Shown piece after piece: positions 1 through 64,000 of a stretch of DNA of 64,000 bases; positions within the stretch are counted from its first letter, which is position 1, and each line of letters opens with the position of its first letter. The position numbers were made by a program, and so were the translations under genes. This DNA comes from an uncultured Prevotella sp. (GTDB taxonomy: Bacteria; Bacteroidota; Bacteroidia; Bacteroidales; Bacteroidaceae). A model generated the notes under the pieces. That model saw only the letters and a list, made by a program, of their open reading frames with translations. It was not told where the DNA came from and ran no database searches. The DNA lies in assembly GCA_900318395.1 (NCBI GenBank), contig ONKL01000014.1, positions 1 through 64,000 of the forward strand, in the 5' to 3' direction.

Positions 1-20
1 CCATGGCGTTCGTAAGTCTT

Positions 21-50
21 TTACTTTTTTACCTTTTTACCTTTTTACAC
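21..50. repeat. short tandem repeat after the smalltalk gene
   Basis: About three copies of an 8-base unit (tttttacc on plus) directly follow the smalltalk stop codon on the minus strand. Similar arrays lie at several other gene junctions in this window. Confidence 0.7.
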
Positions 51-131
51 CATCGTGCCCCCTGCTGCGCCGAGGATGAGGGTGATGATGTAACTGATCA
101 CTTGAAGGATCGTCTTTACCGTCTTGTTCAT
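45..131 (-). CDS. smalltalk-type microprotein, 28 aa
   Basis: A 28-codon frame runs from an ATG at 131 to a TAA at 45. It starts MNKTVKTILQVISYIIT, continues as a hydrophobic helix and ends GAAGGTMV. The short lysine-containing start, single membrane-type helix and glycine-rich end match the Bacteroidetes family named smalltalk protein, which I recall from annotation. Members are usually found beside HU-related genes and an N-acetylmuramoyl-L-alanine amidase. An HU-like gene lies divergently at 813, which fits. The amidase would be beyond the left edge of the window. A promoter at 204-211 points at this gene. Function is unknown; membrane insertion is inferred from hydrophobicity only. Confidence 0.8.
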   Translation of the reverse strand: MNKTVKTILQVISYIITLILGAAGGTMV

Positions 132-203
132 AATTTTCAGATGTTTTAAATGGTGAATAATTAGGGTTATTTATGTGGTCAAAACCACCTCTCTATCTGC
201 CTA

Positions 204-211
204 CAAAGTTA
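204..211 (-). promoter_or_regulatory. Bacteroidetes -7 element for the smalltalk gene
   Basis: The minus strand reads TAACTTTG here, with a TTTG about 18 bases upstream near 231. Transcription would start near 198 and give a leader of about 65 bases, which contains a small hairpin at 175-188 (GTGGT, loop CAAA, ACCAC on plus). Confidence 0.6.
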
Positions 212-213
212 CA

Positions 214-252
214 AAAATAATCGAGAAAGCAAAATGTTTCCTCGATTATTTT
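214..252. repeat. 12-bp perfect inverted repeat
   Basis: AAAATAATCGAG (214-225) and CTCGATTATTTT (241-252) are exact inverted repeats with a 15-base spacer. They lie just upstream of the smalltalk -7 element and overlap its probable -33 region. This could be an operator or a terminator; the sequence does not decide. Confidence 0.6.
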
Positions 253-320
253 CTCACTAAATCCACTGTATTATAACTTCCGTCACAGAACCACCAAATC
301 GCTGAGAAAGTAGATAAGTA

Positions 321-498
321 GGAAAGTAGGAAAGTAGACATTAATACTTTCTAATATGATATTTTTAGATTATTAATAATAGTATTATAGTATTATATTC
401 TTCTTATTATTATTAATATAATAAATATATAAAACTTATACTTATAATGTCCGTTTTATGGCTTCTGAAATACCTTCATGTCTACTTTCCTACTTTCC
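321..498. repeat. 21-bp perfect inverted repeat flanking a 136-bp AT-rich spacer
   Basis: 321-341 and 478-498 are perfect inverted repeats built from 8-base units of the type GGAAAGTA. The spacer is almost pure A/T and has no convincing coding frame. The arrangement resembles a miniature transposable element or a long-range RNA stem. No flanking target duplication was found by eye. Confidence 0.7.
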
Positions 499-519
499 TC
501 ATTTCCTACTTCAAGCCGT

Positions 520-580
520 CAATAACCCACCCTTATTGCGCAATAACCCTGCCTTATTGAGCGATAAGGAGGGGTTATTG
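520..580. repeat. nested palindromes
   Basis: CAATAACCC (520-528) and GGGTTATTG (572-580) form an outer stem. Inside are the perfect palindrome TTATTGCGCAATAA (533-546) and a second palindrome CCTTAT-tgagcg-ATAAGG (552-569). The result would be a cruciform or two-lobed RNA hairpin directly upstream of the HU-like gene 1 promoter. Confidence 0.65.
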
Positions 581-618
581 AATATTTCAAGAAAAACTTT
601 AAAATATTTGCCTAAAAG

Positions 619-650
619 TTTGGATATATGGAAATTATTTTGTACCTTTG
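619..650 (+). promoter_or_regulatory. promoter of HU-like gene 1
   Basis: TTTG (619-622), a 20-base spacer and TACCTTTG (643-650) match the Bacteroidetes promoter consensus. Transcription would start near 656, about 155 bases before the HU-like start codon. Confidence 0.8.
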
Positions 651-812
651 CAATGAATTAGGAAATTCATTGCGACTATCGGCTGCGGTTCGGAAAAGCC
701 TGAGTAAACTCACTTTTCGCTCACCTTGCACGATAGTTGCACCAAGGCGGGAAGGAGGCCACCCGATGTAGTTTGGCCTTAATAATTTAATACCATTAAA
801 AAAGTTACAATT
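651..812 (+). promoter_or_regulatory. structured 5' leader of HU-like gene 1
   Basis: Three successive stems are visible. CAATGAATT/AATTCATTG (651-659 with 664-672) overlaps the transcription start. GCGACTATCG/CGATAGTTGC (672-681 with 731-740) closes a domain that contains GAAAAG/CTTTTC (693-698 with 713-718) and a small GAG/CTC hairpin. AGGCCA/TGGCCT (756-761 with 774-779) presents a 12-base loop CCCGATGTAGTT. The third stem-loop and the following TTTAATACCAT (786-796) recur before HU-like gene 2 at 63114-63156 with compensatory stem changes. A GGAGG (754-758) precedes the AUG-UAG of the loop, which is unusual where Shine-Dalgarno sequences are rare. I infer a cis-regulatory RNA; the ligand or partner is unknown. 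Confidence 0.65.
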
Positions 813-1355
813 ATGATTGAACTGTATCTTTCAAAGGTGACCGAGAGTTCGGAGACCGAGCAGGCGGGTAAGCTGTATGCCCGCGTGAGTTACAAGGAGA
901 CCATGGGCATCCATGAGATGGCCGAGCACATGGCTCATCACAACACGGCTTTCTCAGAGGGGCTGATCGTCGGTGTGCTGACTGACTTCGTGAAGTGTGT
1001 GCGCGAGATGGTGCTCAGCGGCAACACCGTGAAGGTGGGCAACCTGGCTATCTTCAAGGCTACCGTTGAGGCTAACGGACTGGAGACGCTCTACGACGCT
1101 GAGCAGGACAAGGTGGCTCAGGCCACGATGGGAACGCTGGCAGAGGGCGCGAAGACGGGTCCTGCCGTGAAGGTGATCAAGCTGCTGGCTCAGTCGACGG
1201 GCGACTTCACCCGTGAGGAGCTGAAGAAGGACGTGAAGTTCAGCTGGACTGACAAGACCAAGGCTGAGATTGCTGCTGCCAAGGGTGAGTCGACCAGCGG
1301 CGGTGCTTCAAGTGGCTCGAATGACTCGGGTGACGGGCCGACGAATGAGCCTTAA
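813..1355 (+). CDS. HU/IHF-related DNA-binding protein, 180 aa
   Basis: This looks like the Bacteroidetes HU-related family (histone-like DNA-binding protein, putative). A short N-terminal extension is followed by an alpha-helical part with the typical IHEMAEHM segment near residue 33. The beta-arm region follows at about 72-135, where VKVGNLAIFKATVEA occupies the HU saddle position. A low-complexity serine/glycine tail ends in SNDSGDGPTNEP. The ATG at 813 follows an AT-rich stretch and has no Shine-Dalgarno. The gene diverges from the smalltalk gene and sits behind a folded leader. The same tail ends the second HU-like protein at 63174. Non-specific DNA binding is inferred from the fold, not shown. 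Confidence 0.8.
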   Translation: MIELYLSKVTESSETEQAGKLYARVSYKETMGIHEMAEHMAHHNTAFSEGLIVGVLTDFVKCVREMVLSGNTVKVGNLAIFKATVEANGLETLYDAEQDKVAQATMGTLAEGAKTGPAVKVIKLLAQSTGDFTREELKKDVKFSWTDKTKAEIAAAKGESTSGGASSGSNDSGDGPTNEP

Positions 1356-1386
1356 ACTGCTTGCTGGGGTCAGGCCCTGCTCACTG

Positions 1387-1438
1387 GGGTCAGGCCCCAA
1401 AGTAAAGTCGCAGGCGACTGTACTTTGGCGCCAGACCC
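1387..1438. repeat. REP-like 52-base imperfect palindrome, copy 1
   Basis: The element reads GGGTCAGGCCCCAAAGTA, then AGTCGC-AG-GCGACT, then TACTTTGGCGCCAGACCC. The outer arms differ from perfect complementarity at two positions. An inverted copy is at 62941-62992. GGGTCAGGCCCC-type palindromes are typical of dispersed REP-like elements. A partial extra copy of the GGGGTCAGGCCC arm lies at 1366-1377. Confidence 0.8.
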
Positions 1439-1508
1439 GGGGGCTGCGCTTTGGAGCCAGACTCGGGGGCTGCGCTTTGGGACATGACCCGGGGGCTGCG
1501 CTTTGAGA
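1431..1508. repeat. three tandem 26-bp units
   Basis: GGGGGCTGCGCTTTG occurs at 1439-1453, 1465-1479 and 1491-1505, an exact 26-base period. The linkers vary slightly (CCAGACCC, CCAGACTC, CATGACCC). The array overlaps the right arm of the REP-like palindrome. Confidence 0.85.
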
Positions 1509-1512
1509 GAGA

Positions 1513-1549
1513 GGGGGGCTGGCTTCGCATGGGGCGGGGCTGGCCCCCT
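1513..1549 (+). terminator. terminator of HU-like gene 1
   Basis: A G-rich arm (ggggggctggc) and a C-rich arm (gctggccccc) form a GC-rich hairpin followed by ctactctgtttttt. A near-identical hairpin follows HU-like gene 2 at 63621-63656. Confidence 0.7.
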
Positions 1550-1589
1550 ACTCTGTTTTTTGTGGGGAAAAGAAAAAAGTTGGGTTTGC

Positions 1590-1620
1590 TTTGCTGATTG
1601 GAAAATTATGATTACCTTTG
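1590..1620 (+). promoter_or_regulatory. promoter of azlCD
   Basis: TTTG (1590-1593), 19 bases, then TACCTTTG (1613-1620). The short leader contains the small inverted repeat ATCAG-atctg-CTGAT (1628-1642). Confidence 0.75.
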
Positions 1621-1654
1621 CACCCCAAATCAGATCTGCTGATCGTTACTGAAT

Positions 1655-2380
1655 ATGACTAAGACGACATTACGAAAGGATATCATCGACGGACTGCGCG
1701 TAGGTTTTCCCATCGCGATGGGCTACTTTGCCGTGGCCTTCTCGCTGGGCATCATCGCCGTCCAGGCGGGGCTGACGGCTCCGCTGGGATTCCTGAGCAG
1801 CTTCTTCACAAGGGCTTCTGCAGGTGAATACGGCACTTACACGCTGGTGGCGATTGAGGCGGCCTATGCCGAGGTGGTGGTCATGTGCCTGGTGGTCAAC
1901 CTGCGCTACATGCTGATGAGTGCGGCCCTCTCGCAGAAGATTGCTCCTGGCACTTCGTGGTTCCACCGGCTGATGATGGCTTTCTGCATTACCGACGAGG
2001 TGTTTGGCGTCTCCGTGGCCCATCCTGGCTATACGCCGCCGGCCTACACCTACTCTGCCGCGCTGATTTCCACCCTGTTCTGGGCGTCGGGATGTGCGAT
2101 GGGCATCATGGCTGGCGGTCTGCTGCCCCAGTCGATGGTCACCGCCCTGAGCATGTCGCTCTACGGCATGTTCCTGGCCATCATCATCCCTCAGGCCCGT
2201 AACGACCATCATGTGCTCTACGCTGTGATAGCGAGCTTCGTGCTGAGCGGCCTGTTTGCCGTGCTGCCCGTTGTGAGCCAGCTGAGCAGCGGTATGCGCA
2301 CGGTGGTGCTCACGATCCTCATTTCCGCCGTTGCGGCCTGGCTTAAACCTATCAAAGTAGAATCGGATGGAAAATCATAG
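1655..2380 (+). CDS. azlC: AzlC-family branched-chain amino acid permease subunit
   Basis: This 241-residue membrane protein starts MTKTTLRKDIIDGLRVGFPI. It carries the AzlC opening GFPIAMGYFAVAFSLGIIA and the conserved charged segment YAEVVVMCLVVNLRYMLMSA near residues 69-89. About seven hydrophobic segments follow. AzlC and AzlD together form an inner-membrane exporter linked in other bacteria to branched-chain amino acid efflux; the substrate here is not shown. It overlaps azlD by 14 bases, so the two are probably translationally coupled. Length is normal for the family. Confidence 0.9.
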   Translation: MTKTTLRKDIIDGLRVGFPIAMGYFAVAFSLGIIAVQAGLTAPLGFLSSFFTRASAGEYGTYTLVAIEAAYAEVVVMCLVVNLRYMLMSAALSQKIAPGTSWFHRLMMAFCITDEVFGVSVAHPGYTPPAYTYSAALISTLFWASGCAMGIMAGGLLPQSMVTALSMSLYGMFLAIIIPQARNDHHVLYAVIASFVLSGLFAVLPVVSQLSSGMRTVVLTILISAVAAWLKPIKVESDGKS

Positions 2381-2663
2381 CATCATCATCTATATCCTGC
2401 TGGCCGTCATCGTGACGAACCTGATCCGTGTGACGCCGATGTTCTTCATCAAAGGGCAGATACAGAACCGCTTCGTGCGCAGTTTCCTCTATTATGTGCC
2501 TTACGTGACGCTGGCTGTGATGACGTTCCCCGACATGATTCTGACGACGACTTCACCGCTCCCGGGCATACTGGCCCTCGTGGCTGGCATCGTGGCCGCA
2601 TGGAAGCGCTTAGGGCTCTTCCCCGTAGCGGCCATCTGCTGTATCATTGCCTATATCTGCTGA
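2367..2663 (+). CDS. azlD: AzlD-family branched-chain amino acid transport subunit
   Basis: This is a 98-residue protein with three or four hydrophobic segments and the family segment TNLIRVTPMFFIKGQIQNRF followed by FLYYVPYVTLAVMTFPDM. It is the small partner of AzlC, starting 14 bases inside the azlC end. It stops at the TGA 2661-2663 after IIAYIC, precisely where similarity to an unrelated phosphatase begins. The last residues may therefore have been set by a deletion junction. The protein is close to the usual length and is probably functional. Confidence 0.85.
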   Translation: MENHSIIIYILLAVIVTNLIRVTPMFFIKGQIQNRFVRSFLYYVPYVTLAVMTFPDMILTTTSPLPGILALVAGIVAAWKRLGLFPVAAICCIIAYIC

Positions 2664-3021
2664 CGCGCCGCTGCTCATCGGGGATGGTGTCGGCGAACTG
2701 CCCTGCGACGCTAACATACCCGTAGGCTTCAACACCGAATGGGAATACACGCTGCAGGAGGCACAAATCTACTCAGGCACCACTATCCTGCTCTTCACCG
2801 ACGGACTGACCGAGGCCATGAACATCAATAATGAGCAGTTCCAGATGGACCGTATCAACGAGGTAGCCAATAAGGCCCTCGCACAGCAGCGAATAGAGCC
2901 GCGAGAACTCATCGAACAGATGACCGAGGCCGTTCACCAGTTCGTGGGCGATGCCGAGCAGAGCGACGACCTGACGATGATGGGCATTCAATTTATCAAG
3001 AAGACAGAACCATCAGCTTAA
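2647..3021 (+). pseudogene. 3' remnant of a SpoIIE/PP2C-type phosphatase gene
   Basis: The frame encodes the C-terminal half of a PP2C-like phosphatase domain of the SpoIIE/RsbU type. It has PLLIGDGVGELP, the signature LLFTDGLTEAMN and the late acidic motif SDDLTMMGI. Intact family members need a longer N-terminal part of the domain, with the first metal-binding aspartates, and usually a sensor domain; both are missing. Similarity starts right after the azlD stop, so a deletion probably fused the two. An ATG inside azlD is in frame, but a 124-residue half-domain would not be expected to be active. Confidence 0.75.
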
Positions 3022-3044
3022 AAAAGAACAAACGAGCTTATATA

Positions 3045-3296
3045 AAGAGGAAAGGGGAAACCAGAACAGTTTCCCCTTACCTTTTAGCGAGATAACCTAT
3101 TTCCCATAGTCTGACTCGCTCGGAAACGGGCCTCTGCCCTTTCACAGACTATGTGTATGCCGGTGTAAGTTCAAATGACGACATTGCGGACGCCCAGCAA
3201 ATCCGGCTGCTTCGCTCCAGCCTCCTTATATGGTATATACTGAGAAAAATCGATTGCCTAATTATCTTGTTGTTAGAATTTTTGCAAAGGGTTATC
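3045..3296 (-). ncRNA. probable structured non-coding RNA, about 250 nt (6S-like layout)
   Basis: A -7 element (TATATTTG on minus, 3302-3309) is followed by a predicted start near 3296. GATAACC at the 5' end pairs with GGTTATC near the 3' end, closing the molecule. Inside is a long rod: CATAGTCTG (3145-3153) pairs with CAGACTATG (3105-3113), with GAAAGGGC/GCCC-g-TTTC in its upper part. A GGCTG/CAGCC hairpin lies nearer the 5' end. The RNA ends in AAGGGGAAAC-tgttctg-GTTTCCCCTT followed by TCCTCTTTAT. No frame across it looks coding. The closing stem plus long hairpin resembles 6S RNA, but I recognise no diagnostic sequence. Confidence 0.5.
3052..3078 (-). terminator. hairpin terminating the minus-strand ncRNA
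   Basis: AAGGGGAAAC (3052-3061) and GTTTCCCCTT (3069-3078) are perfectly complementary with a 7-base loop. A pyrimidine-rich tract follows on the minus strand. It also lies 31 bases after the phosphatase remnant on plus. Confidence 0.7.
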
Positions 3297-3301
3297 GTGT
3301 G

Positions 3302-3309
3302 CAAATATA
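3302..3309 (-). promoter_or_regulatory. -7 element for the ncRNA
   Basis: TATATTTG on the minus strand matches TAnnTTTG. I see no clear TTTG 19-21 bases upstream, so the call rests on the -7 element and the structured RNA that follows. Confidence 0.45.
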
Positions 3310-3332
3310 AGTAAAAAAATGATAAGTGGTAC

Positions 3333-3356
3333 ACTCTTTAACATTTATTAAAGAGT
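3333..3356 (-). terminator. hairpin at the tilS 3' end
   Basis: ACTCTTTAA (3333-3341) and TTAAAGAGT (3348-3356) are perfect inverted repeats around a 6-base loop. They overlap the last codons of tilS. There is no strong U-tract, so terminator function is uncertain. Confidence 0.45.
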
Positions 3357-4679
3357 CTTTGCAACCGTTATGCGTAAAATCGAGGATGTCGTATTCTTGA
3401 CCCTATAGCGATTGTCGGTTCTGAGGCCTACAAGCCATAAGATGTCGCCTTTGGCATCGGTAACGACCAATTGGCGTCGCTTTTCCAACAGAGAAAGCTT
3501 CTGATCGGTGAGGAAATCGCTGACCAGACGATGCCCTTCCATGCCGAAAGGACAGAAGCGGTCGCCTGTCTGTACCGGACGGATGGTCAATGGGTATTGA
3601 ATGTTTGCTAAATCAATCGTTGCACATAACGCTGAGTTTGAGATGGATATAGTATCAGAATGTTCGAACGAAAAGCGCATATCTTCGGTATAGCGGTAGT
3701 GCCCTTCCTCGGGTATTTTCATCGTTTTCATCGGTGCCTTCAGAGGCTCCAGGATGAGCTGGCTGCGGTCGATGAGCAACGTGTGGGAAGCGGAGGTGAA
3801 CTCCCTACCCGATTCTCCGTTGAGATGGGCAAAAATCTGTTCGGTCTGCGCCGAATTGAAGCCGTAAGGCGACATCCATTCATGGAGGAACGCCTCGGGC
3901 GACGGCTGCTCTTGTAGGCTCTTGACAGATACTGCCTGCGCATCGCTTCCTTCGCGACGTTCTACCAAGGAGTCGAGCTGAGACCGAAGCGATGTGTTAA
4001 ATATTTTCTCTGCCTGCTGCAGATAATTTGCGGTTTTATCGATATTTTCGGCTACATTCGGGTTGATTTCGCGTAATAGAGGCAGTACGCGCAGGCGAAT
4101 CTTATTACGTACGACATCATCGACGAGGTTTGTAGAATCAACGACATAGTGCTGCCCGATATGACGGAGATAATCCTCAATCTCCTGGCGACTCAGACAG
4201 AGCAAAGGACGAACCACCTGACCGTTTCGGGGACGGATGCCCGTCAGTCCGTGGATGCCAGCCCCCCGGATGAGGTTCATCAGCAACGTCTCGACGGCAT
4301 CGTCGCGATGATGCGCCACGCAGACGGCTGACGCTCCGATATCCTGACACAACTGACGAAAATAGCCGTAACGGAAATCGCGCGCAGCCATTTCAATACT
4401 TACTTGATGTAAAGCAGCATATTCGGCTGTGTCAAAATGAATTAAGTGTAACGGGACGTTCTGATCCTTGCAGAGAGATTTCACGAATTCCTCATCGCGC
4501 TGGCTCTCTTCACCACGTAAATGAAAGTTACAATGTGCTGCCTCTATACGATAGCCCAGTTGCTTCAAAATGAGCAATAATGCCACACTATCTGCCCCAC
4601 CGCTAAGGGCTACGATATGGAGCCCGTCGCGCGACAGAAGCTGGTGCTTCGCGATGAAATCGGCAACTTTACTTTTCAC
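3348..4679 (-). CDS. tilS: tRNA(Ile)-lysidine synthetase
   Basis: The 443-residue protein modifies the wobble C of the tRNA-Ile CAU anticodon to lysidine using ATP and lysine. The PP-loop SGGADS is at residues 26-31, followed by the N-type ATP pyrophosphatase core (AAHCNFHLRGEESQRDE, HHRDDAVETLLMNLIRGAG). The C-terminal substrate-binding region includes RPVQTGDRFCPFGM and the terminal TilS-type domain. The start is GTG at 4679, inside a short tandem repeat lying between this gene and the upstream methyltransferase stop codon 17 bases away. Both genes are probably co-transcribed. Confidence 0.93.
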   Translation of the reverse strand: MKSKVADFIAKHQLLSRDGLHIVALSGGADSVALLLILKQLGYRIEAAHCNFHLRGEESQRDEEFVKSLCKDQNVPLHLIHFDTAEYAALHQVSIEMAARDFRYGYFRQLCQDIGASAVCVAHHRDDAVETLLMNLIRGAGIHGLTGIRPRNGQVVRPLLCLSRQEIEDYLRHIGQHYVVDSTNLVDDVVRNKIRLRVLPLLREINPNVAENIDKTANYLQQAEKIFNTSLRSQLDSLVERREGSDAQAVSVKSLQEQPSPEAFLHEWMSPYGFNSAQTEQIFAHLNGESGREFTSASHTLLIDRSQLILEPLKAPMKTMKIPEEGHYRYTEDMRFSFEHSDTISISNSALCATIDLANIQYPLTIRPVQTGDRFCPFGMEGHRLVSDFLTDQKLSLLEKRRQLVVTDAKGDILWLVGLRTDNRYRVKNTTSSILRITVAKTL

Positions 4680-4702
4680 TTTTCACCTTTCACTTTTCAC
4701 TC
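4668..4702. repeat. short tandem repeat spanning the tilS start
   Basis: On minus, units of the type GTGAAAA are repeated four to five times with slight variation. They span the stop of the methyltransferase gene and the GTG start of tilS, so a change in copy number would alter the tilS translation start. Confidence 0.7.
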
Positions 4703-5869
4703 CACATAAAGCACAAGCCCCTTGAGATATTCGCCCTCGGGATGATAGATGTTGATGGGGTGGTCGGCAGGCTGATGCAACTGGTGGAGGATGCGGACCT
4801 TACGACCTGCCAGGGCGGCAGCAGTAAAGACGGCATTGCGGAAATGATCCTTCGTGACGACCTGCGAACAACTGAAGGTGAAGAGAATCCCACCAGGCTG
4901 TATCTTCTGGAACGCCTTGTTGTTCAGGCGGGTATAGCCTTTGAGCGCATTATGGAGTGCCCCACGGTGCTTGGCAAAGGCAGGCGGATCGAGAATAATC
5001 AGGTCATACTGGTCGCCAGCCTGCTCAAGGAACTTGAAGGCATCCTCGCAGAAAGCCTGATGACGCTTGTCGCCAGGGAAGTTGAGCTCTACGTTGCGGT
5101 TGGTGAGTTCGATGGCCTTGGCACTACTGTCGACAGAGTGCACCAGCTGAGCCCCTCCGCGCATGGCATAGAATGAGAAGCCGCCGGTATAGCAGAACAT
5201 ATTGAGCACACGCTTGCCACGGGCAAAACGCTCAAGCAGCGAACGGTTCTCGCGCTGGTCGACGAAGAAGCCAGTCTTCTGACCGCGCAGCCAGTCGACA
5301 TAGAACTTCAGCCCGTTCTCGAGGGCTATATTATCGTCGCTTCCACCGTAGATGAAGCCATTCTCCATATCGTCCATGAAGGGTAAGGTCGTCTCGCTCT
5401 TATAATAGACATTCTCCAGGCGGGTGCCCATCACTCGGACGAGTTGCTCAGCAATCTCCTTGCGACAGAGGTGCATGCCGATGCTGTGAGCCTGCATGAC
5501 CGCCGTCTTGCCATAGACATCGATGATGAGCCCCGGCAGCAGGTCGCCCTCACCATGAACGAGTCGGTAGGTGTTGTTGTCGGGATTGTCGGCAATACCG
5601 ATGGATTGGCGCATCTTTAATGCCGATGTGAGTCGCGAGGCCCAGAAATCGGCATCGATGGGCACATCGTGGAAGGACAGCACGCGCACAGCGATGGAAC
5701 CTGCCTGATAATGACCAACTGCGATGAAATCGCCCTGACTGTTGAGTACTCGGACGGTCTCGCCCTCCTCTAAGTTCTTGTCCATCTGCTGGATAGCCCC
5801 TGAGAACACCCATGGGTGGAAGCGCAGCAGACTCTCTTCCTTGCCTCGTTTAAGATATATCTTCTTCAT
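4697..5869 (-). CDS. rlmI: RlmI-like 23S rRNA (cytosine-C5) methyltransferase
   Basis: 390 residues from the ATG at 5869 (MKKIYLKRGKEESLLRFHPW). The N-terminal PUA-type RNA-binding domain (about 1-85) includes HPWVFSGAI. A central linker is followed by a Rossmann SAM-binding domain with motif I MFCYTGGFSFYAMRGGA, the DPP motif ILDPPAFAKH and the cysteine motif FTFSCSQVV. By family it methylates a cytosine of 23S rRNA on C5; the exact position is inferred. The start overlaps the end of the exonuclease gene by 20 bases. A longer start 10 codons upstream is possible but less likely, because the MKKIYL start aligns with the family. Confidence 0.88.
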   Translation of the reverse strand: MKKIYLKRGKEESLLRFHPWVFSGAIQQMDKNLEEGETVRVLNSQGDFIAVGHYQAGSIAVRVLSFHDVPIDADFWASRLTSALKMRQSIGIADNPDNNTYRLVHGEGDLLPGLIIDVYGKTAVMQAHSIGMHLCRKEIAEQLVRVMGTRLENVYYKSETTLPFMDDMENGFIYGGSDDNIALENGLKFYVDWLRGQKTGFFVDQRENRSLLERFARGKRVLNMFCYTGGFSFYAMRGGAQLVHSVDSSAKAIELTNRNVELNFPGDKRHQAFCEDAFKFLEQAGDQYDLIILDPPAFAKHRGALHNALKGYTRLNNKAFQKIQPGGILFTFSCSQVVTKDHFRNAVFTAAALAGRKVRILHQLHQPADHPINIYHPEGEYLKGLVLYVE

Positions 5870-6506
5870 GATTAGAAGGTTTCGTTTCTTCTGGAACAAT
5901 CTCGAGCTGATAATCGCCCGTCTCGCTCAGACGGACCAGCTCGTCGTAAATGACCACACAAGCCCAGGCGTCGATGGCGGCATAGTTCTTCTGACTTGAC
6001 TTCAGCACGTCGCGCTCCCAGTTGGATAGGCGCTCGGTCTTGCTGATGCGCTCATGGAACAGGTTCGCATAGATCTTCACCAGACTCTGGTCTTCGATGC
6101 CTATGGCCTTCACCATGTCCTGCAGGTCGATGAAACCAGCAGGTTCGAACGTTCCCAGCTCTTTCAGCGAGAGGATATCGTTTCGCCAAGCGAGTCCGAC
6201 CTTCTTGATGGAAGTGGTTTCGAGCAGACGGATGATATCGGGGGTCAGTCCCGTATGGTTCAGACGGAAAAGGAAGCAGCAGTCGTGGGTGGCCACCTGC
6301 AGCAGGGAGCACTTGTAATGCGTTCCTTTCGAGAAGGCCGGGCGAGTCTCGGTGTCGAATCCCAACACATCCTGTGTAAGCAGATAATCGACACATCGCC
6401 CTGCCTCTTCCTTGGAAACTACAACCACGATCTTACCGGGGTAAGTTACCTTTGGTAAGTCGTTCAAAGCCTCCTTTTTTAACTTATTATATATTAACTT
6501 TTTCAT
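5850..6506 (-). CDS. DEDDy-type 3'-5' exonuclease (RNase D-like)
   Basis: 218 residues from ATG 6506. The exonuclease motifs are visible: GFDTETRP (first D and E), GLAWRNDILSLKEL (second D region) and YAAIDAWACVVIYDEL (Y and last D of motif III). It contains only the catalytic domain, without HRDC, as in the short 3'-5' exonucleases of Bacteroidetes. It degrades single-stranded nucleic acid ends by family inference; the substrate is unknown. It opens the minus operon exonuclease-rlmI-tilS and diverges from ftsK. The -7 element is only 9 bases upstream of the ATG, so the mRNA has almost no leader. A TTG start four codons upstream is possible but would overlap that promoter region. Confidence 0.85.
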   Translation of the reverse strand: MKKLIYNKLKKEALNDLPKVTYPGKIVVVVSKEEAGRCVDYLLTQDVLGFDTETRPAFSKGTHYKCSLLQVATHDCCFLFRLNHTGLTPDIIRLLETTSIKKVGLAWRNDILSLKELGTFEPAGFIDLQDMVKAIGIEDQSLVKIYANLFHERISKTERLSNWERDVLKSSQKNYAAIDAWACVVIYDELVRLSETGDYQLEIVPEETKPSNHEEDIS

Positions 6507-6515
6507 TTCTGTGTG

Positions 6516-6523
6516 CAAAATTA
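6516..6523 (-). promoter_or_regulatory. -7 element of the exonuclease-rlmI-tilS operon
   Basis: Minus strand TAATTTTG, nine bases before the start codon. Confidence 0.6.
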
Positions 6524-6566
6524 CAAAAAAAACTGCGATTTATGATGAAATCTGAATTTTTTAAGC

Positions 6567-6574
6567 TACTTTTG
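6567..6574 (+). promoter_or_regulatory. -7 element of ftsK
   Basis: TACTTTTG lies 27 bases before the ftsK ATG. The -33 TTTG is weak. Confidence 0.55.
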
Positions 6575-6601
6575 CATCAAAATTATGCAAACGACATCAA
6601 T

Positions 6602-9076
6602 ATGGCTAAGAAAAAGAAAGCAAAAAGCGAAAAAAGAGATTCAAGCTTTACCTCTATAATAGGTATAAAAAATATATTCCAGAATGAGAAACTGAACTTC
6701 GTGATCGGCATTGTTCTGATTATCGTCGCGTTCTATTTCATCCTGGCGTTCGTATCCTATTTCTCGACAGGCTCTGCCGACCAGAGTCTGATTGAAGACC
6801 CGCGCGAGGGAGAAATGCTGAACGAGCACCATGAATTCAGCAATACCTGTGGTAGTGTGGGTGCTTATGTGGCGTGGTATTTCATCAAGCGCTGCTTCGG
6901 ACTGCCGGCCTTTCTGATTCCAGTGTTCATCATGCTGCTGGGCATCCACATGGTGAAAGCCTATCGTGTGAACCTGCTGAAGTGGTTTATGTCGTTGATG
7001 ATTCTGATGATCTGGGCTTCGGTTACGCTCGCGAAGTTCCTGTCACCATTCTTTGAAGATGCCTGTTTCTGTCCTGGCGGCGATCACGGTCTGAACGTAT
7101 GCCAATACATCGAGAATCTTGTGGGTGCCCCTGGCCTGACAGCCATATTGGCCATCACGGCCATAGCCTTCCTGACTTATCTGAGTGCCGAGACCATCAT
7201 CATCATCCGTAAGTTGCTCAACCCCACGAGGTTTATCGACAAGGTGAAGTTCAAGGTTACTAACAACGATCCTAATGAGAAGGTGGAGTCGTATGAGGAG
7301 CAGATGAACGTGGGAGGCGACCCTGAGGTGTTCGACGATCCAGCCGAGCAGGTGGTAGAGTTCAAGGATGACGGTAAGGCCGTCATCGTGGATGAGGGTT
7401 ATCGCCTTGAGGAGAAAGATACACCCAAGGTAAAGACTGCGCCCAAGGAAAAGGTCGCCGACGGCACGGAGATGGAAATGGAAGTGGAGTTGGCCAAGAC
7501 TGAGGAAACGGCTGATACCAAGACCGTTGCCCCGGCACTTGATGACCTGGAGCCCTACGATCCGAAGCGTGATCTGGAGAATTATCACTATCCGACGCTC
7601 GACCTGCTGAAGAAATACGATAACGACGGCAAGCCCTATATCGACATGACCGAGCAGACGGCCAACAAGAACCGTATCGTGGAGGTGCTCCGTACGTTTG
7701 GCGTCGAGATCAGCAGTATCAAGGCTACCGTAGGACCGACCATCACACTCTACGAGATCACGCTGGCACCTGGTGTCCGTATCTCAAAGATCCGTTCGCT
7801 GGAAGACGATATCGCCCTGAGCCTCTCAGCCTTAGGCATCCGAATCATCGCACCTATACCAGGCAAGGGCACTATCGGTATTGAGGTGCCGAACGCCAAG
7901 CCTTCGATTGTGTCGATGGAATCTATCCTGAACTCGAGGAAATTCCAGGAATCTACGATGGAGCTGCCCTGTGCGCTGGGTAAGACCATCACCAACGAGG
8001 TGTTCATGTTCGACTTGGCAAAGGCTCCCCACCTGCTTGTGGCTGGTGCTACAGGTCAGGGAAAATCAGTCGGTCTGAACGCCATCGTCACCTCGTTGCT
8101 GTACAAGAAGCATCCCGCAGAGATGAAGATTGTGCTTGTAGACCCGAAGAAGGTGGAGTTCTCCATCTACAATCCGCTGATCAACCACTTCCTGGCAAAG
8201 GTGCCCGACGAGGACGCCGATCCCATCATCACCGACGTCACCAAGGTGGTTCGTACGCTGAACTCGCTCTGCAAACTGATGGACACCCGCTACGATCTGT
8301 TGAAAGAGGTAGGCGCACGTAATATCAAGGAGTATAACAAGAAATTCATCGAACGCAGGATTCCACCACGCGGCGGACACGGATTCATGCCCTATATCGT
8401 GGTCATCATCGATGAGTTCGGCGATCTGATCATGACAGCTGGTAAGGAGATTGAGTTGCCTATCGCTCGTATCGCCCAGTTGGCACGTGCGGTGGGTATC
8501 CACATGGTGATAGCTACCCAGCGTCCTACCACGACGATTATCACGGGTAACATCAAGGCCAACTTCCCTGCCCGTATCGCCTTCAAGGTCTCGGCAGGAA
8601 TTGACTCGAAGACCATTCTCGACCGTACAGGCGCCCAGCAGCTGATCGGACGAGGCGACCTGCTGGCTTTGGTCGGAGGCGCAGAACCTGTCCGTGTGCA
8701 ATGTGCCTTCGTAGATACGCCTGAGGTGGAGCGAATCAACGAATTCATCGCAGACCAGCAGAGCTATGGCGCTCCGTTTGAGCTGCCCGAGCCTGACACG
8801 CCAGATGCCGACCTAGGTGATGGCGGTGGTGCAGATGTGGATATGCAGCATCTGGATCCGCTATTCGAGGATGCAGCCCGACTGATCGTGATGAACCAGA
8901 GTGGTTCGACCTCTCTGATACAGCGTAAGTTTGCCATCGGCTATAACCGTGCCGGCAGACTGATGGACCAGTTGGAGAAGGCCGGCGTGGTAGGTGCAGC
9001 TATGGGCTCGAAGCCGCGTGAGGTGATGATTCAGGACGAAATGAGTTTGAATAACCTATTAAATAGTTTAAGATGA
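6602..9076 (+). CDS. ftsK: DNA translocase FtsK/SpoIIIE
   Basis: 824 residues from the ATG at 6602 (MAKKKKAKSEKRD). The frame is open further upstream, but that part runs through the promoter. Four N-terminal membrane segments anchor it at the septum. An acidic linker (about 215-330) follows, then the motor: Walker A GATGQGKSVGLN, Walker B YIVVIIDEFGDL and the ATQRPTT segment. The C-terminal gamma winged helix (DAARLIVMNQSGSTSLIQRK) would read polar chromosome sequences. FtsK resolves and segregates chromosome termini at division. Its stop overlaps the next ATG (ATGA), so the lolA-like gene is coupled. Confidence 0.95.
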   Translation: MAKKKKAKSEKRDSSFTSIIGIKNIFQNEKLNFVIGIVLIIVAFYFILAFVSYFSTGSADQSLIEDPREGEMLNEHHEFSNTCGSVGAYVAWYFIKRCFGLPAFLIPVFIMLLGIHMVKAYRVNLLKWFMSLMILMIWASVTLAKFLSPFFEDACFCPGGDHGLNVCQYIENLVGAPGLTAILAITAIAFLTYLSAETIIIIRKLLNPTRFIDKVKFKVTNNDPNEKVESYEEQMNVGGDPEVFDDPAEQVVEFKDDGKAVIVDEGYRLEEKDTPKVKTAPKEKVADGTEMEMEVELAKTEETADTKTVAPALDDLEPYDPKRDLENYHYPTLDLLKKYDNDGKPYIDMTEQTANKNRIVEVLRTFGVEISSIKATVGPTITLYEITLAPGVRISKIRSLEDDIALSLSALGIRIIAPIPGKGTIGIEVPNAKPSIVSMESILNSRKFQESTMELPCALGKTITNEVFMFDLAKAPHLLVAGATGQGKSVGLNAIVTSLLYKKHPAEMKIVLVDPKKVEFSIYNPLINHFLAKVPDEDADPIITDVTKVVRTLNSLCKLMDTRYDLLKEVGARNIKEYNKKFIERRIPPRGGHGFMPYIVVIIDEFGDLIMTAGKEIELPIARIAQLARAVGIHMVIATQRPTTTIITGNIKANFPARIAFKVSAGIDSKTILDRTGAQQLIGRGDLLALVGGAEPVRVQCAFVDTPEVERINEFIADQQSYGAPFELPEPDTPDADLGDGGGADVDMQHLDPLFEDAARLIVMNQSGSTSLIQRKFAIGYNRAGRLMDQLEKAGVVGAAMGSKPREVMIQDEMSLNNLLNSLR

Positions 9077-9687
9077 AAATGACAGCTTTCAAAGTGATGG
9101 TGACTGTACTATTCACTCTTCACTTTTCACTATTCACAGCTACAGCCCAGACAGCCAAGAGTGTACTCGACAAGGCTGCACAGACGATAACCGTAAAGGA
9201 GGGCGTGAAGGCCAACTTCAAGATGACCGGCAGTCATGGGCACACCAGCGGCACCATTCTTATCAAGGGTAAGAAGTTTCATGCCACCACGACAGTGGCT
9301 ACCATCTGGTTTGACGGCAAGACCCAATGGACCTATATGAAGAATAACGACGAGGTGAACATCAGTACGCCTACAGAGGCACAGTTGCAGGCCATCAATC
9401 CCTATAATTTCATCAACCTCTATAAGAACGGCTACGCATCAACCCTCAATAAGTCGGGCAAGGACTTTATCGTACATCTGACGGCAGAGTCGAAAGCCAA
9501 AAAGATTCAGGAGTTGTTTGTTACCGTCGACAAAAAGTCGTATCATCCGACGCAGGTGAAGTTGCTGCAAGGTAACAAATGGATTATCTTCGACATCACG
9601 AACCTGAAGAAGGAGACTATTGCCGACAGTCAATTCCGATTCAATTCGAAAGATTTTCCCAATGCTGAGGTGATCGACCTGAGATGA
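9073..9687 (+). CDS. LolA-like outer-membrane lipoprotein carrier
   Basis: 204 residues with a signal peptide (MKMTAFKVMVTVLFTLHFSL, cleavage near TATAQ). The body reads as the LolA/LolB beta-fold: SGTILIKGKKFHATTT, TIWFDGKTQWTYMKNNDEV and STPTEAQLQAINPYNFI. LolA ferries lipoproteins through the periplasm; Bacteroidetes carry several diverged copies, so which cargo this one serves is open. It overlaps ftsK by 4 bases. The signal-peptide codons are made of a short tandem repeat (tattcact/cttcactt type, 9110-9137). Confidence 0.8.
   Translation: MKMTAFKVMVTVLFTLHFSLFTATAQTAKSVLDKAAQTITVKEGVKANFKMTGSHGHTSGTILIKGKKFHATTTVATIWFDGKTQWTYMKNNDEVNISTPTEAQLQAINPYNFINLYKNGYASTLNKSGKDFIVHLTAESKAKKIQELFVTVDKKSYHPTQVKLLQGNKWIIFDITNLKKETIADSQFRFNSKDFPNAEVIDLR
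9110..9137 (+). repeat. tandem repeat inside the LolA-like signal peptide
   Basis: Four units of the type ttcact(a/c)t encode the hydrophobic core of the signal peptide. Units are 7-8 bases, so slippage would shift the frame. Confidence 0.55.
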
Positions 9688-9689
9688 AG

Positions 9690-9727
9690 GAGAATGAAAA
9701 AATGAAAGAATGAGGGAATGAATAAGT
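9690..9727 (+). repeat. tandem repeat spanning the DUF5687 start codon
   Basis: Repeated (g)aatgaaa-like units lie between the lolA-like stop and the start of the next gene. The start codon at 9718 is part of the array, and several alternative ATGs lie in it. Confidence 0.6.
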
Positions 9728-11199
9728 TTCAGTTGTACCGGCTTCTTAGGAAGAACACGAATCTGAGCTACAAGCGCAGCCCGGCCTTCGAGCAGAACAA
9801 ATGGGCAAAGGTGCTGATCTATATGGGTGGCGGACTGTTTGTCACGTACCTTATATTATATGGGGGTATCATAGCGATGACGGCTGATGGCGAGGCAGGC
9901 AGGATGCTTTCTTTCATGCCTGTCATCCTATTCATCGATTTCATGCTGCGCTTCATCTTCCAGACCACACCAGGCATGATGGTGAAGCCCTATATCCTGC
10001 AGCCCATCTCGCGCTATACAGCTATCGAGTGTTTCCTGTTGTCTTCACATGTCAGCGGTTATAATTTCCTGTGGCTGGCGATGTTCATCCCCTACTCGAT
10101 GATTATCCTGATAGCTGGTGCAGGTTTCTGGGCTGTGCTATTAGAGTTGATTGCCTCGGAGCTGCTGATCATGATCAATAGTCAGGTGTACCTGTTTTTC
10201 CGCACGCTGATCAACCGCCGTGTGCTCTGGTTTATTCCAGCGCTGGCTTTCTACGCTATACCCTACACGCCACTTCTGATTAATCACAAGTCAAGCGCCA
10301 TCGGGCGACTGATTGACACATACGCTGCCATCGGTACGGGTTGGTATTTCGTACCAGCCTTGATACTCATCATCTTAGCCCTCTTCTACATGAACCGTGC
10401 GTTCCAGTTTAAGTATGTCTATGAGGAAATCTCGAAGAGCAAGGAGCGTGAGTTGAAGCATGTATCCCAGTTCAGGTTTCTGGAGAGGTTCGGACTGGTG
10501 GGTGAATACATCAAGATTGAGCTGAAGTCAAACCTGAGGAATAAGACCATGCGCTCGCGCTGTATCATGAGTCTCTCGCTGATTATCGTTTTCTCCTTGC
10601 TGGTGGCCTACACCCCGATGTATGACAACGAACTGATGCAGAACTTCTGGTGTGTCTATTGTTTTGCCATCTATGGTGTGACGGCTCTTATCAAGATCAT
10701 GGGACAGGAAGGCAACTATATCGACTTGCTGATGACACACAAGGAGAACATTATCGCCCTGCTGAAAGCCAAGTTCTGGTTCTACAGTATGGTACTGATT
10801 ATCCCGTTCCTGATCATGTTGCCTGCAGTCTTCACAGGTAAGTTCACATTGCTGATGTTATTCGCTTATATGCTGTTGACAGCGGGATTCCTGCATTTCA
10901 TCATCTTCCAGCTGGCAGTCTACAACAAGCAGACACTTCCCCTGCAACAGAAGGTTACTGCAAAAGGAAACTTTGAGAACGGCATGCAGATAGTGATCGA
11001 GATGGCGGCTTTGTTCGGACCTATTCTCATCACTGGTGTGGGCTATCTGCTGGTTGGTCTCACCTACACCTATATCTTTATTTGTGTGTTTGGAATGGCT
11101 TTTATCGTTTCCCATCCGTTATGGATCAGAAACATCTATAACCGCATGATGAAGCGCAGATATGAGAATCTGGAAGGCTTCCACTCCACTCGTCAATAA
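9718..11199 (+). CDS. DUF5687-family integral membrane protein
   Basis: 493 residues with about ten to twelve hydrophobic segments and no signal peptide. It starts MNKFQLYRLLRKNTNLSYKR. The arrangement of a long N-terminal half, a charged middle (EEISKSKERELKHVSQFRFL) and a second membrane half (residues about 280-480) matches DUF5687. I recall that family as the permease partner of an ABC ATPase in Bacteroidetes. No ATPase gene follows here. A stand-alone ATPase at 53648 could be the partner; this is only a suggestion. It is the last gene before the tRNA cluster and lies downstream of ftsK-lolA. Confidence 0.75.
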   Translation: MNKFQLYRLLRKNTNLSYKRSPAFEQNKWAKVLIYMGGGLFVTYLILYGGIIAMTADGEAGRMLSFMPVILFIDFMLRFIFQTTPGMMVKPYILQPISRYTAIECFLLSSHVSGYNFLWLAMFIPYSMIILIAGAGFWAVLLELIASELLIMINSQVYLFFRTLINRRVLWFIPALAFYAIPYTPLLINHKSSAIGRLIDTYAAIGTGWYFVPALILIILALFYMNRAFQFKYVYEEISKSKERELKHVSQFRFLERFGLVGEYIKIELKSNLRNKTMRSRCIMSLSLIIVFSLLVAYTPMYDNELMQNFWCVYCFAIYGVTALIKIMGQEGNYIDLLMTHKENIIALLKAKFWFYSMVLIIPFLIMLPAVFTGKFTLLMLFAYMLLTAGFLHFIIFQLAVYNKQTLPLQQKVTAKGNFENGMQIVIEMAALFGPILITGVGYLLVGLTYTYIFICVFGMAFIVSHPLWIRNIYNRMMKRRYENLEGFHSTRQ

Positions 11200-11225
11200 C
11201 TTTTTTGAAGAAATTCAGGAAAAAG

Positions 11226-11257
11226 TTTGGTAGTTTCAAAAAAAGTGTGTACCTTTG
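11226..11257 (+). promoter_or_regulatory. promoter of the tRNA cluster
   Basis: TTTG (11226-11229), 20 bases, TACCTTTG (11250-11257), 20 bases before the first tRNA. Confidence 0.85.
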
Positions 11258-11277
11258 CACCCGCAAAAGAAAAAGAT

Positions 11278-11350
11278 GCACCCGTAGCTCAGTTGGTAGA
11301 GCACCTGACTCTTAATCAGGGTGTCCAGGGTTCGAGCCCCTGCGGGTGTA
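11278..11350 (+). tRNA. tRNA-Lys (CTT), copy 1
   Basis: Cloverleaf of 73 bases: acceptor GCACCCG/CGGGTGT, anticodon stem CCTGA/TCAGG with loop CTCTTAA, T arm CAGGG-TTCGAGC-CCCTG. CCA is not encoded. Confidence 0.95.
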
Positions 11351-11352
11351 CA

Positions 11353-11375
11353 AAAGGAGGAAAGAGACCTCCTTT
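11353..11375 (+). terminator. hairpin between the two tRNA-Lys copies
   Basis: AAAGGAGG (11353-11360) pairs with CCTCCTTT (11368-11375) and is followed by CTTTTT. It could terminate or attenuate transcription after the first tRNA, or act as a processing signal. Confidence 0.6.
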
Positions 11376-11389
11376 CTTTTTGAAATGAT

Positions 11390-11462
11390 GCACCCGTAGC
11401 TCAGTTGGTAGAGCACCTGACTCTTAATCAGGGTGTCCAGGGTTCGAGCCCCTGCGGGTGTA
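11390..11462 (+). tRNA. tRNA-Lys (CTT), copy 2
   Basis: Identical to copy 1 over the whole 73 bases. A recent or homogenised tandem duplication with a 39-base spacer. Confidence 0.95.
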
Positions 11463-11491
11463 CTTTTTTTTAATTGGTTAATACGAAGGTT

Positions 11492-11564
<73 letters not shown>

Positions 11565-11587
11565 CTCAGAAAATCAGGTGATTTATT

Positions 11588-11628
11588 GTCCCAAGCCTGG
11601 GAGGCGGGTTCGATTCCCGTATTCCGCT
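11588..11628 (+). pseudogene. 3' fragment of a tRNA gene (Gly-like)
   Basis: The sequence contains a complete T arm (GCGGG-TTCGATT-CCCGT), the 3' acceptor strand ATTCCGC and discriminator T. No matching 5' acceptor strand (GCGGAAT), D arm or proper anticodon stem lies upstream. The CCCAAG before it resembles a Gly (CCC) anticodon loop. It begins 24 bases after tRNA-Thr and is most likely a decayed fourth tRNA of the cluster. Confidence 0.65.
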
Positions 11629-11638
11629 CATCAACAGA

Positions 11639-11669
11639 AAGAATGCAGGTTTCATCGACCTGCATTCTT
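11639..11669. terminator. bidirectional terminator between tRNA cluster and glucosaminidase
   Basis: AAGAATGCAGGT (11639-11650) and ACCTGCATTCTT (11658-11669) form a 12-base-pair stem with GTTTC after it on plus. It separates convergent units. Confidence 0.8.
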
Positions 11670-11677
11670 GTTTCATA

Positions 11678-12586
11678 TTACCTCAGTCGGAGACCATCTC
11701 CTACCCTGATCTGTTGATCTGGCTTCATACGGTTCATCTTGTAGAGGTTCTTCAGGCGGATGCCGTATTTCTGTGCGATGGAGTACATCGACTCGCCACT
11801 ACGCACGTAATGCAGGCGCCCCTTGTAATCTTTGGGGGCTTTCTTCTGTTTCTTCTTCAACCAGATGATCTCACCTTCCTCGAGTTGGTCGCGCTTGTCG
11901 CGCTCGTTGTACTTCGCCAGTTTTCTATAGCTGATGCCGATCTCCTCTGCCAGCGACTTGAAGGTGTCGCCACGTCGCGCAATGACGTAGTAGTTCTTGT
12001 TGAATATCTTAATGTTGTGCAGCGCCTGTCCGTCCACGGGCTGATCTTTCGAGTGCGCCACCATGAACTTGTCGTAGCTCTTCTGCGTATCGTACTGATA
12101 GAGCTTGTACAGTTGGATAATCTCAATCAGCTTGTTGGCATACTGCGGATTGGTGGCATAGCCAGCCGCCTTCAGACCCTTTGCCCAACCCTTATAATCC
12201 GTCATTTTCAGATTAAACAACGCACTATAGCGCTTGCTTCCGGTCAGGAATCTGGAATGATCTTCATACGATTCGAACGCCGAGTTGTAAGCACGGAAGC
12301 ACTCATTCCGTTCGTCATCATCATGATAAACTTTCCTCCCAGACCAACCATTACACTTGATGCCGAAATGATTATTGCCCTTAACAGCCAGTTCACTACG
12401 ACCTGCACCACTTTCGAACAAGCCCTGTGCCAGCGTGATAGAAGCTGGAATACGATGGCGTTGCATCTGCTCGATAGCAATGTCCTTATACTGGTCGATA
12501 TATTGCTGATAAACCTGATTCCATCGGGCCTGTGCATGAGCCCCCAACGACAGAACGACAGCTATACTTATGAAAAATTTCCTCAT
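11678..12586 (-). CDS. secreted glucosaminidase (GH73-like) with two LysM repeats
   Basis: 302 residues from ATG 12586 (MRKFFISIAVVLSLGAHAQA, a clear signal peptide). The catalytic domain includes ITLAQGLFESGAGRSELAVK with the likely catalytic Glu, then NNHFGIKCNGW and GYATNPQYANKLIEIIQLY. Two LysM-like modules follow, around YYVIARRGDTFKSLAEEIGI and LHYVRSGESMYSIAQKYGI. It should cleave the glycan strands of peptidoglycan between GlcNAc and MurNAc in the periplasm, with LysM providing wall binding. Bases upstream of 12586 are open in frame but contain the promoter. The gene stands alone and diverges from cdd. Confidence 0.9.
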   Translation of the reverse strand: MRKFFISIAVVLSLGAHAQARWNQVYQQYIDQYKDIAIEQMQRHRIPASITLAQGLFESGAGRSELAVKGNNHFGIKCNGWSGRKVYHDDDERNECFRAYNSAFESYEDHSRFLTGSKRYSALFNLKMTDYKGWAKGLKAAGYATNPQYANKLIEIIQLYKLYQYDTQKSYDKFMVAHSKDQPVDGQALHNIKIFNKNYYVIARRGDTFKSLAEEIGISYRKLAKYNERDKRDQLEEGEIIWLKKKQKKAPKDYKGRLHYVRSGESMYSIAQKYGIRLKNLYKMNRMKPDQQIRVGDGLRLR

Positions 12587-12604
12587 ATTCTCGAATTTCT
12601 TGTG

Positions 12605-12612
12605 CAAAATTA
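12605..12612 (-). promoter_or_regulatory. -7 element of the glucosaminidase gene
   Basis: Minus strand TAATTTTG, 18 bases before the start codon. Confidence 0.6.
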
Positions 12613-12634
12613 GTGTTTTCTCTCGAATTATTCG

Positions 12635-12642
12635 TATATTTG
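12635..12642 (+). promoter_or_regulatory. -7 element of cdd
   Basis: TATATTTG, 19 bases before the ATG at 12662. Confidence 0.65.
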
Positions 12643-12661
12643 CAGAAAAATATTGCAATTT

Positions 12662-13135
12662 ATGGAAGAACTTGAACTGAAATCCACGATTATGTCTTGT
12701 CAGATGGACGAACTGAGCGATGCAGAACGCCATTTGGTAGAGCTCGCCATAGAAGCCACGAGTCGAAGCTATGCCCCATATTCACATTTCAATGTCGGTG
12801 CAGCCGTGCTGCTTGCCAATGGTCAGGAGATCATTGGTTGCAATCAGGAAAATGCAGCCTATCCATCGGGGCTTTGCGCTGAGCGTACCGCTTTGTTTGC
12901 TGCTGGTGCCCAGTATCCAAATGTGCCTGTGAAAATGCTGGCTATTGCTGCGAGAGGTACTGACGGAGAATTGCAATATGAACCTGTGGGGCCTTGCGGC
13001 TCCTGCCGTCAGGTCATCATCGAGTCTGAGACACGGGCAGGCGGTCCTATCCGTATTCTACTCTATGGGCGCAAATGTATCTATGTTATCGATGGAATCA
13101 GAAAACTGATGCCGCTGACGTTCTCGGAGTTCTAA
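12662..13135 (+). CDS. cdd: cytidine deaminase
   Basis: 157 residues from ATG 12662. It has the zinc motifs CAERTAL and PCGSCRQ of the homotetrameric cytidine deaminases, plus SRSYAPYSHFNVGAAV and the substrate segment NQENAAYPSGL. It deaminates cytidine and deoxycytidine to uridine forms in pyrimidine salvage. About 20 extra residues precede the usual start. It overlaps the convergent beta-helix lipoprotein gene by 4 bases at the 3' ends, leaving no room for a terminator between them. Confidence 0.93.
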   Translation: MEELELKSTIMSCQMDELSDAERHLVELAIEATSRSYAPYSHFNVGAAVLLANGQEIIGCNQENAAYPSGLCAERTALFAAGAQYPNVPVKMLAIAARGTDGELQYEPVGPCGSCRQVIIESETRAGGPIRILLYGRKCIYVIDGIRKLMPLTFSEF

Positions 13136-14460
13136 CGATAGCAGCCCAGCCCTTTCGCCGTTGACAAAGAATCGAGATGGAAATCATAATCCAGATTATC
13201 CTCATCGATCTTAACGAAATGCTTTTTCCCTTGTATGGAGTCCTCAGGCGTTTCCCAGATGATCTTTTGGAAATGGACGGAATCGGCTGATTCGTTGATG
13301 GTACGCAAAAGACAGTTTTCAAAGGAATAGTTAAAAGGAATGCTTTCGTTGGTGTTGACGCCTTGAATCACATCCTCTTCATAACCCGTCACGATGGTGC
13401 CGTCACAGACAATATCCATTGCCGTCGGAAGATTACTGAAATAGAGAGCTGCACCCCGATTGGCAGAGAAAGGATAGAACTGGGCCAGCGTGCAATAGCT
13501 GATCTCGGCCTTCCCGCCAAGCAGATACAGACAATGCCCCAATGTATTCGTCAATTGGCAATCAACCAGTCGGATATAAGAACTGTTGGCCTGTACACCC
13601 ATCCCCTGACAATTATGAACGATGCATTTCTGCATCACCAAACGATATTGGGTTGAATCGATCGAGGCTGAGTCGCAGAGGATACCATTCTGAGGATTAC
13701 GGATTTCGGTCTGGATCAGTTCATTTCCGGTTGATGATGCCAAGAAATGAATACCCTCCCATTGTCCGCAGACTCTGTCGTAAGGCAGATAAGAGAACAT
13801 ACGGTCTAATCGGTCTCCGCGAAAGACACAATTCTCCGTCAGCAGCCGTCCAGCCACCTCAATGCCCGAACCATCATGGAAGTAAAGCGTCGTATTCCTG
13901 ATGGTCAACGTAGCACCTTCGCTGACAGTCAGGCCGCCATAAATCACCATCGGTACATCTGAAGAAATCACAGAATCCTTCGTAATAACCGGCTCGTATA
14001 GTTTAACGGCATCCCAAGACCATGCCTGCAGGCATACTTTCTGCTCTACGCCACTCTCCATCAAGAACACCAGATCATCCTGCACCAGACAAGGTAAAGG
14101 TTGCTTGTTCTCGTTGGCAGTCAATTCAACAAATACAAGAATGCTGTCATTCTTGCGTATCTCGATGTTGTTTGTTTGCGAACCGTTGGCATTATCCAAA
14201 TAGATACCATCGACATTCACCCGATAGCCCGACTGGTTTCCACGACGGAGGCGTACCTGCTCAAGACGGATACCATCGTTATTCCTATTATGTACCCAAA
14301 AAGAATAAGTAGAAGAAGGAACCCGACTGAAAACCGTATCCAGACTTAGTGTATCTACTGAGAATTCCAGTTTCAGACTGCTGCTGCTCGAGAATGAATC
14401 ATCATCCTGACAAGCTATGCAAAATGCAAGTATGAGAAATAAATAAAAAATCCGTTTCAT
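13132..14460 (-). CDS. lipoprotein with right-handed parallel beta-helix
   Basis: 442 residues from ATG 14460. The signal ends in a lipobox (LAFCIAC), so it is probably lipidated at the cysteine about 16 residues in. The serine-rich linker DDDSFSSSSS follows. From about residue 150 on, repeated short beta strands (GGLTVSEGATLTIRNTTLYF, GSGIEVAGRLLTENCVF, QGMGVQANSSYIRLVDCQL) indicate a pectate-lyase-like beta-helix. No catalytic residues can be assigned. It may be a surface carbohydrate-binding or structural lipoprotein; the function is unknown. It is transcribed convergently with cdd. Confidence 0.75.
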   Translation of the reverse strand: MKRIFYLFLILAFCIACQDDDSFSSSSSLKLEFSVDTLSLDTVFSRVPSSTYSFWVHNRNNDGIRLEQVRLRRGNQSGYRVNVDGIYLDNANGSQTNNIEIRKNDSILVFVELTANENKQPLPCLVQDDLVFLMESGVEQKVCLQAWSWDAVKLYEPVITKDSVISSDVPMVIYGGLTVSEGATLTIRNTTLYFHDGSGIEVAGRLLTENCVFRGDRLDRMFSYLPYDRVCGQWEGIHFLASSTGNELIQTEIRNPQNGILCDSASIDSTQYRLVMQKCIVHNCQGMGVQANSSYIRLVDCQLTNTLGHCLYLLGGKAEISYCTLAQFYPFSANRGAALYFSNLPTAMDIVCDGTIVTGYEEDVIQGVNTNESIPFNYSFENCLLRTINESADSVHFQKIIWETPEDSIQGKKHFVKIDEDNLDYDFHLDSLSTAKGLGCYR

Positions 14461-14498
14461 CGTATAGATAAAACGGATTCTCATTCAGTTTATTGTAT

Positions 14499-14521
14499 TA
14501 ACCTTTCTACTTTTTTACTTT
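14499..14521. repeat. short tandem repeat at the rubrerythrin 3' end
   Basis: AAAGTA-type units (minus strand) cover the rubrerythrin stop codon and the first bases after it. Same style as the other junction repeats. Confidence 0.5.
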
Positions 14522-15072
14522 CCAAAGTAACGCTTCAGCAGTCCTGCGAAGCCAGCACCATGACGAGCCTCATCCTTTGCCATCTCATGAACAGTATCGT
14601 GGATAGCGTCGAAGCCGGCAGCCTTTGCATTCTTAGCGATACGGAACTTGTCTTCGCAAGCACCAGCCTCGGCAGCAGCACGCTTCTCCAGATTGGTCTT
14701 GGTATCCCATACGCACTCGCCCAGCAGTTCTGCGAAACGAGAAGCATGGTCAGCCTCCTCAAATGCATAGCGCTTGAAAGCCTCGGCAATCTCGGGATAG
14801 CCCTCACAATCAGCCTGACGGGCCATAGCCAGATACATACCGACCTCACCGCACTCACCATTGAAGTGGTTGCGCAGGTCCTGAATCATCTCCTCGCTGA
14901 CGCCCTCGGGCTTGCCGTCACCAATACGATGAACGGTGGCATAGGTGGTCTCACCATCTTCTTTCAGTTCTGAGAACTTCGAGGCAGGAGCCTTACAGAT
15001 TGGGCACTTCTCGGGAGCTGCATCGCCTTCATAGATATATCCACAAACGGCGCAAATAAACTTTTTCTTCAT
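14515..15072 (-). CDS. rubrerythrin
   Basis: 185 residues. An N-terminal rubredoxin-type iron site ([10 protein letters not shown], then [11 protein letters not shown]) precedes the four-helix diiron domain ([58 protein letters not shown]). The iron site at the N-terminus is the reverse order relative to classical rubrerythrin. It reduces hydrogen peroxide using electrons from NADH-linked partners, protecting an anaerobe from oxygen. It stands alone behind its own promoter. Length and all metal ligands are normal. Confidence 0.92.
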
Positions 15073-15125
15073 AATCGTATTTGTCTTTTTTAGTTATAAA
15101 TAAAGAGTTTCATAAAATCCGTTTG

Positions 15126-15133
15126 CAAATATA
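15126..15133 (-). promoter_or_regulatory. -7 element of the rubrerythrin gene
   Basis: Minus strand TATATTTG, 53 bases before the start codon. Confidence 0.65.
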
Positions 15134-15139
15134 CAATAA

Positions 15140-15179
15140 AAAAATGAATTCTGCAAATTTTTAAGCAGAATTCATTTTT
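15140..15179 (-). terminator. terminator of the fur-purA-hisS-esterase operon
   Basis: AAAAATGAATTCTGC (15140-15154) and GCAGAATTCATTTTT (15165-15179) form a 15-base-pair A/T-flanked stem immediately after the esterase stop on minus. Confidence 0.85.
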
Positions 15180-15194
15180 ATTTTGTTGCGTTAA

Positions 15195-16019
15195 TTATTT
15201 CTTTCGATATTTACTCAGTAAAGGAATCTCATCGCAAAGGGCGTCAGCCAGTAGATGAGCAACAACACGTGCACCATATATATTATAATGTGTGTTGTCC
15301 TGCTTGCCTTTAGGTTCAGAAGGTTCTTCGCCAGGAAGGAACCACATGTGGAGCTTTTTGGAGGCTTCCGTACCAAGCCCCTGTTCCAGATCGTGTGTAA
15401 TCTGGTTGGCATCAACGAAATAGCAGTTCATGCGCTGAGCCACATCACGGGGAGCCACACGGTAAAGGCCATGGGTGTCGACAAGAGAATCGCTTTCAAC
15501 AATCTGTGCCCCATCGGCAAAAGTCGTATTGCGGAGCTTCTCGTCATCATCATTCTTGGGTGCGGTTTTGGCGAAATTTCTGCGAACGACACAGTTCATC
15601 AGAACAGGGATTCCTCCTTTCTCACGTGTCTCACGTACATATTTTGACAGATTGTAATCGAAGGTAGACCCAGGATCAGTATGACGTTCAGCCTGAGGCT
15701 TTTCATCATTGTGCCCAAACTGGATAATCACATAATCTCCAGGTTTGATGAGCGAAAGCACCTTGTCCCATCGTCCCTCGTTGATGAAGCTCTTAGAAGA
15801 GCGTCCATTCACAGCATGATTGTCAACAACGATATAGTCGGCATCAAAACATTCTTGAAGCATCATGGCCCATCCACGCTCCACCTTTCCGCCTGTCGTA
15901 TCCTTTTTGGCTGCTGTAGAGTCGCCGATGACGAAAATAGTCGTGGCCTTGTCTTTTGTTGCTGACATAAAGACCAAACACGATACTAATAAAAAGGATA
16001 GAAAAGTGTATTTCCTCAT
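15195..16019 (-). CDS. SGNH-type esterase, rhamnogalacturonan acetylesterase-like
   Basis: 274 residues with a signal peptide ([20 protein letters not shown]). Block [13 protein letters not shown] carries the catalytic Ser; block [14 protein letters not shown] and the late [18 protein letters not shown] give the oxyanion residues and the Asp-His pair. This is the pattern of secreted rhamnogalacturonan or pectin acetylesterases (CE12-like), removing acetyl groups from plant cell-wall polysaccharide. It overlaps hisS by 4 bases, an odd partner that suggests read-through expression. The exact substrate is inferred. Confidence 0.85.
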
Positions 16020-17380
16020 GACTTGACAATATCTATAAGTTCTTCTGTAGTAACAAGTTGCTGATTTCCTGTCAACATATTCTTAAGAGTAAACTTCCCT
16101 TCAGCCATCTCGTTCTCACCAGCCAGCACTACAAACGGGATCTGTTTGGCGTTAGCATAAGACATCTGCTTCTTCATCTTCGATGAATCGGGGAAAATCT
16201 CGGTACGGATGCCAGCCTCACGCGCTTTGGCCACAGCAGTCAGACAATAGGCAGTCTCTTTCTCACCAAAGTTAATAAACAACAATTGGGTACCGTTTAC
16301 AGCATCTTTCGGGTAGCAGTCGAGGGCATTGAGAACATCGAAAATGCGATCAACACCAAAAGAGATACCGACGCCAGAGATACCAGGCATACCAAAGATG
16401 CCCGTCAGATTGTCATATCGGCCACCACCGGTGATAGATCCTATCTGTACATCGAGGGCTTTCACTTCGAAAATTGCGCCTGTATAGTAATTGAGTCCAC
16501 GAGCCAGCGTAAGGTCAAGTTGGATTTCGTTCTTCAGGCCGAGCTGTTTCAGCGTGTCAAGGATCGTGCGCGTCTCCTCCACGCCTTTCAAGCCTGTCCC
16601 ACTTGCAGCCAGAACGTCGGCAATGGTGTCCAACTTCTCGTCGTTACTACCTTCGAGTGAGATGATGGGCTGAAGTTTCTCTATTTGCTGTTCAGAGAGT
16701 CCATCCTCACGCAATTCCTGGTTGACATTTTCGAGTCCGATCTTATCGAGTTTATCGATAGCTACCGTAATATCAACAATCTTCTCCGCAGCTCCGATGA
16801 CTTCGGCAATTCCCGTTAGGATCTTTCGGTTGTTGATCTTAATCTGGACACGAACACCGAAACGGGAGAATACAGTATCTACGATCTGCATCAGCTCTAC
16901 CTCGTTGAGCAGAGAGTCAGAGCCGACGATGTCACCATCAAACTGCCAGAATTCACGATAACGGCCTTTCTGTGGACGGTCTGCACGCCAGACAGGTTGC
17001 ATCTGGTAGCGCTTAAATGGCAACTGCAGTTCTTCACGGTGCATCACCACATAACGGGCGAAGGGCACCGTGAGGTCATAGCGAAGTCCTTTTTCACAAA
17101 GTTTAGCAGCCAGATGAAGCGCATTACGCTCTTGCAGCTCTTCATCGCTGACCTTTGTAAGGAAGTCGCCCGAGTTGAGTACTTTAAACAGCAGTTTATC
17201 ACCCTCCTCACCATACTTACCCATCAGGGTACCGAGAGTTTCCATCGCAGGGGTCTCTATCTGCTGGAAGCCATAGAGCTGATAAACCTGCTTGATGGTA
17301 TCGAAAATATAGTTGCGCTTAGCCATCTCCATTGGAGAGAAGTCGCGCGTTCCTTTAGGAATACTTGGTTTCTGTGCCAT
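16016..17380 (-). CDS. hisS: histidyl-tRNA synthetase
   Basis: 454 residues, class II synthetase charging tRNA-His. Motif 2 region [20 protein letters not shown] and the His-specific [14 protein letters not shown] and [12 protein letters not shown] are present. The C-terminal anticodon-binding domain starts near residue 355 ([19 protein letters not shown]). It sits 26 bases after purA and is followed with a 4-base overlap by the esterase. Typical housekeeping member. Confidence 0.96.
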
Positions 17381-17406
17381 ATTCGTTTTCTTTGGTACGT
17401 CTATGC

Positions 17407-18678
17407 TTATTTACGTACTATTGTCTGTTCACGGTCTGGACCGATAGAGATAATCTTAATGGGCGTTTCGAGCTGAGCCTCCAGGAATGCGATATAGTCC
17501 TTGAACTCTTTGGGGAACTGATCCTCGGAAGTAAACTTCGTCATATCAGTCTTCCAGCCCGGCAGTTCCTGATAAACTGGTTCGATACCTTCTTCAATAT
17601 TATAGGGGAAATAGTCGATTTCAACGCCGTTCTGCTTATAAGCCACACAAGCTTTGATGGTGTCGAATCCATCCAGCACGTCGCTCTTCATCATGATAAG
17701 CTGGGTCACGCCGTTCACCATGATCGAATAGCGTAAAGCCACCAGATCGATCCATCCGCAACGACGCTCACGACCTGTAACAGCACCATACTCATGCCCC
17801 AGGTCGCGAATCTTCTTACCCGTTTCATCGAACAACTCAGTAGGGAATGGGCCTGCACCTACACGAGTGCAATAAGCCTTCATGATACCATATACATCAC
17901 CAATCTTATTGGGACCGATACCCAGACCTGTGCAGGCTCCCGCACAGATCGTATTCGAGGAGGTGACAAATGGATAGCTGCCGAAGTCCACATCGAGCAT
18001 GGTGCCCTGAGCACCCTCGCAAAGAACGCTTTTACCACTCTTCAGAATATTATTGATCTCGTGTTCAGAATCGACAATAGGGAACTGACGCAAGTACTCA
18101 ACACCTTCAAGCCACTTCTTCTCAACCTCTGTAATGTCATATTCGAAATGAAGGGATTTCAGAATAGCCTCATGACGGGCCTTTGCCTTTCCATATTTCT
18201 CTTCAAAGTTTTCAAGTATGTCGCCTACCCTCAGACCGTTACGGCTAACTTTGTCTGTATAAGTCGGGCCAATTCCCTTTCCTGTAGTTCCAACTTTATC
18301 TTTACCCTTCTGGGCCTCATAGGCTGCATCGAGTACGCGATGAGTAGGCATAATCAGATGAGCTTTCTTAGAGATGTGCAGGCGGGAATGCAGATCGTGC
18401 CCACTAGCTTCAAGAGCCTTTGCTTCCTCCATGAAAAGATCGGGCGCAAGAACCACACCATTACCAATAATGTTCACCTTACCACCCTGGAAGATTCCCG
18501 ATGGAATGGAACGTAGCACATACTTCTGTCCCTCAAATTCCAGTGTGTGGCCTGCATTAGGACCTCCCTGGAAACGGGCAACAACATCGTACTTAGGGGT
18601 TAACACGTCAACCACCTTACCTTTTCCTTCGTCGCCCCACTGCAAACCGAGCAGGACATCAACTTTACCTTTGTTCAT
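17407..18678 (-). CDS. purA: adenylosuccinate synthetase
   Basis: 423 residues; converts IMP and aspartate to adenylosuccinate with [17 protein letters not shown] holds the catalytic Asp and the GTP-binding glycine loop, GGPNAGHT the catalytic His, and [15 protein letters not shown] the IMP site. [14 protein letters not shown] and the base-recognition end are normal. It is the second gene of the fur-purA-hisS operon, 9 bases after fur, an arrangement I recall from other Bacteroidales. Confidence 0.97.
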
Positions 18679-18687
18679 AATTCTTAT

Positions 18688-19182
18688 TTATTCTGTATTT
18701 GATTTCTTCTTTTCTGACTCTTTCTTTTTCCGTTTGGTCATCAATGTCTGGCAGGCACTACAGACGCCATAAACATATAATGTAAATCCGTCTTTACGGA
18801 AACGCCTAAGGTGCATATTCTCTACAGCCATGTCTATTTCAGGCGATTTCACCTCGACAACCTTACCGCACATCGTACAGATCTGATGACAATGGTTGTT
18901 GTTGTCGTAACAGGCTTCATATTTCGTTGATCCCTGAAAGCGATGTCGAGCAACCAGGCGCAACGACAGAAACAAGTTCAGGGTATTATAGAGTGTTGCC
19001 CTACTGACGGGGAAATTCCAATCTGTGCTCAGTTTCTCATTCAACTCTTCCAAGGTGAAATGTCCGTTAGTGCTGTAGATGGCTTTCAAAATAGTATAGC
19101 GCTCTGGCGTCTTGCGATGATTATTCATCTCAAGATAGTTATCCAATATGCGCTCCACAGCAACTAACTTTTTATCTTTCAT
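18688..19182 (-). CDS. Fur-family transcriptional repressor
   Basis: 164 residues from ATG 19182. The winged helix (RKTPERYTILKAIYSTNGHF, SRATLYNTLNLFLSLRLVAR) and the metal and dimer region (YEACYDNNNHCHQICTMCGK, then CSACQTL) define the family. Both CxxC pairs of the structural zinc site are present. Whether it senses iron, zinc or peroxide cannot be told from sequence. It is first in the operon with purA and hisS. The lysine-rich C-terminal tail (KRKKKESEKKKSN) is a little longer than usual. Confidence 0.88.
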   Translation of the reverse strand: MKDKKLVAVERILDNYLEMNNHRKTPERYTILKAIYSTNGHFTLEELNEKLSTDWNFPVSRATLYNTLNLFLSLRLVARHRFQGSTKYEACYDNNNHCHQICTMCGKVVEVKSPEIDMAVENMHLRRFRKDGFTLYVYGVCSACQTLMTKRKKKESEKKKSNTE

Positions 19183-19203
19183 CTGATTTTCTCGAAAACC
19201 GCA

Positions 19204-19211
19204 CAAAGGTA
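19204..19211 (-). promoter_or_regulatory. -7 element of the fur-purA-hisS-esterase operon
   Basis: Minus strand TACCTTTG, 21 bases before the Fur-family start codon. Confidence 0.7.
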
Positions 19212-19242
19212 CATAATTTCAAAGAAACAAAAGAAAGATTAT

Positions 19243-19857
19243 TTATAAAAATTCTAAATTAATGGTTTTTAATGCGCTCTTCGACAATCGCTCATATACG
19301 AGGCCTAATTCTGCAAAACGCTGCATACAAGACATGGCTGCCTTCTTCACGGGCAGACTATTACCCTGCAATGCTGCCAATGCCTGATCGATGAATTCGT
19401 TGATTCCACGTTCGTTAGGCTCTTGTTTGTTCATGAACAGACGAGATAATACGTGAAAACCGCAAAGTTGGTAGAGTTCTTTCTCCGACGCCATCCAGCT
19501 ATATGCCTTCTCGGGGGCATAAGGCAGATATTGATACAAGTTGTATGCAGCCTGCTCCGCTATTTCCTGTGTATCGGTCTGTTCCATCCAAATGTCGATG
19601 ACTTCGGGTAAAACTTGGTCAGCAGGCATCATCATCGTCGCAAGTATCTTACACTCACGCACATTCTCTTTCCAGAGTGCAATAGCCAGGTCATAGTTTT
19701 TCCCGAGTTCTGCTGCTTTTCCCTGAAGTCTCGGTAGTGTGGCCCCCCAATTGAGTTTATAATCCACTCCCTTGTCACGCATGGATTTAGCCACAGAACC
19801 ATCCATCATCTGACGGAACGACTGTTTGATTTCCTTCACCTGACTATTGATATCCAT
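19243..19857 (-). CDS. AlkD-like HEAT-repeat DNA alkylation repair protein
   Basis: 204 residues made of amphipathic helices. Features such as GVDYKLNWGATLPRLQGKAAEL, the second-helix segment ALWKENVRECKILATMMM and IWMEQTDTQEIAEQAAYNLY match the AlkC/AlkD HEAT-like glycosylase family, in a short Bacteroidetes form. A catalytic role in removing alkylated bases is inferred from the family and not certain. The gene lies 9 bases after the dipeptidyl peptidase III gene and is probably read with it. Confidence 0.7.
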   Translation of the reverse strand: MDINSQVKEIKQSFRQMMDGSVAKSMRDKGVDYKLNWGATLPRLQGKAAELGKNYDLAIALWKENVRECKILATMMMPADQVLPEVIDIWMEQTDTQEIAEQAAYNLYQYLPYAPEKAYSWMASEKELYQLCGFHVLSRLFMNKQEPNERGINEFIDQALAALQGNSLPVKKAAMSCMQRFAELGLVYERLSKSALKTINLEFL

Positions 19858-19866
19858 ATCCTTATA

Positions 19867-21825
19867 TTATATTAATGTTGCATACTCTGAACTGTAGCGA
19901 AGCATCTGGTGTGCGTAAGTCTCGCTATAGTTCACCTGAATATCGCAGATTTCCCCACTTGTACCATAAACAGGTAACAACTGAGGATTAATGAACCCTT
20001 TGTATGGAGCAAGATTCAGGCGCTTATAACGCTCCAACACTTCTGCATGTAGTTGTTCATCTACCTTAACGGCATATTTCTCTACCAGTTGGCGGGCGGC
20101 CTCATAGTCACCTTCACTCTTAATCCGTTGTATTTCTGCAAGCAGAGTGGCAATCAGTTGGCGAAGTCTTTCATAATCCGTGATTTCAACGTATGTCTTA
20201 CCCTCGCGACGAACCAACTTGATGACATCTCCTTGTTCATAGCACCAATGGGCTATCAACGCGCGGTTACGCATGTGAGCTTCCTCAATCTGATGTCCTG
20301 GAGAGATGCGAATCAACTGGGTCATCAGGCCATTCATCATATAGGTATAATACTGCGATTTATACGCCTCTTCATCAGGTGTCAATCCAAGTTCTACAAG
20401 TTTTTTGTCTGCGATGTAATACAGGCCAAAAAGGTCGGCCCTCGCCTCTTCTATCGTATTACCATACGCCTTCAGCGCATCAGGATCCACTCCTGGCAGC
20501 AATTGTCCACTTCCGTGTCCCAGACATTCATGCAGGTCTGTATGCAAGTCGTCACAGATATCGCCATATTTGTCGATGATTTCAAGAGTATCCTGATCAA
20601 TGACAAATTCCTCTTTAAAACCATTACCATGCGCTGCTTTGTTGTAGGCATCGGTAATGTTACTGATGGTAATGCTCTTACTGCCATATTGAGCCCGGAT
20701 CCAATCAGCATTCGGGAGGTTGATGCCTATGGCCGTTGAGGGGTATTCGTCACCGCCAAGCATAGCAGCACATATCACATTAGCAGAAACACCTTTGACA
20801 ACTGGCTTACGGAATCGGGGATCGACAGGCGAATGGTCTTCAAACCATTGAGCATTGCGGCTAATGGTCTGAGTACGATGAGTCGACTCTTCATCGATAT
20901 ATTCTACGAGGCCTTCCCACGAGCCTTTCATCCCTAAGGGATCGCCATAGACTTCGATGAATCCGTTGATAAAATCAATGGAAGAATCATGCTCTTTCAA
21001 CCATTCAATACAATATTTATTAAAAGTCTGTAAGTCTGCTGTTTTATAGTAACTTATAAGCAGTTCTATAATCCTTTTCTGTTGCATGTTTTCTGCCACT
21101 TCTGCAGCTTTTTCCAACCAAAAGATGATATGCCTGATGGCATTCGCGTATTTGCCGCCGGAATACCACACTTCCTCGAGGATCTTGCCGTCTTTTTTGA
21201 CAAGTGTTGAATTGAGTCCGAACGACGGAGGTGTATCCTGATGTTTGTCCTGCTGTTTCTGCAGCTCATAGAAAGCTTCGGCCTCTGCCTGAGTGACACC
21301 ATCATAGAAATTGCAGGCCGATGTCAGAAGTAAATCTTCGCCATCAGCCTTATTCACACGCTTAGGCATCACAGTTTCATCAAAGATGATAGGAAACAGC
21401 TCGTCGCACATCTGCGAGATAGTTTCACCTTCGTTTAAAGGCAACTGACGTGCATCAACTTGCCTAAGCACCTTATTTAAATAGTCAGGTGTAAAACCAG
21501 GCTTGAATTTCTCACATCCATAATGGTGATAGATGCCGCTTGAGAACCAGATGCGCTTCAGATAGATCTCCAAAGCCTTGAATTCATCGGTATCATGCAG
21601 AACAGTCATATCTGTATAGATAACCTCGAGCATCTTCCGAATACGGAGGTTATACTTACCGAACTGATCGAAAGTAATATCACGTCCATAAAGCGTGGCT
21701 TGAGACAGATAATACACAAGAGTCTTCTGCTTCAGCGTCAGTCTTTCAAAACCATTCAGTCTGTATCTAAGCAATTGCAAGTCAGCGAATCGCTCGTCTT
21801 GATAATTAAAATCTACGTTCATCAT
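19867..21825 (-). CDS. dipeptidyl peptidase III (family M49)
   Basis: 652 residues without a signal peptide. The M49 zinc motif appears as HECLGHG near residue 430, where the family has HExxGH, and the third ligand is in EEARADLFGLYY. ETISQMCDELFPIIFDE and the SNIxxAYN-like substrate segment also fit. It removes dipeptides from peptide N-termini in the cytoplasm. It is the first gene of a two-gene unit with the AlkD-like gene and diverges from recQ. The start is MM; either ATG (21825 or 21822) is possible. Confidence 0.9.
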   Translation of the reverse strand: MMNVDFNYQDERFADLQLLRYRLNGFERLTLKQKTLVYYLSQATLYGRDITFDQFGKYNLRIRKMLEVIYTDMTVLHDTDEFKALEIYLKRIWFSSGIYHHYGCEKFKPGFTPDYLNKVLRQVDARQLPLNEGETISQMCDELFPIIFDETVMPKRVNKADGEDLLLTSACNFYDGVTQAEAEAFYELQKQQDKHQDTPPSFGLNSTLVKKDGKILEEVWYSGGKYANAIRHIIFWLEKAAEVAENMQQKRIIELLISYYKTADLQTFNKYCIEWLKEHDSSIDFINGFIEVYGDPLGMKGSWEGLVEYIDEESTHRTQTISRNAQWFEDHSPVDPRFRKPVVKGVSANVICAAMLGGDEYPSTAIGINLPNADWIRAQYGSKSITISNITDAYNKAAHGNGFKEEFVIDQDTLEIIDKYGDICDDLHTDLHECLGHGSGQLLPGVDPDALKAYGNTIEEARADLFGLYYIADKKLVELGLTPDEEAYKSQYYTYMMNGLMTQLIRISPGHQIEEAHMRNRALIAHWCYEQGDVIKLVRREGKTYVEITDYERLRQLIATLLAEIQRIKSEGDYEAARQLVEKYAVKVDEQLHAEVLERYKRLNLAPYKGFINPQLLPVYGTSGEICDIQVNYSETYAHQMLRYSSEYATLI

Positions 21826-21855
21826 TCTATGGCTTACCTATATTCTATAGGCATG

Positions 21856-21863
21856 CAAAATTA
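21856..21863 (-). promoter_or_regulatory. -7 element of the M49 peptidase gene
   Basis: Minus strand TAATTTTG, 30 bases before the start codon. Confidence 0.6.
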
Positions 21864-21906
21864 AATAAAATAATCCAAACTTGCAATGAATTACAAAAAA
21901 AATGCC

Positions 21907-21914
21907 TATCTTTG
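21907..21914 (+). promoter_or_regulatory. -7 element of recQ
   Basis: TATCTTTG, 17 bases before the ATG. Confidence 0.7.
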
Positions 21915-21931
21915 TGCAAAAATTGTAACTG

Positions 21932-23752
21932 ATGAACATTTTCGAGGCATTAAGAACATATTACGGCTATAGTACTTTCAGGCAAAACCAACAAGAAATC
22001 ATAGAACACGTCATGCAAGGCAAAGACGCTTTAGTGCTGATGCCTACAGGTGGCGGAAAAAGTATTTGTTACCAGATTCCTGCACTAACGATGTCAGGCA
22101 CAGCCATTGTGATTTCCCCGCTTATCAGTCTGATGAAAGACCAAGTAGAGACACTTCGTGCTAATGGCATTGAAGCCGAAGCCCTCAATAGCGGTAATGA
22201 CCCTGCCGTTGATACAGTCATCAGGCGTAAATGTTTTTCTGGCAGCATGAAACTCCTCTATATCTCTCCTGAGAAGCTGATGTCTGAAATAGACTATCTA
22301 CTCAGTCATATCCAAATCTCGCTGTTTGCTATCGACGAAGCCCACTGCATCAGTCAATGGGGCCACGACTTCCGCCCAGAATACACACAACTGGGCATTC
22401 TCCGTGAGAAATTCCCCCATGTCCCGATCATGGCTCTGACTGCAACGGCTGATAAAATCACACGTGGGGATATACTGAAACAGCTTAACATTACTGGTGC
22501 TCAGGAATTCATTTCCAGCTTTGACCGTCCTAACCTTAGCTTGTCAGTAAAACGAGGCTACAAGGCAGCAGAGAAGATGCACTTCATTCTCAATTTCATC
22601 AAGGCACGTCCGATGGAGGCTGGCATTATCTATTGCCTAAGCCGCAAGAATACCGAAAAAGTTGCATCCGATTTACAGAAGAAAGGTATTAATGCGGCAC
22701 CATATCACGCTGGTATGTCGACATTTGAAAGAAATCAGACGCAGGAAAGATTTAAGAATGATCAATTATCTGTTGTTTGCGCAACAATAGCCTTTGGAAT
22801 GGGTATCGACAAGAGTAATGTCCGTTGGGTGATTCATTATAATATGCCTAAAAGTATCGAGAGTTTCTATCAGGAGATAGGACGTGCTGGCCGCGATGGT
22901 GCTCCAGCAGATACAGTCCTGTTCTATTCTCTCGCTGACATTGTACAACTTACTGAATTTGCAAGACAAAGTGGCCAGCAAGATGTCAACATGGATAAAC
23001 TGCGAAGGATGCAGGAATATGCCGAGTCGAGTGTCTGCCGCAGACGGATTTTGCTCAACTATTTCAGCGAACAGACAGATCACGACTGTGGCAATTGTGA
23101 TGTTTGCGAGAATCCGCCCCGACGGTTTGATGGCACGCGCTACGTACAGATGGCTCTCAGTGCAGCCAAGCGCACGGCAGAGACGGTGCGCATATCTACG
23201 ATTATAGAGATTGTTAAAGGCATCCGTTCACCTTATGTCGTGCGCCATGGCTATGATCAGCTCAAGACATTTGGCGTGGGGAAAGATATCACGACCAACG
23301 ACTGGCAGGACTATCTGCTGCAGATGCTCCAAATGGGATTCATCGAGATAGCCTACAATGATGGTAACAAGGTGAAAGTTACCAATATCGGAGAAGATGT
23401 TCTATACGGCAGGAAGAGTGCTCAACTCTGTGTCATCGACCATAGCGTGAAAGAGGAGCGCAAGAAACCACGACTGAAACTTGAGATTCCTACCATCACA
23501 ATACCCGGTCTGCCACCAACCACTGGCATTGAAGACATGAAACTGTTCGAGGCACTTCGTTCCCTAAGATTGACATGTGCCAACGAAGAAGGCTTTCCAC
23601 CATACATCGTTTTCAGCGACAAGGTACTCCACGCTCTGGCTACCATCAAGCCAACCACCATCGAACAGTTTGGCAACATCTCTGGTATCGGAGAACATAA
23701 GAAGGAGAAGTATGGCAACCGTTTCGTGGCATTAATTCAAAAGTATGTTTAA
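21932..23752 (+). CDS. recQ: ATP-dependent DNA helicase RecQ
   Basis: 606 residues, 3'-5' helicase of recombination and repair. The Walker A loop TGGGKS is at 39-44 and FAIDEAHCISQWGHDFRPEY is motif II with the aromatic loop. The zinc-binding cysteines are in CRRRILLNYFSEQ and CGNCDVC. The RQC winged helix follows (about 410-490) and a HRDC domain closes the protein (LFEALRSLRLTCANEEGFPP). All helicase motifs are intact. It stands alone, diverging from the M49 peptidase gene. Confidence 0.95.
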   Translation: MNIFEALRTYYGYSTFRQNQQEIIEHVMQGKDALVLMPTGGGKSICYQIPALTMSGTAIVISPLISLMKDQVETLRANGIEAEALNSGNDPAVDTVIRRKCFSGSMKLLYISPEKLMSEIDYLLSHIQISLFAIDEAHCISQWGHDFRPEYTQLGILREKFPHVPIMALTATADKITRGDILKQLNITGAQEFISSFDRPNLSLSVKRGYKAAEKMHFILNFIKARPMEAGIIYCLSRKNTEKVASDLQKKGINAAPYHAGMSTFERNQTQERFKNDQLSVVCATIAFGMGIDKSNVRWVIHYNMPKSIESFYQEIGRAGRDGAPADTVLFYSLADIVQLTEFARQSGQQDVNMDKLRRMQEYAESSVCRRRILLNYFSEQTDHDCGNCDVCENPPRRFDGTRYVQMALSAAKRTAETVRISTIIEIVKGIRSPYVVRHGYDQLKTFGVGKDITTNDWQDYLLQMLQMGFIEIAYNDGNKVKVTNIGEDVLYGRKSAQLCVIDHSVKEERKKPRLKLEIPTITIPGLPPTTGIEDMKLFEALRSLRLTCANEEGFPPYIVFSDKVLHALATIKPTTIEQFGNISGIGEHKKEKYGNRFVALIQKYV

Positions 23753-23809
23753 GTGCCATTTTACACCTAATTTCTCTAAGAAAATCCGAAAATATCCATA
23801 AAAAAGACC

Positions 23810-23827
23810 GAAAAGTGTCACTTTTTC
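23810..23827 (+). terminator. small terminator hairpin after recQ
   Basis: GAAAAG and CTTTTT around the loop tgtca, 58 bases after the recQ stop. It is short, and termination strength is uncertain. Confidence 0.45.
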
Positions 23828-23870
23828 CTAAAATCTTTCGTTGAAATTCGGAAATGTGAAAAGTTTTTCG

Positions 23871-23878
23871 TATCTTTG
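23871..23878 (+). promoter_or_regulatory. -7 element of the glycogen synthase-like gene
   Basis: TATCTTTG, 20 bases before the ATG at 23899. Confidence 0.7.
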
Positions 23879-23898
23879 CGCTGCAAAAACTTCGAAAG

Positions 23899-24711
23899 AT
23901 GGCAAAGAAGAAGATACTATTCATCAATCAGGAGATCTCTCCTTACGTCCCAGACAACAACTTGTCACTGATGGGAAAGAAGCTTCCGCAAGCTATGCAG
24001 GAACGTAGTCATGAGATTCGTACATTCATGCCCAAATGGGGAACCATTAACGAGCGTCGCGGCCAGTTGCATGAGGTAATCCGACTCTCGGGTATGAATC
24101 TGATCATTAATGACACAGATCATCCCCTGATCATTAAGGTTGCCTCCATACAGTCAGCCCGCATACAAGTCTATTTCATCGACAATGATGATTACTTCAG
24201 CAAGCGGCAGATGGAGAAAGACGAGAAGGGAGAAGATTATCCTGACAATGGCGAACGAGCCATTTTCTTCGCTCGTGGTGTACTTGAAACAGTCAAGAAG
24301 CTCCGCTGGGTGCCCGACATCATCCACTGCCAAGGCTGGATGAGTGCTGTTGTGCCCCTCTATGTGAAGACAGCCTTCCATGATGAGCCATCATTTGCTG
24401 AAGCCAAGGTTGTAACCTCCCTCTTCACCAAGAACATTGATAAGGATCTTGGCGAGAATTTCAAGAAGTGCCTGGAGTTCCGTGATGTCAATGAAGAATT
24501 GCTGAAGGGCTACAATGACAATTTCGATTTCGATGAACTGGGTAAGCTCGCCATCGACTATAGTGATGGAGTTATTCAGTCAGATAGTGAAGTTAATGTT
24601 GAATTACTCGATTACGCCAAGGGCAAGAATATCCCCGTTCTTGGCTATCAGGAAGACTTTGCTGATGCCTATGAGGCATTCTACGAATCACTCTTCCCTG
24701 ACGAGGTTTAA
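23899..24711 (+). CDS. glycogen/starch synthase-like protein, N-terminal domain only
   Basis: 270 residues beginning MAKKKILFINQEISPYVPDN. This corresponds to the N-terminal GT5 domain of glycogen synthase: ISPY, ERSHEIRTFMPKWGTINERR, PDIIHCQGWMSAVVPLYVK. The C-terminal GT-B half with the nucleotide-sugar site, normally another 200 or so residues, is missing. The usual ADP-glucose KTGGL loop near the N-terminus is replaced by NNLSLMGKKL. I recall short proteins of this type next to DUF4270 in Bacteroides. It may be a regulatory or structural relative rather than an active synthase. Confidence 0.75.
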   Translation: MAKKKILFINQEISPYVPDNNLSLMGKKLPQAMQERSHEIRTFMPKWGTINERRGQLHEVIRLSGMNLIINDTDHPLIIKVASIQSARIQVYFIDNDDYFSKRQMEKDEKGEDYPDNGERAIFFARGVLETVKKLRWVPDIIHCQGWMSAVVPLYVKTAFHDEPSFAEAKVVTSLFTKNIDKDLGENFKKCLEFRDVNEELLKGYNDNFDFDELGKLAIDYSDGVIQSDSEVNVELLDYAKGKNIPVLGYQEDFADAYEAFYESLFPDEV

Positions 24712-24738
24712 GGACTTATAATACACTTACATTTACAC

Positions 24739-26202
24739 ATGAAACTCAGATTGATTACAGCGATTGCATTCTGCGCAATGGCGGTGATGTCTTGTAATGA
24801 AGAAACGTTAGAAATAGGATCTACGCTCACCAGCGATAACGACAAGTTGAATGTTTCGACTGGTATTTTCAATGCTACGTCAAGGTCTATATTGGCAGAC
24901 TCCGTATATGCCCGCAATTTCGATTGCTATTTCGGTAATGTCAGAGACCCGGAAACTGGTGCTTATATCAAGAGTGAATTTATGGCCCAGTTTAATATGC
25001 TTGAGAGTCCGAAGCTCCCTGCAAGAGACCAAATCGTAACCTATGAAGATGGCGATATCGCAGTTGACTCCTGTGAGATATGGCTGTTTTTCAACAAGTC
25101 GAAATGCTATGGCGACTCTCTTACACCTGTCAAGCTCGACGTTCTGGAACTGAAAGAGCCCATGAGCGACCAGAATATCTACTATAGTAATTTCGATCCC
25201 AGAAGCGCAGGATTGATCCGGACTGATGGTCTCAAGCAGAGTCTGGCCTTTTCACTATCAAACCTGACTTATAAGGACAGCATCAGGAATCTGGCAAACT
25301 TTACCGATAATGCCCGCATCGTTCTTAATCAGAAATACATCGATAAGAACGGGAAAAGCTATCCAGACTATGGTACATACATCCTTCGGAATTACTACGA
25401 GCACCCTGAATATTTCAAGAACTCTTACAGTTTCATCCATTCGCTCTGTCCTGGATTCTATTTCCAAGTGAACGACGGACTGGGTGTCATGGCAAATCTG
25501 AACGAGATCGACATACGTATCTTCTACAGCTATTATAACGATGAAGACTCAATCGTCAGTGCCTATATGGCGATGGCTTCTACACCTGAAGTGCTACAGA
25601 CTACCAGGGTCATCAACGACAAGGAAGCCTTGCAGTCGCTTGTCAACGACAAAAGCTGCACCTATCTGAAGACACCTGCAGGTATTTTTACTGAGGTAAC
25701 ACTGCCCGTCGATGAAATTAAGGCTACACACGCAACCGACTCTCTGCTTTCCGTTGGTGTCACATTCCAACGTCTGAACAGCGAACTACGAAACTCGCCT
25801 TATGTTTTCAGCGCACCTGAATACCTACTGATGATACCAAGAGACAGTCTCTACACTTTCTTCGAGCATAGGCAGACCATCAATTCTAAGAACTCGTTCT
25901 ACACGATTCTCGATTCAACGAATGAGTATGAATTCTCGAATATCGACAACATGATTTCCTATATGTCGAACGCAAAGAAAGTTGGCTTGGCAAACGATCC
26001 TAACTGGGTGGCTACGCATCCAGACTGGAATAAAGTGGTGCTGGTACCTGTGACTATCACAACAGCAGTAAATACGACAACATCTGCGGCCGGTGTAGCT
26101 TCTGTGGCAAATCAGATGTCGATGACTAGCACCCGCTTAAAAGGCGGGCCCAATGGGAGCAATATCGAACTGAAGGTCATCTATGCGAAGTTTAATGAAT
26201 AA
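24739..26202 (+). CDS. DUF4270 lipoprotein
   Basis: 487 residues with a lipoprotein signal (MKLRLITAIAFCAMAVMSC), lipidated Cys at 19. The body, beta-rich with EIGSTLTSDNDKLNVSTGIF near the start and long jelly-roll-like stretches, matches DUF4270. This is a Bacteroidetes family of unknown function that is probably exposed on the outer membrane. The gene follows the glycogen synthase-like gene by 27 bases, a pairing I recall from related genomes, so the two may act in one process. No catalytic motif can be named. Confidence 0.8.
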   Translation: MKLRLITAIAFCAMAVMSCNEETLEIGSTLTSDNDKLNVSTGIFNATSRSILADSVYARNFDCYFGNVRDPETGAYIKSEFMAQFNMLESPKLPARDQIVTYEDGDIAVDSCEIWLFFNKSKCYGDSLTPVKLDVLELKEPMSDQNIYYSNFDPRSAGLIRTDGLKQSLAFSLSNLTYKDSIRNLANFTDNARIVLNQKYIDKNGKSYPDYGTYILRNYYEHPEYFKNSYSFIHSLCPGFYFQVNDGLGVMANLNEIDIRIFYSYYNDEDSIVSAYMAMASTPEVLQTTRVINDKEALQSLVNDKSCTYLKTPAGIFTEVTLPVDEIKATHATDSLLSVGVTFQRLNSELRNSPYVFSAPEYLLMIPRDSLYTFFEHRQTINSKNSFYTILDSTNEYEFSNIDNMISYMSNAKKVGLANDPNWVATHPDWNKVVLVPVTITTAVNTTTSAAGVASVANQMSMTSTRLKGGPNGSNIELKVIYAKFNE

Positions 26203-26213
26203 GATGAGCGACG

Positions 26214-26345
26214 ATGGCTGACGGATTTCTGGAGAAGCATTACGAAGACTATGAGGCACGCAAGGCAGCGTGGCTCCGAAAGCAGAAGCATCTTCCCAAA
26301 ACACCCAAAAGAAAATTAGAGCGACCCGATGATGAGTCGCTCTAA
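26214..26345 (+). CDS. conserved-looking 43-residue microprotein
   Basis: A short frame starts at ATG 26214, 11 bases after the DUF4270 stop, and encodes MADGFLEKHYEDYEARKAAW followed by a basic stretch and the end ERPDDESL. It is highly charged, with alternating acidic and basic patches, and has no membrane segment. I recall similar 40-50 residue proteins at the same place in Bacteroides, some labelled dehydrogenase without basis. Its last codons form the left arm and loop of the terminator at 26307-26354. The function is unknown. Confidence 0.65.
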   Translation: MADGFLEKHYEDYEARKAAWLRKQKHLPKTPKRKLERPDDESL

Positions 26346-26354
26346 TTTTCTTTT
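26307..26354. terminator. 19-bp bidirectional terminator overlapping the microprotein end
   Basis: 26307-26325 and 26336-26354 are perfect inverted repeats around a 10-base loop (ccgatgatga). The arms are A-rich on the left and T-rich on the right, so they serve both the plus operon and the convergent helicase gene. The microprotein stop codon lies in the right arm. Confidence 0.9.
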
Positions 26355-26384
26355 GTTCCTGTTATCAAACAATTATATCAGCTA

Positions 26385-28760
26385 TTATGTCTCAATTATC
26401 TTGAACTTAGCGAACTTCAACAAGAGCTGCTTGGTACCAGCGTTTCTAAATTCTACAGTAGCCTTAGTGTTCTCACCTGTACCTTCAATCTTAAGTACCT
26501 TACCGATGCCAAAGCGCTGATGCTCTATCGTGCAACCCTCGCGCAAATCACCCGTACTTGGCTCTGATGCCATCTTTCGAGGTGCCACAGCATTGTAGAC
26601 GCGCTTGAAGTTTGACCCAAAAGGGTCAACAGGTTTCTCTGGCTGCCGCGGAGCCACCATCCGGGGTTTGGGATCTGCCTTGAATTGAGTTGCCACAGGC
26701 CTCGGATTCTGCATCCATTCAGGACTACGACTACCGCCATAGCCACCATACGAATCTCTACGTGGCGATGGTGATGCTCCTCCACCCTTTTCGCTCTGCA
26801 CATCCAACAACTCCGGGTCGATGTCGCGAATAAAACGTGATGGTGTGTCATACTCCATCCGGCCATATCTGAAACGGTTCTGCGCACAAGTCAGAATACA
26901 ATGTTTCTCTGCACGAGTGATGGCCACATATAGCAGTCGCCGCTCCTCTTCCAGTTCACGCATGGAGTTCGTGCACATCGGACTAGGAAAGATATTTTCT
27001 TCGAGTCCAACGACAAACACCGTCAGGAACTCCAGACCTTTAGCTGAGTGGATGGTCATCAGCGTCACCTTGTCGTTCTCGTCGCCCTCCTCACTGTCGA
27101 GATCCGTCAGTAGAGCCACTTCCTGCAGGAAATCAGAGAGATATACCTCGTCGGCCATATCTTCCTCGCGACGACTCTCCACGAAGTCTTGCATACCACT
27201 GAGAAACTCCTCCAGATTCTCCTGTCGCGAGATATCCTCGGGATTACGCCCAGAATAGATATCCTTACTAATTCCCGAGTTCATGATAATATCGTGACCT
27301 AATGTGTAGGCATCTTCTGTCGTTACGCGCCCAATCCACCCCTCAATCAGTTCACGGAAGTTCTGGATCTTTGTCATCGTACCCTTGCTTACATCCATGG
27401 GGAACAGCACGGGTTCCTTAATCACTTGCCACAAGCTGACGCCATAAGTCTGCGCCGTCTGTATGATCTTACCCACCGTTGTGTCGCCAATTCCTCGCGC
27501 AGGATAGTTGATGATGCGCTTAAAAGCCTCCTCGTCATTAGGATTGGCAATCAGTCGGAAGTAGGCTATCACATCTTTGATTTCCTTACGCTGATAGAAA
27601 CTCAGTCCGCCATAGATCCTGTAAGGGATATTATCCTTACGCATCTGCTCTTCAAAAGATCGGCTCTGTGAATTTGTACGATAGAGGATAGCAAAGTCGC
27701 TCCAGTTGCAATGATCCTGCTTACGCAGGCGCTTGATGTCCAGACAAACGATGATAGCTTCTTCCTTGTCGCTGTAGGCAGGCTTCAGTAGAAGCTTCTC
27801 ACCATGCTCATTTTCTGAGAAGACATTCTTCGGAATCTGTCGTTCATTGCGTCTGATGAGTGAATTTGCTGCCTGCACAATCAACTGCGTTGAACGATAG
27901 TTCTGTTCCAGCTTAAAAAGTTTAGCATCTCTATATAAATTCCTAAAATTCAATATATTATCGATGTTAGCGCCTCTGAACGAATAGATACTCTGCGCAT
28001 CATCGCCCACCACGCACACCTTCTGACGCTCTTTTGTCAACTGAAAGACGATTGCCTGCTGTGCGAAGTTCGTGTCCTGATACTCATCCACAAGCACGAA
28101 ACAAAACTTCTCAACGTATTTCTGTCGAACATCCTCATGATTCTTAAACAATACCCACGTCTGCACAAGCAGATCATCAAAGTCCATCGCATTAGCTTGT
28201 CGGCACCTCTCCGCGTACCTTATATATATATTAGCCACCTGTGGACGCTTCTGGTTGACATCATCCTTGGCCCAGGCACTTTCAGCATAGGCCTGAGGCA
28301 ATATCAGGTGGTTCTTAGCCATCGAAATACGATCAGCTACCGATGCGGGCTTATACACCTTGTCGTCAAGCCCCATCTCTTTGATAATTGCCCTCACCAG
28401 CGAGCGGGCATCCGTCTGGTCATAGATGGTGAAGCTTGAGTTAAAGCCAAGATGCCCGGCTTCAGCTCTCAAGATTCGAGCAAAGACGCTATGGAATGTT
28501 CCCATCTGCAGATATCTGGCACGCTCCTCACCTACCAGTCTGCCAATACGTTCCTTCATCTCTCGTGCAGCCTTATTGGTAAAAGTCAGGGCCAGAATCT
28601 CCCAAGGAGCCATTCCCTGTTCCAACAACCAGGCGATTTTATAAGTCAATACGCGGGTCTTGCCCGATCCTGCTCCTGCAATGACCAGACTTGCCCCGTC
28701 GCAGTACTCCACAGCCTCGCGCTGGCTCGCATTCAAATCCTCAAGTATCTTAGTGTTCAT
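26385..28760 (-). CDS. pcrA: UvrD/PcrA-type 3'-5' DNA helicase
   Basis: 791 residues from ATG 28760. Superfamily 1A helicase: LNASQREAVEYC (Q motif), Walker A GAGSGKTRVL, motif II LVDEYQDTNFAQQ, motif III GDDAQSIYSFRGA, motif V VTLMTIHSAKGLEF and motif VI RRLLYVAITRAEKH. The C-terminal tail ends in a small Tudor-like UvrD/PcrA fold (GCTIEHQRFGIGKVLKIEGTG), more PcrA-like than E. coli UvrD. It acts in nucleotide excision and mismatch repair and removes RecA from DNA. It is a single gene with its own promoter. Confidence 0.93.
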   Translation of the reverse strand: MNTKILEDLNASQREAVEYCDGASLVIAGAGSGKTRVLTYKIAWLLEQGMAPWEILALTFTNKAAREMKERIGRLVGEERARYLQMGTFHSVFARILRAEAGHLGFNSSFTIYDQTDARSLVRAIIKEMGLDDKVYKPASVADRISMAKNHLILPQAYAESAWAKDDVNQKRPQVANIYIRYAERCRQANAMDFDDLLVQTWVLFKNHEDVRQKYVEKFCFVLVDEYQDTNFAQQAIVFQLTKERQKVCVVGDDAQSIYSFRGANIDNILNFRNLYRDAKLFKLEQNYRSTQLIVQAANSLIRRNERQIPKNVFSENEHGEKLLLKPAYSDKEEAIIVCLDIKRLRKQDHCNWSDFAILYRTNSQSRSFEEQMRKDNIPYRIYGGLSFYQRKEIKDVIAYFRLIANPNDEEAFKRIINYPARGIGDTTVGKIIQTAQTYGVSLWQVIKEPVLFPMDVSKGTMTKIQNFRELIEGWIGRVTTEDAYTLGHDIIMNSGISKDIYSGRNPEDISRQENLEEFLSGMQDFVESRREEDMADEVYLSDFLQEVALLTDLDSEEGDENDKVTLMTIHSAKGLEFLTVFVVGLEENIFPSPMCTNSMRELEEERRLLYVAITRAEKHCILTCAQNRFRYGRMEYDTPSRFIRDIDPELLDVQSEKGGGASPSPRRDSYGGYGGSRSPEWMQNPRPVATQFKADPKPRMVAPRQPEKPVDPFGSNFKRVYNAVAPRKMASEPSTGDLREGCTIEHQRFGIGKVLKIEGTGENTKATVEFRNAGTKQLLLKFAKFKIIET

Positions 28761-28785
28761 CGTTAACTTTTCAAAAATGCATCGG

Positions 28786-28793
28786 CAAAGGTA
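28786..28793 (-). promoter_or_regulatory. -7 element of the helicase gene
   Basis: Minus strand TACCTTTG, 25 bases before the start. Confidence 0.7.
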
Positions 28794-28813
28794 CAAATAA
28801 TTTTTGGAAAAAC

Positions 28814-28844
28814 TTTGTTGTTTCAGAAAGAATCACTAACTTTG
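28814..28844 (+). promoter_or_regulatory. promoter of the secreted protein at 28886
   Basis: TTTG (28814-28817), 19 bases, TAACTTTG (28837-28844). Confidence 0.75.
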
Positions 28845-28885
28845 CCACGAAAATATTCGTTACAAACCAAAAACCATTTTAGAAA

Positions 28886-29395
28886 ATGAAAAAGATCATG
28901 ATGATGATTGCCATGCTGGCTATACCATTTGCTATGCAGGCACAAACAAAATTTCACGACGTAGAGGCCAATGAAGCCAAAGGTGCTGTCAAGACGATGA
29001 AGATGGATATCATGGGCATGAGCCAGTCTATCGAATTCTCTGAGGACGGCAAGATGGTGAATTCTAGCCTCATGTCGGATGCAGTTTACGATGAAAACGG
29101 CTACCTCACATCCGTGAAGATGAGTTTTCAAGGTCAGAGCACTACAGTGAAGATTACTTGGGAGAATGGGCGCATGAAGAGTCGCTCACTCAATGTGATG
29201 GGCAACGACGTCACCAATACCTATAACTATGATGAGAATGGTGTTGTAACTTCCGAGAGCATCAATATGGGCGGGCAGCTCATTGAGATTCCCTATTCAG
29301 ACTACAAGTTCGATGATCACGGCAACTGGATCAGTCGCAAGACTGAGATGATGGGGCAGGAAATGACAACCACCCGCACCTTCACCTATTATTAA
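28886..29395 (+). CDS. small secreted beta-rich protein of unknown function
   Basis: 169 residues with a signal peptide (MKKIMMMIAMLAIPFAMQAQ). The mature part has short repeated strands with an asparagine/glycine turn: VYDENGYLTSVKMSF, YNYDENGVVTSESINM and FDDHGNWISRKTEMMG. These resemble single RHS/YD-type repeats. Methionine content is unusually high (for example MKMDIMGMSQ and EMMGQEM). I do not recognise a family with known function. It stands alone between a clear promoter and a terminator. Confidence 0.7.
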   Translation: MKKIMMMIAMLAIPFAMQAQTKFHDVEANEAKGAVKTMKMDIMGMSQSIEFSEDGKMVNSSLMSDAVYDENGYLTSVKMSFQGQSTTVKITWENGRMKSRSLNVMGNDVTNTYNYDENGVVTSESINMGGQLIEIPYSDYKFDDHGNWISRKTEMMGQEMTTTRTFTYY

Positions 29396-29425
29396 TATTA
29401 TCTATTGTTCTCAACTATACCCATC

Positions 29426-29466
29426 ATCAGCTGGCAGCTATTCAACGCTGTCCAGCTGATTTTCTT
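29426..29466 (+). terminator. terminator after the 28886 gene
   Basis: ATCAGCTGG (29426-29434) pairs with CCAGCTGAT (29452-29460), with an inner CAGC/GCTG pair and TTTTCTTT after it. Confidence 0.8.
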
Positions 29467-29555
29467 TACTACTTGCATAAACATACCGTTTCTATATCAT
29501 TATGTAAAAAAATGCAAGAATGAGCCTGTTTAAATAGAAATCAGTGGGAAACTTT

Positions 29556-29587
29556 TTTGGTGGTTTCGCAAAAACTTCGTAACTTTG
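29556..29587 (+). promoter_or_regulatory. promoter of carB
   Basis: TTTG (29556-29559), 20 bases, TAACTTTG (29580-29587), 40 bases before the ATG. Confidence 0.8.
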
Positions 29588-29627
29588 CACGCGATTTAAG
29601 AACAAGGATATCAAAATCAACCCAAAA

Positions 29628-32600
29628 ATGAAGAAAGAACTGAAAAAGGTGTTGGTGCTCGGATCGGGTGCCTTGAAAATCGGACAAGCAGGAGAGTTTG
29701 ACTACTCTGGGTCACAGGCTTTGAAAGCGCTTCGCGAGGAAGGCATCAAGAGCGTGCTCGTTAACCCTAACATCGCAACAATCCAAACCAGTGAAGGAAT
29801 TGCTGACAAGGTGTATTTCCAGCCGGTAAATACGCACTTCGTAACAGAAATCATCAAGAAGGAGCGACCTGACGGCATCCTCTTGGCATTTGGAGGACAG
29901 ACCGCATTGAACTGCGGAACAGAACTTTATCTGAACGGGACTCTTAAAGAGTATGGAGTTGAAGTTTTAGGAACGAGCGTCGAGGCCATCATGAATACTG
30001 AGGACCGCGACCTTTTTGTTAAAAAGCTGGGAGAGGTAGATCTGAAGGTGCCCGTGAGCCACGCAGTAGAATCGATGGACGATGCGCTGAAGGCTGCCCA
30101 TGAGATCGGCTTCCCCATCATGATCCGCTCGGCTTATGCTCTGGGCGGTCTTGGCTCGGGTATCTGTCCTGACGAGAAGAAGTTCAGGGAGCTGGCAGAG
30201 AGTGCCTTTACTTTCGCACCCCAGATCCTCGTTGAGGAAAGTCTGAAGGGATGGAAGGAGATTGAGTTCGAGTGCATCCGCGATGCTAACGACCGTTGCT
30301 TCACAGTGGCTTCAATGGAGAACTTCGACCCTCTGGGTATCCACACTGGTGAGTCGATTGTGGTGGCTCCTACTTGCTCGCTGAAAGAGGAGCAGGTGAA
30401 GATGCTGCAGGAGATAACTATCAAGTGCGTAAAACACCTGGGTATTGTCGGAGAGTGTAATATTCAGTTCGCCTTCAATGCAGAGACCAACGACTACCGC
30501 ATCATCGAGATCAATGCTCGTCTGAGCCGTTCATCAGCCCTTGCTTCGAAGGCCACAGGTTATCCCCTCGCCTTCGTTGCTGCCAAGATTGCGTTGGGTT
30601 ATACACTCGACCAGATTGGCGAGATGGGTACCACCTCAAGTGCTTACGTGGCTCCAAGCCTCGACTATATGATCTGTAAGATTCCTCGCTGGGATTTGAC
30701 AAAGTTTGCTGGCGTCAGCCGTCAGATCGGTTCATCGATGAAGTCAGTAGGTGAGATTATGAGTATCGGACGTTCGTTCGAGGAGATGATCCAGAAAGGC
30801 CTGCGCATGATTGGTCAGGGTATGCACGGATTCGTGGGCAACGACCACACGAAGTTCGACAATCTCGATGAAGAGTTGGCTAATCCTACCGATTTGCGTA
30901 TCTTCGCCATCGCTCAGGCACTTGAGGAGGGATATAGCGTAGAGCGCATCGAAGAACTGACGAAGATTGATGTCTGGTTCTTGGAGCGTCTGAAGCATAT
31001 CGTAGACCTGAAGCATCAGCTGCAGACATACCATTCACTTGAGGAGCTGCCCGATGAGCTGCTGCTGGAGGTAAAGCGCTGCGGATTCAGCGACTTCCAG
31101 ATAGCACGTTTTGTGCTGAAACCAGTCGGCGGTAATATGGAGAAAGAAAACCTGTCGGTACGTAAGTATCGCAAGCAGCGTGGCATCTTGCCTTCTGTGA
31201 AGCGTATTCCCACCGTTGCCTCTGAGCATCCAGAACTGACCAACTATCTCTATTTCACCTATACCCATACACCTGCCTTCGGTGATCCGACAGGTGAGAA
31301 ATACGAAGCTGCACACGATGTGAACTACTACGCTCACGAGAAGTCGGTTGTCGTTTTGGGATCAGGTGCTTATCGCATCGGTTCTTCTGTAGAGTTCGAC
31401 TGGTGTTCTGTAAACGCCATCAACACAGCCCGAAAGCTGGGATACAAGAGTATCATGATCAACTACAATCCGGAGACGGTTTCTACAGACTATGATATGT
31501 GCGACCGCTTGTACTTCGATGAACTTTCACTGGAGCGTGTGCTCGATGTGATTGATCTCGAGGAGCCTCGTGGTGTGATTGTATCAGTGGGTGGACAGAT
31601 TCCTAACAACCTGGCTATGAAACTGCATCGTCAGGGTGTGCCTGTATTGGGTACAAGTCCTGTAGACATTGACCGTGCAGAGAATCGCGACAAGTTCTCG
31701 GCTATGCTTGATAAGTTGGGCATCGATCAGCCTGCATGGCGTGCGCTGACGAGTTTTGAGGATGTAAAGGAGTTTGTCGATCAGGTAGGTTATCCTGTGC
31801 TTGTGCGTCCTTCATACGTTCTCTCAGGTGCTGCGATGAATGTATGTTATGACGAGGAAGAGTTGCATCGTTTCCTGAATATGGCTACCGAGGTTTCGAA
31901 GGAATTCCCAGTTGTAGTCTCTAAGTTCATGACTGAGACCAAGGAAATTGAGTTCGACGCTGTAGCCGATAAGGGCGAGGTGATTGAGTATGCTATCTCT
32001 GAGCACGTGGAGTATGCTGGTGTGCACTCTGGTGATGCCACGATGGTATTCCCCGCTCAGCACATCTACTTCTCTACCATCCGTCAGATTAAGAAAATTG
32101 CCCATAAGATAGCTGCTGAGCTGAATATCAGCGGTCCATTCAACATCCAGTTCCTGGCAAAGAACCGCGAGGTGAAAGTTATCGAATGTAACCTCCGTGC
32201 CAGTCGTTCGTTCCCCTTCGTATCGAAGATCCTGAAGCGTAACTTCATTGAGACCGCAACGAAGATTATGCTCGACGCTCCTTATCAGAAGCCCGAGAAG
32301 AGCGAGTTCGACATTGACCGCATCGGTGTGAAGGCCTCTCAGTTCTCATTTGCCCGTCTGCAGAATGCTGATCCTGTGCTGGGTGTCGACATGAGCTCTA
32401 CTGGTGAGGTAGGCTGTCTGGGCGATGACCTTAATGAGGCTCTGCTTAACTCGCTGATTGCTACAGGCTACTCTATCCCGAAGGATGCTGTCCTGATTTC
32501 ATCAGGTGGTGCCAAGGGTAAGGTATCGCTGCTGGAGCCTGCTCAGCAACTGGCTAAGAAAGGTTACACAATCTACGCCACCGCAGGTACAGCCAAGTTC

Positions 32601-32888
32601 TTCAACGATAACGGTGTGAAGGCTGTCGCTGTAAAGTGGCCTGACGAGGAAGGTGACAATAACGTGATGGATCTGATCAGCCAGCACAAGGTAGGTCTGG
32701 TCATCAATGTTCCGAAGAACCACACCTCACGCGAGTTGACCAATGGCTACAAGATTCGTCGTGGTGCCATCGATCACAACATTCCTCTGATGACGAATGT
32801 CCGCTTGGCAAAGGCATTTATCGAGGCCTTTACCGCCATGAGTCTCGACGATGTGAAGATCAAGAGCTGGCAGGAATATAATAATTAA
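29628..32888 (+). CDS. carB: carbamoyl-phosphate synthase, large subunit
   Basis: 1086 residues. Two homologous ATP-grasp halves each open with a glycine loop (KVLVLGSGALKIGQAGEFDY and VVVLGSGAYRIGSSVEFDWC). The second half begins near residue 568. The C-terminal MGS-like allosteric domain (KGYTIYATAGTAKFFNDNGV) is present. The enzyme makes carbamoyl phosphate for pyrimidine and arginine synthesis with ammonia from the CarA subunit. No carA lies in this window. It is followed 9 bases later by yigZ. Confidence 0.95.
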   Translation: MKKELKKVLVLGSGALKIGQAGEFDYSGSQALKALREEGIKSVLVNPNIATIQTSEGIADKVYFQPVNTHFVTEIIKKERPDGILLAFGGQTALNCGTELYLNGTLKEYGVEVLGTSVEAIMNTEDRDLFVKKLGEVDLKVPVSHAVESMDDALKAAHEIGFPIMIRSAYALGGLGSGICPDEKKFRELAESAFTFAPQILVEESLKGWKEIEFECIRDANDRCFTVASMENFDPLGIHTGESIVVAPTCSLKEEQVKMLQEITIKCVKHLGIVGECNIQFAFNAETNDYRIIEINARLSRSSALASKATGYPLAFVAAKIALGYTLDQIGEMGTTSSAYVAPSLDYMICKIPRWDLTKFAGVSRQIGSSMKSVGEIMSIGRSFEEMIQKGLRMIGQGMHGFVGNDHTKFDNLDEELANPTDLRIFAIAQALEEGYSVERIEELTKIDVWFLERLKHIVDLKHQLQTYHSLEELPDELLLEVKRCGFSDFQIARFVLKPVGGNMEKENLSVRKYRKQRGILPSVKRIPTVASEHPELTNYLYFTYTHTPAFGDPTGEKYEAAHDVNYYAHEKSVVVLGSGAYRIGSSVEFDWCSVNAINTARKLGYKSIMINYNPETVSTDYDMCDRLYFDELSLERVLDVIDLEEPRGVIVSVGGQIPNNLAMKLHRQGVPVLGTSPVDIDRAENRDKFSAMLDKLGIDQPAWRALTSFEDVKEFVDQVGYPVLVRPSYVLSGAAMNVCYDEEELHRFLNMATEVSKEFPVVVSKFMTETKEIEFDAVADKGEVIEYAISEHVEYAGVHSGDATMVFPAQHIYFSTIRQIKKIAHKIAAELNISGPFNIQFLAKNREVKVIECNLRASRSFPFVSKILKRNFIETATKIMLDAPYQKPEKSEFDIDRIGVKASQFSFARLQNADPVLGVDMSSTGEVGCLGDDLNEALLNSLIATGYSIPKDAVLISSGGAKGKVSLLEPAQQLAKKGYTIYATAGTAKFFNDNGVKAVAVKWPDEEGDNNVMDLISQHKVGLVINVPKNHTSRELTNGYKIRRGAIDHNIPLMTNVRLAKAFIEAFTAMSLDDVKIKSWQEYNN

Positions 32889-32897
32889 AAGAAAAGA

Positions 32898-33485
32898 GTG
32901 AATAGCGACGAATATCGCACGATTAAGAGCGGAGGCGAGGGCTACTACACCGAGAAGCGTAGCAAGTTCCTCGCCTTCGCTCATCATGTTTCGACAGTAG
33001 ACGAGATCAAAGAGCTGCTGGCGGGTTATCGTAAGAAATACTATGATGCCCGCCACGTCTGCTATGCCTATATGCTGGGGCCCGAGCGCACAGAGTTCAG
33101 AGCCAACGACGATGGAGAGCCTTCATCAACAGCGGGCAAGCCCATTCTCGGACAAATCAACTCGAATGAGCTCACAGATATCCTGATTGTTGTAGTACGT
33201 TATTATGGTGGTGTGAATCTGGGTACCAGCGGACTGATTGTGGCCTACCGAGAAGCTGCGGCAGATGCCATTTCGCATTGTGAAATAGAAACGCGACAGG
33301 TGGAAGAGCTCATCACCTACTCTTTCGCCTACCCCCAGATGAACGATGTGATGCGCATCGTGAAAGAGATGAATCCCCGCATCGTTTCGCAGACCTACAA
33401 CAATACTTGCGAAATAAAACTCAGCATCAGGAAAAGCGAAGCTGAGCAACTTCGCAGCAAGTTAGCGAAAATTTCTTTTGATTAA
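32898..33485 (+). CDS. yigZ: YigZ/IMPACT-family protein
   Basis: 195 residues from a GTG at 32898. It has the UPF0029/IMPACT N-terminal domain (EGYYTEKRSKFLAFAHHV, RHVCYAYMLG, NDDGEPSSTAGKPIL, VVRYYGGVNLGTSGLIVAYR) and a C-terminal ferredoxin-like domain. The family is widespread and its biochemical role in bacteria is not settled; the eukaryotic relative affects translation control. The gene is 9 bases after carB and is probably co-transcribed. The GTG is chosen because no ATG or TTG fits between it and carB. Confidence 0.88.
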   Translation: MNSDEYRTIKSGGEGYYTEKRSKFLAFAHHVSTVDEIKELLAGYRKKYYDARHVCYAYMLGPERTEFRANDDGEPSSTAGKPILGQINSNELTDILIVVVRYYGGVNLGTSGLIVAYREAAADAISHCEIETRQVEELITYSFAYPQMNDVMRIVKEMNPRIVSQTYNNTCEIKLSIRKSEAEQLRSKLAKISFD

Positions 33486-33517
33486 TTTGGTAGAATCGGA
33501 AAAAGTTACTACCTTTG
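33486..33517 (+). promoter_or_regulatory. promoter of tRNA-Ser
   Basis: TTTG (33486-33489), 20 bases, TACCTTTG (33510-33517). The -33 box begins right at the yigZ stop. Confidence 0.8.
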
Positions 33518-33556
33518 CATCCGAAAATGAGTTAGCTCATTGACATTCGCTTAATA

Positions 33557-33644
33557 GGAAAGTTGGCAGAGTGACCGAATGCGCTGGACTCGAAATCCGG
33601 TATACCCTTTCCGGGTATCGGGGGTTTGAATCCCTCACTTTCCG
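33557..33644 (+). tRNA. tRNA-Ser (CGA)
   Basis: Acceptor GGAAAGT/ACTTTCC, anticodon loop CTCGAAA between TGGA and TCCG strands, a long variable arm (TACCC/GGGTA) and T arm GGGGG-TTTGAAT-CCCTC. Discriminator G is followed by an encoded CCA at 33645-33647, unlike the tRNAs at 11.3 kb. Confidence 0.95.
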
Positions 33645-33652
33645 CCAAGGAA

Positions 33653-33679
33653 AAAGGCTCGTCGTTATGACGAGCCTTT
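33653..33679. terminator. bidirectional terminator after tRNA-Ser
   Basis: AAAGGCTCGTC (33653-33663) and GACGAGCCTTT (33669-33679) with loop gttat. It serves both the tRNA and the convergent DUF1015 gene. Confidence 0.85.
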
Positions 33680-33690
33680 ATTCTTTGGGG

Positions 33691-34938
33691 TTAACTGAGC
33701 TTGTGGATGACAAGACCTGAGCGGAGCTTCGGCTCAAACCATGTAGCCTTTGGAGGCATAATCTTGCCAGAATCAGCAATGTCCATAATCTGCTGCATAG
33801 AGACGGGATAGAGAGCCAAAGCAGCACGCATCTCCCCACTATCCACACGGCGCTTGAGCTCGCCAAGACCACGCAGGCCTCCTACGAAGTCAATACGCTG
33901 AGAGCTGCGGAGATCACCGATATTGAGAATCTCATCGAGAATCAGACGGCTGGAGATATCGACATCAAGCACTCCGATAGGATCATTATTGTCGTAGGTA
34001 CCCTCCTTAGCCTTCAGGCTGAACCAATGTTCGTCAAGATAGAGCGAGAACTCATGGAGCTGCTGAGGCTTATAGATCTCGGTGCCCTTATCCTCAACGA
34101 TGAAGTTGACTTGCAGGGCTGCAAGGAACTCTTCAGACGACATGCCATTGAGATCCTTCACCACACGGTTGTAATCGAGAATCGTCAGCTGTGAAGCCTG
34201 GAAGCAGACTGCCATGAAGAAGTTGTACTCCTCGGTGCCCCTATGATTTGGATTCTGCTTCTGCTTTTCAGCACCCACGAGGGCTGCAGCTGCCGAGCGG
34301 TGATGGCCATCAGCAATATAGAGCGAAGGCATCTTGGCAAACTCATCGGTGATCAGCTGCATATCCTGATCATCATTGATAATCCAGAACTGATGGCGGA
34401 AACCATCGATGGGAGCAATGAAATCATATTCGGGCGTTGTGGCAGCATAGCGCATGATAAGCTCATTGAGAACTGCGTTATCAGGATATGCGAAGAACAC
34501 AGGCTCGATGTTGGCATTGTTTACGCGAACATGCTTCATGCGGTCTTCTTCCTTATCGCGACGTGTCAGCTCATGTTTCTTGATACGGCCTGCCATATAG
34601 TCGTCGGTATGGGCACATACCACCAGACCATACTGCGTTTTCCCATTCATCGTCTGCGCATATATATAATAATGTTCGCGCGCATCCTGTACCAGCCACC
34701 CCTTATCCTGGAACTTCTGGAAGTTCTCGGCAGCCTTCTCATAGACACGAGGATCATACTCGGAAGTGCCTACGGGGAAATCTATCTCGGGCTTGATGAT
34801 GTGGTAGAGGCTCATCTCGTTGTCGCCAGCCTCTGCCCTCGCCTCTTCACTATCGAGCACATCGTAAGGACGGCTCTCCACTTTCTCCACCAGTTCCTTT
34901 GGCGGGCGGATTCCTTTAAATGGTTTTATAATTGCCAT
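33691..34938 (-). CDS. DUF1015-family protein
   Basis: 415 residues with the DUF1015 features IIKPFKGIRPPKELVEKV at the start, RPYDVLDSEEAR, and the central YIADGHHRSAAAALVG followed by FFMAVCFQASQLTILDYNR. This widespread family has no settled function. The DGHHR segment resembles that of ParB-like CTP-dependent proteins, a link I suggest only as a possibility. In related genomes I recall it next to serC-serA. Here a HIT gene and a plus-strand cellulase intervene. Confidence 0.85.
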   Translation of the reverse strand: MAIIKPFKGIRPPKELVEKVESRPYDVLDSEEARAEAGDNEMSLYHIIKPEIDFPVGTSEYDPRVYEKAAENFQKFQDKGWLVQDAREHYYIYAQTMNGKTQYGLVVCAHTDDYMAGRIKKHELTRRDKEEDRMKHVRVNNANIEPVFFAYPDNAVLNELIMRYAATTPEYDFIAPIDGFRHQFWIINDDQDMQLITDEFAKMPSLYIADGHHRSAAAALVGAEKQKQNPNHRGTEEYNFFMAVCFQASQLTILDYNRVVKDLNGMSSEEFLAALQVNFIVEDKGTEIYKPQQLHEFSLYLDEHWFSLKAKEGTYDNNDPIGVLDVDISSRLILDEILNIGDLRSSQRIDFVGGLRGLGELKRRVDSGEMRAALALYPVSMQQIMDIADSGKIMPPKATWFEPKLRSGLVIHKLS

Positions 34939-34968
34939 GACAATATATTCAACATTGAAGATTAAACA

Positions 34969-35394
34969 TTAAAGATATTCCTTAATCTTGGCAATCATCT
35001 CATCGTATTCAGCATCTGAGAGATATACCTTGCCTGGATTCATCTGGAACGTACCACCATAGTCGGGGCCATCCACATACTTCGGAGCCAGATGGAAATG
35101 CAGGTGTGAGAGTTTGTCACTATAGGCGCCATAGTTGATCTTCTCTGGATTGAAAGCCTTCTGCATCGCACGTGTTACACGAGCCACATCTGCCATAAAG
35201 GCATTACGGTCTTCATCCGACAGTTCGTTCAAGTCGTTAACATGGTCTTTATAAGCCACGAGGCAACGACCACGATAGGTCTGCTCCTTAAAAAGGAATG
35301 CGCGCGATACTGACAACTGGGCAAACTCAATCATCAGATCATGAAGCGTCTGATTGTTTGTGCAGTATAGACACTGCTTGGGATCACTTTGCAT
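34969..35394 (-). CDS. HIT-family nucleotide hydrolase/transferase
   Basis: 141 residues. The histidine triad is visible as HLHFHLAPK (pattern HxHxHx), preceded by the phosphate-binding region YKDHVNDLNELSDEDRNAFM. A CLYC pair near residues 8-11 may bind zinc, as in some HIT proteins. It probably hydrolyses a nucleotide phosphoramidate or dinucleoside polyphosphate; the substrate is not known. The gene ends 30 bases before DUF1015 and is probably read with it. Confidence 0.88.
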   Translation of the reverse strand: MQSDPKQCLYCTNNQTLHDLMIEFAQLSVSRAFLFKEQTYRGRCLVAYKDHVNDLNELSDEDRNAFMADVARVTRAMQKAFNPEKINYGAYSDKLSHLHFHLAPKYVDGPDYGGTFQMNPGKVYLSDAEYDEMIAKIKEYL

Positions 35395-35474
35395 AATCGT
35401 TTGTTTAAAGATTTTGATTTTAGTGGTGCAAAATTACGCAAAATCTTCCGATTTCCAAAATCTTTCCGAAGATA

Positions 35475-35506
35475 TTTGCTTTGTTCAAGAATAATTCGTA
35501 TCTTTG
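35475..35506 (+). promoter_or_regulatory. promoter of the GH5 gene
   Basis: TTTG (35475-35478), 20 bases, TATCTTTG (35499-35506). Confidence 0.75.
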
Positions 35507-35540
35507 CAAGAAAATACAAACCAATAAAACTATAATGTGT

Positions 35541-37280
35541 ATGAAGAAAACTCTACTTTTTGTATGTAGCATGCTAATGTGCATGAGCACTCAGGCAGCT
35601 GATTTTGAAACAGCGAAAGACGCAGTAAAGAACATGGGCGTAGGCTGGAACCTGGGTAACACGCTCGATGCCGTCAACTGGGAAGGTAAGGATGGTTGGA
35701 ACTGGTCGTCTGTCGCAGATCATGAAAAGTATTGGGGACAACCCATCACAAAACCTGAGCTGATGAAGATGATGAAAGAGGCTGGCTTTGGTGCCATCCG
35801 CGTTCCTGTCACATGGTTCCAGGAAATGGATAAAAAAGGTAAGGTCAATGCTGAGTGGATGAAACGCGTTCATGAGGTAGTTGACTATGTTCTCGACAAT
35901 GGCATGTACTGTATCCTGAATGTGCATCACGACACGGGTGCAGATAATACCCATTGGCTCGTAGCTGATGATGACGTATACAATGATTCCAAAGACAGAT
36001 TTGAGAGTCTTTGGATTCAGATTGCCCATGAATTCGAGGATTATGACGATCATCTGATCTTTGAGGCCTATAATGAGATGCTCGATAAGCTCAACAGTTG
36101 GAACTATGCTTCCTTCAATACAACCGACAAATATGATGCAGCCATCGCAGAGTCTGCCTATAATGCCATCAACAAGTATGCACAAAGTTTCGTAGATGCA
36201 GTCCGCTCTACTGGTGGAAACAATTCTTTCCGTAACCTCGTTGTCAATACCTACAGCGCTGCTGCAGGTGGTGTTTGGGGTACCAATACTCATCCCCAGG
36301 ACCCTCTGAACGAGATGAAACTGCCCGTCGATGCAGCAGAGAATCACCTGATTTTCCAGGTTCACTATTATCCTGGACTTAAGAAGAATAACCTGTCGAC
36401 TATCAAGAGTGAGGTGACTGAAAAGATGGCCAATCTGAAATCTATCCTTGCAGCCAAGGGTGCACCAGTTATCATCGGAGAATGGGGAACGCTGGATGAT
36501 GACAGCAACGAGAACTACAAGAACAACAAGGAGAATTATCTGGATTTCTGTTCACACTTCGTACAGGAAGCCAAGAAGAACGATATCATCACCTTCTATT
36601 GGATGGGACTCTCTGATGGTGCTGATCGCGAAGTACCAGTTTTTACTCAGCCTGATCTTGCAGAAACCATCGTCAAGGCCTATCGTGGCAAAGACTATCA
36701 AGGCAAGTACCCCTCAGCTGGAGAAGTCGCAATGACTTACGTCGTGACTTATACTGATGAATGGGGAGAATTGTTCCTGTATGGTGACTGGAATCGTAAC
36801 GCCACCAAATTGAGTAACTACAAAGGTATCCGTGTTGAAATGGAAGATGACAGCTATGCCAGTAAATTACAGGTGAAGATATATGGTGCCAAGAATGGTA
36901 CGAATAGTGATGGAACCGACAAGTTCAATGAGCAGTGTACCCCATTAGCTACTGGCACAAATGTTACTACTGTTGACTTTGATGCTAATGTCTTGGGCTC
37001 TACGTTCTGGGGGATCACACTCCAGACACAGGTAGGAGCAACAACCGCCAAGTTAAAGGATGCCAAGCTGATCAAGGCTGATGGGACTGAAGAACCTGCT
37101 TCTATCGCTGTAGCCTGGGGATGTTCTCTGAAAAAGGAGTCGTCACCAACAAGTATTCGTTCTATCCAGACTGCCACATCAAAGTCTGATGGAGCCTTCT
37201 ATAACCTTCATGGGCAGCGCATGCAGAATCCACAAAAAGGAATCTATATCCGAAACGGCAAAAAATATGTCATGAAATAA
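35541..37280 (+). CDS. secreted GH5 endoglucanase-like glycoside hydrolase
   Basis: 579 residues from ATG 35541; an ATG two codons earlier is possible. Signal peptide 1-20 (ends STQAA). GH5 marks: GVGWNLGNTLDA, GFGAIRVPVTW, ILNVHHD, acid/base Glu179 in FEAYNEM and nucleophile Glu314 in IIGEWGTLD. The catalytic domain ends near residue 390. A beta-sandwich, probably a carbohydrate-binding module, follows (about 400-530). The C-terminal tail (YNLHGQRMQNPQKGIYI, then NGKKYVMK) resembles the short C-terminal motif common in secreted Prevotella proteins. It should cut beta-1,4-glucan or a related glucan. It lies on the opposite strand to the serine-pathway genes. Confidence 0.9.
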   Translation: MKKTLLFVCSMLMCMSTQAADFETAKDAVKNMGVGWNLGNTLDAVNWEGKDGWNWSSVADHEKYWGQPITKPELMKMMKEAGFGAIRVPVTWFQEMDKKGKVNAEWMKRVHEVVDYVLDNGMYCILNVHHDTGADNTHWLVADDDVYNDSKDRFESLWIQIAHEFEDYDDHLIFEAYNEMLDKLNSWNYASFNTTDKYDAAIAESAYNAINKYAQSFVDAVRSTGGNNSFRNLVVNTYSAAAGGVWGTNTHPQDPLNEMKLPVDAAENHLIFQVHYYPGLKKNNLSTIKSEVTEKMANLKSILAAKGAPVIIGEWGTLDDDSNENYKNNKENYLDFCSHFVQEAKKNDIITFYWMGLSDGADREVPVFTQPDLAETIVKAYRGKDYQGKYPSAGEVAMTYVVTYTDEWGELFLYGDWNRNATKLSNYKGIRVEMEDDSYASKLQVKIYGAKNGTNSDGTDKFNEQCTPLATGTNVTTVDFDANVLGSTFWGITLQTQVGATTAKLKDAKLIKADGTEEPASIAVAWGCSLKKESSPTSIRSIQTATSKSDGAFYNLHGQRMQNPQKGIYIRNGKKYVMK

Positions 37281-37284
37281 GTGC

Positions 37285-37355
37285 CGCTTATTGAGCAATA
37301 AGGGACCATTATCTGCAAATAAGGGACCCTTATTGGAAAATAAGGACCCCTTAAT
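37285..37355. repeat. cluster of AATAAGGGACC-like repeats
   Basis: Between the GH5 stop and the terminator, AATAAGGGACC occurs twice and AATAAGGACCC once. The block starts with TTATTGAGCAATAA, close to the palindrome TTATTGCGCAATAA at 533-546. Confidence 0.6.
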
Positions 37356-37362
37356 AAAAAAC

Positions 37363-37394
37363 AAGAGCCGCAAGATTCAAATCCTGCGGCTCTT
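37363..37394. terminator. bidirectional terminator between GH5 and serA
   Basis: AAGAGCCGCA (37363-37372) and TGCGGCTCTT (37385-37394), with an inner GAT/ATC pair. Confidence 0.85.
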
Positions 37395-37410
37395 TCTATG
37401 ATCGATAGAC

Positions 37411-38328
37411 TTATTTGTTCACCTGGAACTTGGTGTCTCCATCCTTGAAGAAAGCGTTGATCTGCTTGGCAGCAGCAATACCTGCATTGATATTGGCCTC
37501 GGCAGTCTGAGCACCCATCTTCTTTGGTGTCGAGAAGTAACGGCCCTCGAACTTCTGGAACTCATCGTTGGCATCTGGCATAATGTCTGTCACGAACTTC
37601 AGGTCCTCGCGCTCAGACATCAGCTTAATCAGTTCAGGCTCGTTGATCACCTCCTTGCGAGCTGTATTCACGAGGATACCACCCTTCTTCAGCTTACCAA
37701 CAAGTGCGTAGTTGATGCTCTGCTTGGTCTCAGGAGTAGCTGGGATATGCAGAGATACAACGTCGCAGGTCTCGAAGAGTGCGTCCTGATTGGCAACAGC
37801 GTGAACACCTGCCTTCTCGATGACCTCTGCGGGGCAGAAAGCATCGTAAGCATAAACATCCATACCAAAGCCCTTGGCGATGCGAGCCACATTGCGACCT
37901 ACATTACCGAAAGCCAGGATACCCAGCTTCTTGCCCAGCAACTCAGAACCGCTCTTGCCATTGTAGAATCCACGAACAGCCATCACGAGCAGTCCGAATA
38001 CGAGCTCTGCTACTGCGTTGGCATTCTGTCCTGGAGTGTTCTCGGCTACTACGGTGTGAGCCGTTGCAGCTGCGAGGTCGATGTTGTCGTAACCAGCACC
38101 AGCACGAACTACAATCTTCAACTGCTTGGCAGCGTCGAGCACTTCGGCATCTACCTTATCCGAGCGGATAATCATAGCGTCGACATCCTTAACTGCATCA
38201 AGCAGCTGAGCTTTCTCTGTATATTTCTCGAGGAGTACGAGTTCATTGCCCGCTCCCTCGATTTCTGCCTTGATACCATTGACAGCAGCTGCTGCGAATG
38301 GCTTCTCTGTTGCAACTAATACTTTCAT
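37411..38328 (-). CDS. serA: D-3-phosphoglycerate dehydrogenase, short form
   Basis: 305 residues, the first step of serine synthesis. NAD-binding loop KKLGILAFGNVGRNVARIAK, catalytic Arg in ILVNTARKEVI. The usual catalytic His (PHIGA in most family members) is replaced by PKKMGAQTAEAN. That lysine is typical of the type III(K) dehydrogenases known from Entamoeba and Bacteroidetes, so the enzyme should still be active. There is no ACT domain, hence no serine feedback of the classical kind. It is 26 bases after serC in one operon. Confidence 0.92.
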   Translation of the reverse strand: MKVLVATEKPFAAAAVNGIKAEIEGAGNELVLLEKYTEKAQLLDAVKDVDAMIIRSDKVDAEVLDAAKQLKIVVRAGAGYDNIDLAAATAHTVVAENTPGQNANAVAELVFGLLVMAVRGFYNGKSGSELLGKKLGILAFGNVGRNVARIAKGFGMDVYAYDAFCPAEVIEKAGVHAVANQDALFETCDVVSLHIPATPETKQSINYALVGKLKKGGILVNTARKEVINEPELIKLMSEREDLKFVTDIMPDANDEFQKFEGRYFSTPKKMGAQTAEANINAGIAAAKQINAFFKDGDTKFQVNK

Positions 38329-38354
38329 TGTCTTATCTTTTACTTGGCACGGAT

Positions 38355-39422
38355 TTAATGATTAGCCTCGAATTCCTTCATACAAGCTACGAGTGCGTTG
38401 CAGCCCTCGATGGTCTGAGCGTTGTAACAAGAAGCACGGAAACCACCAACTGAGCGGTGACCCTTCACGCCAACCATACCCTTTGAAACTGCGAAGTCGA
38501 GGAAGTCTTTCTCAAGTTCCTTGTACTCAGGAGCCATCACGAAGCAGAGGTTCATCAGCGAGCGATCCTCCTCCTTGGCTGTACCTACGAAGCACTTGTT
38601 GCGATCGATCTCACCATAGACGATCTCTGCACGCTGCTGAGCCAGTTTGTCCATAGCCTCTACACCACCCTGCTTCTTGATCCAGCGGAGGTTCTCGAGT
38701 GCACAGTAGATGGGTACTACTGGAGGAGTATTGAACATCGAGCCCTTGTCTACGTGTGTACGATAGTCGAGCATCGTAGGAATCTCGCGAGGAGCCTTGC
38801 CCAACTTCTCATCCTTCACGATAATGATGGTTACACCTGCCATCGAAAGGTTCTTCTGAGCACCAGCATAGATGGCGTCATACTTGCTGACATCAACAGG
38901 ACGACTCATGAAGTCGGATGACATATCAGCAATCAGAGGAACGTTGACATCCAGATCCTTGCGAATCTCTGTACCGTAGATGGTATTGTTTGTTGTGATG
39001 TGCAGATAGTCTGCATCTGCGGGAACAGTCCAATCCTTCGGAATGAATGTATAGTTGGCATCTGCTGAAGAAGCCACCTCTACTACCTCACCGAAAAGCT
39101 TAGCTTCCTTCATGGCCTTCTTTGCCCAGACACCTGTGTTCAGGTAGGCAGCCTTCTTAATCAGGAAGTTGTAGGGAATCATACAGAACTCAAGACTGGC
39201 ACCACCACCAAGGAAGATAACTGAATAGCCCTCAGGAATACTCAGAAGCTCCTTTACCAGAGCTACAGCCTCGTCGACAACGGGCTGAAAATCCTTTGCA
39301 CGGTGGCTGATCTCCATCAGAGAGAGACCTGAGCCGTTGAAATCAAGACACTGTTTAGCGGTAGCCTCGATAACCTCACGGGGGAGCATCGATGGACCTG
39401 CATTAAAGTTGTACTTCTTCAT
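38355..39422 (-). CDS. serC: phosphoserine aminotransferase
   Basis: 355 residues; converts 3-phosphohydroxypyruvate to phosphoserine with glutamate. The start [17 protein letters not shown], the glycine loop [19 protein letters not shown] and the PLP lysine in [18 protein letters not shown] are all normal. [14 protein letters not shown] near the end is the conserved substrate segment. It begins the serC-serA operon behind a weak -7 element at 39475-39482 (TAATTTCG on minus). No serB is in this window. Confidence 0.95.
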
Positions 39423-39474
39423 TTTTTGGTCGTTATTATTTAAATGGTTTATATTCTTGTTCCGAAAAACGCTG

Positions 39475-39482
39475 CGAAATTA
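39475..39482 (-). promoter_or_regulatory. probable -7 element of serC-serA
   Basis: TAATTTCG on minus departs from TAnnTTTG at one base; 52 bases before the serC start. Confidence 0.4.
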
Positions 39483-39673
39483 CACTTTTTATTTCATTCC
39501 ACCAAATATTTAAGCAGAAATTCACGGATTTTACCGTTTTTCTTTCATTTTGTCAAGTCAATATCGCACTTTCCATTATCTTTTGATACTTACTAATACA
39601 TTATTATATTTATAATTGCTGCAAAGTTACTGAATATTTTTCAAAGTTTGTTCTGTTCTATTGATTTTTTTGC

Positions 39674-39681
39674 TATCTTTG
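39674..39681 (+). promoter_or_regulatory. -7 element of folK-M64-spoU
   Basis: TATCTTTG, 8 bases before the ATG at 39690, so the mRNA would have almost no leader. Confidence 0.65.
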
Positions 39682-39689
39682 CATTCGTT

Positions 39690-40061
39690 ATGACTCAGAA
39701 GGAACATCACATCATTATCAGCCTCGCTTCCAACATCAATCAGGAGGCTCATCTCGAGGCTGCGCGCACTCAACTCATACAGCTGTTGACTGAGGTACAT
39801 TTCACCCGTGCCATTTTCACCGATCCTATCGGCACTCTGCGCCAGGAACCATACCTCAATCAGCTTTGTAGTGGTACCACGGCGCTGGGGATGAATCTGC
39901 TTAATGAAGTCCTGAAGGAGATTGAGAAACGACTTGGCAGGACTCATAATGAGGATGGCATCGTGACGCTTGACCTCGATCTTCTGGAGTATGATGGCGA
40001 GCGTTTTCACTTACGAGACTGGAATCGGAACTATGTAAAGGATTTAATTAATGAATTATGA
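39690..40061 (+). CDS. folK: hydroxymethyldihydropterin pyrophosphokinase (short form)
   Basis: 123 residues from ATG 39690. HPPK features are present: IISLASNINQEAHLEAARTQ at the start and EKRLGRTHNEDGIVTLDLDLL near the end, corresponding to the GR and LDLDIL motifs that bind ATP and magnesium. It transfers pyrophosphate to 6-hydroxymethyl-dihydropterin in folate synthesis. It is shorter than the 159-residue E. coli enzyme and lacks part of the flexible loops, so activity is likely but not certain. It overlaps the next gene by 4 bases. Confidence 0.82.
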   Translation: MTQKEHHIIISLASNINQEAHLEAARTQLIQLLTEVHFTRAIFTDPIGTLRQEPYLNQLCSGTTALGMNLLNEVLKEIEKRLGRTHNEDGIVTLDLDLLEYDGERFHLRDWNRNYVKDLINEL

Positions 40062-41290
40062 AAAGAATACTGATTATCAATTTATTACTTTCAATCTTCG
40101 TATCATCTTATTCTCAGAAGTTCGAGGATTATTTCGAAGATCGCACACTCCGCATAGACTATACGTTTTCTGGCAATAATCAGCAGCAGCAACTCTATGT
40201 TGACGAACTGATTTCTATGCCCAGATGGTATGGCAAGCGCCAACACCTTGCTGAGGTTCCCTTAAAGGGAAACGGACAGATCATTGTTCGCTCTGCCACC
40301 GATGAAACCGTAATTTATCGCAATTCATTCTCTACCCTTTTCCAAGAATGGCTGGCTACGGAAGAATCAAAACGGATACAGAAATCGTTTGAAAACGTGT
40401 TCCTCGTGCCATTTCCCAAGCAACCAGTCCGTATCACCGTAGAATTATATGACTATCACGATCAGAAAATAGCCTCGATGACGCACGCCGTTGATCCTAA
40501 GGATATCCTTATCCGTAAAATAGGCGATCATTTGGTTACACCATATATTACTCTACAGCAGGCAGCAGATACAAACCGTTGTATTCACGTGGCCTATGTG
40601 GCAGAGGGCTATCAACAGCATGAAATGGGAGTATTCCTGGAAGATTGTAAAATCGCGATGGAATCGCTGTTTCAGCATGAACCTTTCAAGCAGATGCAAA
40701 ATCGATTCAACATCATTGCCGTGATGTCGCCTTCTGCAGAGAGTGGCGTTAGCGAGCCTAACAAAGGCATTTGGAAGCAGACAGCTTTGGGTGCCCACTT
40801 CGATACTTTCTATAGTGAGCGCTATCTCACGACGCTCCATCTGAAGAAACTGAACGACGTATTGGCAGGCACACCTTATGAGCACATTATTGTGTTAGTG
40901 AACGGAGAGCGATATGGCGGTGGAGGTATTTACAACTCATATACCCTTACCGATGCTCATGGTCCTTCATTCCGCCCTGTAGTCGTCCATGAATTCGGTC
41001 ATTCCTTTGGAGGACTTGGCGATGAGTATCCTTACGGTGATGATGATCCCATGTATTTCGCGGATACAGAACCATGGGAACCAAATCTGACGACGAAACA
41101 TGATTTCAGCTCGAAGTGGAAGAACCTAGTTGACGAAGGAAAAGCAGGTCTTATCGAAGGAGGCGGTTATCTCAGCAAAGGTGTTTGGCGAGGTTTTAAG
41201 AACTGCCGTATGCGCACCAATGAAGAGCCGGAGTTTTGCCTGGTATGTCAGCAAGCTCTTATCCGTCTGATTAATTTCTATACCGAATGA
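40058..41290 (+). CDS. secreted M64-family zinc peptidase
   Basis: 410 residues with a signal peptide (MKRILIINLLLSIFVSSYSQ). The zinc motif HEFGHSFGGLGDEY defines family M64 (IgA peptidase-like). An N-terminal beta-rich domain (about 20-160) precedes it, as in other Bacteroides members. It presumably cleaves proteins outside the inner membrane; the target is not known. It lies between folK and the RNA methylase, overlapping each by 4 bases, so all three are translated together. Confidence 0.88.
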   Translation: MKRILIINLLLSIFVSSYSQKFEDYFEDRTLRIDYTFSGNNQQQQLYVDELISMPRWYGKRQHLAEVPLKGNGQIIVRSATDETVIYRNSFSTLFQEWLATEESKRIQKSFENVFLVPFPKQPVRITVELYDYHDQKIASMTHAVDPKDILIRKIGDHLVTPYITLQQAADTNRCIHVAYVAEGYQQHEMGVFLEDCKIAMESLFQHEPFKQMQNRFNIIAVMSPSAESGVSEPNKGIWKQTALGAHFDTFYSERYLTTLHLKKLNDVLAGTPYEHIIVLVNGERYGGGGIYNSYTLTDAHGPSFRPVVVHEFGHSFGGLGDEYPYGDDDPMYFADTEPWEPNLTTKHDFSSKWKNLVDEGKAGLIEGGGYLSKGVWRGFKNCRMRTNEEPEFCLVCQQALIRLINFYTE

Positions 41291-42078
41291 TCTACGAGGT
41301 TACATCCATAGAAGACCCTCGCATAGCTCCTTTCTGCAAGCTGACAGAAGCACAGTTGCGAAGCAGATTGAATGCTGATCAAGGCATTTTCATTGCAGAG
41401 AGTCCAAAAGTGATTCGCGTTGCCTTACAAGCTGGCTATGAGCCAGAGGCCTTGTTATGTGAGAAAAAGCACATTGAAGGCGATGCAGCCACTATCATCC
41501 AGGAGCATCCTGACATGCCTGTCTATACAGGAACACGCGAACTGCTGTCAGAAATCACTGGTTATACTTTGACACGGGGAGTCCTCTGTGCCATGAAACG
41601 GAAGCCAGAACCCCTGCTCGATCACGTGCTGAAAGATGCACGTCGCGTCTGTGTGATTGATGCTGTCTGCGACACAACTAATATTGGAGCCATCTTCCGT
41701 TCTGCGGCAGCTCTTGGTATCGATGCTGTTTTACTGACTCGCAGTTCGTGTGACCCATTAAACCGTAGGGCCATTCGTGTATCGATGGGTACAGTATTCC
41801 TTGTTCCTTGGACTTGGCTCAATGATTATGAAGAACTTCACCGACTCGGTTTCCGTACTGCAGCAATGGCACTAACAGACAAATCGATCTCATTGGCAGA
41901 TCCCATTCTGAAGCAGCAGGAACGTCTTGCTATCATCATGGGTACCGAGGGTGACGGTCTTCCTCTGGAAACTATTGAGAAAGCTGATTTCACCGTCCGT
42001 ATTTCTATGTTCCATCAAGTAGACTCCCTGAATGTTGCCGCTGCTGCAGCCGTTGCCTTTTGGGAACTGAGAGCATAA
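41287..42078 (+). CDS. SpoU/TrmH-family RNA 2'-O-methyltransferase
   Basis: 263 residues. SPOUT motifs: motif 1 NIGAIFRSAAALGIDAVLLT, motif 2 IIMGTEGDGLPLETI, motif 3 ISMFHQVDSLNVAAAAAVAF. The N-terminal substrate-binding domain is about 100 residues. It methylates ribose in rRNA or tRNA; the exact target cannot be told. Last gene of the folK operon, ending just before a strong terminator. Confidence 0.9.
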   Translation: MIYEVTSIEDPRIAPFCKLTEAQLRSRLNADQGIFIAESPKVIRVALQAGYEPEALLCEKKHIEGDAATIIQEHPDMPVYTGTRELLSEITGYTLTRGVLCAMKRKPEPLLDHVLKDARRVCVIDAVCDTTNIGAIFRSAAALGIDAVLLTRSSCDPLNRRAIRVSMGTVFLVPWTWLNDYEELHRLGFRTAAMALTDKSISLADPILKQQERLAIIMGTEGDGLPLETIEKADFTVRISMFHQVDSLNVAAAAAVAFWELRA

Positions 42079-42083
42079 AAAAA

Positions 42084-42108
42084 GCGGATTCCAACTGATG
42101 GAATCCGC
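42084..42108. terminator. bidirectional terminator between spoU and ppiD-like genes
   Basis: GCGGATTCCA (42084-42093), actga, TGGAATCCGC (42099-42108), preceded on plus by a run of A that becomes a U-tract for the minus unit. Confidence 0.85.
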
Positions 42109-42134
42109 CTCACTTTAGTATTAGTAATTTTCGA

Positions 42135-44270
42135 TTAGAAGAACAAGTAGCGATTATCCACTACATTAGCCTTCTGATAGAGTTCCTGAATAAAGATGCG
42201 AGCTGACTGGAGAGCCTGCATCTGAAGCTGCTGCTCAACAGCCTTATCATCGAACTTAGCGCCCTCACGCTCTGACTTCTTCAGAACCTTAAAGAGGTAT
42301 GCGCCACCATTACCCTTAACCAGCGCCTTGCTGAAATCACCCTGCTTAGCAGAAGCAACAGCACCAGCAAGTGCAGGCTCGCTTGCACCTGTAGCCTGCA
42401 CAAATACAGGGGCACCAAAGGTAATCTGATTAACAGAGTCTACACGAGCACCCTTTGCCTGAGCTGCTGCAATATCAGCAACACCAGCCAACTTCTCTTT
42501 GAGCTGCTCAAACTTCTTATCGCGAACGACCTCAGCCTTCACCATATCCTGAACACTCTCGAGAGCACGATAACCTACAGGATGGATCTTTGTAAGAGCC
42601 ACAACAAGCAGATGATCGTTATTACCACACTCATAAAGTGGGCTAACCTGTCCCTCCTTAGCATCGAAGATCCACTTCATAGCCTCGCGAGTGGCACGCA
42701 GACCTGCTACATTGTGCTCTGAGTTTGCAAGATCCTGACGAGGAGAAACGGTGTAACCAAACTTGGCAGCATTCTTCTCCATGTCTGCAATCGTCTTGTT
42801 CTCGCTGACAAACTGGCTGAACTTATTGTAAGCCTCAGAATATGTTCCCTTAGAGAAATCGATGGTGTGCTTGATAACAGCAACATCATACTTGTCGACC
42901 ATAGCCTTACGAGCTGTTACCTGAATAACGATGTTACCCTGTGTGAACTCAAGGTTCTTTACATCATTAACACTCAGACCATTGATGGCATTGAGATAGT
43001 TCTTCGACTCCTCATCCATCATGTTTGAATTCTCATACATAGCAGAGGTAAGCCACTGCTTCTGACCTGTCTGGCCATATTTCTGAGCAAGAGCCTCGAA
43101 ATCTGCACCAGCCTTGAGAGCGTTGTAAACACTATCAGCGGTCTGACGAGCTGCCTCTACAGTAGCTCCACCTACCTGAATCTGACGATACTCAATAGAG
43201 TCAGGCATCTGGCTCTTTGAAATCAGTTTCACAACATTAAGCGTATTGTCGAACTTTGTCTCGAAAGGAGCTGTGGTCTGACCTACAGACATAGAATCGA
43301 GCTTAGCTGCGATATCAGAAGGATAAGCACGCTTGGTAGCTGCAATACCGGTATAAGGGAACTGAGACTGAGCCTTGCGGACAACCTCTGCGGGATTTGC
43401 ACCACTCTGAAGCTTGGCACTTGCCTCTTCCATGGTCTTCTGGAGAGCTTTACGGTCAGCTGCTGAAGCGAGAACCTGGAAATCAACATACTTGATATCG
43501 CGAGTCTCTACCTGCTGCTTGAACATCTCTTTCTCCTCCTCGTACTTAGCTTTGATATCCTTCTCGTCAACCTTTACATCGTTATCGTTGATAGAAGAAT
43601 ATGCGAAAGAAGCCAGCTGAATATCGGTCTCCTGATTCTGACCCTCGAAAGCCATCTTGGCAGAAACAGGGTTAGAAAGCAGACATCCAGCCATCAGAGC
43701 CTGATACTTCTGAGTAAGAGTCTGCTGGCGAAGCTGCTTCTCGATGAACTGCCAGTACTTATAGATGGTCTGATATGACTCTGAAAGCTGTGGGTTACCA
43801 GCACTCTTCTTATAGTCATCCAAGAACTTGGTGAGCATAGTCACATCAAAACGACCAGTCTGCTGATTAACGAAGGGTGACTGCATCAGCATAGGATTGG
43901 TACCCTCTTTCATGATGTTCTGCAACTCCTCGTCAGTAACAGTCAGACCAAGCTTCTTAGCCTCGTCATTGATAAGCTGCTCGTTGACAAAAGAGTTCCA
44001 AACCTGATCCTTGATGCTGTTGAGCTCCTCTTCCGTGAAATTGTCACGACCCTGTGTCATCTTCAGTACATCCTGATACTCATCGACGAGAGCCTGGAAT
44101 TCCTGAACATTAACTTTGTTACCTAATACTTCGCCTATTTGCTGACGCTGCTGGTTCTTGGTTGCTTCACAAGAACGGAAAGCCTCTTCTGCAATGAAGG
44201 CGAAAAGGCCGAGACCAATGATAATCACAAGGGTCACGCCTCTTTTTCTGATTTTTCCTAATGCGGCCAT
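42135..44270 (-). CDS. membrane-anchored peptidyl-prolyl isomerase (PpiD/SurA type)
   Basis: 711 residues. One N-terminal membrane helix (VTLVIIIGLGLFAFIAEEAF) anchors a large periplasmic part. A SurA-N-like chaperone region (QEFQALVDEYQDVLKM, WNSFVNEQLINDEAKKLGLT) is followed by one or two parvulin-type domains (IEYRQIQVGGATVEAARQ, ADFEALAQKYGQTGQ). It should help fold outer-membrane proteins. First gene of the envelope block on minus in this region, behind its own promoter. Alanine- and glutamine-rich linkers make domain limits uncertain. Confidence 0.85.
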   Translation of the reverse strand: MAALGKIRKRGVTLVIIIGLGLFAFIAEEAFRSCEATKNQQRQQIGEVLGNKVNVQEFQALVDEYQDVLKMTQGRDNFTEEELNSIKDQVWNSFVNEQLINDEAKKLGLTVTDEELQNIMKEGTNPMLMQSPFVNQQTGRFDVTMLTKFLDDYKKSAGNPQLSESYQTIYKYWQFIEKQLRQQTLTQKYQALMAGCLLSNPVSAKMAFEGQNQETDIQLASFAYSSINDNDVKVDEKDIKAKYEEEKEMFKQQVETRDIKYVDFQVLASAADRKALQKTMEEASAKLQSGANPAEVVRKAQSQFPYTGIAATKRAYPSDIAAKLDSMSVGQTTAPFETKFDNTLNVVKLISKSQMPDSIEYRQIQVGGATVEAARQTADSVYNALKAGADFEALAQKYGQTGQKQWLTSAMYENSNMMDEESKNYLNAINGLSVNDVKNLEFTQGNIVIQVTARKAMVDKYDVAVIKHTIDFSKGTYSEAYNKFSQFVSENKTIADMEKNAAKFGYTVSPRQDLANSEHNVAGLRATREAMKWIFDAKEGQVSPLYECGNNDHLLVVALTKIHPVGYRALESVQDMVKAEVVRDKKFEQLKEKLAGVADIAAAQAKGARVDSVNQITFGAPVFVQATGASEPALAGAVASAKQGDFSKALVKGNGGAYLFKVLKKSEREGAKFDDKAVEQQLQMQALQSARIFIQELYQKANVVDNRYLFF

Positions 44271-44340
44271 AATTATAATATTTTAAAATTTTTATTTCAT
44301 TTTTGCGGGCAGTCTTTCGCTAATTTGCCCAATCAGCGTG

Positions 44341-44348
44341 CAAAGGTA
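44341..44348 (-). promoter_or_regulatory. -7 element of the ppiD-like gene
   Basis: Minus strand TACCTTTG, 70 bases before the start. Confidence 0.7.
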
Positions 44349-44388
44349 CTAAAAATGAATGATATAGAAAAAATTTTTGGGATAAATT

Positions 44389-45657
44389 TCACTTATTAGT
44401 TATCTTTAGTCGCACTAATTCAATTTTCGTAGCGGTATTCTTCACTATTTTAAACTCGAACTTGCCAATTTTGACCACTTCATTAAGTTTCGGGAACGAC
44501 TGATACTCATGGAGAATCAATCCACCAAGTGTCATATATTCATCACTTTCTGGAAGATCTAACGAGAACATCTCATTAACCTTTTCGATTTCCAGTCTGG
44601 CAGAAAGAATAAACTCGCCATCAGAGAGTCGTTTAGCAACGTGGTTCGTATTGTCATGTTCATCTTCTATCTCTCCTGTAATCTCCTCCATAATGTCTTC
44701 GAGAGACACCAGTCCACTCGTACCTCCAAATTCATCAACGACAACAGCTAAGGAGCGTTTTTGCTGCATCAGCTGTTTCATTAATTTAGATGCGAGCATC
44801 GTCTCAGGTACGAATGAAATCTCACGAACCAAGTCTGCACACAAAGCAGTTTCAGAAGCCGTGAACATATCGGAAGAGTGAATGTATCCGATGATATGAT
44901 CAATATCTTCATGAAATACCACAATCTTGGAGTGACCACTCTCGATGAAGACCTGTTTCAGTTGCGGAATAGTGGCTGTATCTGCGATAGCATCAATCTC
45001 TGTACGAGGCACCATGCAATCACGGATCTTGGTCTCAGAAAAGTCAAGGGCATTCTGGAATATCTTCACTTCCTCCCCGATGTCTGCATCATCCTCTGCA
45101 TTATCAATACTGGTCTGAACCAGATAGTCAAGATCTACCTTGGTAAATGATGTTCCTTCAGCATCCTTATTCATGTGAACGCCAACCATTCGGAGCAATC
45201 CTTTTGAGAGCAAGGTAGCAAACTTCGATATTGGATAAAGAATCACATAACATATCCACGCTGGTATCGCAAAGAATGTCAATAGCGTATTGGGATTGTT
45301 CTTGAATATACTCTTTGGGAGGAACTCGCCAGTAAAGAGCACAACAAATGTTGAAAGTATCGTATCAGCAGTCACACGCACACCGTCGCTGAGGGAAGCA
45401 AAGAAAAGTGTGTCGAAGATTTTGGCAAAAAGAATACCGTAAATTACAAGTGCGATATTATTGCCAACCAGCATCGTTGATACAAAATTATTCGGATGTT
45501 GGTAAAAGAAAGCTATGGCCTTCTGTGAGAGGCCATTCTTTTCACGATCCATCTCTGCCAACAGCCTGTTACTTGAAACAAAAGCAATCTCCATACCTGA
45601 GAAAAAAGCGGAGAAAAGCATCGTCACAAGGAGCCATATAATCAGTTCATAGTTCAT
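44389..45657 (-). CDS. CNNM/CorC-type membrane transport protein
   Basis: 422 residues, often labelled hemolysin. The N-terminal DUF21 membrane domain has four hydrophobic segments (FFSGMEIAFVSSNRLLAEMD; FTGEFLPKSIF). Two CBS modules follow (MVPRTEIDAIADTATIPQLK; AVVVDEFGGTSGLVSLEDIM) and a C-terminal CorC/HlyC domain (LPESDEYMTLGGLILHEYQS). By family it moves magnesium or another divalent cation. The order lptC, CNNM, ppiD-like is one I recall from Bacteroides. Confidence 0.88.
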   Translation of the reverse strand: MNYELIIWLLVTMLFSAFFSGMEIAFVSSNRLLAEMDREKNGLSQKAIAFFYQHPNNFVSTMLVGNNIALVIYGILFAKIFDTLFFASLSDGVRVTADTILSTFVVLFTGEFLPKSIFKNNPNTLLTFFAIPAWICYVILYPISKFATLLSKGLLRMVGVHMNKDAEGTSFTKVDLDYLVQTSIDNAEDDADIGEEVKIFQNALDFSETKIRDCMVPRTEIDAIADTATIPQLKQVFIESGHSKIVVFHEDIDHIIGYIHSSDMFTASETALCADLVREISFVPETMLASKLMKQLMQQKRSLAVVVDEFGGTSGLVSLEDIMEEITGEIEDEHDNTNHVAKRLSDGEFILSARLEIEKVNEMFSLDLPESDEYMTLGGLILHEYQSFPKLNEVVKIGKFEFKIVKNTATKIELVRLKITNK

Positions 45658-45674
45658 GTTGCAAAGTATATAGT

Positions 45675-46349
45675 TTAGAGGTGTGGAGTAGAACGACGCG
45701 CCTTTTCTGCCTTCGGGCGAAGGATGGGTTCTGGCTGTTGAACCGTATCTGCAGGATTCTTCTGCTCTTCCTCCTTGGCCTCGCCAGTCATATCCTCTTT
45801 CTCAAATGATCCTTTTGAATTATTGACGATATAATGACGCATGTGTTCATCGCTAAGGAAATAGGTACCTTCCATTGTACGTTCAGGTGTTGTAACCTTC
45901 GACCATACATTGGAATAAAGCTCATGCGAATTACCATCCCAATACAGCTCTTCACTCTCATAGATAAGTCCATTGATATTCCTGATACGGACTCTACCAC
46001 GGAGCTTCCACAGTTTCTTCTGATCGAAATACCAGGCAGAATCAGCCTGAATATAGGCCTCTACATGGAATTTCTCATCGAACTGTTCAAAGAAAATACC
46101 TTTCTCAAAAGTCCAGCGCGAAGGATTCTTAATGGTGTTAACATCCCATCGCTCAGTCACGATCTTATACTTGATAACACCAGAATCACTAATCAGCGTG
46201 TTAACGCCAAAGGTGGTCATCGTTGAAACAGAGTCACGATCGTTGATAGGAGGAGCGACATGCTCCTTCACCTCGGTACAGGCCATCAAGACCAGACCTG
46301 CCATGACTGCTAAGATGCTTGTTATTCGATCTTCCACTTGGCGAACCAT
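45675..46349 (-). CDS. lptC: LPS export periplasmic protein LptC
   Basis: 224 residues with a signal that ends in a lipobox (VLMACTEVK), so it may be a lipoprotein rather than membrane-anchored. Beta strands follow in the LptC pattern: ISDSGVIKYKIVTERWDV, FEKGIFFEQFDEKFHVEAYI, LRGRVRIRNINGLIYESEEL. It should pass lipopolysaccharide from the LptBFG transporter toward LptA. The start overlaps the end of the outer-membrane protein gene by 28 bases. The tail is rich in K, E and P. Confidence 0.82.
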   Translation of the reverse strand: MVRQVEDRITSILAVMAGLVLMACTEVKEHVAPPINDRDSVSTMTTFGVNTLISDSGVIKYKIVTERWDVNTIKNPSRWTFEKGIFFEQFDEKFHVEAYIQADSAWYFDQKKLWKLRGRVRIRNINGLIYESEELYWDGNSHELYSNVWSKVTTPERTMEGTYFLSDEHMRHYIVNNSKGSFEKEDMTGEAKEEEQKNPADTVQQPEPILRPKAEKARRSTPHL

Positions 46350-47602
46350 CTCTCATTAAAGGTAAGACCGATACAAAGACGGAAAGTATTCTCTGTCACC
46401 AGATTATCTGCAGAGCGTCTTACATATTGTCCACTGATGTTCAGGATAGAACGATTGTTGTAGGCATTGGCGATGGGGATGCCAAAACCGATACTTGCAC
46501 TCAGTTCTTTAGGACCTTCCTTTCCATTTATATAATAATAAGGTGTAGAATAGCCCACGCCTGCACGGAAGCGTATGTGTCCTAATAATTTCCGACTATT
46601 GGGGTTAGGCATAAATTCAGCACCTGCATTCACCTGGAAACGGTCTTTCAGCAACCCGTCTTTCAGAGCATAGGTATTTCCATCAAATCGCGGATAAGAT
46701 ACAGAGCCCCATTTCTGCAAATGGAAATCAGCTCCTGCACGGAATTTAGAAGCATGACTATAGCCAATACCAACGCCAAATGAGGTAGGAATTGACAATC
46801 CGTTCTCGACTTTAAAAGAGGTGGTATCTGATTTCGTAATAGAAGCATTGGTCATAATCATGCGACATATAGGATCACAATTCAGATGATGACCTGGTGA
46901 GAAGGTGGCACCTACCGTCAGGAAATCACGCTTGGCTAAAGGTAAGGTAAGTTGTACACCTAAATCGACTTTATAACTGCTAACAGACCACTCATATTCA
47001 CGGAACAGCGTATTAGAAAGCGCATTCGTACCACCCTCAATCTCCTGATGGGAATCTCCCCAAAGATAAGACAGGTTAACGCCTACAGAAAGAGGCTTTA
47101 CGATTTGCCAGCCTATACCGACGTAAAGCTGATTCAGTCCACCACTACCATTATACATAGTAGTCTCCTTGATTTTATCAGAACCTAAAGTCTCATAACT
47201 TGTCTCCTTATAATCATAACCGATATTAGAATAAGGCATAACGCCCACAGAGACTCCCAGATGCTTATATACCCTGAAAAGCGTAGTAAAATAATCAAAG
47301 CCGCCCGACTTGGCATTCACTTTCTTGCCTTGTTCTTCGTAATTGGTAATCTGTCCAGAGAGCCCTCCATCAAAAATCATCGTCAGAGAGTCTATGGCAG
47401 AATAAGAAGCAGGATTGAGGGGATTGACCTCGTTGCCTTTGCGCATACCAAGACCCACACCATTCATTCCTTTATTAAATCCAACGCTCTGAGTACTCAG
47501 GTCGCCTAAGCCATATTGGCTATAGGGAGATCGGGAACCACTCTGAGAATAAGCTGTCATCGTCATGGCCAGCATGAGGAGACAAGCAAGCATTTTATTC
47601 AT
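46322..47602 (-). CDS. outer-membrane beta-barrel protein (FadL/PorV-like shape)
   Basis: 426 residues from ATG 47602 (MNKMLACLLMLAMTMTAYSQ, signal peptide). The mature part starts GSRSPYSQYGLGDLSTQSVG and has many alternating strands (VGIGWQIVKPLSVGVNLSYLW, LGHIRFRAGVGYSTPYYYIN), ending in an aromatic-rich strand. It looks like a 12-14 strand outer-membrane channel of the kind found upstream of lptC in Bacteroidales. The substrate is unknown. An upstream in-frame stretch covers the promoter region and is rejected as the start. Confidence 0.78.
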   Translation of the reverse strand: MNKMLACLLMLAMTMTAYSQSGSRSPYSQYGLGDLSTQSVGFNKGMNGVGLGMRKGNEVNPLNPASYSAIDSLTMIFDGGLSGQITNYEEQGKKVNAKSGGFDYFTTLFRVYKHLGVSVGVMPYSNIGYDYKETSYETLGSDKIKETTMYNGSGGLNQLYVGIGWQIVKPLSVGVNLSYLWGDSHQEIEGGTNALSNTLFREYEWSVSSYKVDLGVQLTLPLAKRDFLTVGATFSPGHHLNCDPICRMIMTNASITKSDTTSFKVENGLSIPTSFGVGIGYSHASKFRAGADFHLQKWGSVSYPRFDGNTYALKDGLLKDRFQVNAGAEFMPNPNSRKLLGHIRFRAGVGYSTPYYYINGKEGPKELSASIGFGIPIANAYNNRSILNISGQYVRRSADNLVTENTFRLCIGLTFNERWFAKWKIE

Positions 47603-47641
47603 ATTTTGCACTTTATTTCTTAAGAAAAACATTTCAGCGTG

Positions 47642-47649
47642 CAAAATTA
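47642..47649 (-). promoter_or_regulatory. -7 element of the OMP-lptC-CNNM operon
   Basis: Minus strand TAATTTTG, 39 bases before the start codon. Confidence 0.6.
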
Positions 47650-47693
47650 TTGAAAAAAATCGAGAAAAACGCTTTTTAGTGAAAAATATAGAG

Positions 47694-47701
47694 TAATTTT
47701 G
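47694..47701 (+). promoter_or_regulatory. -7 element of the Lnb-like gene
   Basis: TAATTTTG, 4 bases before the GTG start, which implies an almost leaderless mRNA. Confidence 0.6.
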
Positions 47702-47705
47702 CATC

Positions 47706-48887
47706 GTGAAACAATTAAAAAACATTTTTAGGACTCTATTCGTCCTATTTTGCAACTTTTATGCTATTTCGGCACAGGCACAACAAGAACTGTGTCCAGA
47801 ATATTTTGATTCCGTAGAAGTGAGCCTCTTGACTTGTTCGCCTCATGAGGAAGTCTACAGTCTTTATGGCCACTCTGCCATCAGATGGCATGATATGCAC
47901 CAAGAAGGTCCGCATGCTGGTGAAGACCTGGCTTTTAACTGGGGCATCTTCAACTTCGATAAGCCCTATTTCGTCGCTCGGTTTGTTTTTGGCCTGACAG
48001 ACTATGAATTGGGCACAATTCCATTCAGGTCTTTTTGCGCCTATTACGAGCATTGGGGCAGCAGCGTGACAGAGCAGGTGTTGAACCTGACAAATGAAGA
48101 AAAGCTAAAGGTCAGAGATGCATTGGCCAACAACCTGCGGCCTGAAAATCGCATTTATCGCTACAATTTCTTCTATGACAACTGTTCTACACGCCCACGA
48201 GACATTGTAGAGAAATGTGTCAATGGGAAGATTGAATATGCCCCTCGTGAAGACTATTCGCCTTCATATAGGGAAATGGTGAGTTTCTGCACCAGGAATC
48301 ACCCTTGGGCCACATTCGGCAATGATATGCTTCTTGGCATCAAGGCTGATTTGAAGACAGATATGAAGCAACAGGAGTTCCTGCCTGAGAATCTTCTCTA
48401 TGATTTCGACAGAGCGCAGATTTACGCTAACGGAAACTACCGACAACTTGTCAGCGAAAGAAGAATGGCTGTGATGCCTGGTGTGCAGATCATAGAAAGT
48501 GATTTTCCGCTGACTCCTATGCAATGTGCCTGTATCTTATTGGTCATCACAGTAGGCATCAGTCTTTTCGATTGGAAGCGGAAGAAAAGATCTACGTGGT
48601 ATGATGTGGTATTGCTGCTGATGCAAGGATTAGCAGGCTGTGTGCTGTTTGTCATGCTCTTTTCGCAACATCCAGCCACCAGTACGAATCTGCAGATCCT
48701 TTTGCTGAATCCGATAGCTTTAGGTTTTATCCCAGCAGTCATCAGGAAGAAGAATAAGACCTGGCCAAAGATACAAATTGCCATGATTGTTCTCTTCCTG
48801 ATTGGCAGCATTTTCCAACATTACGCAGAAGGAATGCTCATTGTGGCATTATGTTTGCTGTTAAGAGTTATCAGATTTGAGAAATAA
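47706..48887 (+). CDS. Lnb-type lipoprotein N-acyltransferase candidate (DUF4105)
   Basis: 393 residues from GTG 47706. A signal peptide (to ISAQA) precedes a periplasmic domain with VSLLTCSPHEEVYSLYGHSA, FNWGIFNFDKPYF and YNFFYDNCSTRPRDIVEKC. The last part, from about residue 265, has five membrane helices. This is the layout of DUF4105, the family to which the Bacteroides lipoprotein N-acyltransferase Lnb was assigned (from memory). The NCS cysteine and the GHS histidine are candidate catalytic residues. It would attach the third acyl chain to lipoproteins, several of which are encoded nearby. It overlaps the following gene by 11 bases. Confidence 0.75.
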   Translation: MKQLKNIFRTLFVLFCNFYAISAQAQQELCPEYFDSVEVSLLTCSPHEEVYSLYGHSAIRWHDMHQEGPHAGEDLAFNWGIFNFDKPYFVARFVFGLTDYELGTIPFRSFCAYYEHWGSSVTEQVLNLTNEEKLKVRDALANNLRPENRIYRYNFFYDNCSTRPRDIVEKCVNGKIEYAPREDYSPSYREMVSFCTRNHPWATFGNDMLLGIKADLKTDMKQQEFLPENLLYDFDRAQIYANGNYRQLVSERRMAVMPGVQIIESDFPLTPMQCACILLVITVGISLFDWKRKKRSTWYDVVLLLMQGLAGCVLFVMLFSQHPATSTNLQILLLNPIALGFIPAVIRKKNKTWPKIQIAMIVLFLIGSIFQHYAEGMLIVALCLLLRVIRFEK

Positions 48888-50109
48888 ATATCTATATATC
48901 ACACTCTTGTCGGTGCTGGCATTGCATGCAGAAGCACAAGGACAAAAAGGAACCCGGCAGGTTCCCAAGCTGGTTGTAAACATTACCATCGACCAGCTCA
49001 GAAGTGATTATCTGGAACTCTTCGCACCTACTTATGGTACCGACGGCTTCTTACGACTGATGGAGCAAGGTGCCATTTTCGAACAGGCTTCTTATCCCTT
49101 TAGAAATATTGACCAGGCTTCTGCCATTTCGTCAGTAGTATCAGGGACAACCCCATTCTATCATACTATCACAGGAGAGCAGTGGATAGACAGGGCTTCA
49201 TTAAGACCTGTTTCTCCAGCACCATCAGACCTGGCCGTATCTACCATTGGAGACGAACTGAAGATAGCCACTAACGGAAGGGGGAAAGTCTTTGCTATCG
49301 CTCCTACAAAAACGATTGCAGAACTGGCTGGTGGACATGCGCCCAATAATGTTTACTGGAATTCTTACGGCAGGAAGAAGTGGACATCAGCTGATATCAC
49401 CACACAGGCTTTACAATCCATCTCGCAGGAGGCTTTAGGTCAAGACTCCATACCTGATTTGCTGCTGTTGACTTATGAAGCCGGTGGACAAGACCAGCAG
49501 ACCTATCAACAACTTGATCAGGAAATAGCCAGACTGGTATCTCAGACCGAGACACAAGTCGGGAAGGGCAACACGCTCTATGTGATTACCAGCACTGGAT
49601 ATTGTGAAGAAAATTCCACGAATTACAAAATATACCACATCCCCTCAGGTACATTTTATATCAATCGTACTGCCAATCTGCTCAATATGTATTTCGGCGG
49701 ATTATGGGGAAGCGGGAAATACGTTGAAACCTATTTCAAGAATCAGTTGTATCTGAACACACAATTACTTGAATCAAAACGTATTACCATAACAGATGCC
49801 ACACAAAGAGCCAAAGAGTTCTTGTTACAATCAGCAGGAGTGAAAAGTGTGGATATTCATCTCTTTGAAACTCATCGTGGCGATTTGACTATCCATCTGG
49901 CACCAGGTTGGCAATTGTCAGATGAAAATACCAATCAGACAGAAAAAGCAAAAGTCGACCTTGCCTTTTTCCCCATCATCGTCTTCAGTTCAGGCATTCA
50001 GTCTGCACGTGTTCAGGCACCTGTAACTGTCGACAGAATAGCCCCTTCCATTGCTAAGGCTATTCGCATCAGGGCACCGAATGCCAGCAACGCCTTGCCA
50101 CTTTTTTAG
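48877..50109 (+). CDS. alkaline phosphatase-fold protein, probably catalytically degenerate
   Basis: 410 residues from a TTG at 48877 (RNKYLYITLLSVLALHAEAQ follows the start, signal peptide). The fold is clear from VPKLVVNITIDQLRSDYLEL, SGTTPFYHTITGEQWIDR and RIAPSIAKAIRIRAPN. The nucleophile position before SGTTP (Thr in PafA-type enzymes) reads NIDQASAISSVV. The later metal ligand sites read LLLLTYEAGGQDQ and VITSTGYCEEN instead of the D..GH and DHG patterns. Only the first Asp (TIDQ) remains. A related Bacteroides family, as I recall it, shows the same losses but is about 90 residues longer. It overlaps the Lnb-like gene and lies before secA. Confidence 0.72.
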   Translation: MRNKYLYITLLSVLALHAEAQGQKGTRQVPKLVVNITIDQLRSDYLELFAPTYGTDGFLRLMEQGAIFEQASYPFRNIDQASAISSVVSGTTPFYHTITGEQWIDRASLRPVSPAPSDLAVSTIGDELKIATNGRGKVFAIAPTKTIAELAGGHAPNNVYWNSYGRKKWTSADITTQALQSISQEALGQDSIPDLLLLTYEAGGQDQQTYQQLDQEIARLVSQTETQVGKGNTLYVITSTGYCEENSTNYKIYHIPSGTFYINRTANLLNMYFGGLWGSGKYVETYFKNQLYLNTQLLESKRITITDATQRAKEFLLQSAGVKSVDIHLFETHRGDLTIHLAPGWQLSDENTNQTEKAKVDLAFFPIIVFSSGIQSARVQAPVTVDRIAPSIAKAIRIRAPNASNALPLF

Positions 50110-50147
50110 GCATGCCTCTGCCAATTATAGGATTTCTTACAGATTAG

Positions 50148-50179
50148 TTTGGCAGTTACAAATATTATTTGTACCTTTG
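50148..50179 (+). promoter_or_regulatory. promoter of secA
   Basis: TTTG (50148-50151), 20 bases, TACCTTTG (50172-50179), 54 bases before the ATG. Confidence 0.85.
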
Positions 50180-50233
50180 CACCGTTTTTTGGAAAAGGTT
50201 TAATCAGAAAAGAATAAAAAGTTATAATTTGAT

Positions 50234-53200
50234 ATGAATTTTAGTAAGATTTTAAAGTCGCTGTTTGGAGACAAATCTACACGCGACATGAAACTCATCC
50301 AGCCCCTTGTGGAAAAAGTAAAAGCTGTATCGCCACAGGTGGAGCAGCTGGACAATGATGCGCTACGTCAGCGTACAAAAGTATTACAACAGCAAGTGCA
50401 GGACTCTGCCAAGGAGCAGAAAGCCCGTATTGCAGAACTCAAGGCCACCATTGAAGATACCCCTATCGATGAGCGTGCAGACATCTTTGCTCAGATTGAC
50501 AAGATTGAAAAGGAAGTTCTGGATATCTATGAGAAAGCTCTTGATGAGGTTATGCCTGAAGTGTTTGCCATTGTGAAAGAGACTGCCAAACGCTTTGCTG
50601 AAAATGAAGAAACCATCGTAACGGCCACCGACTTTGATAGAGAGTTGGCTGCTGACCCGAAGAAGGACTTCATTACCATCGACGGCGATAAGGCCATCTA
50701 CCACAATCACTGGACAGCCGGAGGTAACGACCTGAAATGGGAGATGATACACTATGATGTACAGCTGTTTGGTGGTACCGTTCTTCATCAGGGTAAAATT
50801 GCGGAGATGGCTACTGGTGAAGGAAAGACCTTGGTTGCCACCCTCCCCGTCTTCCTGAATGCCTTGACAGGTAACGGTGTTCATGTAGTTACGGTGAACG
50901 ACTATCTGGCTAAGCGTGACTCTGAGTGGATGGGACCTCTTTATATGTTCCATGGACTTTCCGTTGACTGTATTGATAAGCACCAGCCCAACTCTGAGGC
51001 ACGTCGTAGAGCTTACCAGGCAGACATCACCTTTGGTACGAACAATGAATTTGGTTTCGACTACCTGCGTGACAACATGGCCATCTCGCCTGCCGACCTT
51101 GTACAGCGCTCACACAATTATGCTATTGTCGATGAGGTCGACTCTGTGTTGATTGATGATGCCCGTACACCTCTGATTATCTCTGGTCCTATTCCCAAGG
51201 GTGACGACCAGATGTTCGAGGAGTATCAGCCATTGGTAGAAAAGCTCGTGGGAGTTCAGAAACAGCTCGCCACCCAGTATCTTGCTGAGGCCAAGAACCT
51301 TATCGGTGAAGGCAACAAGCTGGTTGAGGCTGGCAACAAGAAAGAAGGTCAGGAGAAACTTGATGCTGGTTTCCTTTCTCTCTATCGTTCCCACAAGGCT
51401 ATGCCAAAGAACAAGCCACTTATTAAGTTCCTCTCGGAAGAAGGTATCAAGAGTGGTATGCAGAACACGGAGAACATCTACATGGAGAACAACAACCGCA
51501 GGATGCCTGAGTGCGTAGAGCCTCTGTATTTCGTGGTAGACGAGAAACTCAACTCCTGCGACCTCACCGATAAAGGTACTGCATGGCTGGCCAAGCAGGT
51601 CAATGATAATGAACTCTTCGTGCTGCCCGATATCACTTCTGAGCTCTCAGCCCTCGAAGCCGAGACTGGTCTTACTGATCAGGAGCGTGTTGACAAGAAA
51701 GACGAGTTGCTGAGCCATTACGCCATCCAGAGTGAGCGTGTTCATACCCTCCAACAGTTGTTGAAGGCCTACTGCATGTTTAATAAGGATGACGAGTATG
51801 TGGTTATCGATGGTGAGGTGAAGATTGTCGATGAGCAGACTGGTCGTATCATGGAGGGCCGTCGTTGGAGCGATGGCTTGCATCAGGCTGTAGAGGCCAA
51901 GGAGCATGTGAAGGTGGAAGCCGCCACACAGACCTTCGCCACTATCACCCTTCAGAACTATTTCCGCATGTATCACAAGCTGGCTGGTATGACTGGTACC
52001 GCTTCTACAGAGGCAGGTGAGTTCTGGGATATCTACAAGCTCGATGTAGTGGAGATTCCAACCAACAGACCTGTCATCCGTAATGACCAGGATGACCGAG
52101 TATATAAAACAGCCCGTGAGAAATATAATGCTGTCATCGAGGAGATTGAGAAGATGCGCAACTCTGGTCGTCCTACCCTGGTAGGTACAACATCGGTTGA
52201 GATTTCTGAGTTGCTCTCAAAGATGCTGTCCATGCGAAAGATTCCTCATCAGGTGCTGAATGCCAAGCTCCACCAGAAGGAGGCTGACATCGTGGCACTT
52301 GCAGGACAGTCGACCAACGGATTAGGAGCTGTAACCATTGCTACCAACATGGCTGGTCGTGGTACCGATATCAAGTTGTCACCAGAGGTTAAGGCTGCCG
52401 GTGGTCTGGCTATCATTGGTACTGAGCGCCATGAGAGCCGTCGTGTAGACCGTCAGTTAAGAGGTCGTGCAGGTCGTCAGGGTGACCCAGGATCATCCGT
52501 CTTCTATGTATCACTCGAGGATAAGCTGATGCGTCTGTTTGCCTCTGAGCGTATTGCCAATGTGATGGACAAGCTTGGTTTCAAGGATGGTGAGATGATT
52601 GAGAGTCCGATGATTTCCAAGAGTATTGAGCGTGCCCAGAAGAAGGTTGAGGAGAACAACTTCGGTATCCGTAAGCGACTGATTGAATATGACGATGTGA
52701 TGAACAAGCAGCGTACTGTTATCTACGAGAAGCGTCGTCATGCCTTGATGGGAGAGCGTATCGGTATGGATATTGCCAACATCATCTGGGACCGCGTGGT
52801 CAACATCATCGAGAACAACGATTATCAGGGATGCAAAGAGGAATTCCTGCACATCCTGTCGATGGAGGCACCATTCACCAACGAAGAGTTCATCAATCAG
52901 CCGAGAGAGGTGCTGACGGAGAATGCTTTCCAGGCAGCCATTGGTAATTTCAATAGAAAGACAGAACGAATCCAGACTGTGGCTAACCCAATCATCAAGC
53001 AAGTCTATGAGACTCAGGGTGACAGGTTTGAGCGCATTATGGTTCCTCTGACTGATGGTCGCCGAATGTTTAATATCCCCTGCAACCTGAAAGAGGCATA
53101 CGAAAGTGAGTCTAAGACTGTCATCAAGGAATTTGAGAAAGCTATCCTCTTGCATATCATCGATGATTCTTGGAAGGAGAACCTGCGTCAGCTCGACGAG

Positions 53201-53596
53201 CTGAAACACTCTGTACAGAATGCATCCTACGAGCAGAAAGATCCGTTGCTGATCTTCAAGCTGGAGAGTGCCAAGGTTTGGGACGATATGATCAATGAGA
53301 TGTATAACCGCATCTGCTCCATCCTGACGCGTGCCCAGATTCCTGAGATGCAGCAGCAGGTACAGGAAGCAGCTCCTGAGCAGCGCACCCAGCGCCAGCA
53401 GTATACTGAGAGCAAGCAGCAGGTGGGTGAGGAACAGCTCGTCGACAAGAACCAACAGGCTGCAGCCCAGCATGACACTCGTGCCCAGCAGCCAAAGACG
53501 CCTATCATCAAAGACAAGCTGCCTGGCAGAAATGATCCATGTCCTTGTGGTTCAGGAAAGAAATTCAAGAACTGTCACGGAAAAGGGATTGTTTAG
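50234..53596 (+). CDS. secA: preprotein translocase ATPase SecA
   Basis: 1120 residues, drives Sec export. Walker [21 protein letters not shown], the [20 protein letters not shown] segment, [29 protein letters not shown] and a C-terminal zinc tail [14 protein letters not shown] for SecB or lipid binding. Two insertions relative to E. coli (around 335-400 and a glutamine-rich linker at about 1040-1095) are usual in Bacteroidetes. It has its own promoter and is followed by a short tandem repeat and an ABC ATPase gene. Confidence 0.96.
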
Positions 53597-53649
53597 AGTT
53601 AAGAGTTTAGAGTTAAGAGTTAAGAATTAAGAGATAAGAGTTTAGAGAT
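53593..53649. repeat. heptamer tandem repeat ending in the ABC ATPase start codon
   Basis: About eight units of AGTTAAG/AGTTTAG fill the gap from the secA stop to the ATG at 53648. The last unit supplies the A of the start codon. Confidence 0.8.
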
Positions 53650-54388
53650 GATTACCATCAGTAACCTCAAGAAATCGTTTGGTGAGACTATTGCCTCAGA
53701 TATTCCCGCGTTGACCATCAACGACGGGGATATCCTTGGGCTTGTTGGTAATAATGGCGCTGGCAAGACGACCCTCTTCCGTATGCTGCTCGACCTTTTG
53801 AAGCCCGACGAGGGAGAGGTGATGCTTTCCGTCCCACCAACCTCAAGATTCAGCAATGGCGATGAAGTCGTTGCTGTCAATCCTGCTCTTTCAGAACAAT
53901 GGAAAGCATGGACTGGTGCCTACATCGACGAAGGGTTCCTGATAGATTTCCTGACACCAGAGGAATATTTCGCTTTTATTGGCAAGATTACTGATATGAA
54001 GCAGGAGGATGTAGATGAACGTCTGAAGGATTTTGAGCGTCTGGCTGGTGGTGAGATATTCGGACATAAGAAACTCATCAGAAACCTCTCGGCAGGAAAC
54101 AAGCAGAAGGTGGGAATCATGTCGGCCCTGTTTAATAAGCCCAAGTTGGTGATTCTCGATGAGCCTTTCAACTTCCTCGATCCTTCGAGCCAGAATGTCC
54201 TCAAGCATGAGCTGACGGCCTATCATGAACTGACGGGGGCTACCATTTTGATTTCCAGTCATAATCTCCAGCATACCATAGACATCTCCACGCGAATCAC
54301 GTTGCTGGAGAAAGGACGGATTATCAAGGATCTGTCAAACGATCATGGTGCTGCTAAAACGGAATTGGAGAACTATTTTGAAAGCTAA
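53648..54388 (+). CDS. ABC transporter ATP-binding protein
   Basis: 246 residues, one nucleotide-binding domain. Walker A GLVGNNGAGKTTLFRMLLDL, signature LSAGNKQKVG, Walker B LVILDEPFNFLDPSSQ, switch His in ISSHNLQH. It resembles ATPases paired with a multi-pass permease such as the DUF5687 protein at 9718. No permease is adjacent; the next genes build and transfer acyl groups. It could power export for them, but the genes are separated only by 10 bases and no permease is present, so this is open. Confidence 0.88.
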   Translation: MITISNLKKSFGETIASDIPALTINDGDILGLVGNNGAGKTTLFRMLLDLLKPDEGEVMLSVPPTSRFSNGDEVVAVNPALSEQWKAWTGAYIDEGFLIDFLTPEEYFAFIGKITDMKQEDVDERLKDFERLAGGEIFGHKKLIRNLSAGNKQKVGIMSALFNKPKLVILDEPFNFLDPSSQNVLKHELTAYHELTGATILISSHNLQHTIDISTRITLLEKGRIIKDLSNDHGAAKTELENYFES

Positions 54389-54398
54389 GAACTGATTG

Positions 54399-56135
54399 AT
54401 GATGAAGACATTCCAGGAACTGAAGAAGATAACGAAGCACATGCCAGCTGACTTGCCAGCGATTAAAGTAGCGCTGACAGGTGACACAGCGACCCAGTTC
54501 CTTGCCACAGCTATCCGAGGCACTGGTGCTGAGAGGGGCTATCAGATAGATTTGTTCGAAGCTGAATACAACCAAGTGGAGCGACAGTTCCTTGATCCGT
54601 CGAGTGAACTCTATCAGACTGATGCCGACTTTATTGTGCTATTCCAGTCTACCCACAAACTTGGAGAGAAGCATAGTCTGCTATCTCCCAGTCAGCAGGA
54701 ATCTCTTGCAGAAGAACGGCTGGCCTTTGTTGCCTCTGTATGCGAGAACCCCATGTTGGCAAGCAAGAAAATCATCTGTCTGAACTATCCAGAGATTGAA
54801 GATACCGTCTTTGGCAGTTATGCCACGAAGGTGACATCATCGTTCACTTATCAGGTTCGTAAACTGAACATGGGACTGATGGACCTGTCACAGCGTTACG
54901 CGAACCTCTTTATATGTGATATAGCAGGACTGCAGAATAAGTTGGGCCGCGACATGATGTTTGCCCCCAATGTCTATGTCAGCACAGAGATGGTCTTGAG
55001 CATCGACGCCCTACCCTATGTGGCCTCAAGGGTGATGGATATCATCTGTGCCATCAAGGGACAGTTCAAGAAATGCCTGATCCTCGACCTCGACAATACC
55101 GTCTGGGGAGGTGTCATTGGAGACGACGGACTTGAGGGCATCCAGCTGGGGCATGGACTGGGCATCGGCAAGGCTTTCACGGAGTTCCAGATGTGGGTGA
55201 AGAAACTCAAGCAACGAGGTGTCATCATCTGCGTGGCCTCCAAGAATAATGAGGAGACTGCCAAGGAGCCTTTCAAAAAGCATCCCGACATGGTGCTCAA
55301 GCTGGAGGATATCGCTATGTTCCAGGCCAACTGGGAAACGAAAGTGGATAATATCCGCACCATCCAGCGGATTCTCAACATCGGTTTTGATTCGATGGTG
55401 TTCCTCGATGATAATCCTTTCGAGAGGAATATCGTCAGAGAGAATATTCCAGGCATTACCGTGCCAGAATTGCCTCAGGACCCCGGTGAATATCTGGAAT
55501 ACCTCTATTCGCAGAATCTCTTCGAGACTGCATCCTATAGTCAGGCGGATAAGGACCGTACCAAGCAGTATCAGGTAGAGGCTCAGCGCGTCTCCCTGCA
55601 GAAGACTTTCAGCAACGAGGCTGATTTCCTGAAATCACTCGACATGACATCTGTTGTCAGCGGATTCAACAAATTCAATACTCCCAGAGTGGCTCAGCTG
55701 TCACAGCGCAGTAACCAGTTCAATCTGCGTACTGTCCGCTATACAGAGGCTGACATCGAGGCTTTAGGGCAGGATCCTGACGTGATTGACCTCAGTTTTA
55801 CGTTGGAGGACAAATTCGGGGATAACGGTCTGATTGCGGTTATCATCATGAAGAAGCAAGACGAGGAAACCCTCTTCATCGACACCTGGTTCATGAGCTG
55901 TCGAGTACTGAAGCGTGGAATGGAGGATTTTACGCTCAATACGATGGTAGAAGCAGCCCGTGAGAAAGGCTATAAGCGCATCGTCGGTGAGTACCTGCCC
56001 ACCCCGAAGAACAAGATGGTGGAGAATCACTACCCCAGCCTGGGCTTCCAGAAGCTGGAAGGAACACCCACAGCCCAATATGTACTCGATGTTGAACAAT
56101 ACCAATCCAGAGAGAATTATATTAAGACAAAATAA
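54399..56135 (+). CDS. FkbH-like HAD-IIIC phosphatase/acyl-loading protein
   Basis: 578 residues; the start is the first ATG of a TTG-ATG-ATG run. An N-terminal SGNH-like domain (about 1-210) with KVALTGDTATQFLATAIRG is followed by a HAD domain with DLDNT in KKCLILDLDNTVWGGVIGDD. A GNAT-like end follows (LSQRSNQFNLRTVRY, MSCRVLKRGMEDFTLNTMV). FkbH-type enzymes take a phosphorylated C3 unit such as 1,3-bisphosphoglycerate, remove a phosphate and load the acyl group on an acyl carrier protein. An ACP gene follows 4 bases later, which strongly supports that role. The exact acyl unit is not known. Confidence 0.82.
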   Translation: MMKTFQELKKITKHMPADLPAIKVALTGDTATQFLATAIRGTGAERGYQIDLFEAEYNQVERQFLDPSSELYQTDADFIVLFQSTHKLGEKHSLLSPSQQESLAEERLAFVASVCENPMLASKKIICLNYPEIEDTVFGSYATKVTSSFTYQVRKLNMGLMDLSQRYANLFICDIAGLQNKLGRDMMFAPNVYVSTEMVLSIDALPYVASRVMDIICAIKGQFKKCLILDLDNTVWGGVIGDDGLEGIQLGHGLGIGKAFTEFQMWVKKLKQRGVIICVASKNNEETAKEPFKKHPDMVLKLEDIAMFQANWETKVDNIRTIQRILNIGFDSMVFLDDNPFERNIVRENIPGITVPELPQDPGEYLEYLYSQNLFETASYSQADKDRTKQYQVEAQRVSLQKTFSNEADFLKSLDMTSVVSGFNKFNTPRVAQLSQRSNQFNLRTVRYTEADIEALGQDPDVIDLSFTLEDKFGDNGLIAVIIMKKQDEETLFIDTWFMSCRVLKRGMEDFTLNTMVEAAREKGYKRIVGEYLPTPKNKMVENHYPSLGFQKLEGTPTAQYVLDVEQYQSRENYIKTK

Positions 56136-56139
56136 GTAT

Positions 56140-56382
56140 ATGGAAAGAAAACAGATTTTTAGTAAGCTGAATGAAATATTCATCGACGTGTTAGACCTTG
56201 ATGAGTGTGAACTGACCGAGGAGACAAGTGCCAACGATATAGAAGAGTGGGATTCTCTGAGTCACATCCAGCTGATTGTGGCTATCGAGAAGTCCTTCGG
56301 CATCAAGTTCACCTCCTTGGAGATTATGAAATGGAGGAACGTCGGCGAGATGGTGAACTCCATGGAGGAGAAGCTTAAATAG
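56140..56382 (+). CDS. acyl carrier protein
   Basis: 80 residues. The phosphopantetheine serine lies in EEWDSLSHIQLIVAIE, residues about 36-51, with the typical acidic helices (IFIDVLDLDECELTEETSAN). It is distinct from a housekeeping fatty-acid ACP: DSLSH instead of DSLDT or similar, and it sits directly after the FkbH-like gene. It probably carries the short acyl group from FkbH to the membrane acyltransferase at 56462. It is encoded in a different frame from a longer overlapping open frame. Confidence 0.88.
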   Translation: MERKQIFSKLNEIFIDVLDLDECELTEETSANDIEEWDSLSHIQLIVAIEKSFGIKFTSLEIMKWRNVGEMVNSMEEKLK

Positions 56383-56390
56383 TTTGGGTT

Positions 56391-56458
56391 TACAGTTTAC
56401 GGTTTACGGTTTACAGTTTACGGTTTACAGTTTACGGTTTACAGTTTACAGATTATAG
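56391..56458. repeat. heptamer tandem repeat between ACP and MBOAT genes
   Basis: GTTTACG/GTTTACA is repeated nine to ten times with a strict 7-base period. It ends 3 bases before the MBOAT start. Confidence 0.9.
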
Positions 56459-56461
56459 TTG

Positions 56462-57928
56462 ATGGTTGTCAATTCCTATAGCTTCCTGCTGTTCTTTGTA
56501 GTCGTTTTCATCGTCTACTACCTGCCATTCTTCAAGAAGACGCCCATGTTCCAGAACACATGGCTCCTGCTGGTGAGCTATGTCTTCTATGGCATGGCCG
56601 ACTGGCGCATGATTCCATTGTTATTAGGAACCACCATCGTATTCTGGCTGATAGGTCTCTGGCTCCACCGCCAAATGGAGGAAAGACATACTAAAGCCGC
56701 CTCACGCATCACCACCTTCAGCGTCGTCCTTGGAGTTGGTATCTTGTTGTATTTCAAATACCTGAATTTCTTCGTTGAATCATTAGCAGAGCTTCTGAAT
56801 GCCATTGGTCTTCAGGTTTCATGGAGCACGCTGAACATCATTTTGCCTATCGGCGTCAGCTTCTTCACCTTCAAGCTGATCAGCTATATCATCGAGATCC
56901 ACCGCGAGCATATCCAGCCCTGCAGGGACCTGACGGAGTTTGCAGCCTATATCGCCTTCTTTCCCACCATCCTCTCTGGTCCTATCGATCGTCCCGACAA
57001 GTTCCTGCCTCAGATGAAGCAGGTTCACACCCTCGACTATTCGTTGGCTGCTGATGGATGCCGACAGATCCTGTGGGGCATGTTCACCAAGATGTGTATT
57101 GCCGACAATCTGGCGATTATCACTAATCAGGCGTGGAATGGCTATGATCATCTGCCCTCCACGATGCTCCTTATTGCCGCCCTACTCTATCCCATCCAGC
57201 TTTATGCCGACTTCGACGGTTATTCCAACATGGCCATTGGCGTTGGAAAGATACTGGGCTATCGTGTCAACCGCAACTTCAATCACCCCTTCCTGGCCCG
57301 TAACATGGCTGAGTATTGGCGCAGATGGCACATGTCGCTCACAGGTTGGATTACCGACTATGTATTCATGCCCCTGAACATCGCCTTCAGGAATATCGGC
57401 AACTGGGGTATTGTGATGGCTGCGCTGATCAACCTTATCCTGATAGGTCTTTGGCACGGAGCCAACTGGACTTATGGCGTGTTCGGTCTATATCATGGTC
57501 TGCTGTTTATCCCACTCATCCTCTCAGGCTCCTTCGGTAAGAACAAGAAGCTGAAGGCCAATAGTCATGACCTGCCATTCCTGAAGGACTTCGGCAAGAT
57601 GCTGGGAACCTTCTGTCTGGTGGCTGTCGGCCATATCATTTTCCGTGCTGGAAATATCGCTGAGGCAATGGCCTTTATCCAGGCAATGATTACGAATGGT
57701 CTGGAGGGAGGCTCCATCATCGACAGTTATGGAAAGCTCTATATAGGCTTTGCCCTCATCCTGCTGATGATTGAGTGGATCCAGAGGAAAGAAGAGCATG
57801 CACTCCAGTTACAGACATTTAAGCTGTTCCACTCCAGAGTCCTGCGCTATGCGCTCTACCTGTTTATCATCCTGCTCATCCTGACATTTACCGGTAAGAG
57901 CCAGGCATTCATCTATTTCCAATTTTAA
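56462..57928 (+). CDS. MBOAT-family O-acyltransferase (AlgI/DltB type)
   Basis: 488 residues from ATG 56462, with a TTG one codon earlier. About ten membrane helices. The MBOAT signature is present: VSFFTFKLISYIIEIHRE, LSGPIDRPDKFLPQM, PFLARNMAEYWRRWHMSLTG and the active-site histidine segment LIGLWHGANWTYGVFGLYHG. Such proteins move acyl groups from the inside to a polymer outside the membrane, as AlgI acetylates alginate. With an FkbH-ACP pair upstream and an SGNH gene downstream, the donor here may be an ACP-bound C3 acid instead of acetyl. Confidence 0.9.
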   Translation: MVVNSYSFLLFFVVVFIVYYLPFFKKTPMFQNTWLLLVSYVFYGMADWRMIPLLLGTTIVFWLIGLWLHRQMEERHTKAASRITTFSVVLGVGILLYFKYLNFFVESLAELLNAIGLQVSWSTLNIILPIGVSFFTFKLISYIIEIHREHIQPCRDLTEFAAYIAFFPTILSGPIDRPDKFLPQMKQVHTLDYSLAADGCRQILWGMFTKMCIADNLAIITNQAWNGYDHLPSTMLLIAALLYPIQLYADFDGYSNMAIGVGKILGYRVNRNFNHPFLARNMAEYWRRWHMSLTGWITDYVFMPLNIAFRNIGNWGIVMAALINLILIGLWHGANWTYGVFGLYHGLLFIPLILSGSFGKNKKLKANSHDLPFLKDFGKMLGTFCLVAVGHIIFRAGNIAEAMAFIQAMITNGLEGGSIIDSYGKLYIGFALILLMIEWIQRKEEHALQLQTFKLFHSRVLRYALYLFIILLILTFTGKSQAFIYFQF

Positions 57929-57933
57929 AAAGT

Positions 57934-58869
57934 ATGAAGCAGTTTCTGAAGACCCTATTTGGATTTGGCATACTATTGCTTCTGATGTGTAGCATCATTG
58001 AGGTGGCATTGCTTTTCCGTCCCAATGTCTATGCCTACAAGCGACAGTATATGGATGAGCATGTGAAGGACATCAAAGTGCTGCTGTTGGGCAGTTCCCA
58101 TATCGAGGAGGCAGTCAAGCCCGAACTGGTTGGCAAGGGGGTGTTCAACCTCGCCATTTCTGCCAGGCTCAGGGAATACGATGTCGCTCTGGCCGAGATA
58201 TATGTACCCCGAATGGACAGTCTGCAGGCTGTCGTCGTTCCCGTAGACTACACCAACTTCTTCTTCGAGCGTCAACATGAGAATCCTCTGACAAAATCAA
58301 TTCCCGAGGATCTGTCGGGCACCTGCCGTTGCATGCATACCAAATATATGGGTACGCGCATCGACCCCTTCTGGTATTTCTCTGAGATCCTGAATTCCAA
58401 ATTGAACTACATGTCACGCTTTTGGAACAACCGTCAGAAGCTACAGGAATGTGATTCTTTAGGATATGTGAAACTCGACATCAAGGACCGCTTGACAGAC
58501 TGGGACCTGAGGTCCATCCCTGCCGTTATCGATACTACAAAAGCCATCGACCAGGCTGGATATGAAGAAATCAGGCAACAATATGAGCAACTGGCAATGG
58601 TAACCCAGCAGAAACAGGTCAGACTTGTACTGGTAGCTCCCCCTGTGTACAAGACCTATCAGGAGTCTATCCATCCGATCGTACTCAACGACATCCACCA
58701 GTTTGTCAGGAAACTCCAAGCCAGATATCCGCATGTGGAATACCATGAGCACCTCTTCGACAACAGGTTCACATCCGATGACTTCCAGGATGCCAGCCAC
58801 CTGAATGAAAGCGGTGCCATCAAATATTCGAAGATACTTGCAAAAATCATATATCATGAGAATTCTTAA
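57934..58869 (+). CDS. SGNH-type periplasmic acyltransferase/esterase partner
   Basis: 311 residues with one N-terminal membrane segment (LFGFGILLLLMCSIIEVALL). LLLGSSHIEEAVKPELVG is the SGNH block I (Ser in GSSH), and FQDASHLNESGAIKYSKIL gives the late Asp-His pair of the family. Proteins like this (AlgX/AlgJ, WssI, DltD) work with MBOAT partners and complete acyl transfer to a polymer in the periplasm. It begins 5 bases after the MBOAT gene and overlaps the CotH gene by 14 bases. The polymer target is unknown. Confidence 0.8.
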   Translation: MKQFLKTLFGFGILLLLMCSIIEVALLFRPNVYAYKRQYMDEHVKDIKVLLLGSSHIEEAVKPELVGKGVFNLAISARLREYDVALAEIYVPRMDSLQAVVVPVDYTNFFFERQHENPLTKSIPEDLSGTCRCMHTKYMGTRIDPFWYFSEILNSKLNYMSRFWNNRQKLQECDSLGYVKLDIKDRLTDWDLRSIPAVIDTTKAIDQAGYEEIRQQYEQLAMVTQQKQVRLVLVAPPVYKTYQESIHPIVLNDIHQFVRKLQARYPHVEYHEHLFDNRFTSDDFQDASHLNESGAIKYSKILAKIIYHENS

Positions 58870-60286
58870 ACTTATAGCTTACATCATCCTGTTTAGCCAA
58901 TCTACAGCCCATGTAACAGCACAGAGCCGACAAGAAATACTCGACCTCGGCATGCCACTCATGGAAATTACAACCGTCAATGGAGAAATTCCGTCCTTCG
59001 TTGGTATCACCCACCCACAAGGAGCTAATGGCAAGACTATTACACAAGTTACCAAAGTTCCAGGAAGGATAACGATTACCATCGGCAATGAAATAGTCTA
59101 TGACAGTGGCGACTATGAGGAAGATCTCAGTGGAATGAAAATAAGCGTCAGAGGAAATGCCTCTGCTTGGGACTATGACCCCAAGGCCTACAAAATTAAA
59201 CTGGAGAAGAAGGCAGACCTATTACGACGTGGAAACGAAAAGAAATACAAGGACAAACACTGGGTATTGCTCAGGGACTTGGAACTGCGCTGCACTTTTG
59301 GATTCATGGTCAACAGCCTGATGGGTCTCCAATGGACACCAGCCAGCGAACACGTCAACGTGTTCCTCAATGGCAGGTATCTTGGACTATACCTACTGAC
59401 TGAGTCTGTCCGCAGGAATCCAGACTGCCGCCTCAATGTAGACAAGACGGGCTTTGTCTTTGAATACGACCAGTATTGGTGGAACAGCGATCTCTACGTG
59501 GAGAGTTCTTTGGACGGCGAGCCACTGAACTATACATTCAAATACCCCAAACCTGAAGAGATTACTACGGAACAACTGGATTATTTTAGGGAGATGGTCG
59601 ACAAGATGGAGCAGTCAATCAACGATGGCACCTATCCAGAATACATCGACATGGACTCGTTCACCAGATGGATCCTGGCGCGTGACTTGATAGGCTGCTG
59701 GGACGGCACAGGAGCCAACTACTTCCTGACCAAATACGATAACACAGACAACTCGAAGATCATGATGGCCAATATGTGGGACCTGGATGGCTCTTACGTC
59801 ATGACCGACGATTGGGACGGAGCACACTACCACTTCATCTTCAAGCCCCTGCTCGACCCTGCCAATGAGCACAGCAAGGCCTTTATCGATGCTTACCTGC
59901 AACTCTGGGACCAGCTCTCGCCCACCATCTTCGACACCATCAACAATCAGCTCGATGACTTCAAGAACGCCAAGGGGGCTGCAGCGCTGAGCCAGGCTCT
60001 GCTCTACGACCAGACAAAATATGACAAGGGCACGAGGGATGTAGCCGACTATGTAAAGATAGCCCAGAAGTGGTATACAGCTCGGAAGGAATGGATGACC
60101 GAGGCAATGGACAGTCTGAAGAGGATTACCCCCACAGGAATACGTCACTACAAGACAGCCAGCCAGGCAGAACAAATATTCACCCTCGATGGAAGGCGCA
60201 TAGACAAGCTTCAAAGAGGCTTCAACATCATCCGCAAACAGGACGGAATATGGCGGAAAGTCATCGTGAAGCATCCTCATAAGTAG
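58856..60286 (+). CDS. CotH kinase-family secreted protein
   Basis: 476 residues from ATG 58856, signal peptide to TAQSRQ. The CotH pattern is visible: ISVRGNASAWDYDPKAYKIK, WVLLRDLELRCTFGFMVNSL, HVNVFLNGRYLGLYLLTESV, RDLIGCWDGTGANYFLTK and NMWDLDGSYV. These hold the nucleotide and metal-binding acidic residues of CotH spore-coat kinases. A periplasmic or extracellular kinase lacks obvious ATP, so the donor is unclear. The end (AEQIFTLDGRRIDKLQRG, then RKVIVKHP) resembles the GH5 tail and the C-terminal motif of many Prevotella secreted proteins. It may modify the same acceptor as the acyl genes. Confidence 0.82.
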   Translation: MRILKLIAYIILFSQSTAHVTAQSRQEILDLGMPLMEITTVNGEIPSFVGITHPQGANGKTITQVTKVPGRITITIGNEIVYDSGDYEEDLSGMKISVRGNASAWDYDPKAYKIKLEKKADLLRRGNEKKYKDKHWVLLRDLELRCTFGFMVNSLMGLQWTPASEHVNVFLNGRYLGLYLLTESVRRNPDCRLNVDKTGFVFEYDQYWWNSDLYVESSLDGEPLNYTFKYPKPEEITTEQLDYFREMVDKMEQSINDGTYPEYIDMDSFTRWILARDLIGCWDGTGANYFLTKYDNTDNSKIMMANMWDLDGSYVMTDDWDGAHYHFIFKPLLDPANEHSKAFIDAYLQLWDQLSPTIFDTINNQLDDFKNAKGAAALSQALLYDQTKYDKGTRDVADYVKIAQKWYTARKEWMTEAMDSLKRITPTGIRHYKTASQAEQIFTLDGRRIDKLQRGFNIIRKQDGIWRKVIVKHPHK

Positions 60287-60311
60287 GTATTTTTACCCGA
60301 TTGAGCGCGCA

Positions 60312-60326
60312 TGCAACTTGGTTGCA
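60312..60326. repeat. small perfect hairpin upstream of feoAB
   Basis: TGCAAC-ttg-GTTGCA lies just before the -33 region of the feoAB promoter. It may be an operator. It does not look like a Fur box. Confidence 0.45.
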
Positions 60327-60339
60327 CAAATAATTTGTG

Positions 60340-60347
60340 TATCTTTG
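60340..60347 (+). promoter_or_regulatory. -7 element of feoAB
   Basis: TATCTTTG, 35 bases before the ATG. Confidence 0.7.
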
Positions 60348-60382
60348 CACCAGAATCGTGAGTCATAAAATATAAATAAGGT

Positions 60383-62794
60383 ATGAAACTCTCAGAATTG
60401 AAGACAGGCGAGAAAGGTATCATCGTCAAGGTGTTGGGTCATGGTGGATTCCGCAAGCGTATCATCGAGATGGGATTCATCAAGGGCAAGGAAGTGGAAG
60501 TGCTGCTCAATGCACCGCTGCAGGACCCCGTGAAATACAAGCTGATGGGCTATGAAGTGTCACTCCGTCATCAGGAGGCCGACAATATCGAAGTGGTATC
60601 TACCGACACCCCCATCGAGGCCACCCATTTCTCTCTGACCGAAGATACCAGCATCCACGAGGACGACTATATCAAGCACGAGGCTATGAAGGAGCGCCGT
60701 ATGATCAATGTGGCCCTGGTGGGTAATCCCAACTGTGGCAAGACCTCGCTCTTCAACTTTGCCTCTGGAGCCCATGGCCATGTGGGCAACTACTCTGGTG
60801 TCACCGTCGATGCCACCGAGGCCCATGCAGAGTTCTTCGGCTATGAGTTCAACCTCACCGACCTGCCTGGTACCTACTCCCTCTCCTGCTACTCGCCCGA
60901 GGAGCTCTATGTGAGGGAGCACCTGACGGAGTCGATGCCCGATGTGGTCATCAATGTCATCGATGCATCCAACCTTGAGCGCAACCTCTATCTGACCACC
61001 CAGTTGGTGGACATGAACATCCGTATGGTCTGCGCCCTCAACATGTATGATGAGTTTGAGCGTCGTGGCGACCATGTCGACCTCTCCACCCTGAGCCACC
61101 TCTTCGGTATGCCGATGATTCCCACCTCTTTCAAGAATGGCGAAGGTGTCAAGGAGCTCTTCCGAGCAGTCATTCAGGTCTACGAGGGCACCAGCAAGTT
61201 CTCTCGCCACCTGCATATCAACTACGGGCATGAGATTGAGGACGGCATCAGCCACATCCAGAAATACCTGAAGGCCGACGAGCACATCACCCAGCACTAC
61301 TCCACCCGATACCTCTCCCTGAAGCTGCTGGAGCACGACAGTCAGGTGCTCGACTATCTGGGACACCACATGGCTGGAGAGAACCGCATGGACGACTTCC
61401 ACCAGCTGACTAATGCTCGCGACAAGGCTTCGGCACGTGTGAAGGAGGAGACTGGCAACGACTCTGAGACAGCCATCATGGATGCGAAATACGGCTTCAT
61501 CAACGGTGCCCTGAAGGAGGCCAAGTTCAAGACCGGCACCAAGAAGGACACCTATAAGACCACCCACAGGATCGACAGTCTGCTCTCGCATAAGTATCTG
61601 GGCTTCCCCATTTTCTTCCTGCTGCTCTACATCATGTTCGAGACCACCTTCACCCTCGGCCAGTACCCGATGGACTGGATAGAGGAAGGCGTGGCCTGGC
61701 TGGGCGACAAGATCAGTGGCAACATGACCGACGGCCCCCTGAAGGCCATGCTGGTCGATGGAGTCATCGGCGGTGTGGGCTCTGTCATCGTCTTCCTACC
61801 ACAGATCCTCATCCTCTACTTCTTCATCTCGCTGATGGAGGACTCAGGCTATATGGCCCGCGCAGCCTTCATCATGGACAAACTGATGCATAAGATGGGG
61901 CTCCACGGCAAGTCGTTCATCCCCCTCATCATGGGCTTCGGCTGTAATGTACCGGCTGTGATGGCCACCCGCACCATTGAGAGCCGCCGCTCACGCATCA
62001 TCACCATGATGATCCTGCCCTTCATGAGCTGCTCAGCCCGCCTGCCCATCTACATTATGATAGCTGGCACCTTCTTCTCGCTGCAATACCGCTCGTGGGT
62101 GCTCCTGTCGCTCTATGCCTTTGGCATCATGATGTCAGTCCTTGTCAGCAAGCTGTTCTCATCGCTGGTCATCAAGGGCGAGGACACCCCCTTCGTGATG
62201 GAGCTGCCCCCCTATCGCTGGCCTACCCCCAAAGCCATCTGGCGACACACCTGGGAGAAAGGCAAGGAGTATCTCAAGAAGATGGGAGGCATCATCCTCG
62301 TGGCATCCATCATCGTCTGGGCACTCGGCTACTTCCCCCACAACGAAGAACTCACCCGGGAGCAACAGCAGGAGCAGAGCTACATCGGGCGCATGGGACA
62401 GGCCATCGAACCCATCTTTATGCCCCAGGGTTTCAACTGGAAGCTCGATGTCTCGCTGCTGGCAGGTGTCGGAGCCAAAGAGATTGTGGCCTCCACCATC
62501 GGTGTGCTCTACTCAGGCGACGACAGCTTTGGCGATGATGAAGACTTCAGCGACGATACAGAGAAGTACACCCATCTGCGCCAGATGATGCTCCAGGAAG
62601 GCATCACCCCACTGGCAGCCTACGCATACCTTATATTTATATTGCTCTACTTCCCCTGCATCGCCACCATTGCAGCCATCAAGAACGAGACAGGCTCCTG
62701 GCGCTGGGCACTCTTTGCTGCCGGCTACACCACCGTCGTGGCCTGGGTCACCTCAGCCCTCATCTATCAGATAGGCCGCCTCCTCATGGCATAA
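60383..62794 (+). CDS. feoB: fused ferrous iron transporter FeoA-FeoB
   Basis: 803 residues. Residues 1-75 are a FeoA SH3-like domain (MKLSELKTGEKGIIVKVLGH). The FeoB GTPase follows: G1 GNPNCGKTS at 114-122, G3 DLPG at 160-163. The membrane part has about eleven helices with the Gate segments (FLPQILILYFFISLMEDSGY; ILPFMSCSARLPIYIMIAGT). It imports Fe(II), the usual iron form for an anaerobe. The FeoA fusion is common in Bacteroidetes. G4 appears as ALNMYDEF, with NMYD in place of NKxD, as in many FeoB. It is a single gene between a promoter and a terminator. Confidence 0.95.
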   Translation: MKLSELKTGEKGIIVKVLGHGGFRKRIIEMGFIKGKEVEVLLNAPLQDPVKYKLMGYEVSLRHQEADNIEVVSTDTPIEATHFSLTEDTSIHEDDYIKHEAMKERRMINVALVGNPNCGKTSLFNFASGAHGHVGNYSGVTVDATEAHAEFFGYEFNLTDLPGTYSLSCYSPEELYVREHLTESMPDVVINVIDASNLERNLYLTTQLVDMNIRMVCALNMYDEFERRGDHVDLSTLSHLFGMPMIPTSFKNGEGVKELFRAVIQVYEGTSKFSRHLHINYGHEIEDGISHIQKYLKADEHITQHYSTRYLSLKLLEHDSQVLDYLGHHMAGENRMDDFHQLTNARDKASARVKEETGNDSETAIMDAKYGFINGALKEAKFKTGTKKDTYKTTHRIDSLLSHKYLGFPIFFLLLYIMFETTFTLGQYPMDWIEEGVAWLGDKISGNMTDGPLKAMLVDGVIGGVGSVIVFLPQILILYFFISLMEDSGYMARAAFIMDKLMHKMGLHGKSFIPLIMGFGCNVPAVMATRTIESRRSRIITMMILPFMSCSARLPIYIMIAGTFFSLQYRSWVLLSLYAFGIMMSVLVSKLFSSLVIKGEDTPFVMELPPYRWPTPKAIWRHTWEKGKEYLKKMGGIILVASIIVWALGYFPHNEELTREQQQEQSYIGRMGQAIEPIFMPQGFNWKLDVSLLAGVGAKEIVASTIGVLYSGDDSFGDDEDFSDDTEKYTHLRQMMLQEGITPLAAYAYLIFILLYFPCIATIAAIKNETGSWRWALFAAGYTTVVAWVTSALIYQIGRLLMA

Positions 62795-62806
62795 CCCCAA
62801 AACAAA

Positions 62807-62836
62807 GGGCGCAGAGACTTTCCCATCCCTGCGCCC
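62807..62836 (+). terminator. terminator of feoAB
   Basis: GGGCGCAG (62807-62814) pairs with CTGCGCCC (62829-62836). Only a weak T-tract (tacttgttc) follows. Confidence 0.75.
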
Positions 62837-62852
62837 TACTTGTTCAACACAC

Positions 62853-62892
62853 TTTCGTTCCTCCTTCCTCCTTTCTCGTTCCTCCTTCCTCG
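62853..62892. repeat. direct repeat of a pyrimidine-rich unit
   Basis: TCGTTCCTCCTTCCTC occurs at 62855-62870 and again at 62876-62891, followed by related TCGCTC units. No coding frame. Confidence 0.65.
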
Positions 62893-62940
62893 CTCGAAGC
62901 TCCTTCGTCGCTCAAGTCCTCGCTCAAAGCACAGCCCCCT

Positions 62941-62992
62941 GGGTCTGGCGCCAAAGTACAGTCGCCTGCGACTTTACTTTGGGGCCTGACCC
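62941..62992. repeat. REP-like 52-base palindrome, copy 2 (inverted)
   Basis: The reverse complement matches 1387-1438 at every position, and similarity continues for about 20 more bases on the right-arm side (including a GGGGGCTGNGCTTTG unit). It lies upstream of HU-like gene 2, while copy 1 is downstream of HU-like gene 1. Confidence 0.85.
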
Positions 62993-63017
62993 CAGCGAGC
63001 ACGGGCGAATTCCAATG

Positions 63018-63053
63018 CGCAAGAATTAACAAGATTTAATGAAATTTCTTGCG
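63018..63053. repeat. 8-bp inverted repeat upstream of the HU-like gene 2 promoter region
   Basis: CGCAAGAA (63018-63025) and TTCTTGCG (63046-63053) with a 20-base AT-rich spacer. Position suggests an operator or an upstream terminator. Confidence 0.5.
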
Positions 63054-63099
63054 GAAAAAGTTGCGTAATTTACATATTTTTCGAATCTTTGTAAATTAA

Positions 63100-63173
63100 T
63101 AATAAAGAGGGAAGCGACCACCCGATGTAGTTGGTTGCATAGTAGTTTAATACCATGAAATATCTTTAAAACT
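63100..63173 (+). promoter_or_regulatory. leader of HU-like gene 2 with the shared hairpin
   Basis: GCGACCA (63114-63120) pairs with TGGTTGC (63132-63138), presenting CCCGATGTAGT. TTTAATACCAT follows at 63146-63156. The loop and 3' segment are identical to those before HU-like gene 1 while the stem differs in a compensatory way. The long 5' domain present before gene 1 is absent. The -7 region is probably GAATCTTTG (63083-63091), a weak match. Confidence 0.6.
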
Positions 63174-63596
63174 ATGGCATTAAAGGTAAAAGCAAAGGAG
63201 AAGAAGATGAAGTTCTTCAAGGACGGTCCTGAGGTGTACCGTTACGTGATGGTTCCTGACCTGTATTCGACGCTCGACCAGAGCAAGGTGATCAAGGAGG
63301 CGGCCATTCGTTCAGGCGTGAGCGAGGGCGTGATGCAGGCCTGTTGGAAAGGTGCCGGCGAGGTCATCAAGGCCTGGGCGACCGAAGGCCACAGCGTAGC
63401 TTCGACCGCCATCCAGATCACCTGTTACGACCGTAACGGTGAGATCGTGAAGCGTGTCACCTCGGCTGATCCGGGAACTGTGGAGGAGACCGACAACACC
63501 GATGACAACGGTGAGGGTACAACCACTCCTACGACTCCCGATTCTGGCGACGGACCGACCAACGACAGCGGTGACGGACCAACCAACGAGCCTTAA
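63174..63596 (+). CDS. HU-related DNA-binding protein, 140 aa, apparently lacking the beta-arm core
   Basis: The N-terminal half (MALKVKAKEKKMKFFKDGPE to VIKAWATEGHSV, residues about 1-77) matches the HU-like family of Bacteroidetes. In relatives about 40 residues of beta-sheet and DNA-binding arm follow, including a glycine-rich turn. Here the sequence passes directly from GHSVAST to AIQITCYDRNGEIVKRVTSA, the usual C-terminal part. This suggests an in-frame internal deletion. The tail carries two copies of DSGDGPTN and ends EP like HU-like gene 1. It may be a dimer partner or inhibitor rather than a DNA binder; this is inference. Confidence 0.7.
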   Translation: MALKVKAKEKKMKFFKDGPEVYRYVMVPDLYSTLDQSKVIKEAAIRSGVSEGVMQACWKGAGEVIKAWATEGHSVASTAIQITCYDRNGEIVKRVTSADPGTVEETDNTDDNGEGTTTPTTPDSGDGPTNDSGDGPTNEP

Positions 63597-63620
63597 TTGA
63601 GGAACGACAGATTCTGAGAA

Positions 63621-63656
63621 GGGGGGCTTGCTTCGCATAGGGCGGAGCGAGCCCCC
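63621..63656 (+). terminator. terminator of HU-like gene 2
   Basis: GGGGGGCTTGCTTCGC pairs with GGCGGAGCGAGCCCCC around catag, then ctactttttg. It is the counterpart of the hairpin at 1513-1549. Confidence 0.85.
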
Positions 63657-63773
63657 TACTTTTTGATTGTTTCTCTATTCTCTTTCCTATTTGAGCATGA
63701 GAGATAATTTGAAGTCTGGTGGGCGTGTATATTTGTATAGTATTTAAACAATCATTCATATTTTCACCTGTTT

Positions 63774-63833
63774 TTACGAAGCCTTCTAACACTTTTTCGA
63801 TGGCTTTCCAAAAAGTGTTACGAGGCTTCGTAA
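63774..63833. repeat. interrupted 21-bp inverted repeat
   Basis: TTACGAAGCC (63774-63783) pairs with GGCTTCGTAA (63824-63833), and TAACACTTTTT (63787-63797) with AAAAAGTGTTA (63810-63820). They are separated by three unpaired bases on each side and a 12-base loop. No gene overlaps it convincingly. Stretch 63660-64000 otherwise contains only the hairpin at 63944-63984. Confidence 0.75.
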
Positions 63834-63943
63834 CAAGAAATGCATCGGGGGGCAGTAAGTAACGATGACATTACGGCGATTTTGGCCCCGTTCCAACAAA
63901 AAGGATGATTTCCGGCAGAGAAGCCTATGGTGCATATACGAAA

Positions 63944-63984
63944 TTTGCGACAGAAACGGCAATCCTTGCCATAACTGTCGCAAA
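63944..63984. repeat. hairpin near the right edge
   Basis: TTTGCGACAG (63944-63953) pairs with CTGTCGCAAA (63975-63984), with an inner GGCAA/TTGCC pair. It could be an attenuator, terminator or part of a dispersed repeat. Confidence 0.65.
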
Positions 63985-64000
63985 ATCCCCTTTTTTCCTC

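Follow-up and report, generated by a model that had tools for sequence, protein, structure and literature searches.

The two leaders and their HU-like genes

Near either end of the window, by which we mean the whole stretch of 64,000 nucleotides analysed here (contig ONKL01000014.1 of an uncultured Prevotella sp.), a gene for an HU-like protein is preceded by the same short leader, a stem-loop (S2) followed by a conserved block. Stems, loop and 3′ block were read from the sequence at both sites exactly as the earlier note had described them. The features are as follows, S1 being a predicted second helix discussed below.

643..650, + strand: upstream of copy 1, TACCTTTG, which fits the Bacteroidetes -7 promoter consensus TAnnTTTG (sequence read)
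748..751, + strand: copy 1, CGGG, which would form the 5′ strand of the predicted pseudoknot helix S1 by pairing with CCCG at 762-765 (from complementarity and invariance)
756..779, + strand: copy 1, covarying stem-loop S2, AGGCCA (756-761) with TGGCCT (774-779) (sequence read, covariation)
762-773, + strand: copy 1, S2 loop of 12 nt, CCCGATGTAGTT, beginning with CCCG (sequence read)
786..796, + strand: copy 1, conserved 3′ block TTTAATACCAT (sequence read)
813..1355, + strand: HU-HIG gene 1, 180 aa, ATG at 813, glycine/serine-rich tail ending in GDGPTNEP (Pfam match)
63108..63111, + strand: copy 2, AGGG, predicted 5′ strand of S1; a rare variant in which an A faces G and three of the four pairs remain
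63114..63138, + strand: copy 2, covarying stem-loop S2, GCGACCA (63114-63120) with TGGTTGC (63132-63138), 7 pairs, one of them G-U
63121-63131, + strand: copy 2, S2 loop CCCGATGTAGT (sequence read)
63146..63156, + strand: copy 2, block TTTAATACCAT, whose predicted pairing with ATGGCATTAAA at 63174-63184 hides the start codon (predicted fold)
63174..63596, + strand: HU-like gene 2, 140 aa, ATG at 63174, middle segment of its paralogues apparently missing

The window contains two exact matches to the 11-base loop. Allowing one mismatch, it is found at five places against an expectation of 0.74, and none of 100 shuffles reached this number. As the earlier note had suspected, the genome holds more copies: loop and block recur exactly a third time on another contig, and the covariance model detects six leader copies in all, the three further ones deviating at the end of the loop, in the stem or in spacing.

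The gene at 813 matches the Pfam family HU-HIG (PF18291; E-value 4.5e-12, 46.6 bits, Pfam cut-off 26.2), and its match to TIGR01201 stays below that family's own cut-off. For the gene at 63174 alone, no match was found among Pfam or NCBIfam families. Over its first 81 residues it shares 93% identity with a paralogue (G000:C100) which does match PF18291. Since the family matches of its relatives split near residue 80, the gene apparently lacks a middle segment. Bacteroidetes carry HU-HIG genes in strongly expanded numbers, with no known role assigned to them.

A covarying stem and a predicted pseudoknot

Stem statistics were obtained from a model-derived alignment of 93 rows, in which identical rows were counted once, leaving 90 distinct sequences. 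All seven S2 pairs change on both sides in this set, as they do in 2 of 500 shuffles, and the number of doubly changed cells is 63 compared with 12.5 in shuffles. S2 cells are paired in 98.9% of cases versus 84.9% after shuffling. All these counts are biased by the fact that the alignment was fitted to the stem. The covariation score of S2 was matched by none of 500 shuffles, and controls with slid partners collapsed. When the eight seed sequences are taken by themselves, the stem is 100% paired, with three doubly changed pairs. Further, G-U wobble pairs are common in S2, which favours an RNA structure over a DNA palindrome. We conclude that the stem-loop is a selected RNA structure with compensatory changes beyond chance, which bears out what had been proposed from the two window copies.

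A larger set of 155 instances was found by pattern. S2 could be parsed in 148 of them (125 distinct), six more represent a bulged form by eye, and L288 is spurious. The earlier note had called the loop fixed, and for part of it this is correct: G7, A9, G10 and, with one exception, CCCG do not vary among the 125 distinct sequences, whereas positions 5, 6, 8 and 11 do; since parts of the motif were fixed in scanning the named genomes, some of the invariance in this set was built in.

The hexamer GCGGGA, which had escaped the earlier note, stands just upstream of the stem in nearly all copies, and its CGGG is complementary to the CCCG with which the loop begins. Pairing of the two would produce a compact H-type pseudoknot with an S1 of 4 bp, an S2 of mostly 6-8 bp, an L2 of 0 nt and an L3 of 7 nt; L1 measures 1-4 nt in 143 of the 148 parsed instances. 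These loop lengths suit the geometry rules for H-type pseudoknots. S1 is paired in 98.9% of cells over the 90 sequences with almost no variation, and as it hardly varies, it shows no real covariation. Exceptions are L002, L135 and L176 (wobble), and the sole double change in S1 is found in L166, upstream of a frameshifted gene. In the divergent copies L203 (CCCGTGGGAAGC) and L210 (CCCGTCATTGT) the tetranucleotides are kept while other loop bases differ. A 4-nt complement arises by chance in 5% of cases if the conserved block is shuffled and in 15% if the loop is shuffled. In nested folds S1 and S2 compete, and the probability of S2 is 0.56. From complementarity and invariance we infer that CGGG and CCCG pair.

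Distribution and downstream genes

A strict text pattern (CCCGATGTAGT..TTTAATACCAT) detected the leader in its own genome alone among 100 and was too strict, and a covariance model was used instead. This model (R1) is stem-only and was built from eight aligned copies, leaving out window copy 1 and the C73 copy, both of which it recovered (49 and 30 bits). At an E-value of up to 0.01, R1 matches 92 of 398 genomes of the same genus, or 29 of 175 when only well-completed genomes are considered, with up to nine copies per genome. A refined covariance model (R2) was applied more widely. In the order, 1 of 295 genomes (184 genera) matches, namely the own genome alone; in the family, there are matches in 12 of 301 genomes and 5 of 30 genera. 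The only match of one of these genera (L208) looks false by eye, which reduces the genera of the family with a leader to four. In two other genera of the family, 4 of 17 and 6 of 45 genomes match R2.

A DNA pattern scan of named genomes returned at least 118 stretches; 75 of 80 among the matches listed are labelled Prevotella or Prevotellaceae. Many of the genomes are titled sheep, goat, yak, deer or rumen, and one is an isolate, Prevotella sp. MA2016. The carriers of the leader are Prevotella, mainly of ruminant guts, plus some relatives. With respect to a mobile-element or phage origin, no plasmid match was found. One record of 5.7 kb in a phage collection encodes a protein with 33% identity, and one viral contig carries the leader upstream of a frame which is HU-like by eye.

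The downstream genes were analyzed for 93 copies, i.e., the loci of the same-genus R1 search plus 60 further fetched matches, among the matches listed. A profile search detected an HU-like frame within 900 nt downstream of 86 of the 93, a linkage count which is partly circular, as the profile was built from the same downstream proteins. Four of the remaining seven copies reach the contig end after 31-54 nt, and three precede HU remnants with HU-like first residues. Upstream of the leaders, the same profile found no HU-like frame on either strand in 92 stretches, which are shorter (median 365 nt). The pattern-found set of 155 instances gives a similar picture with an HU frame in 144: six instances run off the contig, L159 and L162 precede remnants, L313 and L329 are without an HU gene, and the last is the spurious L288. 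The covariance-model search which the earlier note had recommended found further copies in the 92 genomes, and 86 of the 93 analyzed stand in front of HU-like frames; neither of the outcomes named there as contrary evidence, a lack of further HU-linked matches or a loop varying while the stem does not, was observed.

PF18291 is matched at an E-value of up to 0.001 by 74 of 75 full-length downstream proteins, PF00216 also by 19 of the 75, and TIGR01201 at the same threshold by 69. However, PF18291 is not exclusive, having matches in 9 of 14 control genomes with ordinary HU, e.g., E. coli; the label HU-HIG consequently rests on the best-matching model. The proteins fall into subfamilies (MALK, MAKI, MIEL, MARN, MSVF and others), and identities to the alignment's first protein are mostly 9-36% across these groups.

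The leader marks a subset of the HU-HIG genes, as few PF18291 genes have one. Four genomes contain 70 PF18291 matches, 30 of which were given as loci; 28 were judgeable upstream and two of these have a leader. In the own genome, a comparison of coordinates places a leader at 5 of 19 PF18291 matches; two more, starting at a contig edge, are not judgeable. A short-domain tree of the proteins, 87 with the leader and 55 without it, shows 15 changes of leader state, in contrast to a mean of 44 and a minimum of 36 in 500 shuffles. The leader therefore appears to be inherited, yet repeatedly gained or lost.

Predicted start-codon pairing, proposed mechanism and known systems

Of 100 leaders, 94 have the motif TAnnTTTG, which we take to be the consensus of the Bacteroidetes -7 promoter element, in the 150 nt preceding them; of 430 random windows drawn from these loci, unmatched in base composition, 30 contain it. 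The median distance from TTTG to the leader is 27 nt, and in a quarter of cases it is at least 72 nt. Start regions were analyzed for 104 of the 125 distinct instances, in which an ATG was usable (the others are cut, short or have a distant start). S2 lies 34-37 nt from the AUG in the middle half of the 104 cases, and the block ends 14-25 nt before it in 103 of them; the exception starts at the block's own ATG.

In predicted folds, CCAT of the block pairs with AUGG in most groups, and the bases just 5′ of CCAT pair with codons 3-6 in a subfamily-specific manner. AATCT is predicted to pair with AGATT in MAKI, CATTTCT with AGAAATG in MARN, and TTTAAT with ATTAAA in MALK; in L139, a MALK gene with another synonymous codon, TTTTCTAAT would pair with ATTGAAAA. 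For many MIEL genes, a pairing of UACC with GGUA across the AUG is predicted. Accordingly, the 3′ block, regarded earlier as an element common to both window copies, is indeed the same in the two, but in most groups it is antisense to the start region of its gene rather than free-standing.

The predicted mean probability that the AUG is unpaired is 0.23 for leader genes (n = 103). The controls lie higher, at 0.50 for 54 mechanical ORFs taken from the window, 0.49 after shuffling the leaders and 0.49 for 26 HU-HIG genes without a leader, where a few starts are possibly misplaced. Swapping leaders between groups weakens the fold from -4.92 to -3.45 kcal/mol (100 distinct cases), and the advantage of own-group pairing gives a group permutation p of 0.0001 for 18 groups and of 0.0077 for 12 coarser groups. 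An initial duplex test with a 12-nt block had shown a smaller gap (-4.69 own, -4.35 swapped), after which a longer piece of the leader was used. For the Prevotella set as a whole, the folding models indicate that the start codon is sequestered by a leader segment, with compensation. They also indicate that not every leader forms this start-codon hairpin. In the MSVF group, leaders pair less well with their own gene than with those of other groups, and several single cases barely fold at the start region. In the predicted minimum-energy fold of window copy 1, the block is not used to cover the AUG, which a small local hairpin instead presents in its loop.

The hairpin is also predicted to be absent, as such, from most of the related genus g195. 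Among the matches listed, stem and loop are retained in its 15 copies, as is GCGGGA or ACGGGA; by eye, 10 of the 15 are without the block, often with an A/C-rich run in its place, and three of the 15 have no HU gene downstream. The predicted AUG unpaired probability is 0.47 (n = 11 of 12 tried), about the control level. Of the two parts, the stem-loop is thus conserved more widely, and the start-codon hairpin belongs mainly to Prevotella.

Two other readings of the leader were rejected. An anti-lock, in which TGGT of the S2 3′ strand pairs with ACCA of the block, can be made out by eye in the common form of the leader but is at odds with the copies closing with GA/TC (16 of 125 distinct), which have no TGGT. 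A leader peptide starting at CCATG is contradicted by the block's ATG, which is often ATA, ATC or CAC.

Orientation, promoter-like element, position and start-codon hairpin point to a control of translation, and the leader likely acts, as RNA, on the translation of HU-HIG genes. A factor in trans would presumably read the predicted pseudoknot. The best explanation, and the single most likely mechanism, is a translational operator for autogenous, family-wide control of HU-HIG genes, a proposal from gene linkage and analogy whose chances we judge to be about even. HU-HIG protein in excess, either the own product or a paralogue, would bind the predicted pseudoknot and hold the adjacent start region closed, the start-codon hairpin presumably lowering initiation; the mechanism would resemble that of the phage T4 gene 32 operator and would hold paralogues sharing the leader at one common level. 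That HU-HIG protein is the most likely reader is suggested by two arguments, the linkage to HU-like genes and the analogy with T4 gene 32. As the loop is nearly constant in front of proteins only 9-36% identical between groups, one shared reader would fit better than each protein reading its own leader.

The same observation could suit a common reader in trans that is not HU-HIG, either another protein (e.g., a host RNA-binding protein) or a small RNA, which sets all these genes as one regulon: identical loop bases precede divergent subfamilies, and a leader state changing on the tree less often than in any shuffle would be heritable but repeatedly gained or lost. However, a general regulator would allow other gene families, none of which replaces HU in the 93 copies, and the HU gene is missing only at L313, L329 and three g195 copies; we consider such a factor unlikely. 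Slightly less likely still is a riboswitch, in which the small pseudoknot would bind a metabolite or ion, with the start-codon hairpin as expression platform. A size of about 33 nt, the nearly invariant CGGGA, CCCG and GnAG, a single loop common to divergent paralogues and the adjoining hairpin that hides the start would all agree with it, but the genes encode predicted DNA-binding proteins, neither enzymes nor transporters, no riboswitch of Rfam is matched, and the hairpin is mostly missing in g195. An element without any switching, constitutively protecting the 5′ end of the mRNA or fixing a low initiation rate, appears improbable and is the weakest candidate of those weighed. The leader often lies close to the predicted transcription start and covering of the start codon is common, as expected for such an element, yet the constant L3 and CCCG bases exceed the needs of a plain protective stem.

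The leader could represent a new class of regulatory RNA, in which a compact pseudoknot sensor sets an entire regulon of chromatin-like HU-HIG paralogues in rumen Prevotella and the start-codon hairpin re-evolves to fit the coding sequence of each gene, sensor and lock being separable modules. We put this forward tentatively and with more doubt than confidence. A shared RNA control point would show which HU-HIG paralogues are co-regulated and offer a handle on their function. Leader-to-codon compensation, if confirmed, would document something uncommon in nature, a start-codon lock that follows its coding sequence.

Searching the window against Rfam 15 at the gathering cut-off gave four tRNAs only and nothing at either leader site, in agreement with the earlier note, whose author knew of no named element with this loop; at four related loci, no Rfam 15 match was obtained at the leader even at an E-value of up to 1. 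The literature searched ties no RNA leader to HU-HIG, most subscription papers lying outside its scope, so that a prior description is possible. We found no description of this RNA family; a survey of candidate structured RNAs from 2017 or a paper on the HU superfamily may hold one.

Among known systems, preQ1-I is a small H-type pseudoknot riboswitch with a translational platform. The leader resembles it as a compact, here predicted, H-type pseudoknot coupled to a translational platform, but differs in having neither an Rfam match nor a gene link to a metabolite. STAXI is reported to consist of two or three tandem repeats near genes for SSB, integrase, topoisomerase and antirestriction proteins (PMC2864571). 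Both are pseudoknots (predicted in our case) near genes of DNA-handling proteins; in contrast to STAXI, the leader is single, stands before HU-like genes and matches no Rfam family. The closest parallel to our proposal is the operator of T4 gene 32, which is described as a pseudoknot of about 28 nt and a less structured, UUAAA-rich initiation region in front of a gene encoding SSB (PMC535899). In both systems a pseudoknot, predicted here, is located upstream of the initiation region in the leader of a gene for a nucleic-acid-binding protein; unlike the T4 operator, the Prevotella leader is often followed by a predicted start-codon hairpin, and its genes are HU-like paralogues. Instead of a T4-type unstructured initiation region, the predicted folds give an AUG that is mostly paired in the Prevotella set and at about the control level in g195. 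We therefore do not claim membership in this class, but the leader may work like the T4 gene 32 operator.

Upstream extension and a second motif

An additional upstream leader part, GGCTGCGGTTCGG...CACCTTGCA (window positions 661-745), is common to the leader copy before the first HU-like gene of the window and to two further copies in the same genome, C100 and C69 (loci L003, L007). The exact 50-mer was found to be confined to the loci of this genome; a similar version is carried by locus L198. This part sits within a long inverted repeat, the arms of which show matching differences (CTATCG/CGATAG versus CCATCG/CGATGG).

Other HU-like genes (loci L333, L341, L376, L377) are preceded by a second motif, GGCRGGANAGTCCYGACCTG, upstream of their start. 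It was present in three of 60 genomes and displays a double change from G-C to A-T (CGGG/CCCG versus CAGG/CCTG). At L376, the start codon is provided by CTAATACCATG itself.

Gene remnants and stem-loops without HU genes

Numerous contigs break off within HU-like genes or right where these begin (the window's own genome G000, and G007, G031 and G037). This suggests that several HU-like copies share near-identical leaders and N-terminal halves, while their C-terminal halves differ. Further, the leader is still present upstream of frameshifted or truncated HU-like genes at L159, L162, L166 and L177, pointing to a fast turnover of these genes. In the related genus g195, stem-loop copies occur at L371, L372 and L374 without an HU gene downstream; at L371, a frame resembling aldehyde dehydrogenases by eye lies nearly 500 nt 3′ of the stem-loop.

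Surroundings of the window HU genes

By eye, one GC-rich repeat borders both HU genes of the window, its two copies (1363-1440; 62938-63003) lying in opposite orientation, and similar terminator-like hairpins follow the two genes (1512-1560; 63620-63665). Their otherwise unlike proteins share the tail GDGPTNEP. The window also holds a small frame:

45-131, minus strand: hydrophobic frame of 28 aa, MNKTVKTILQ...

No match for this frame was found in NCBIfam. It resembles the ‘smalltalk’ small proteins, which reportedly adjoin HU and amidase genes.
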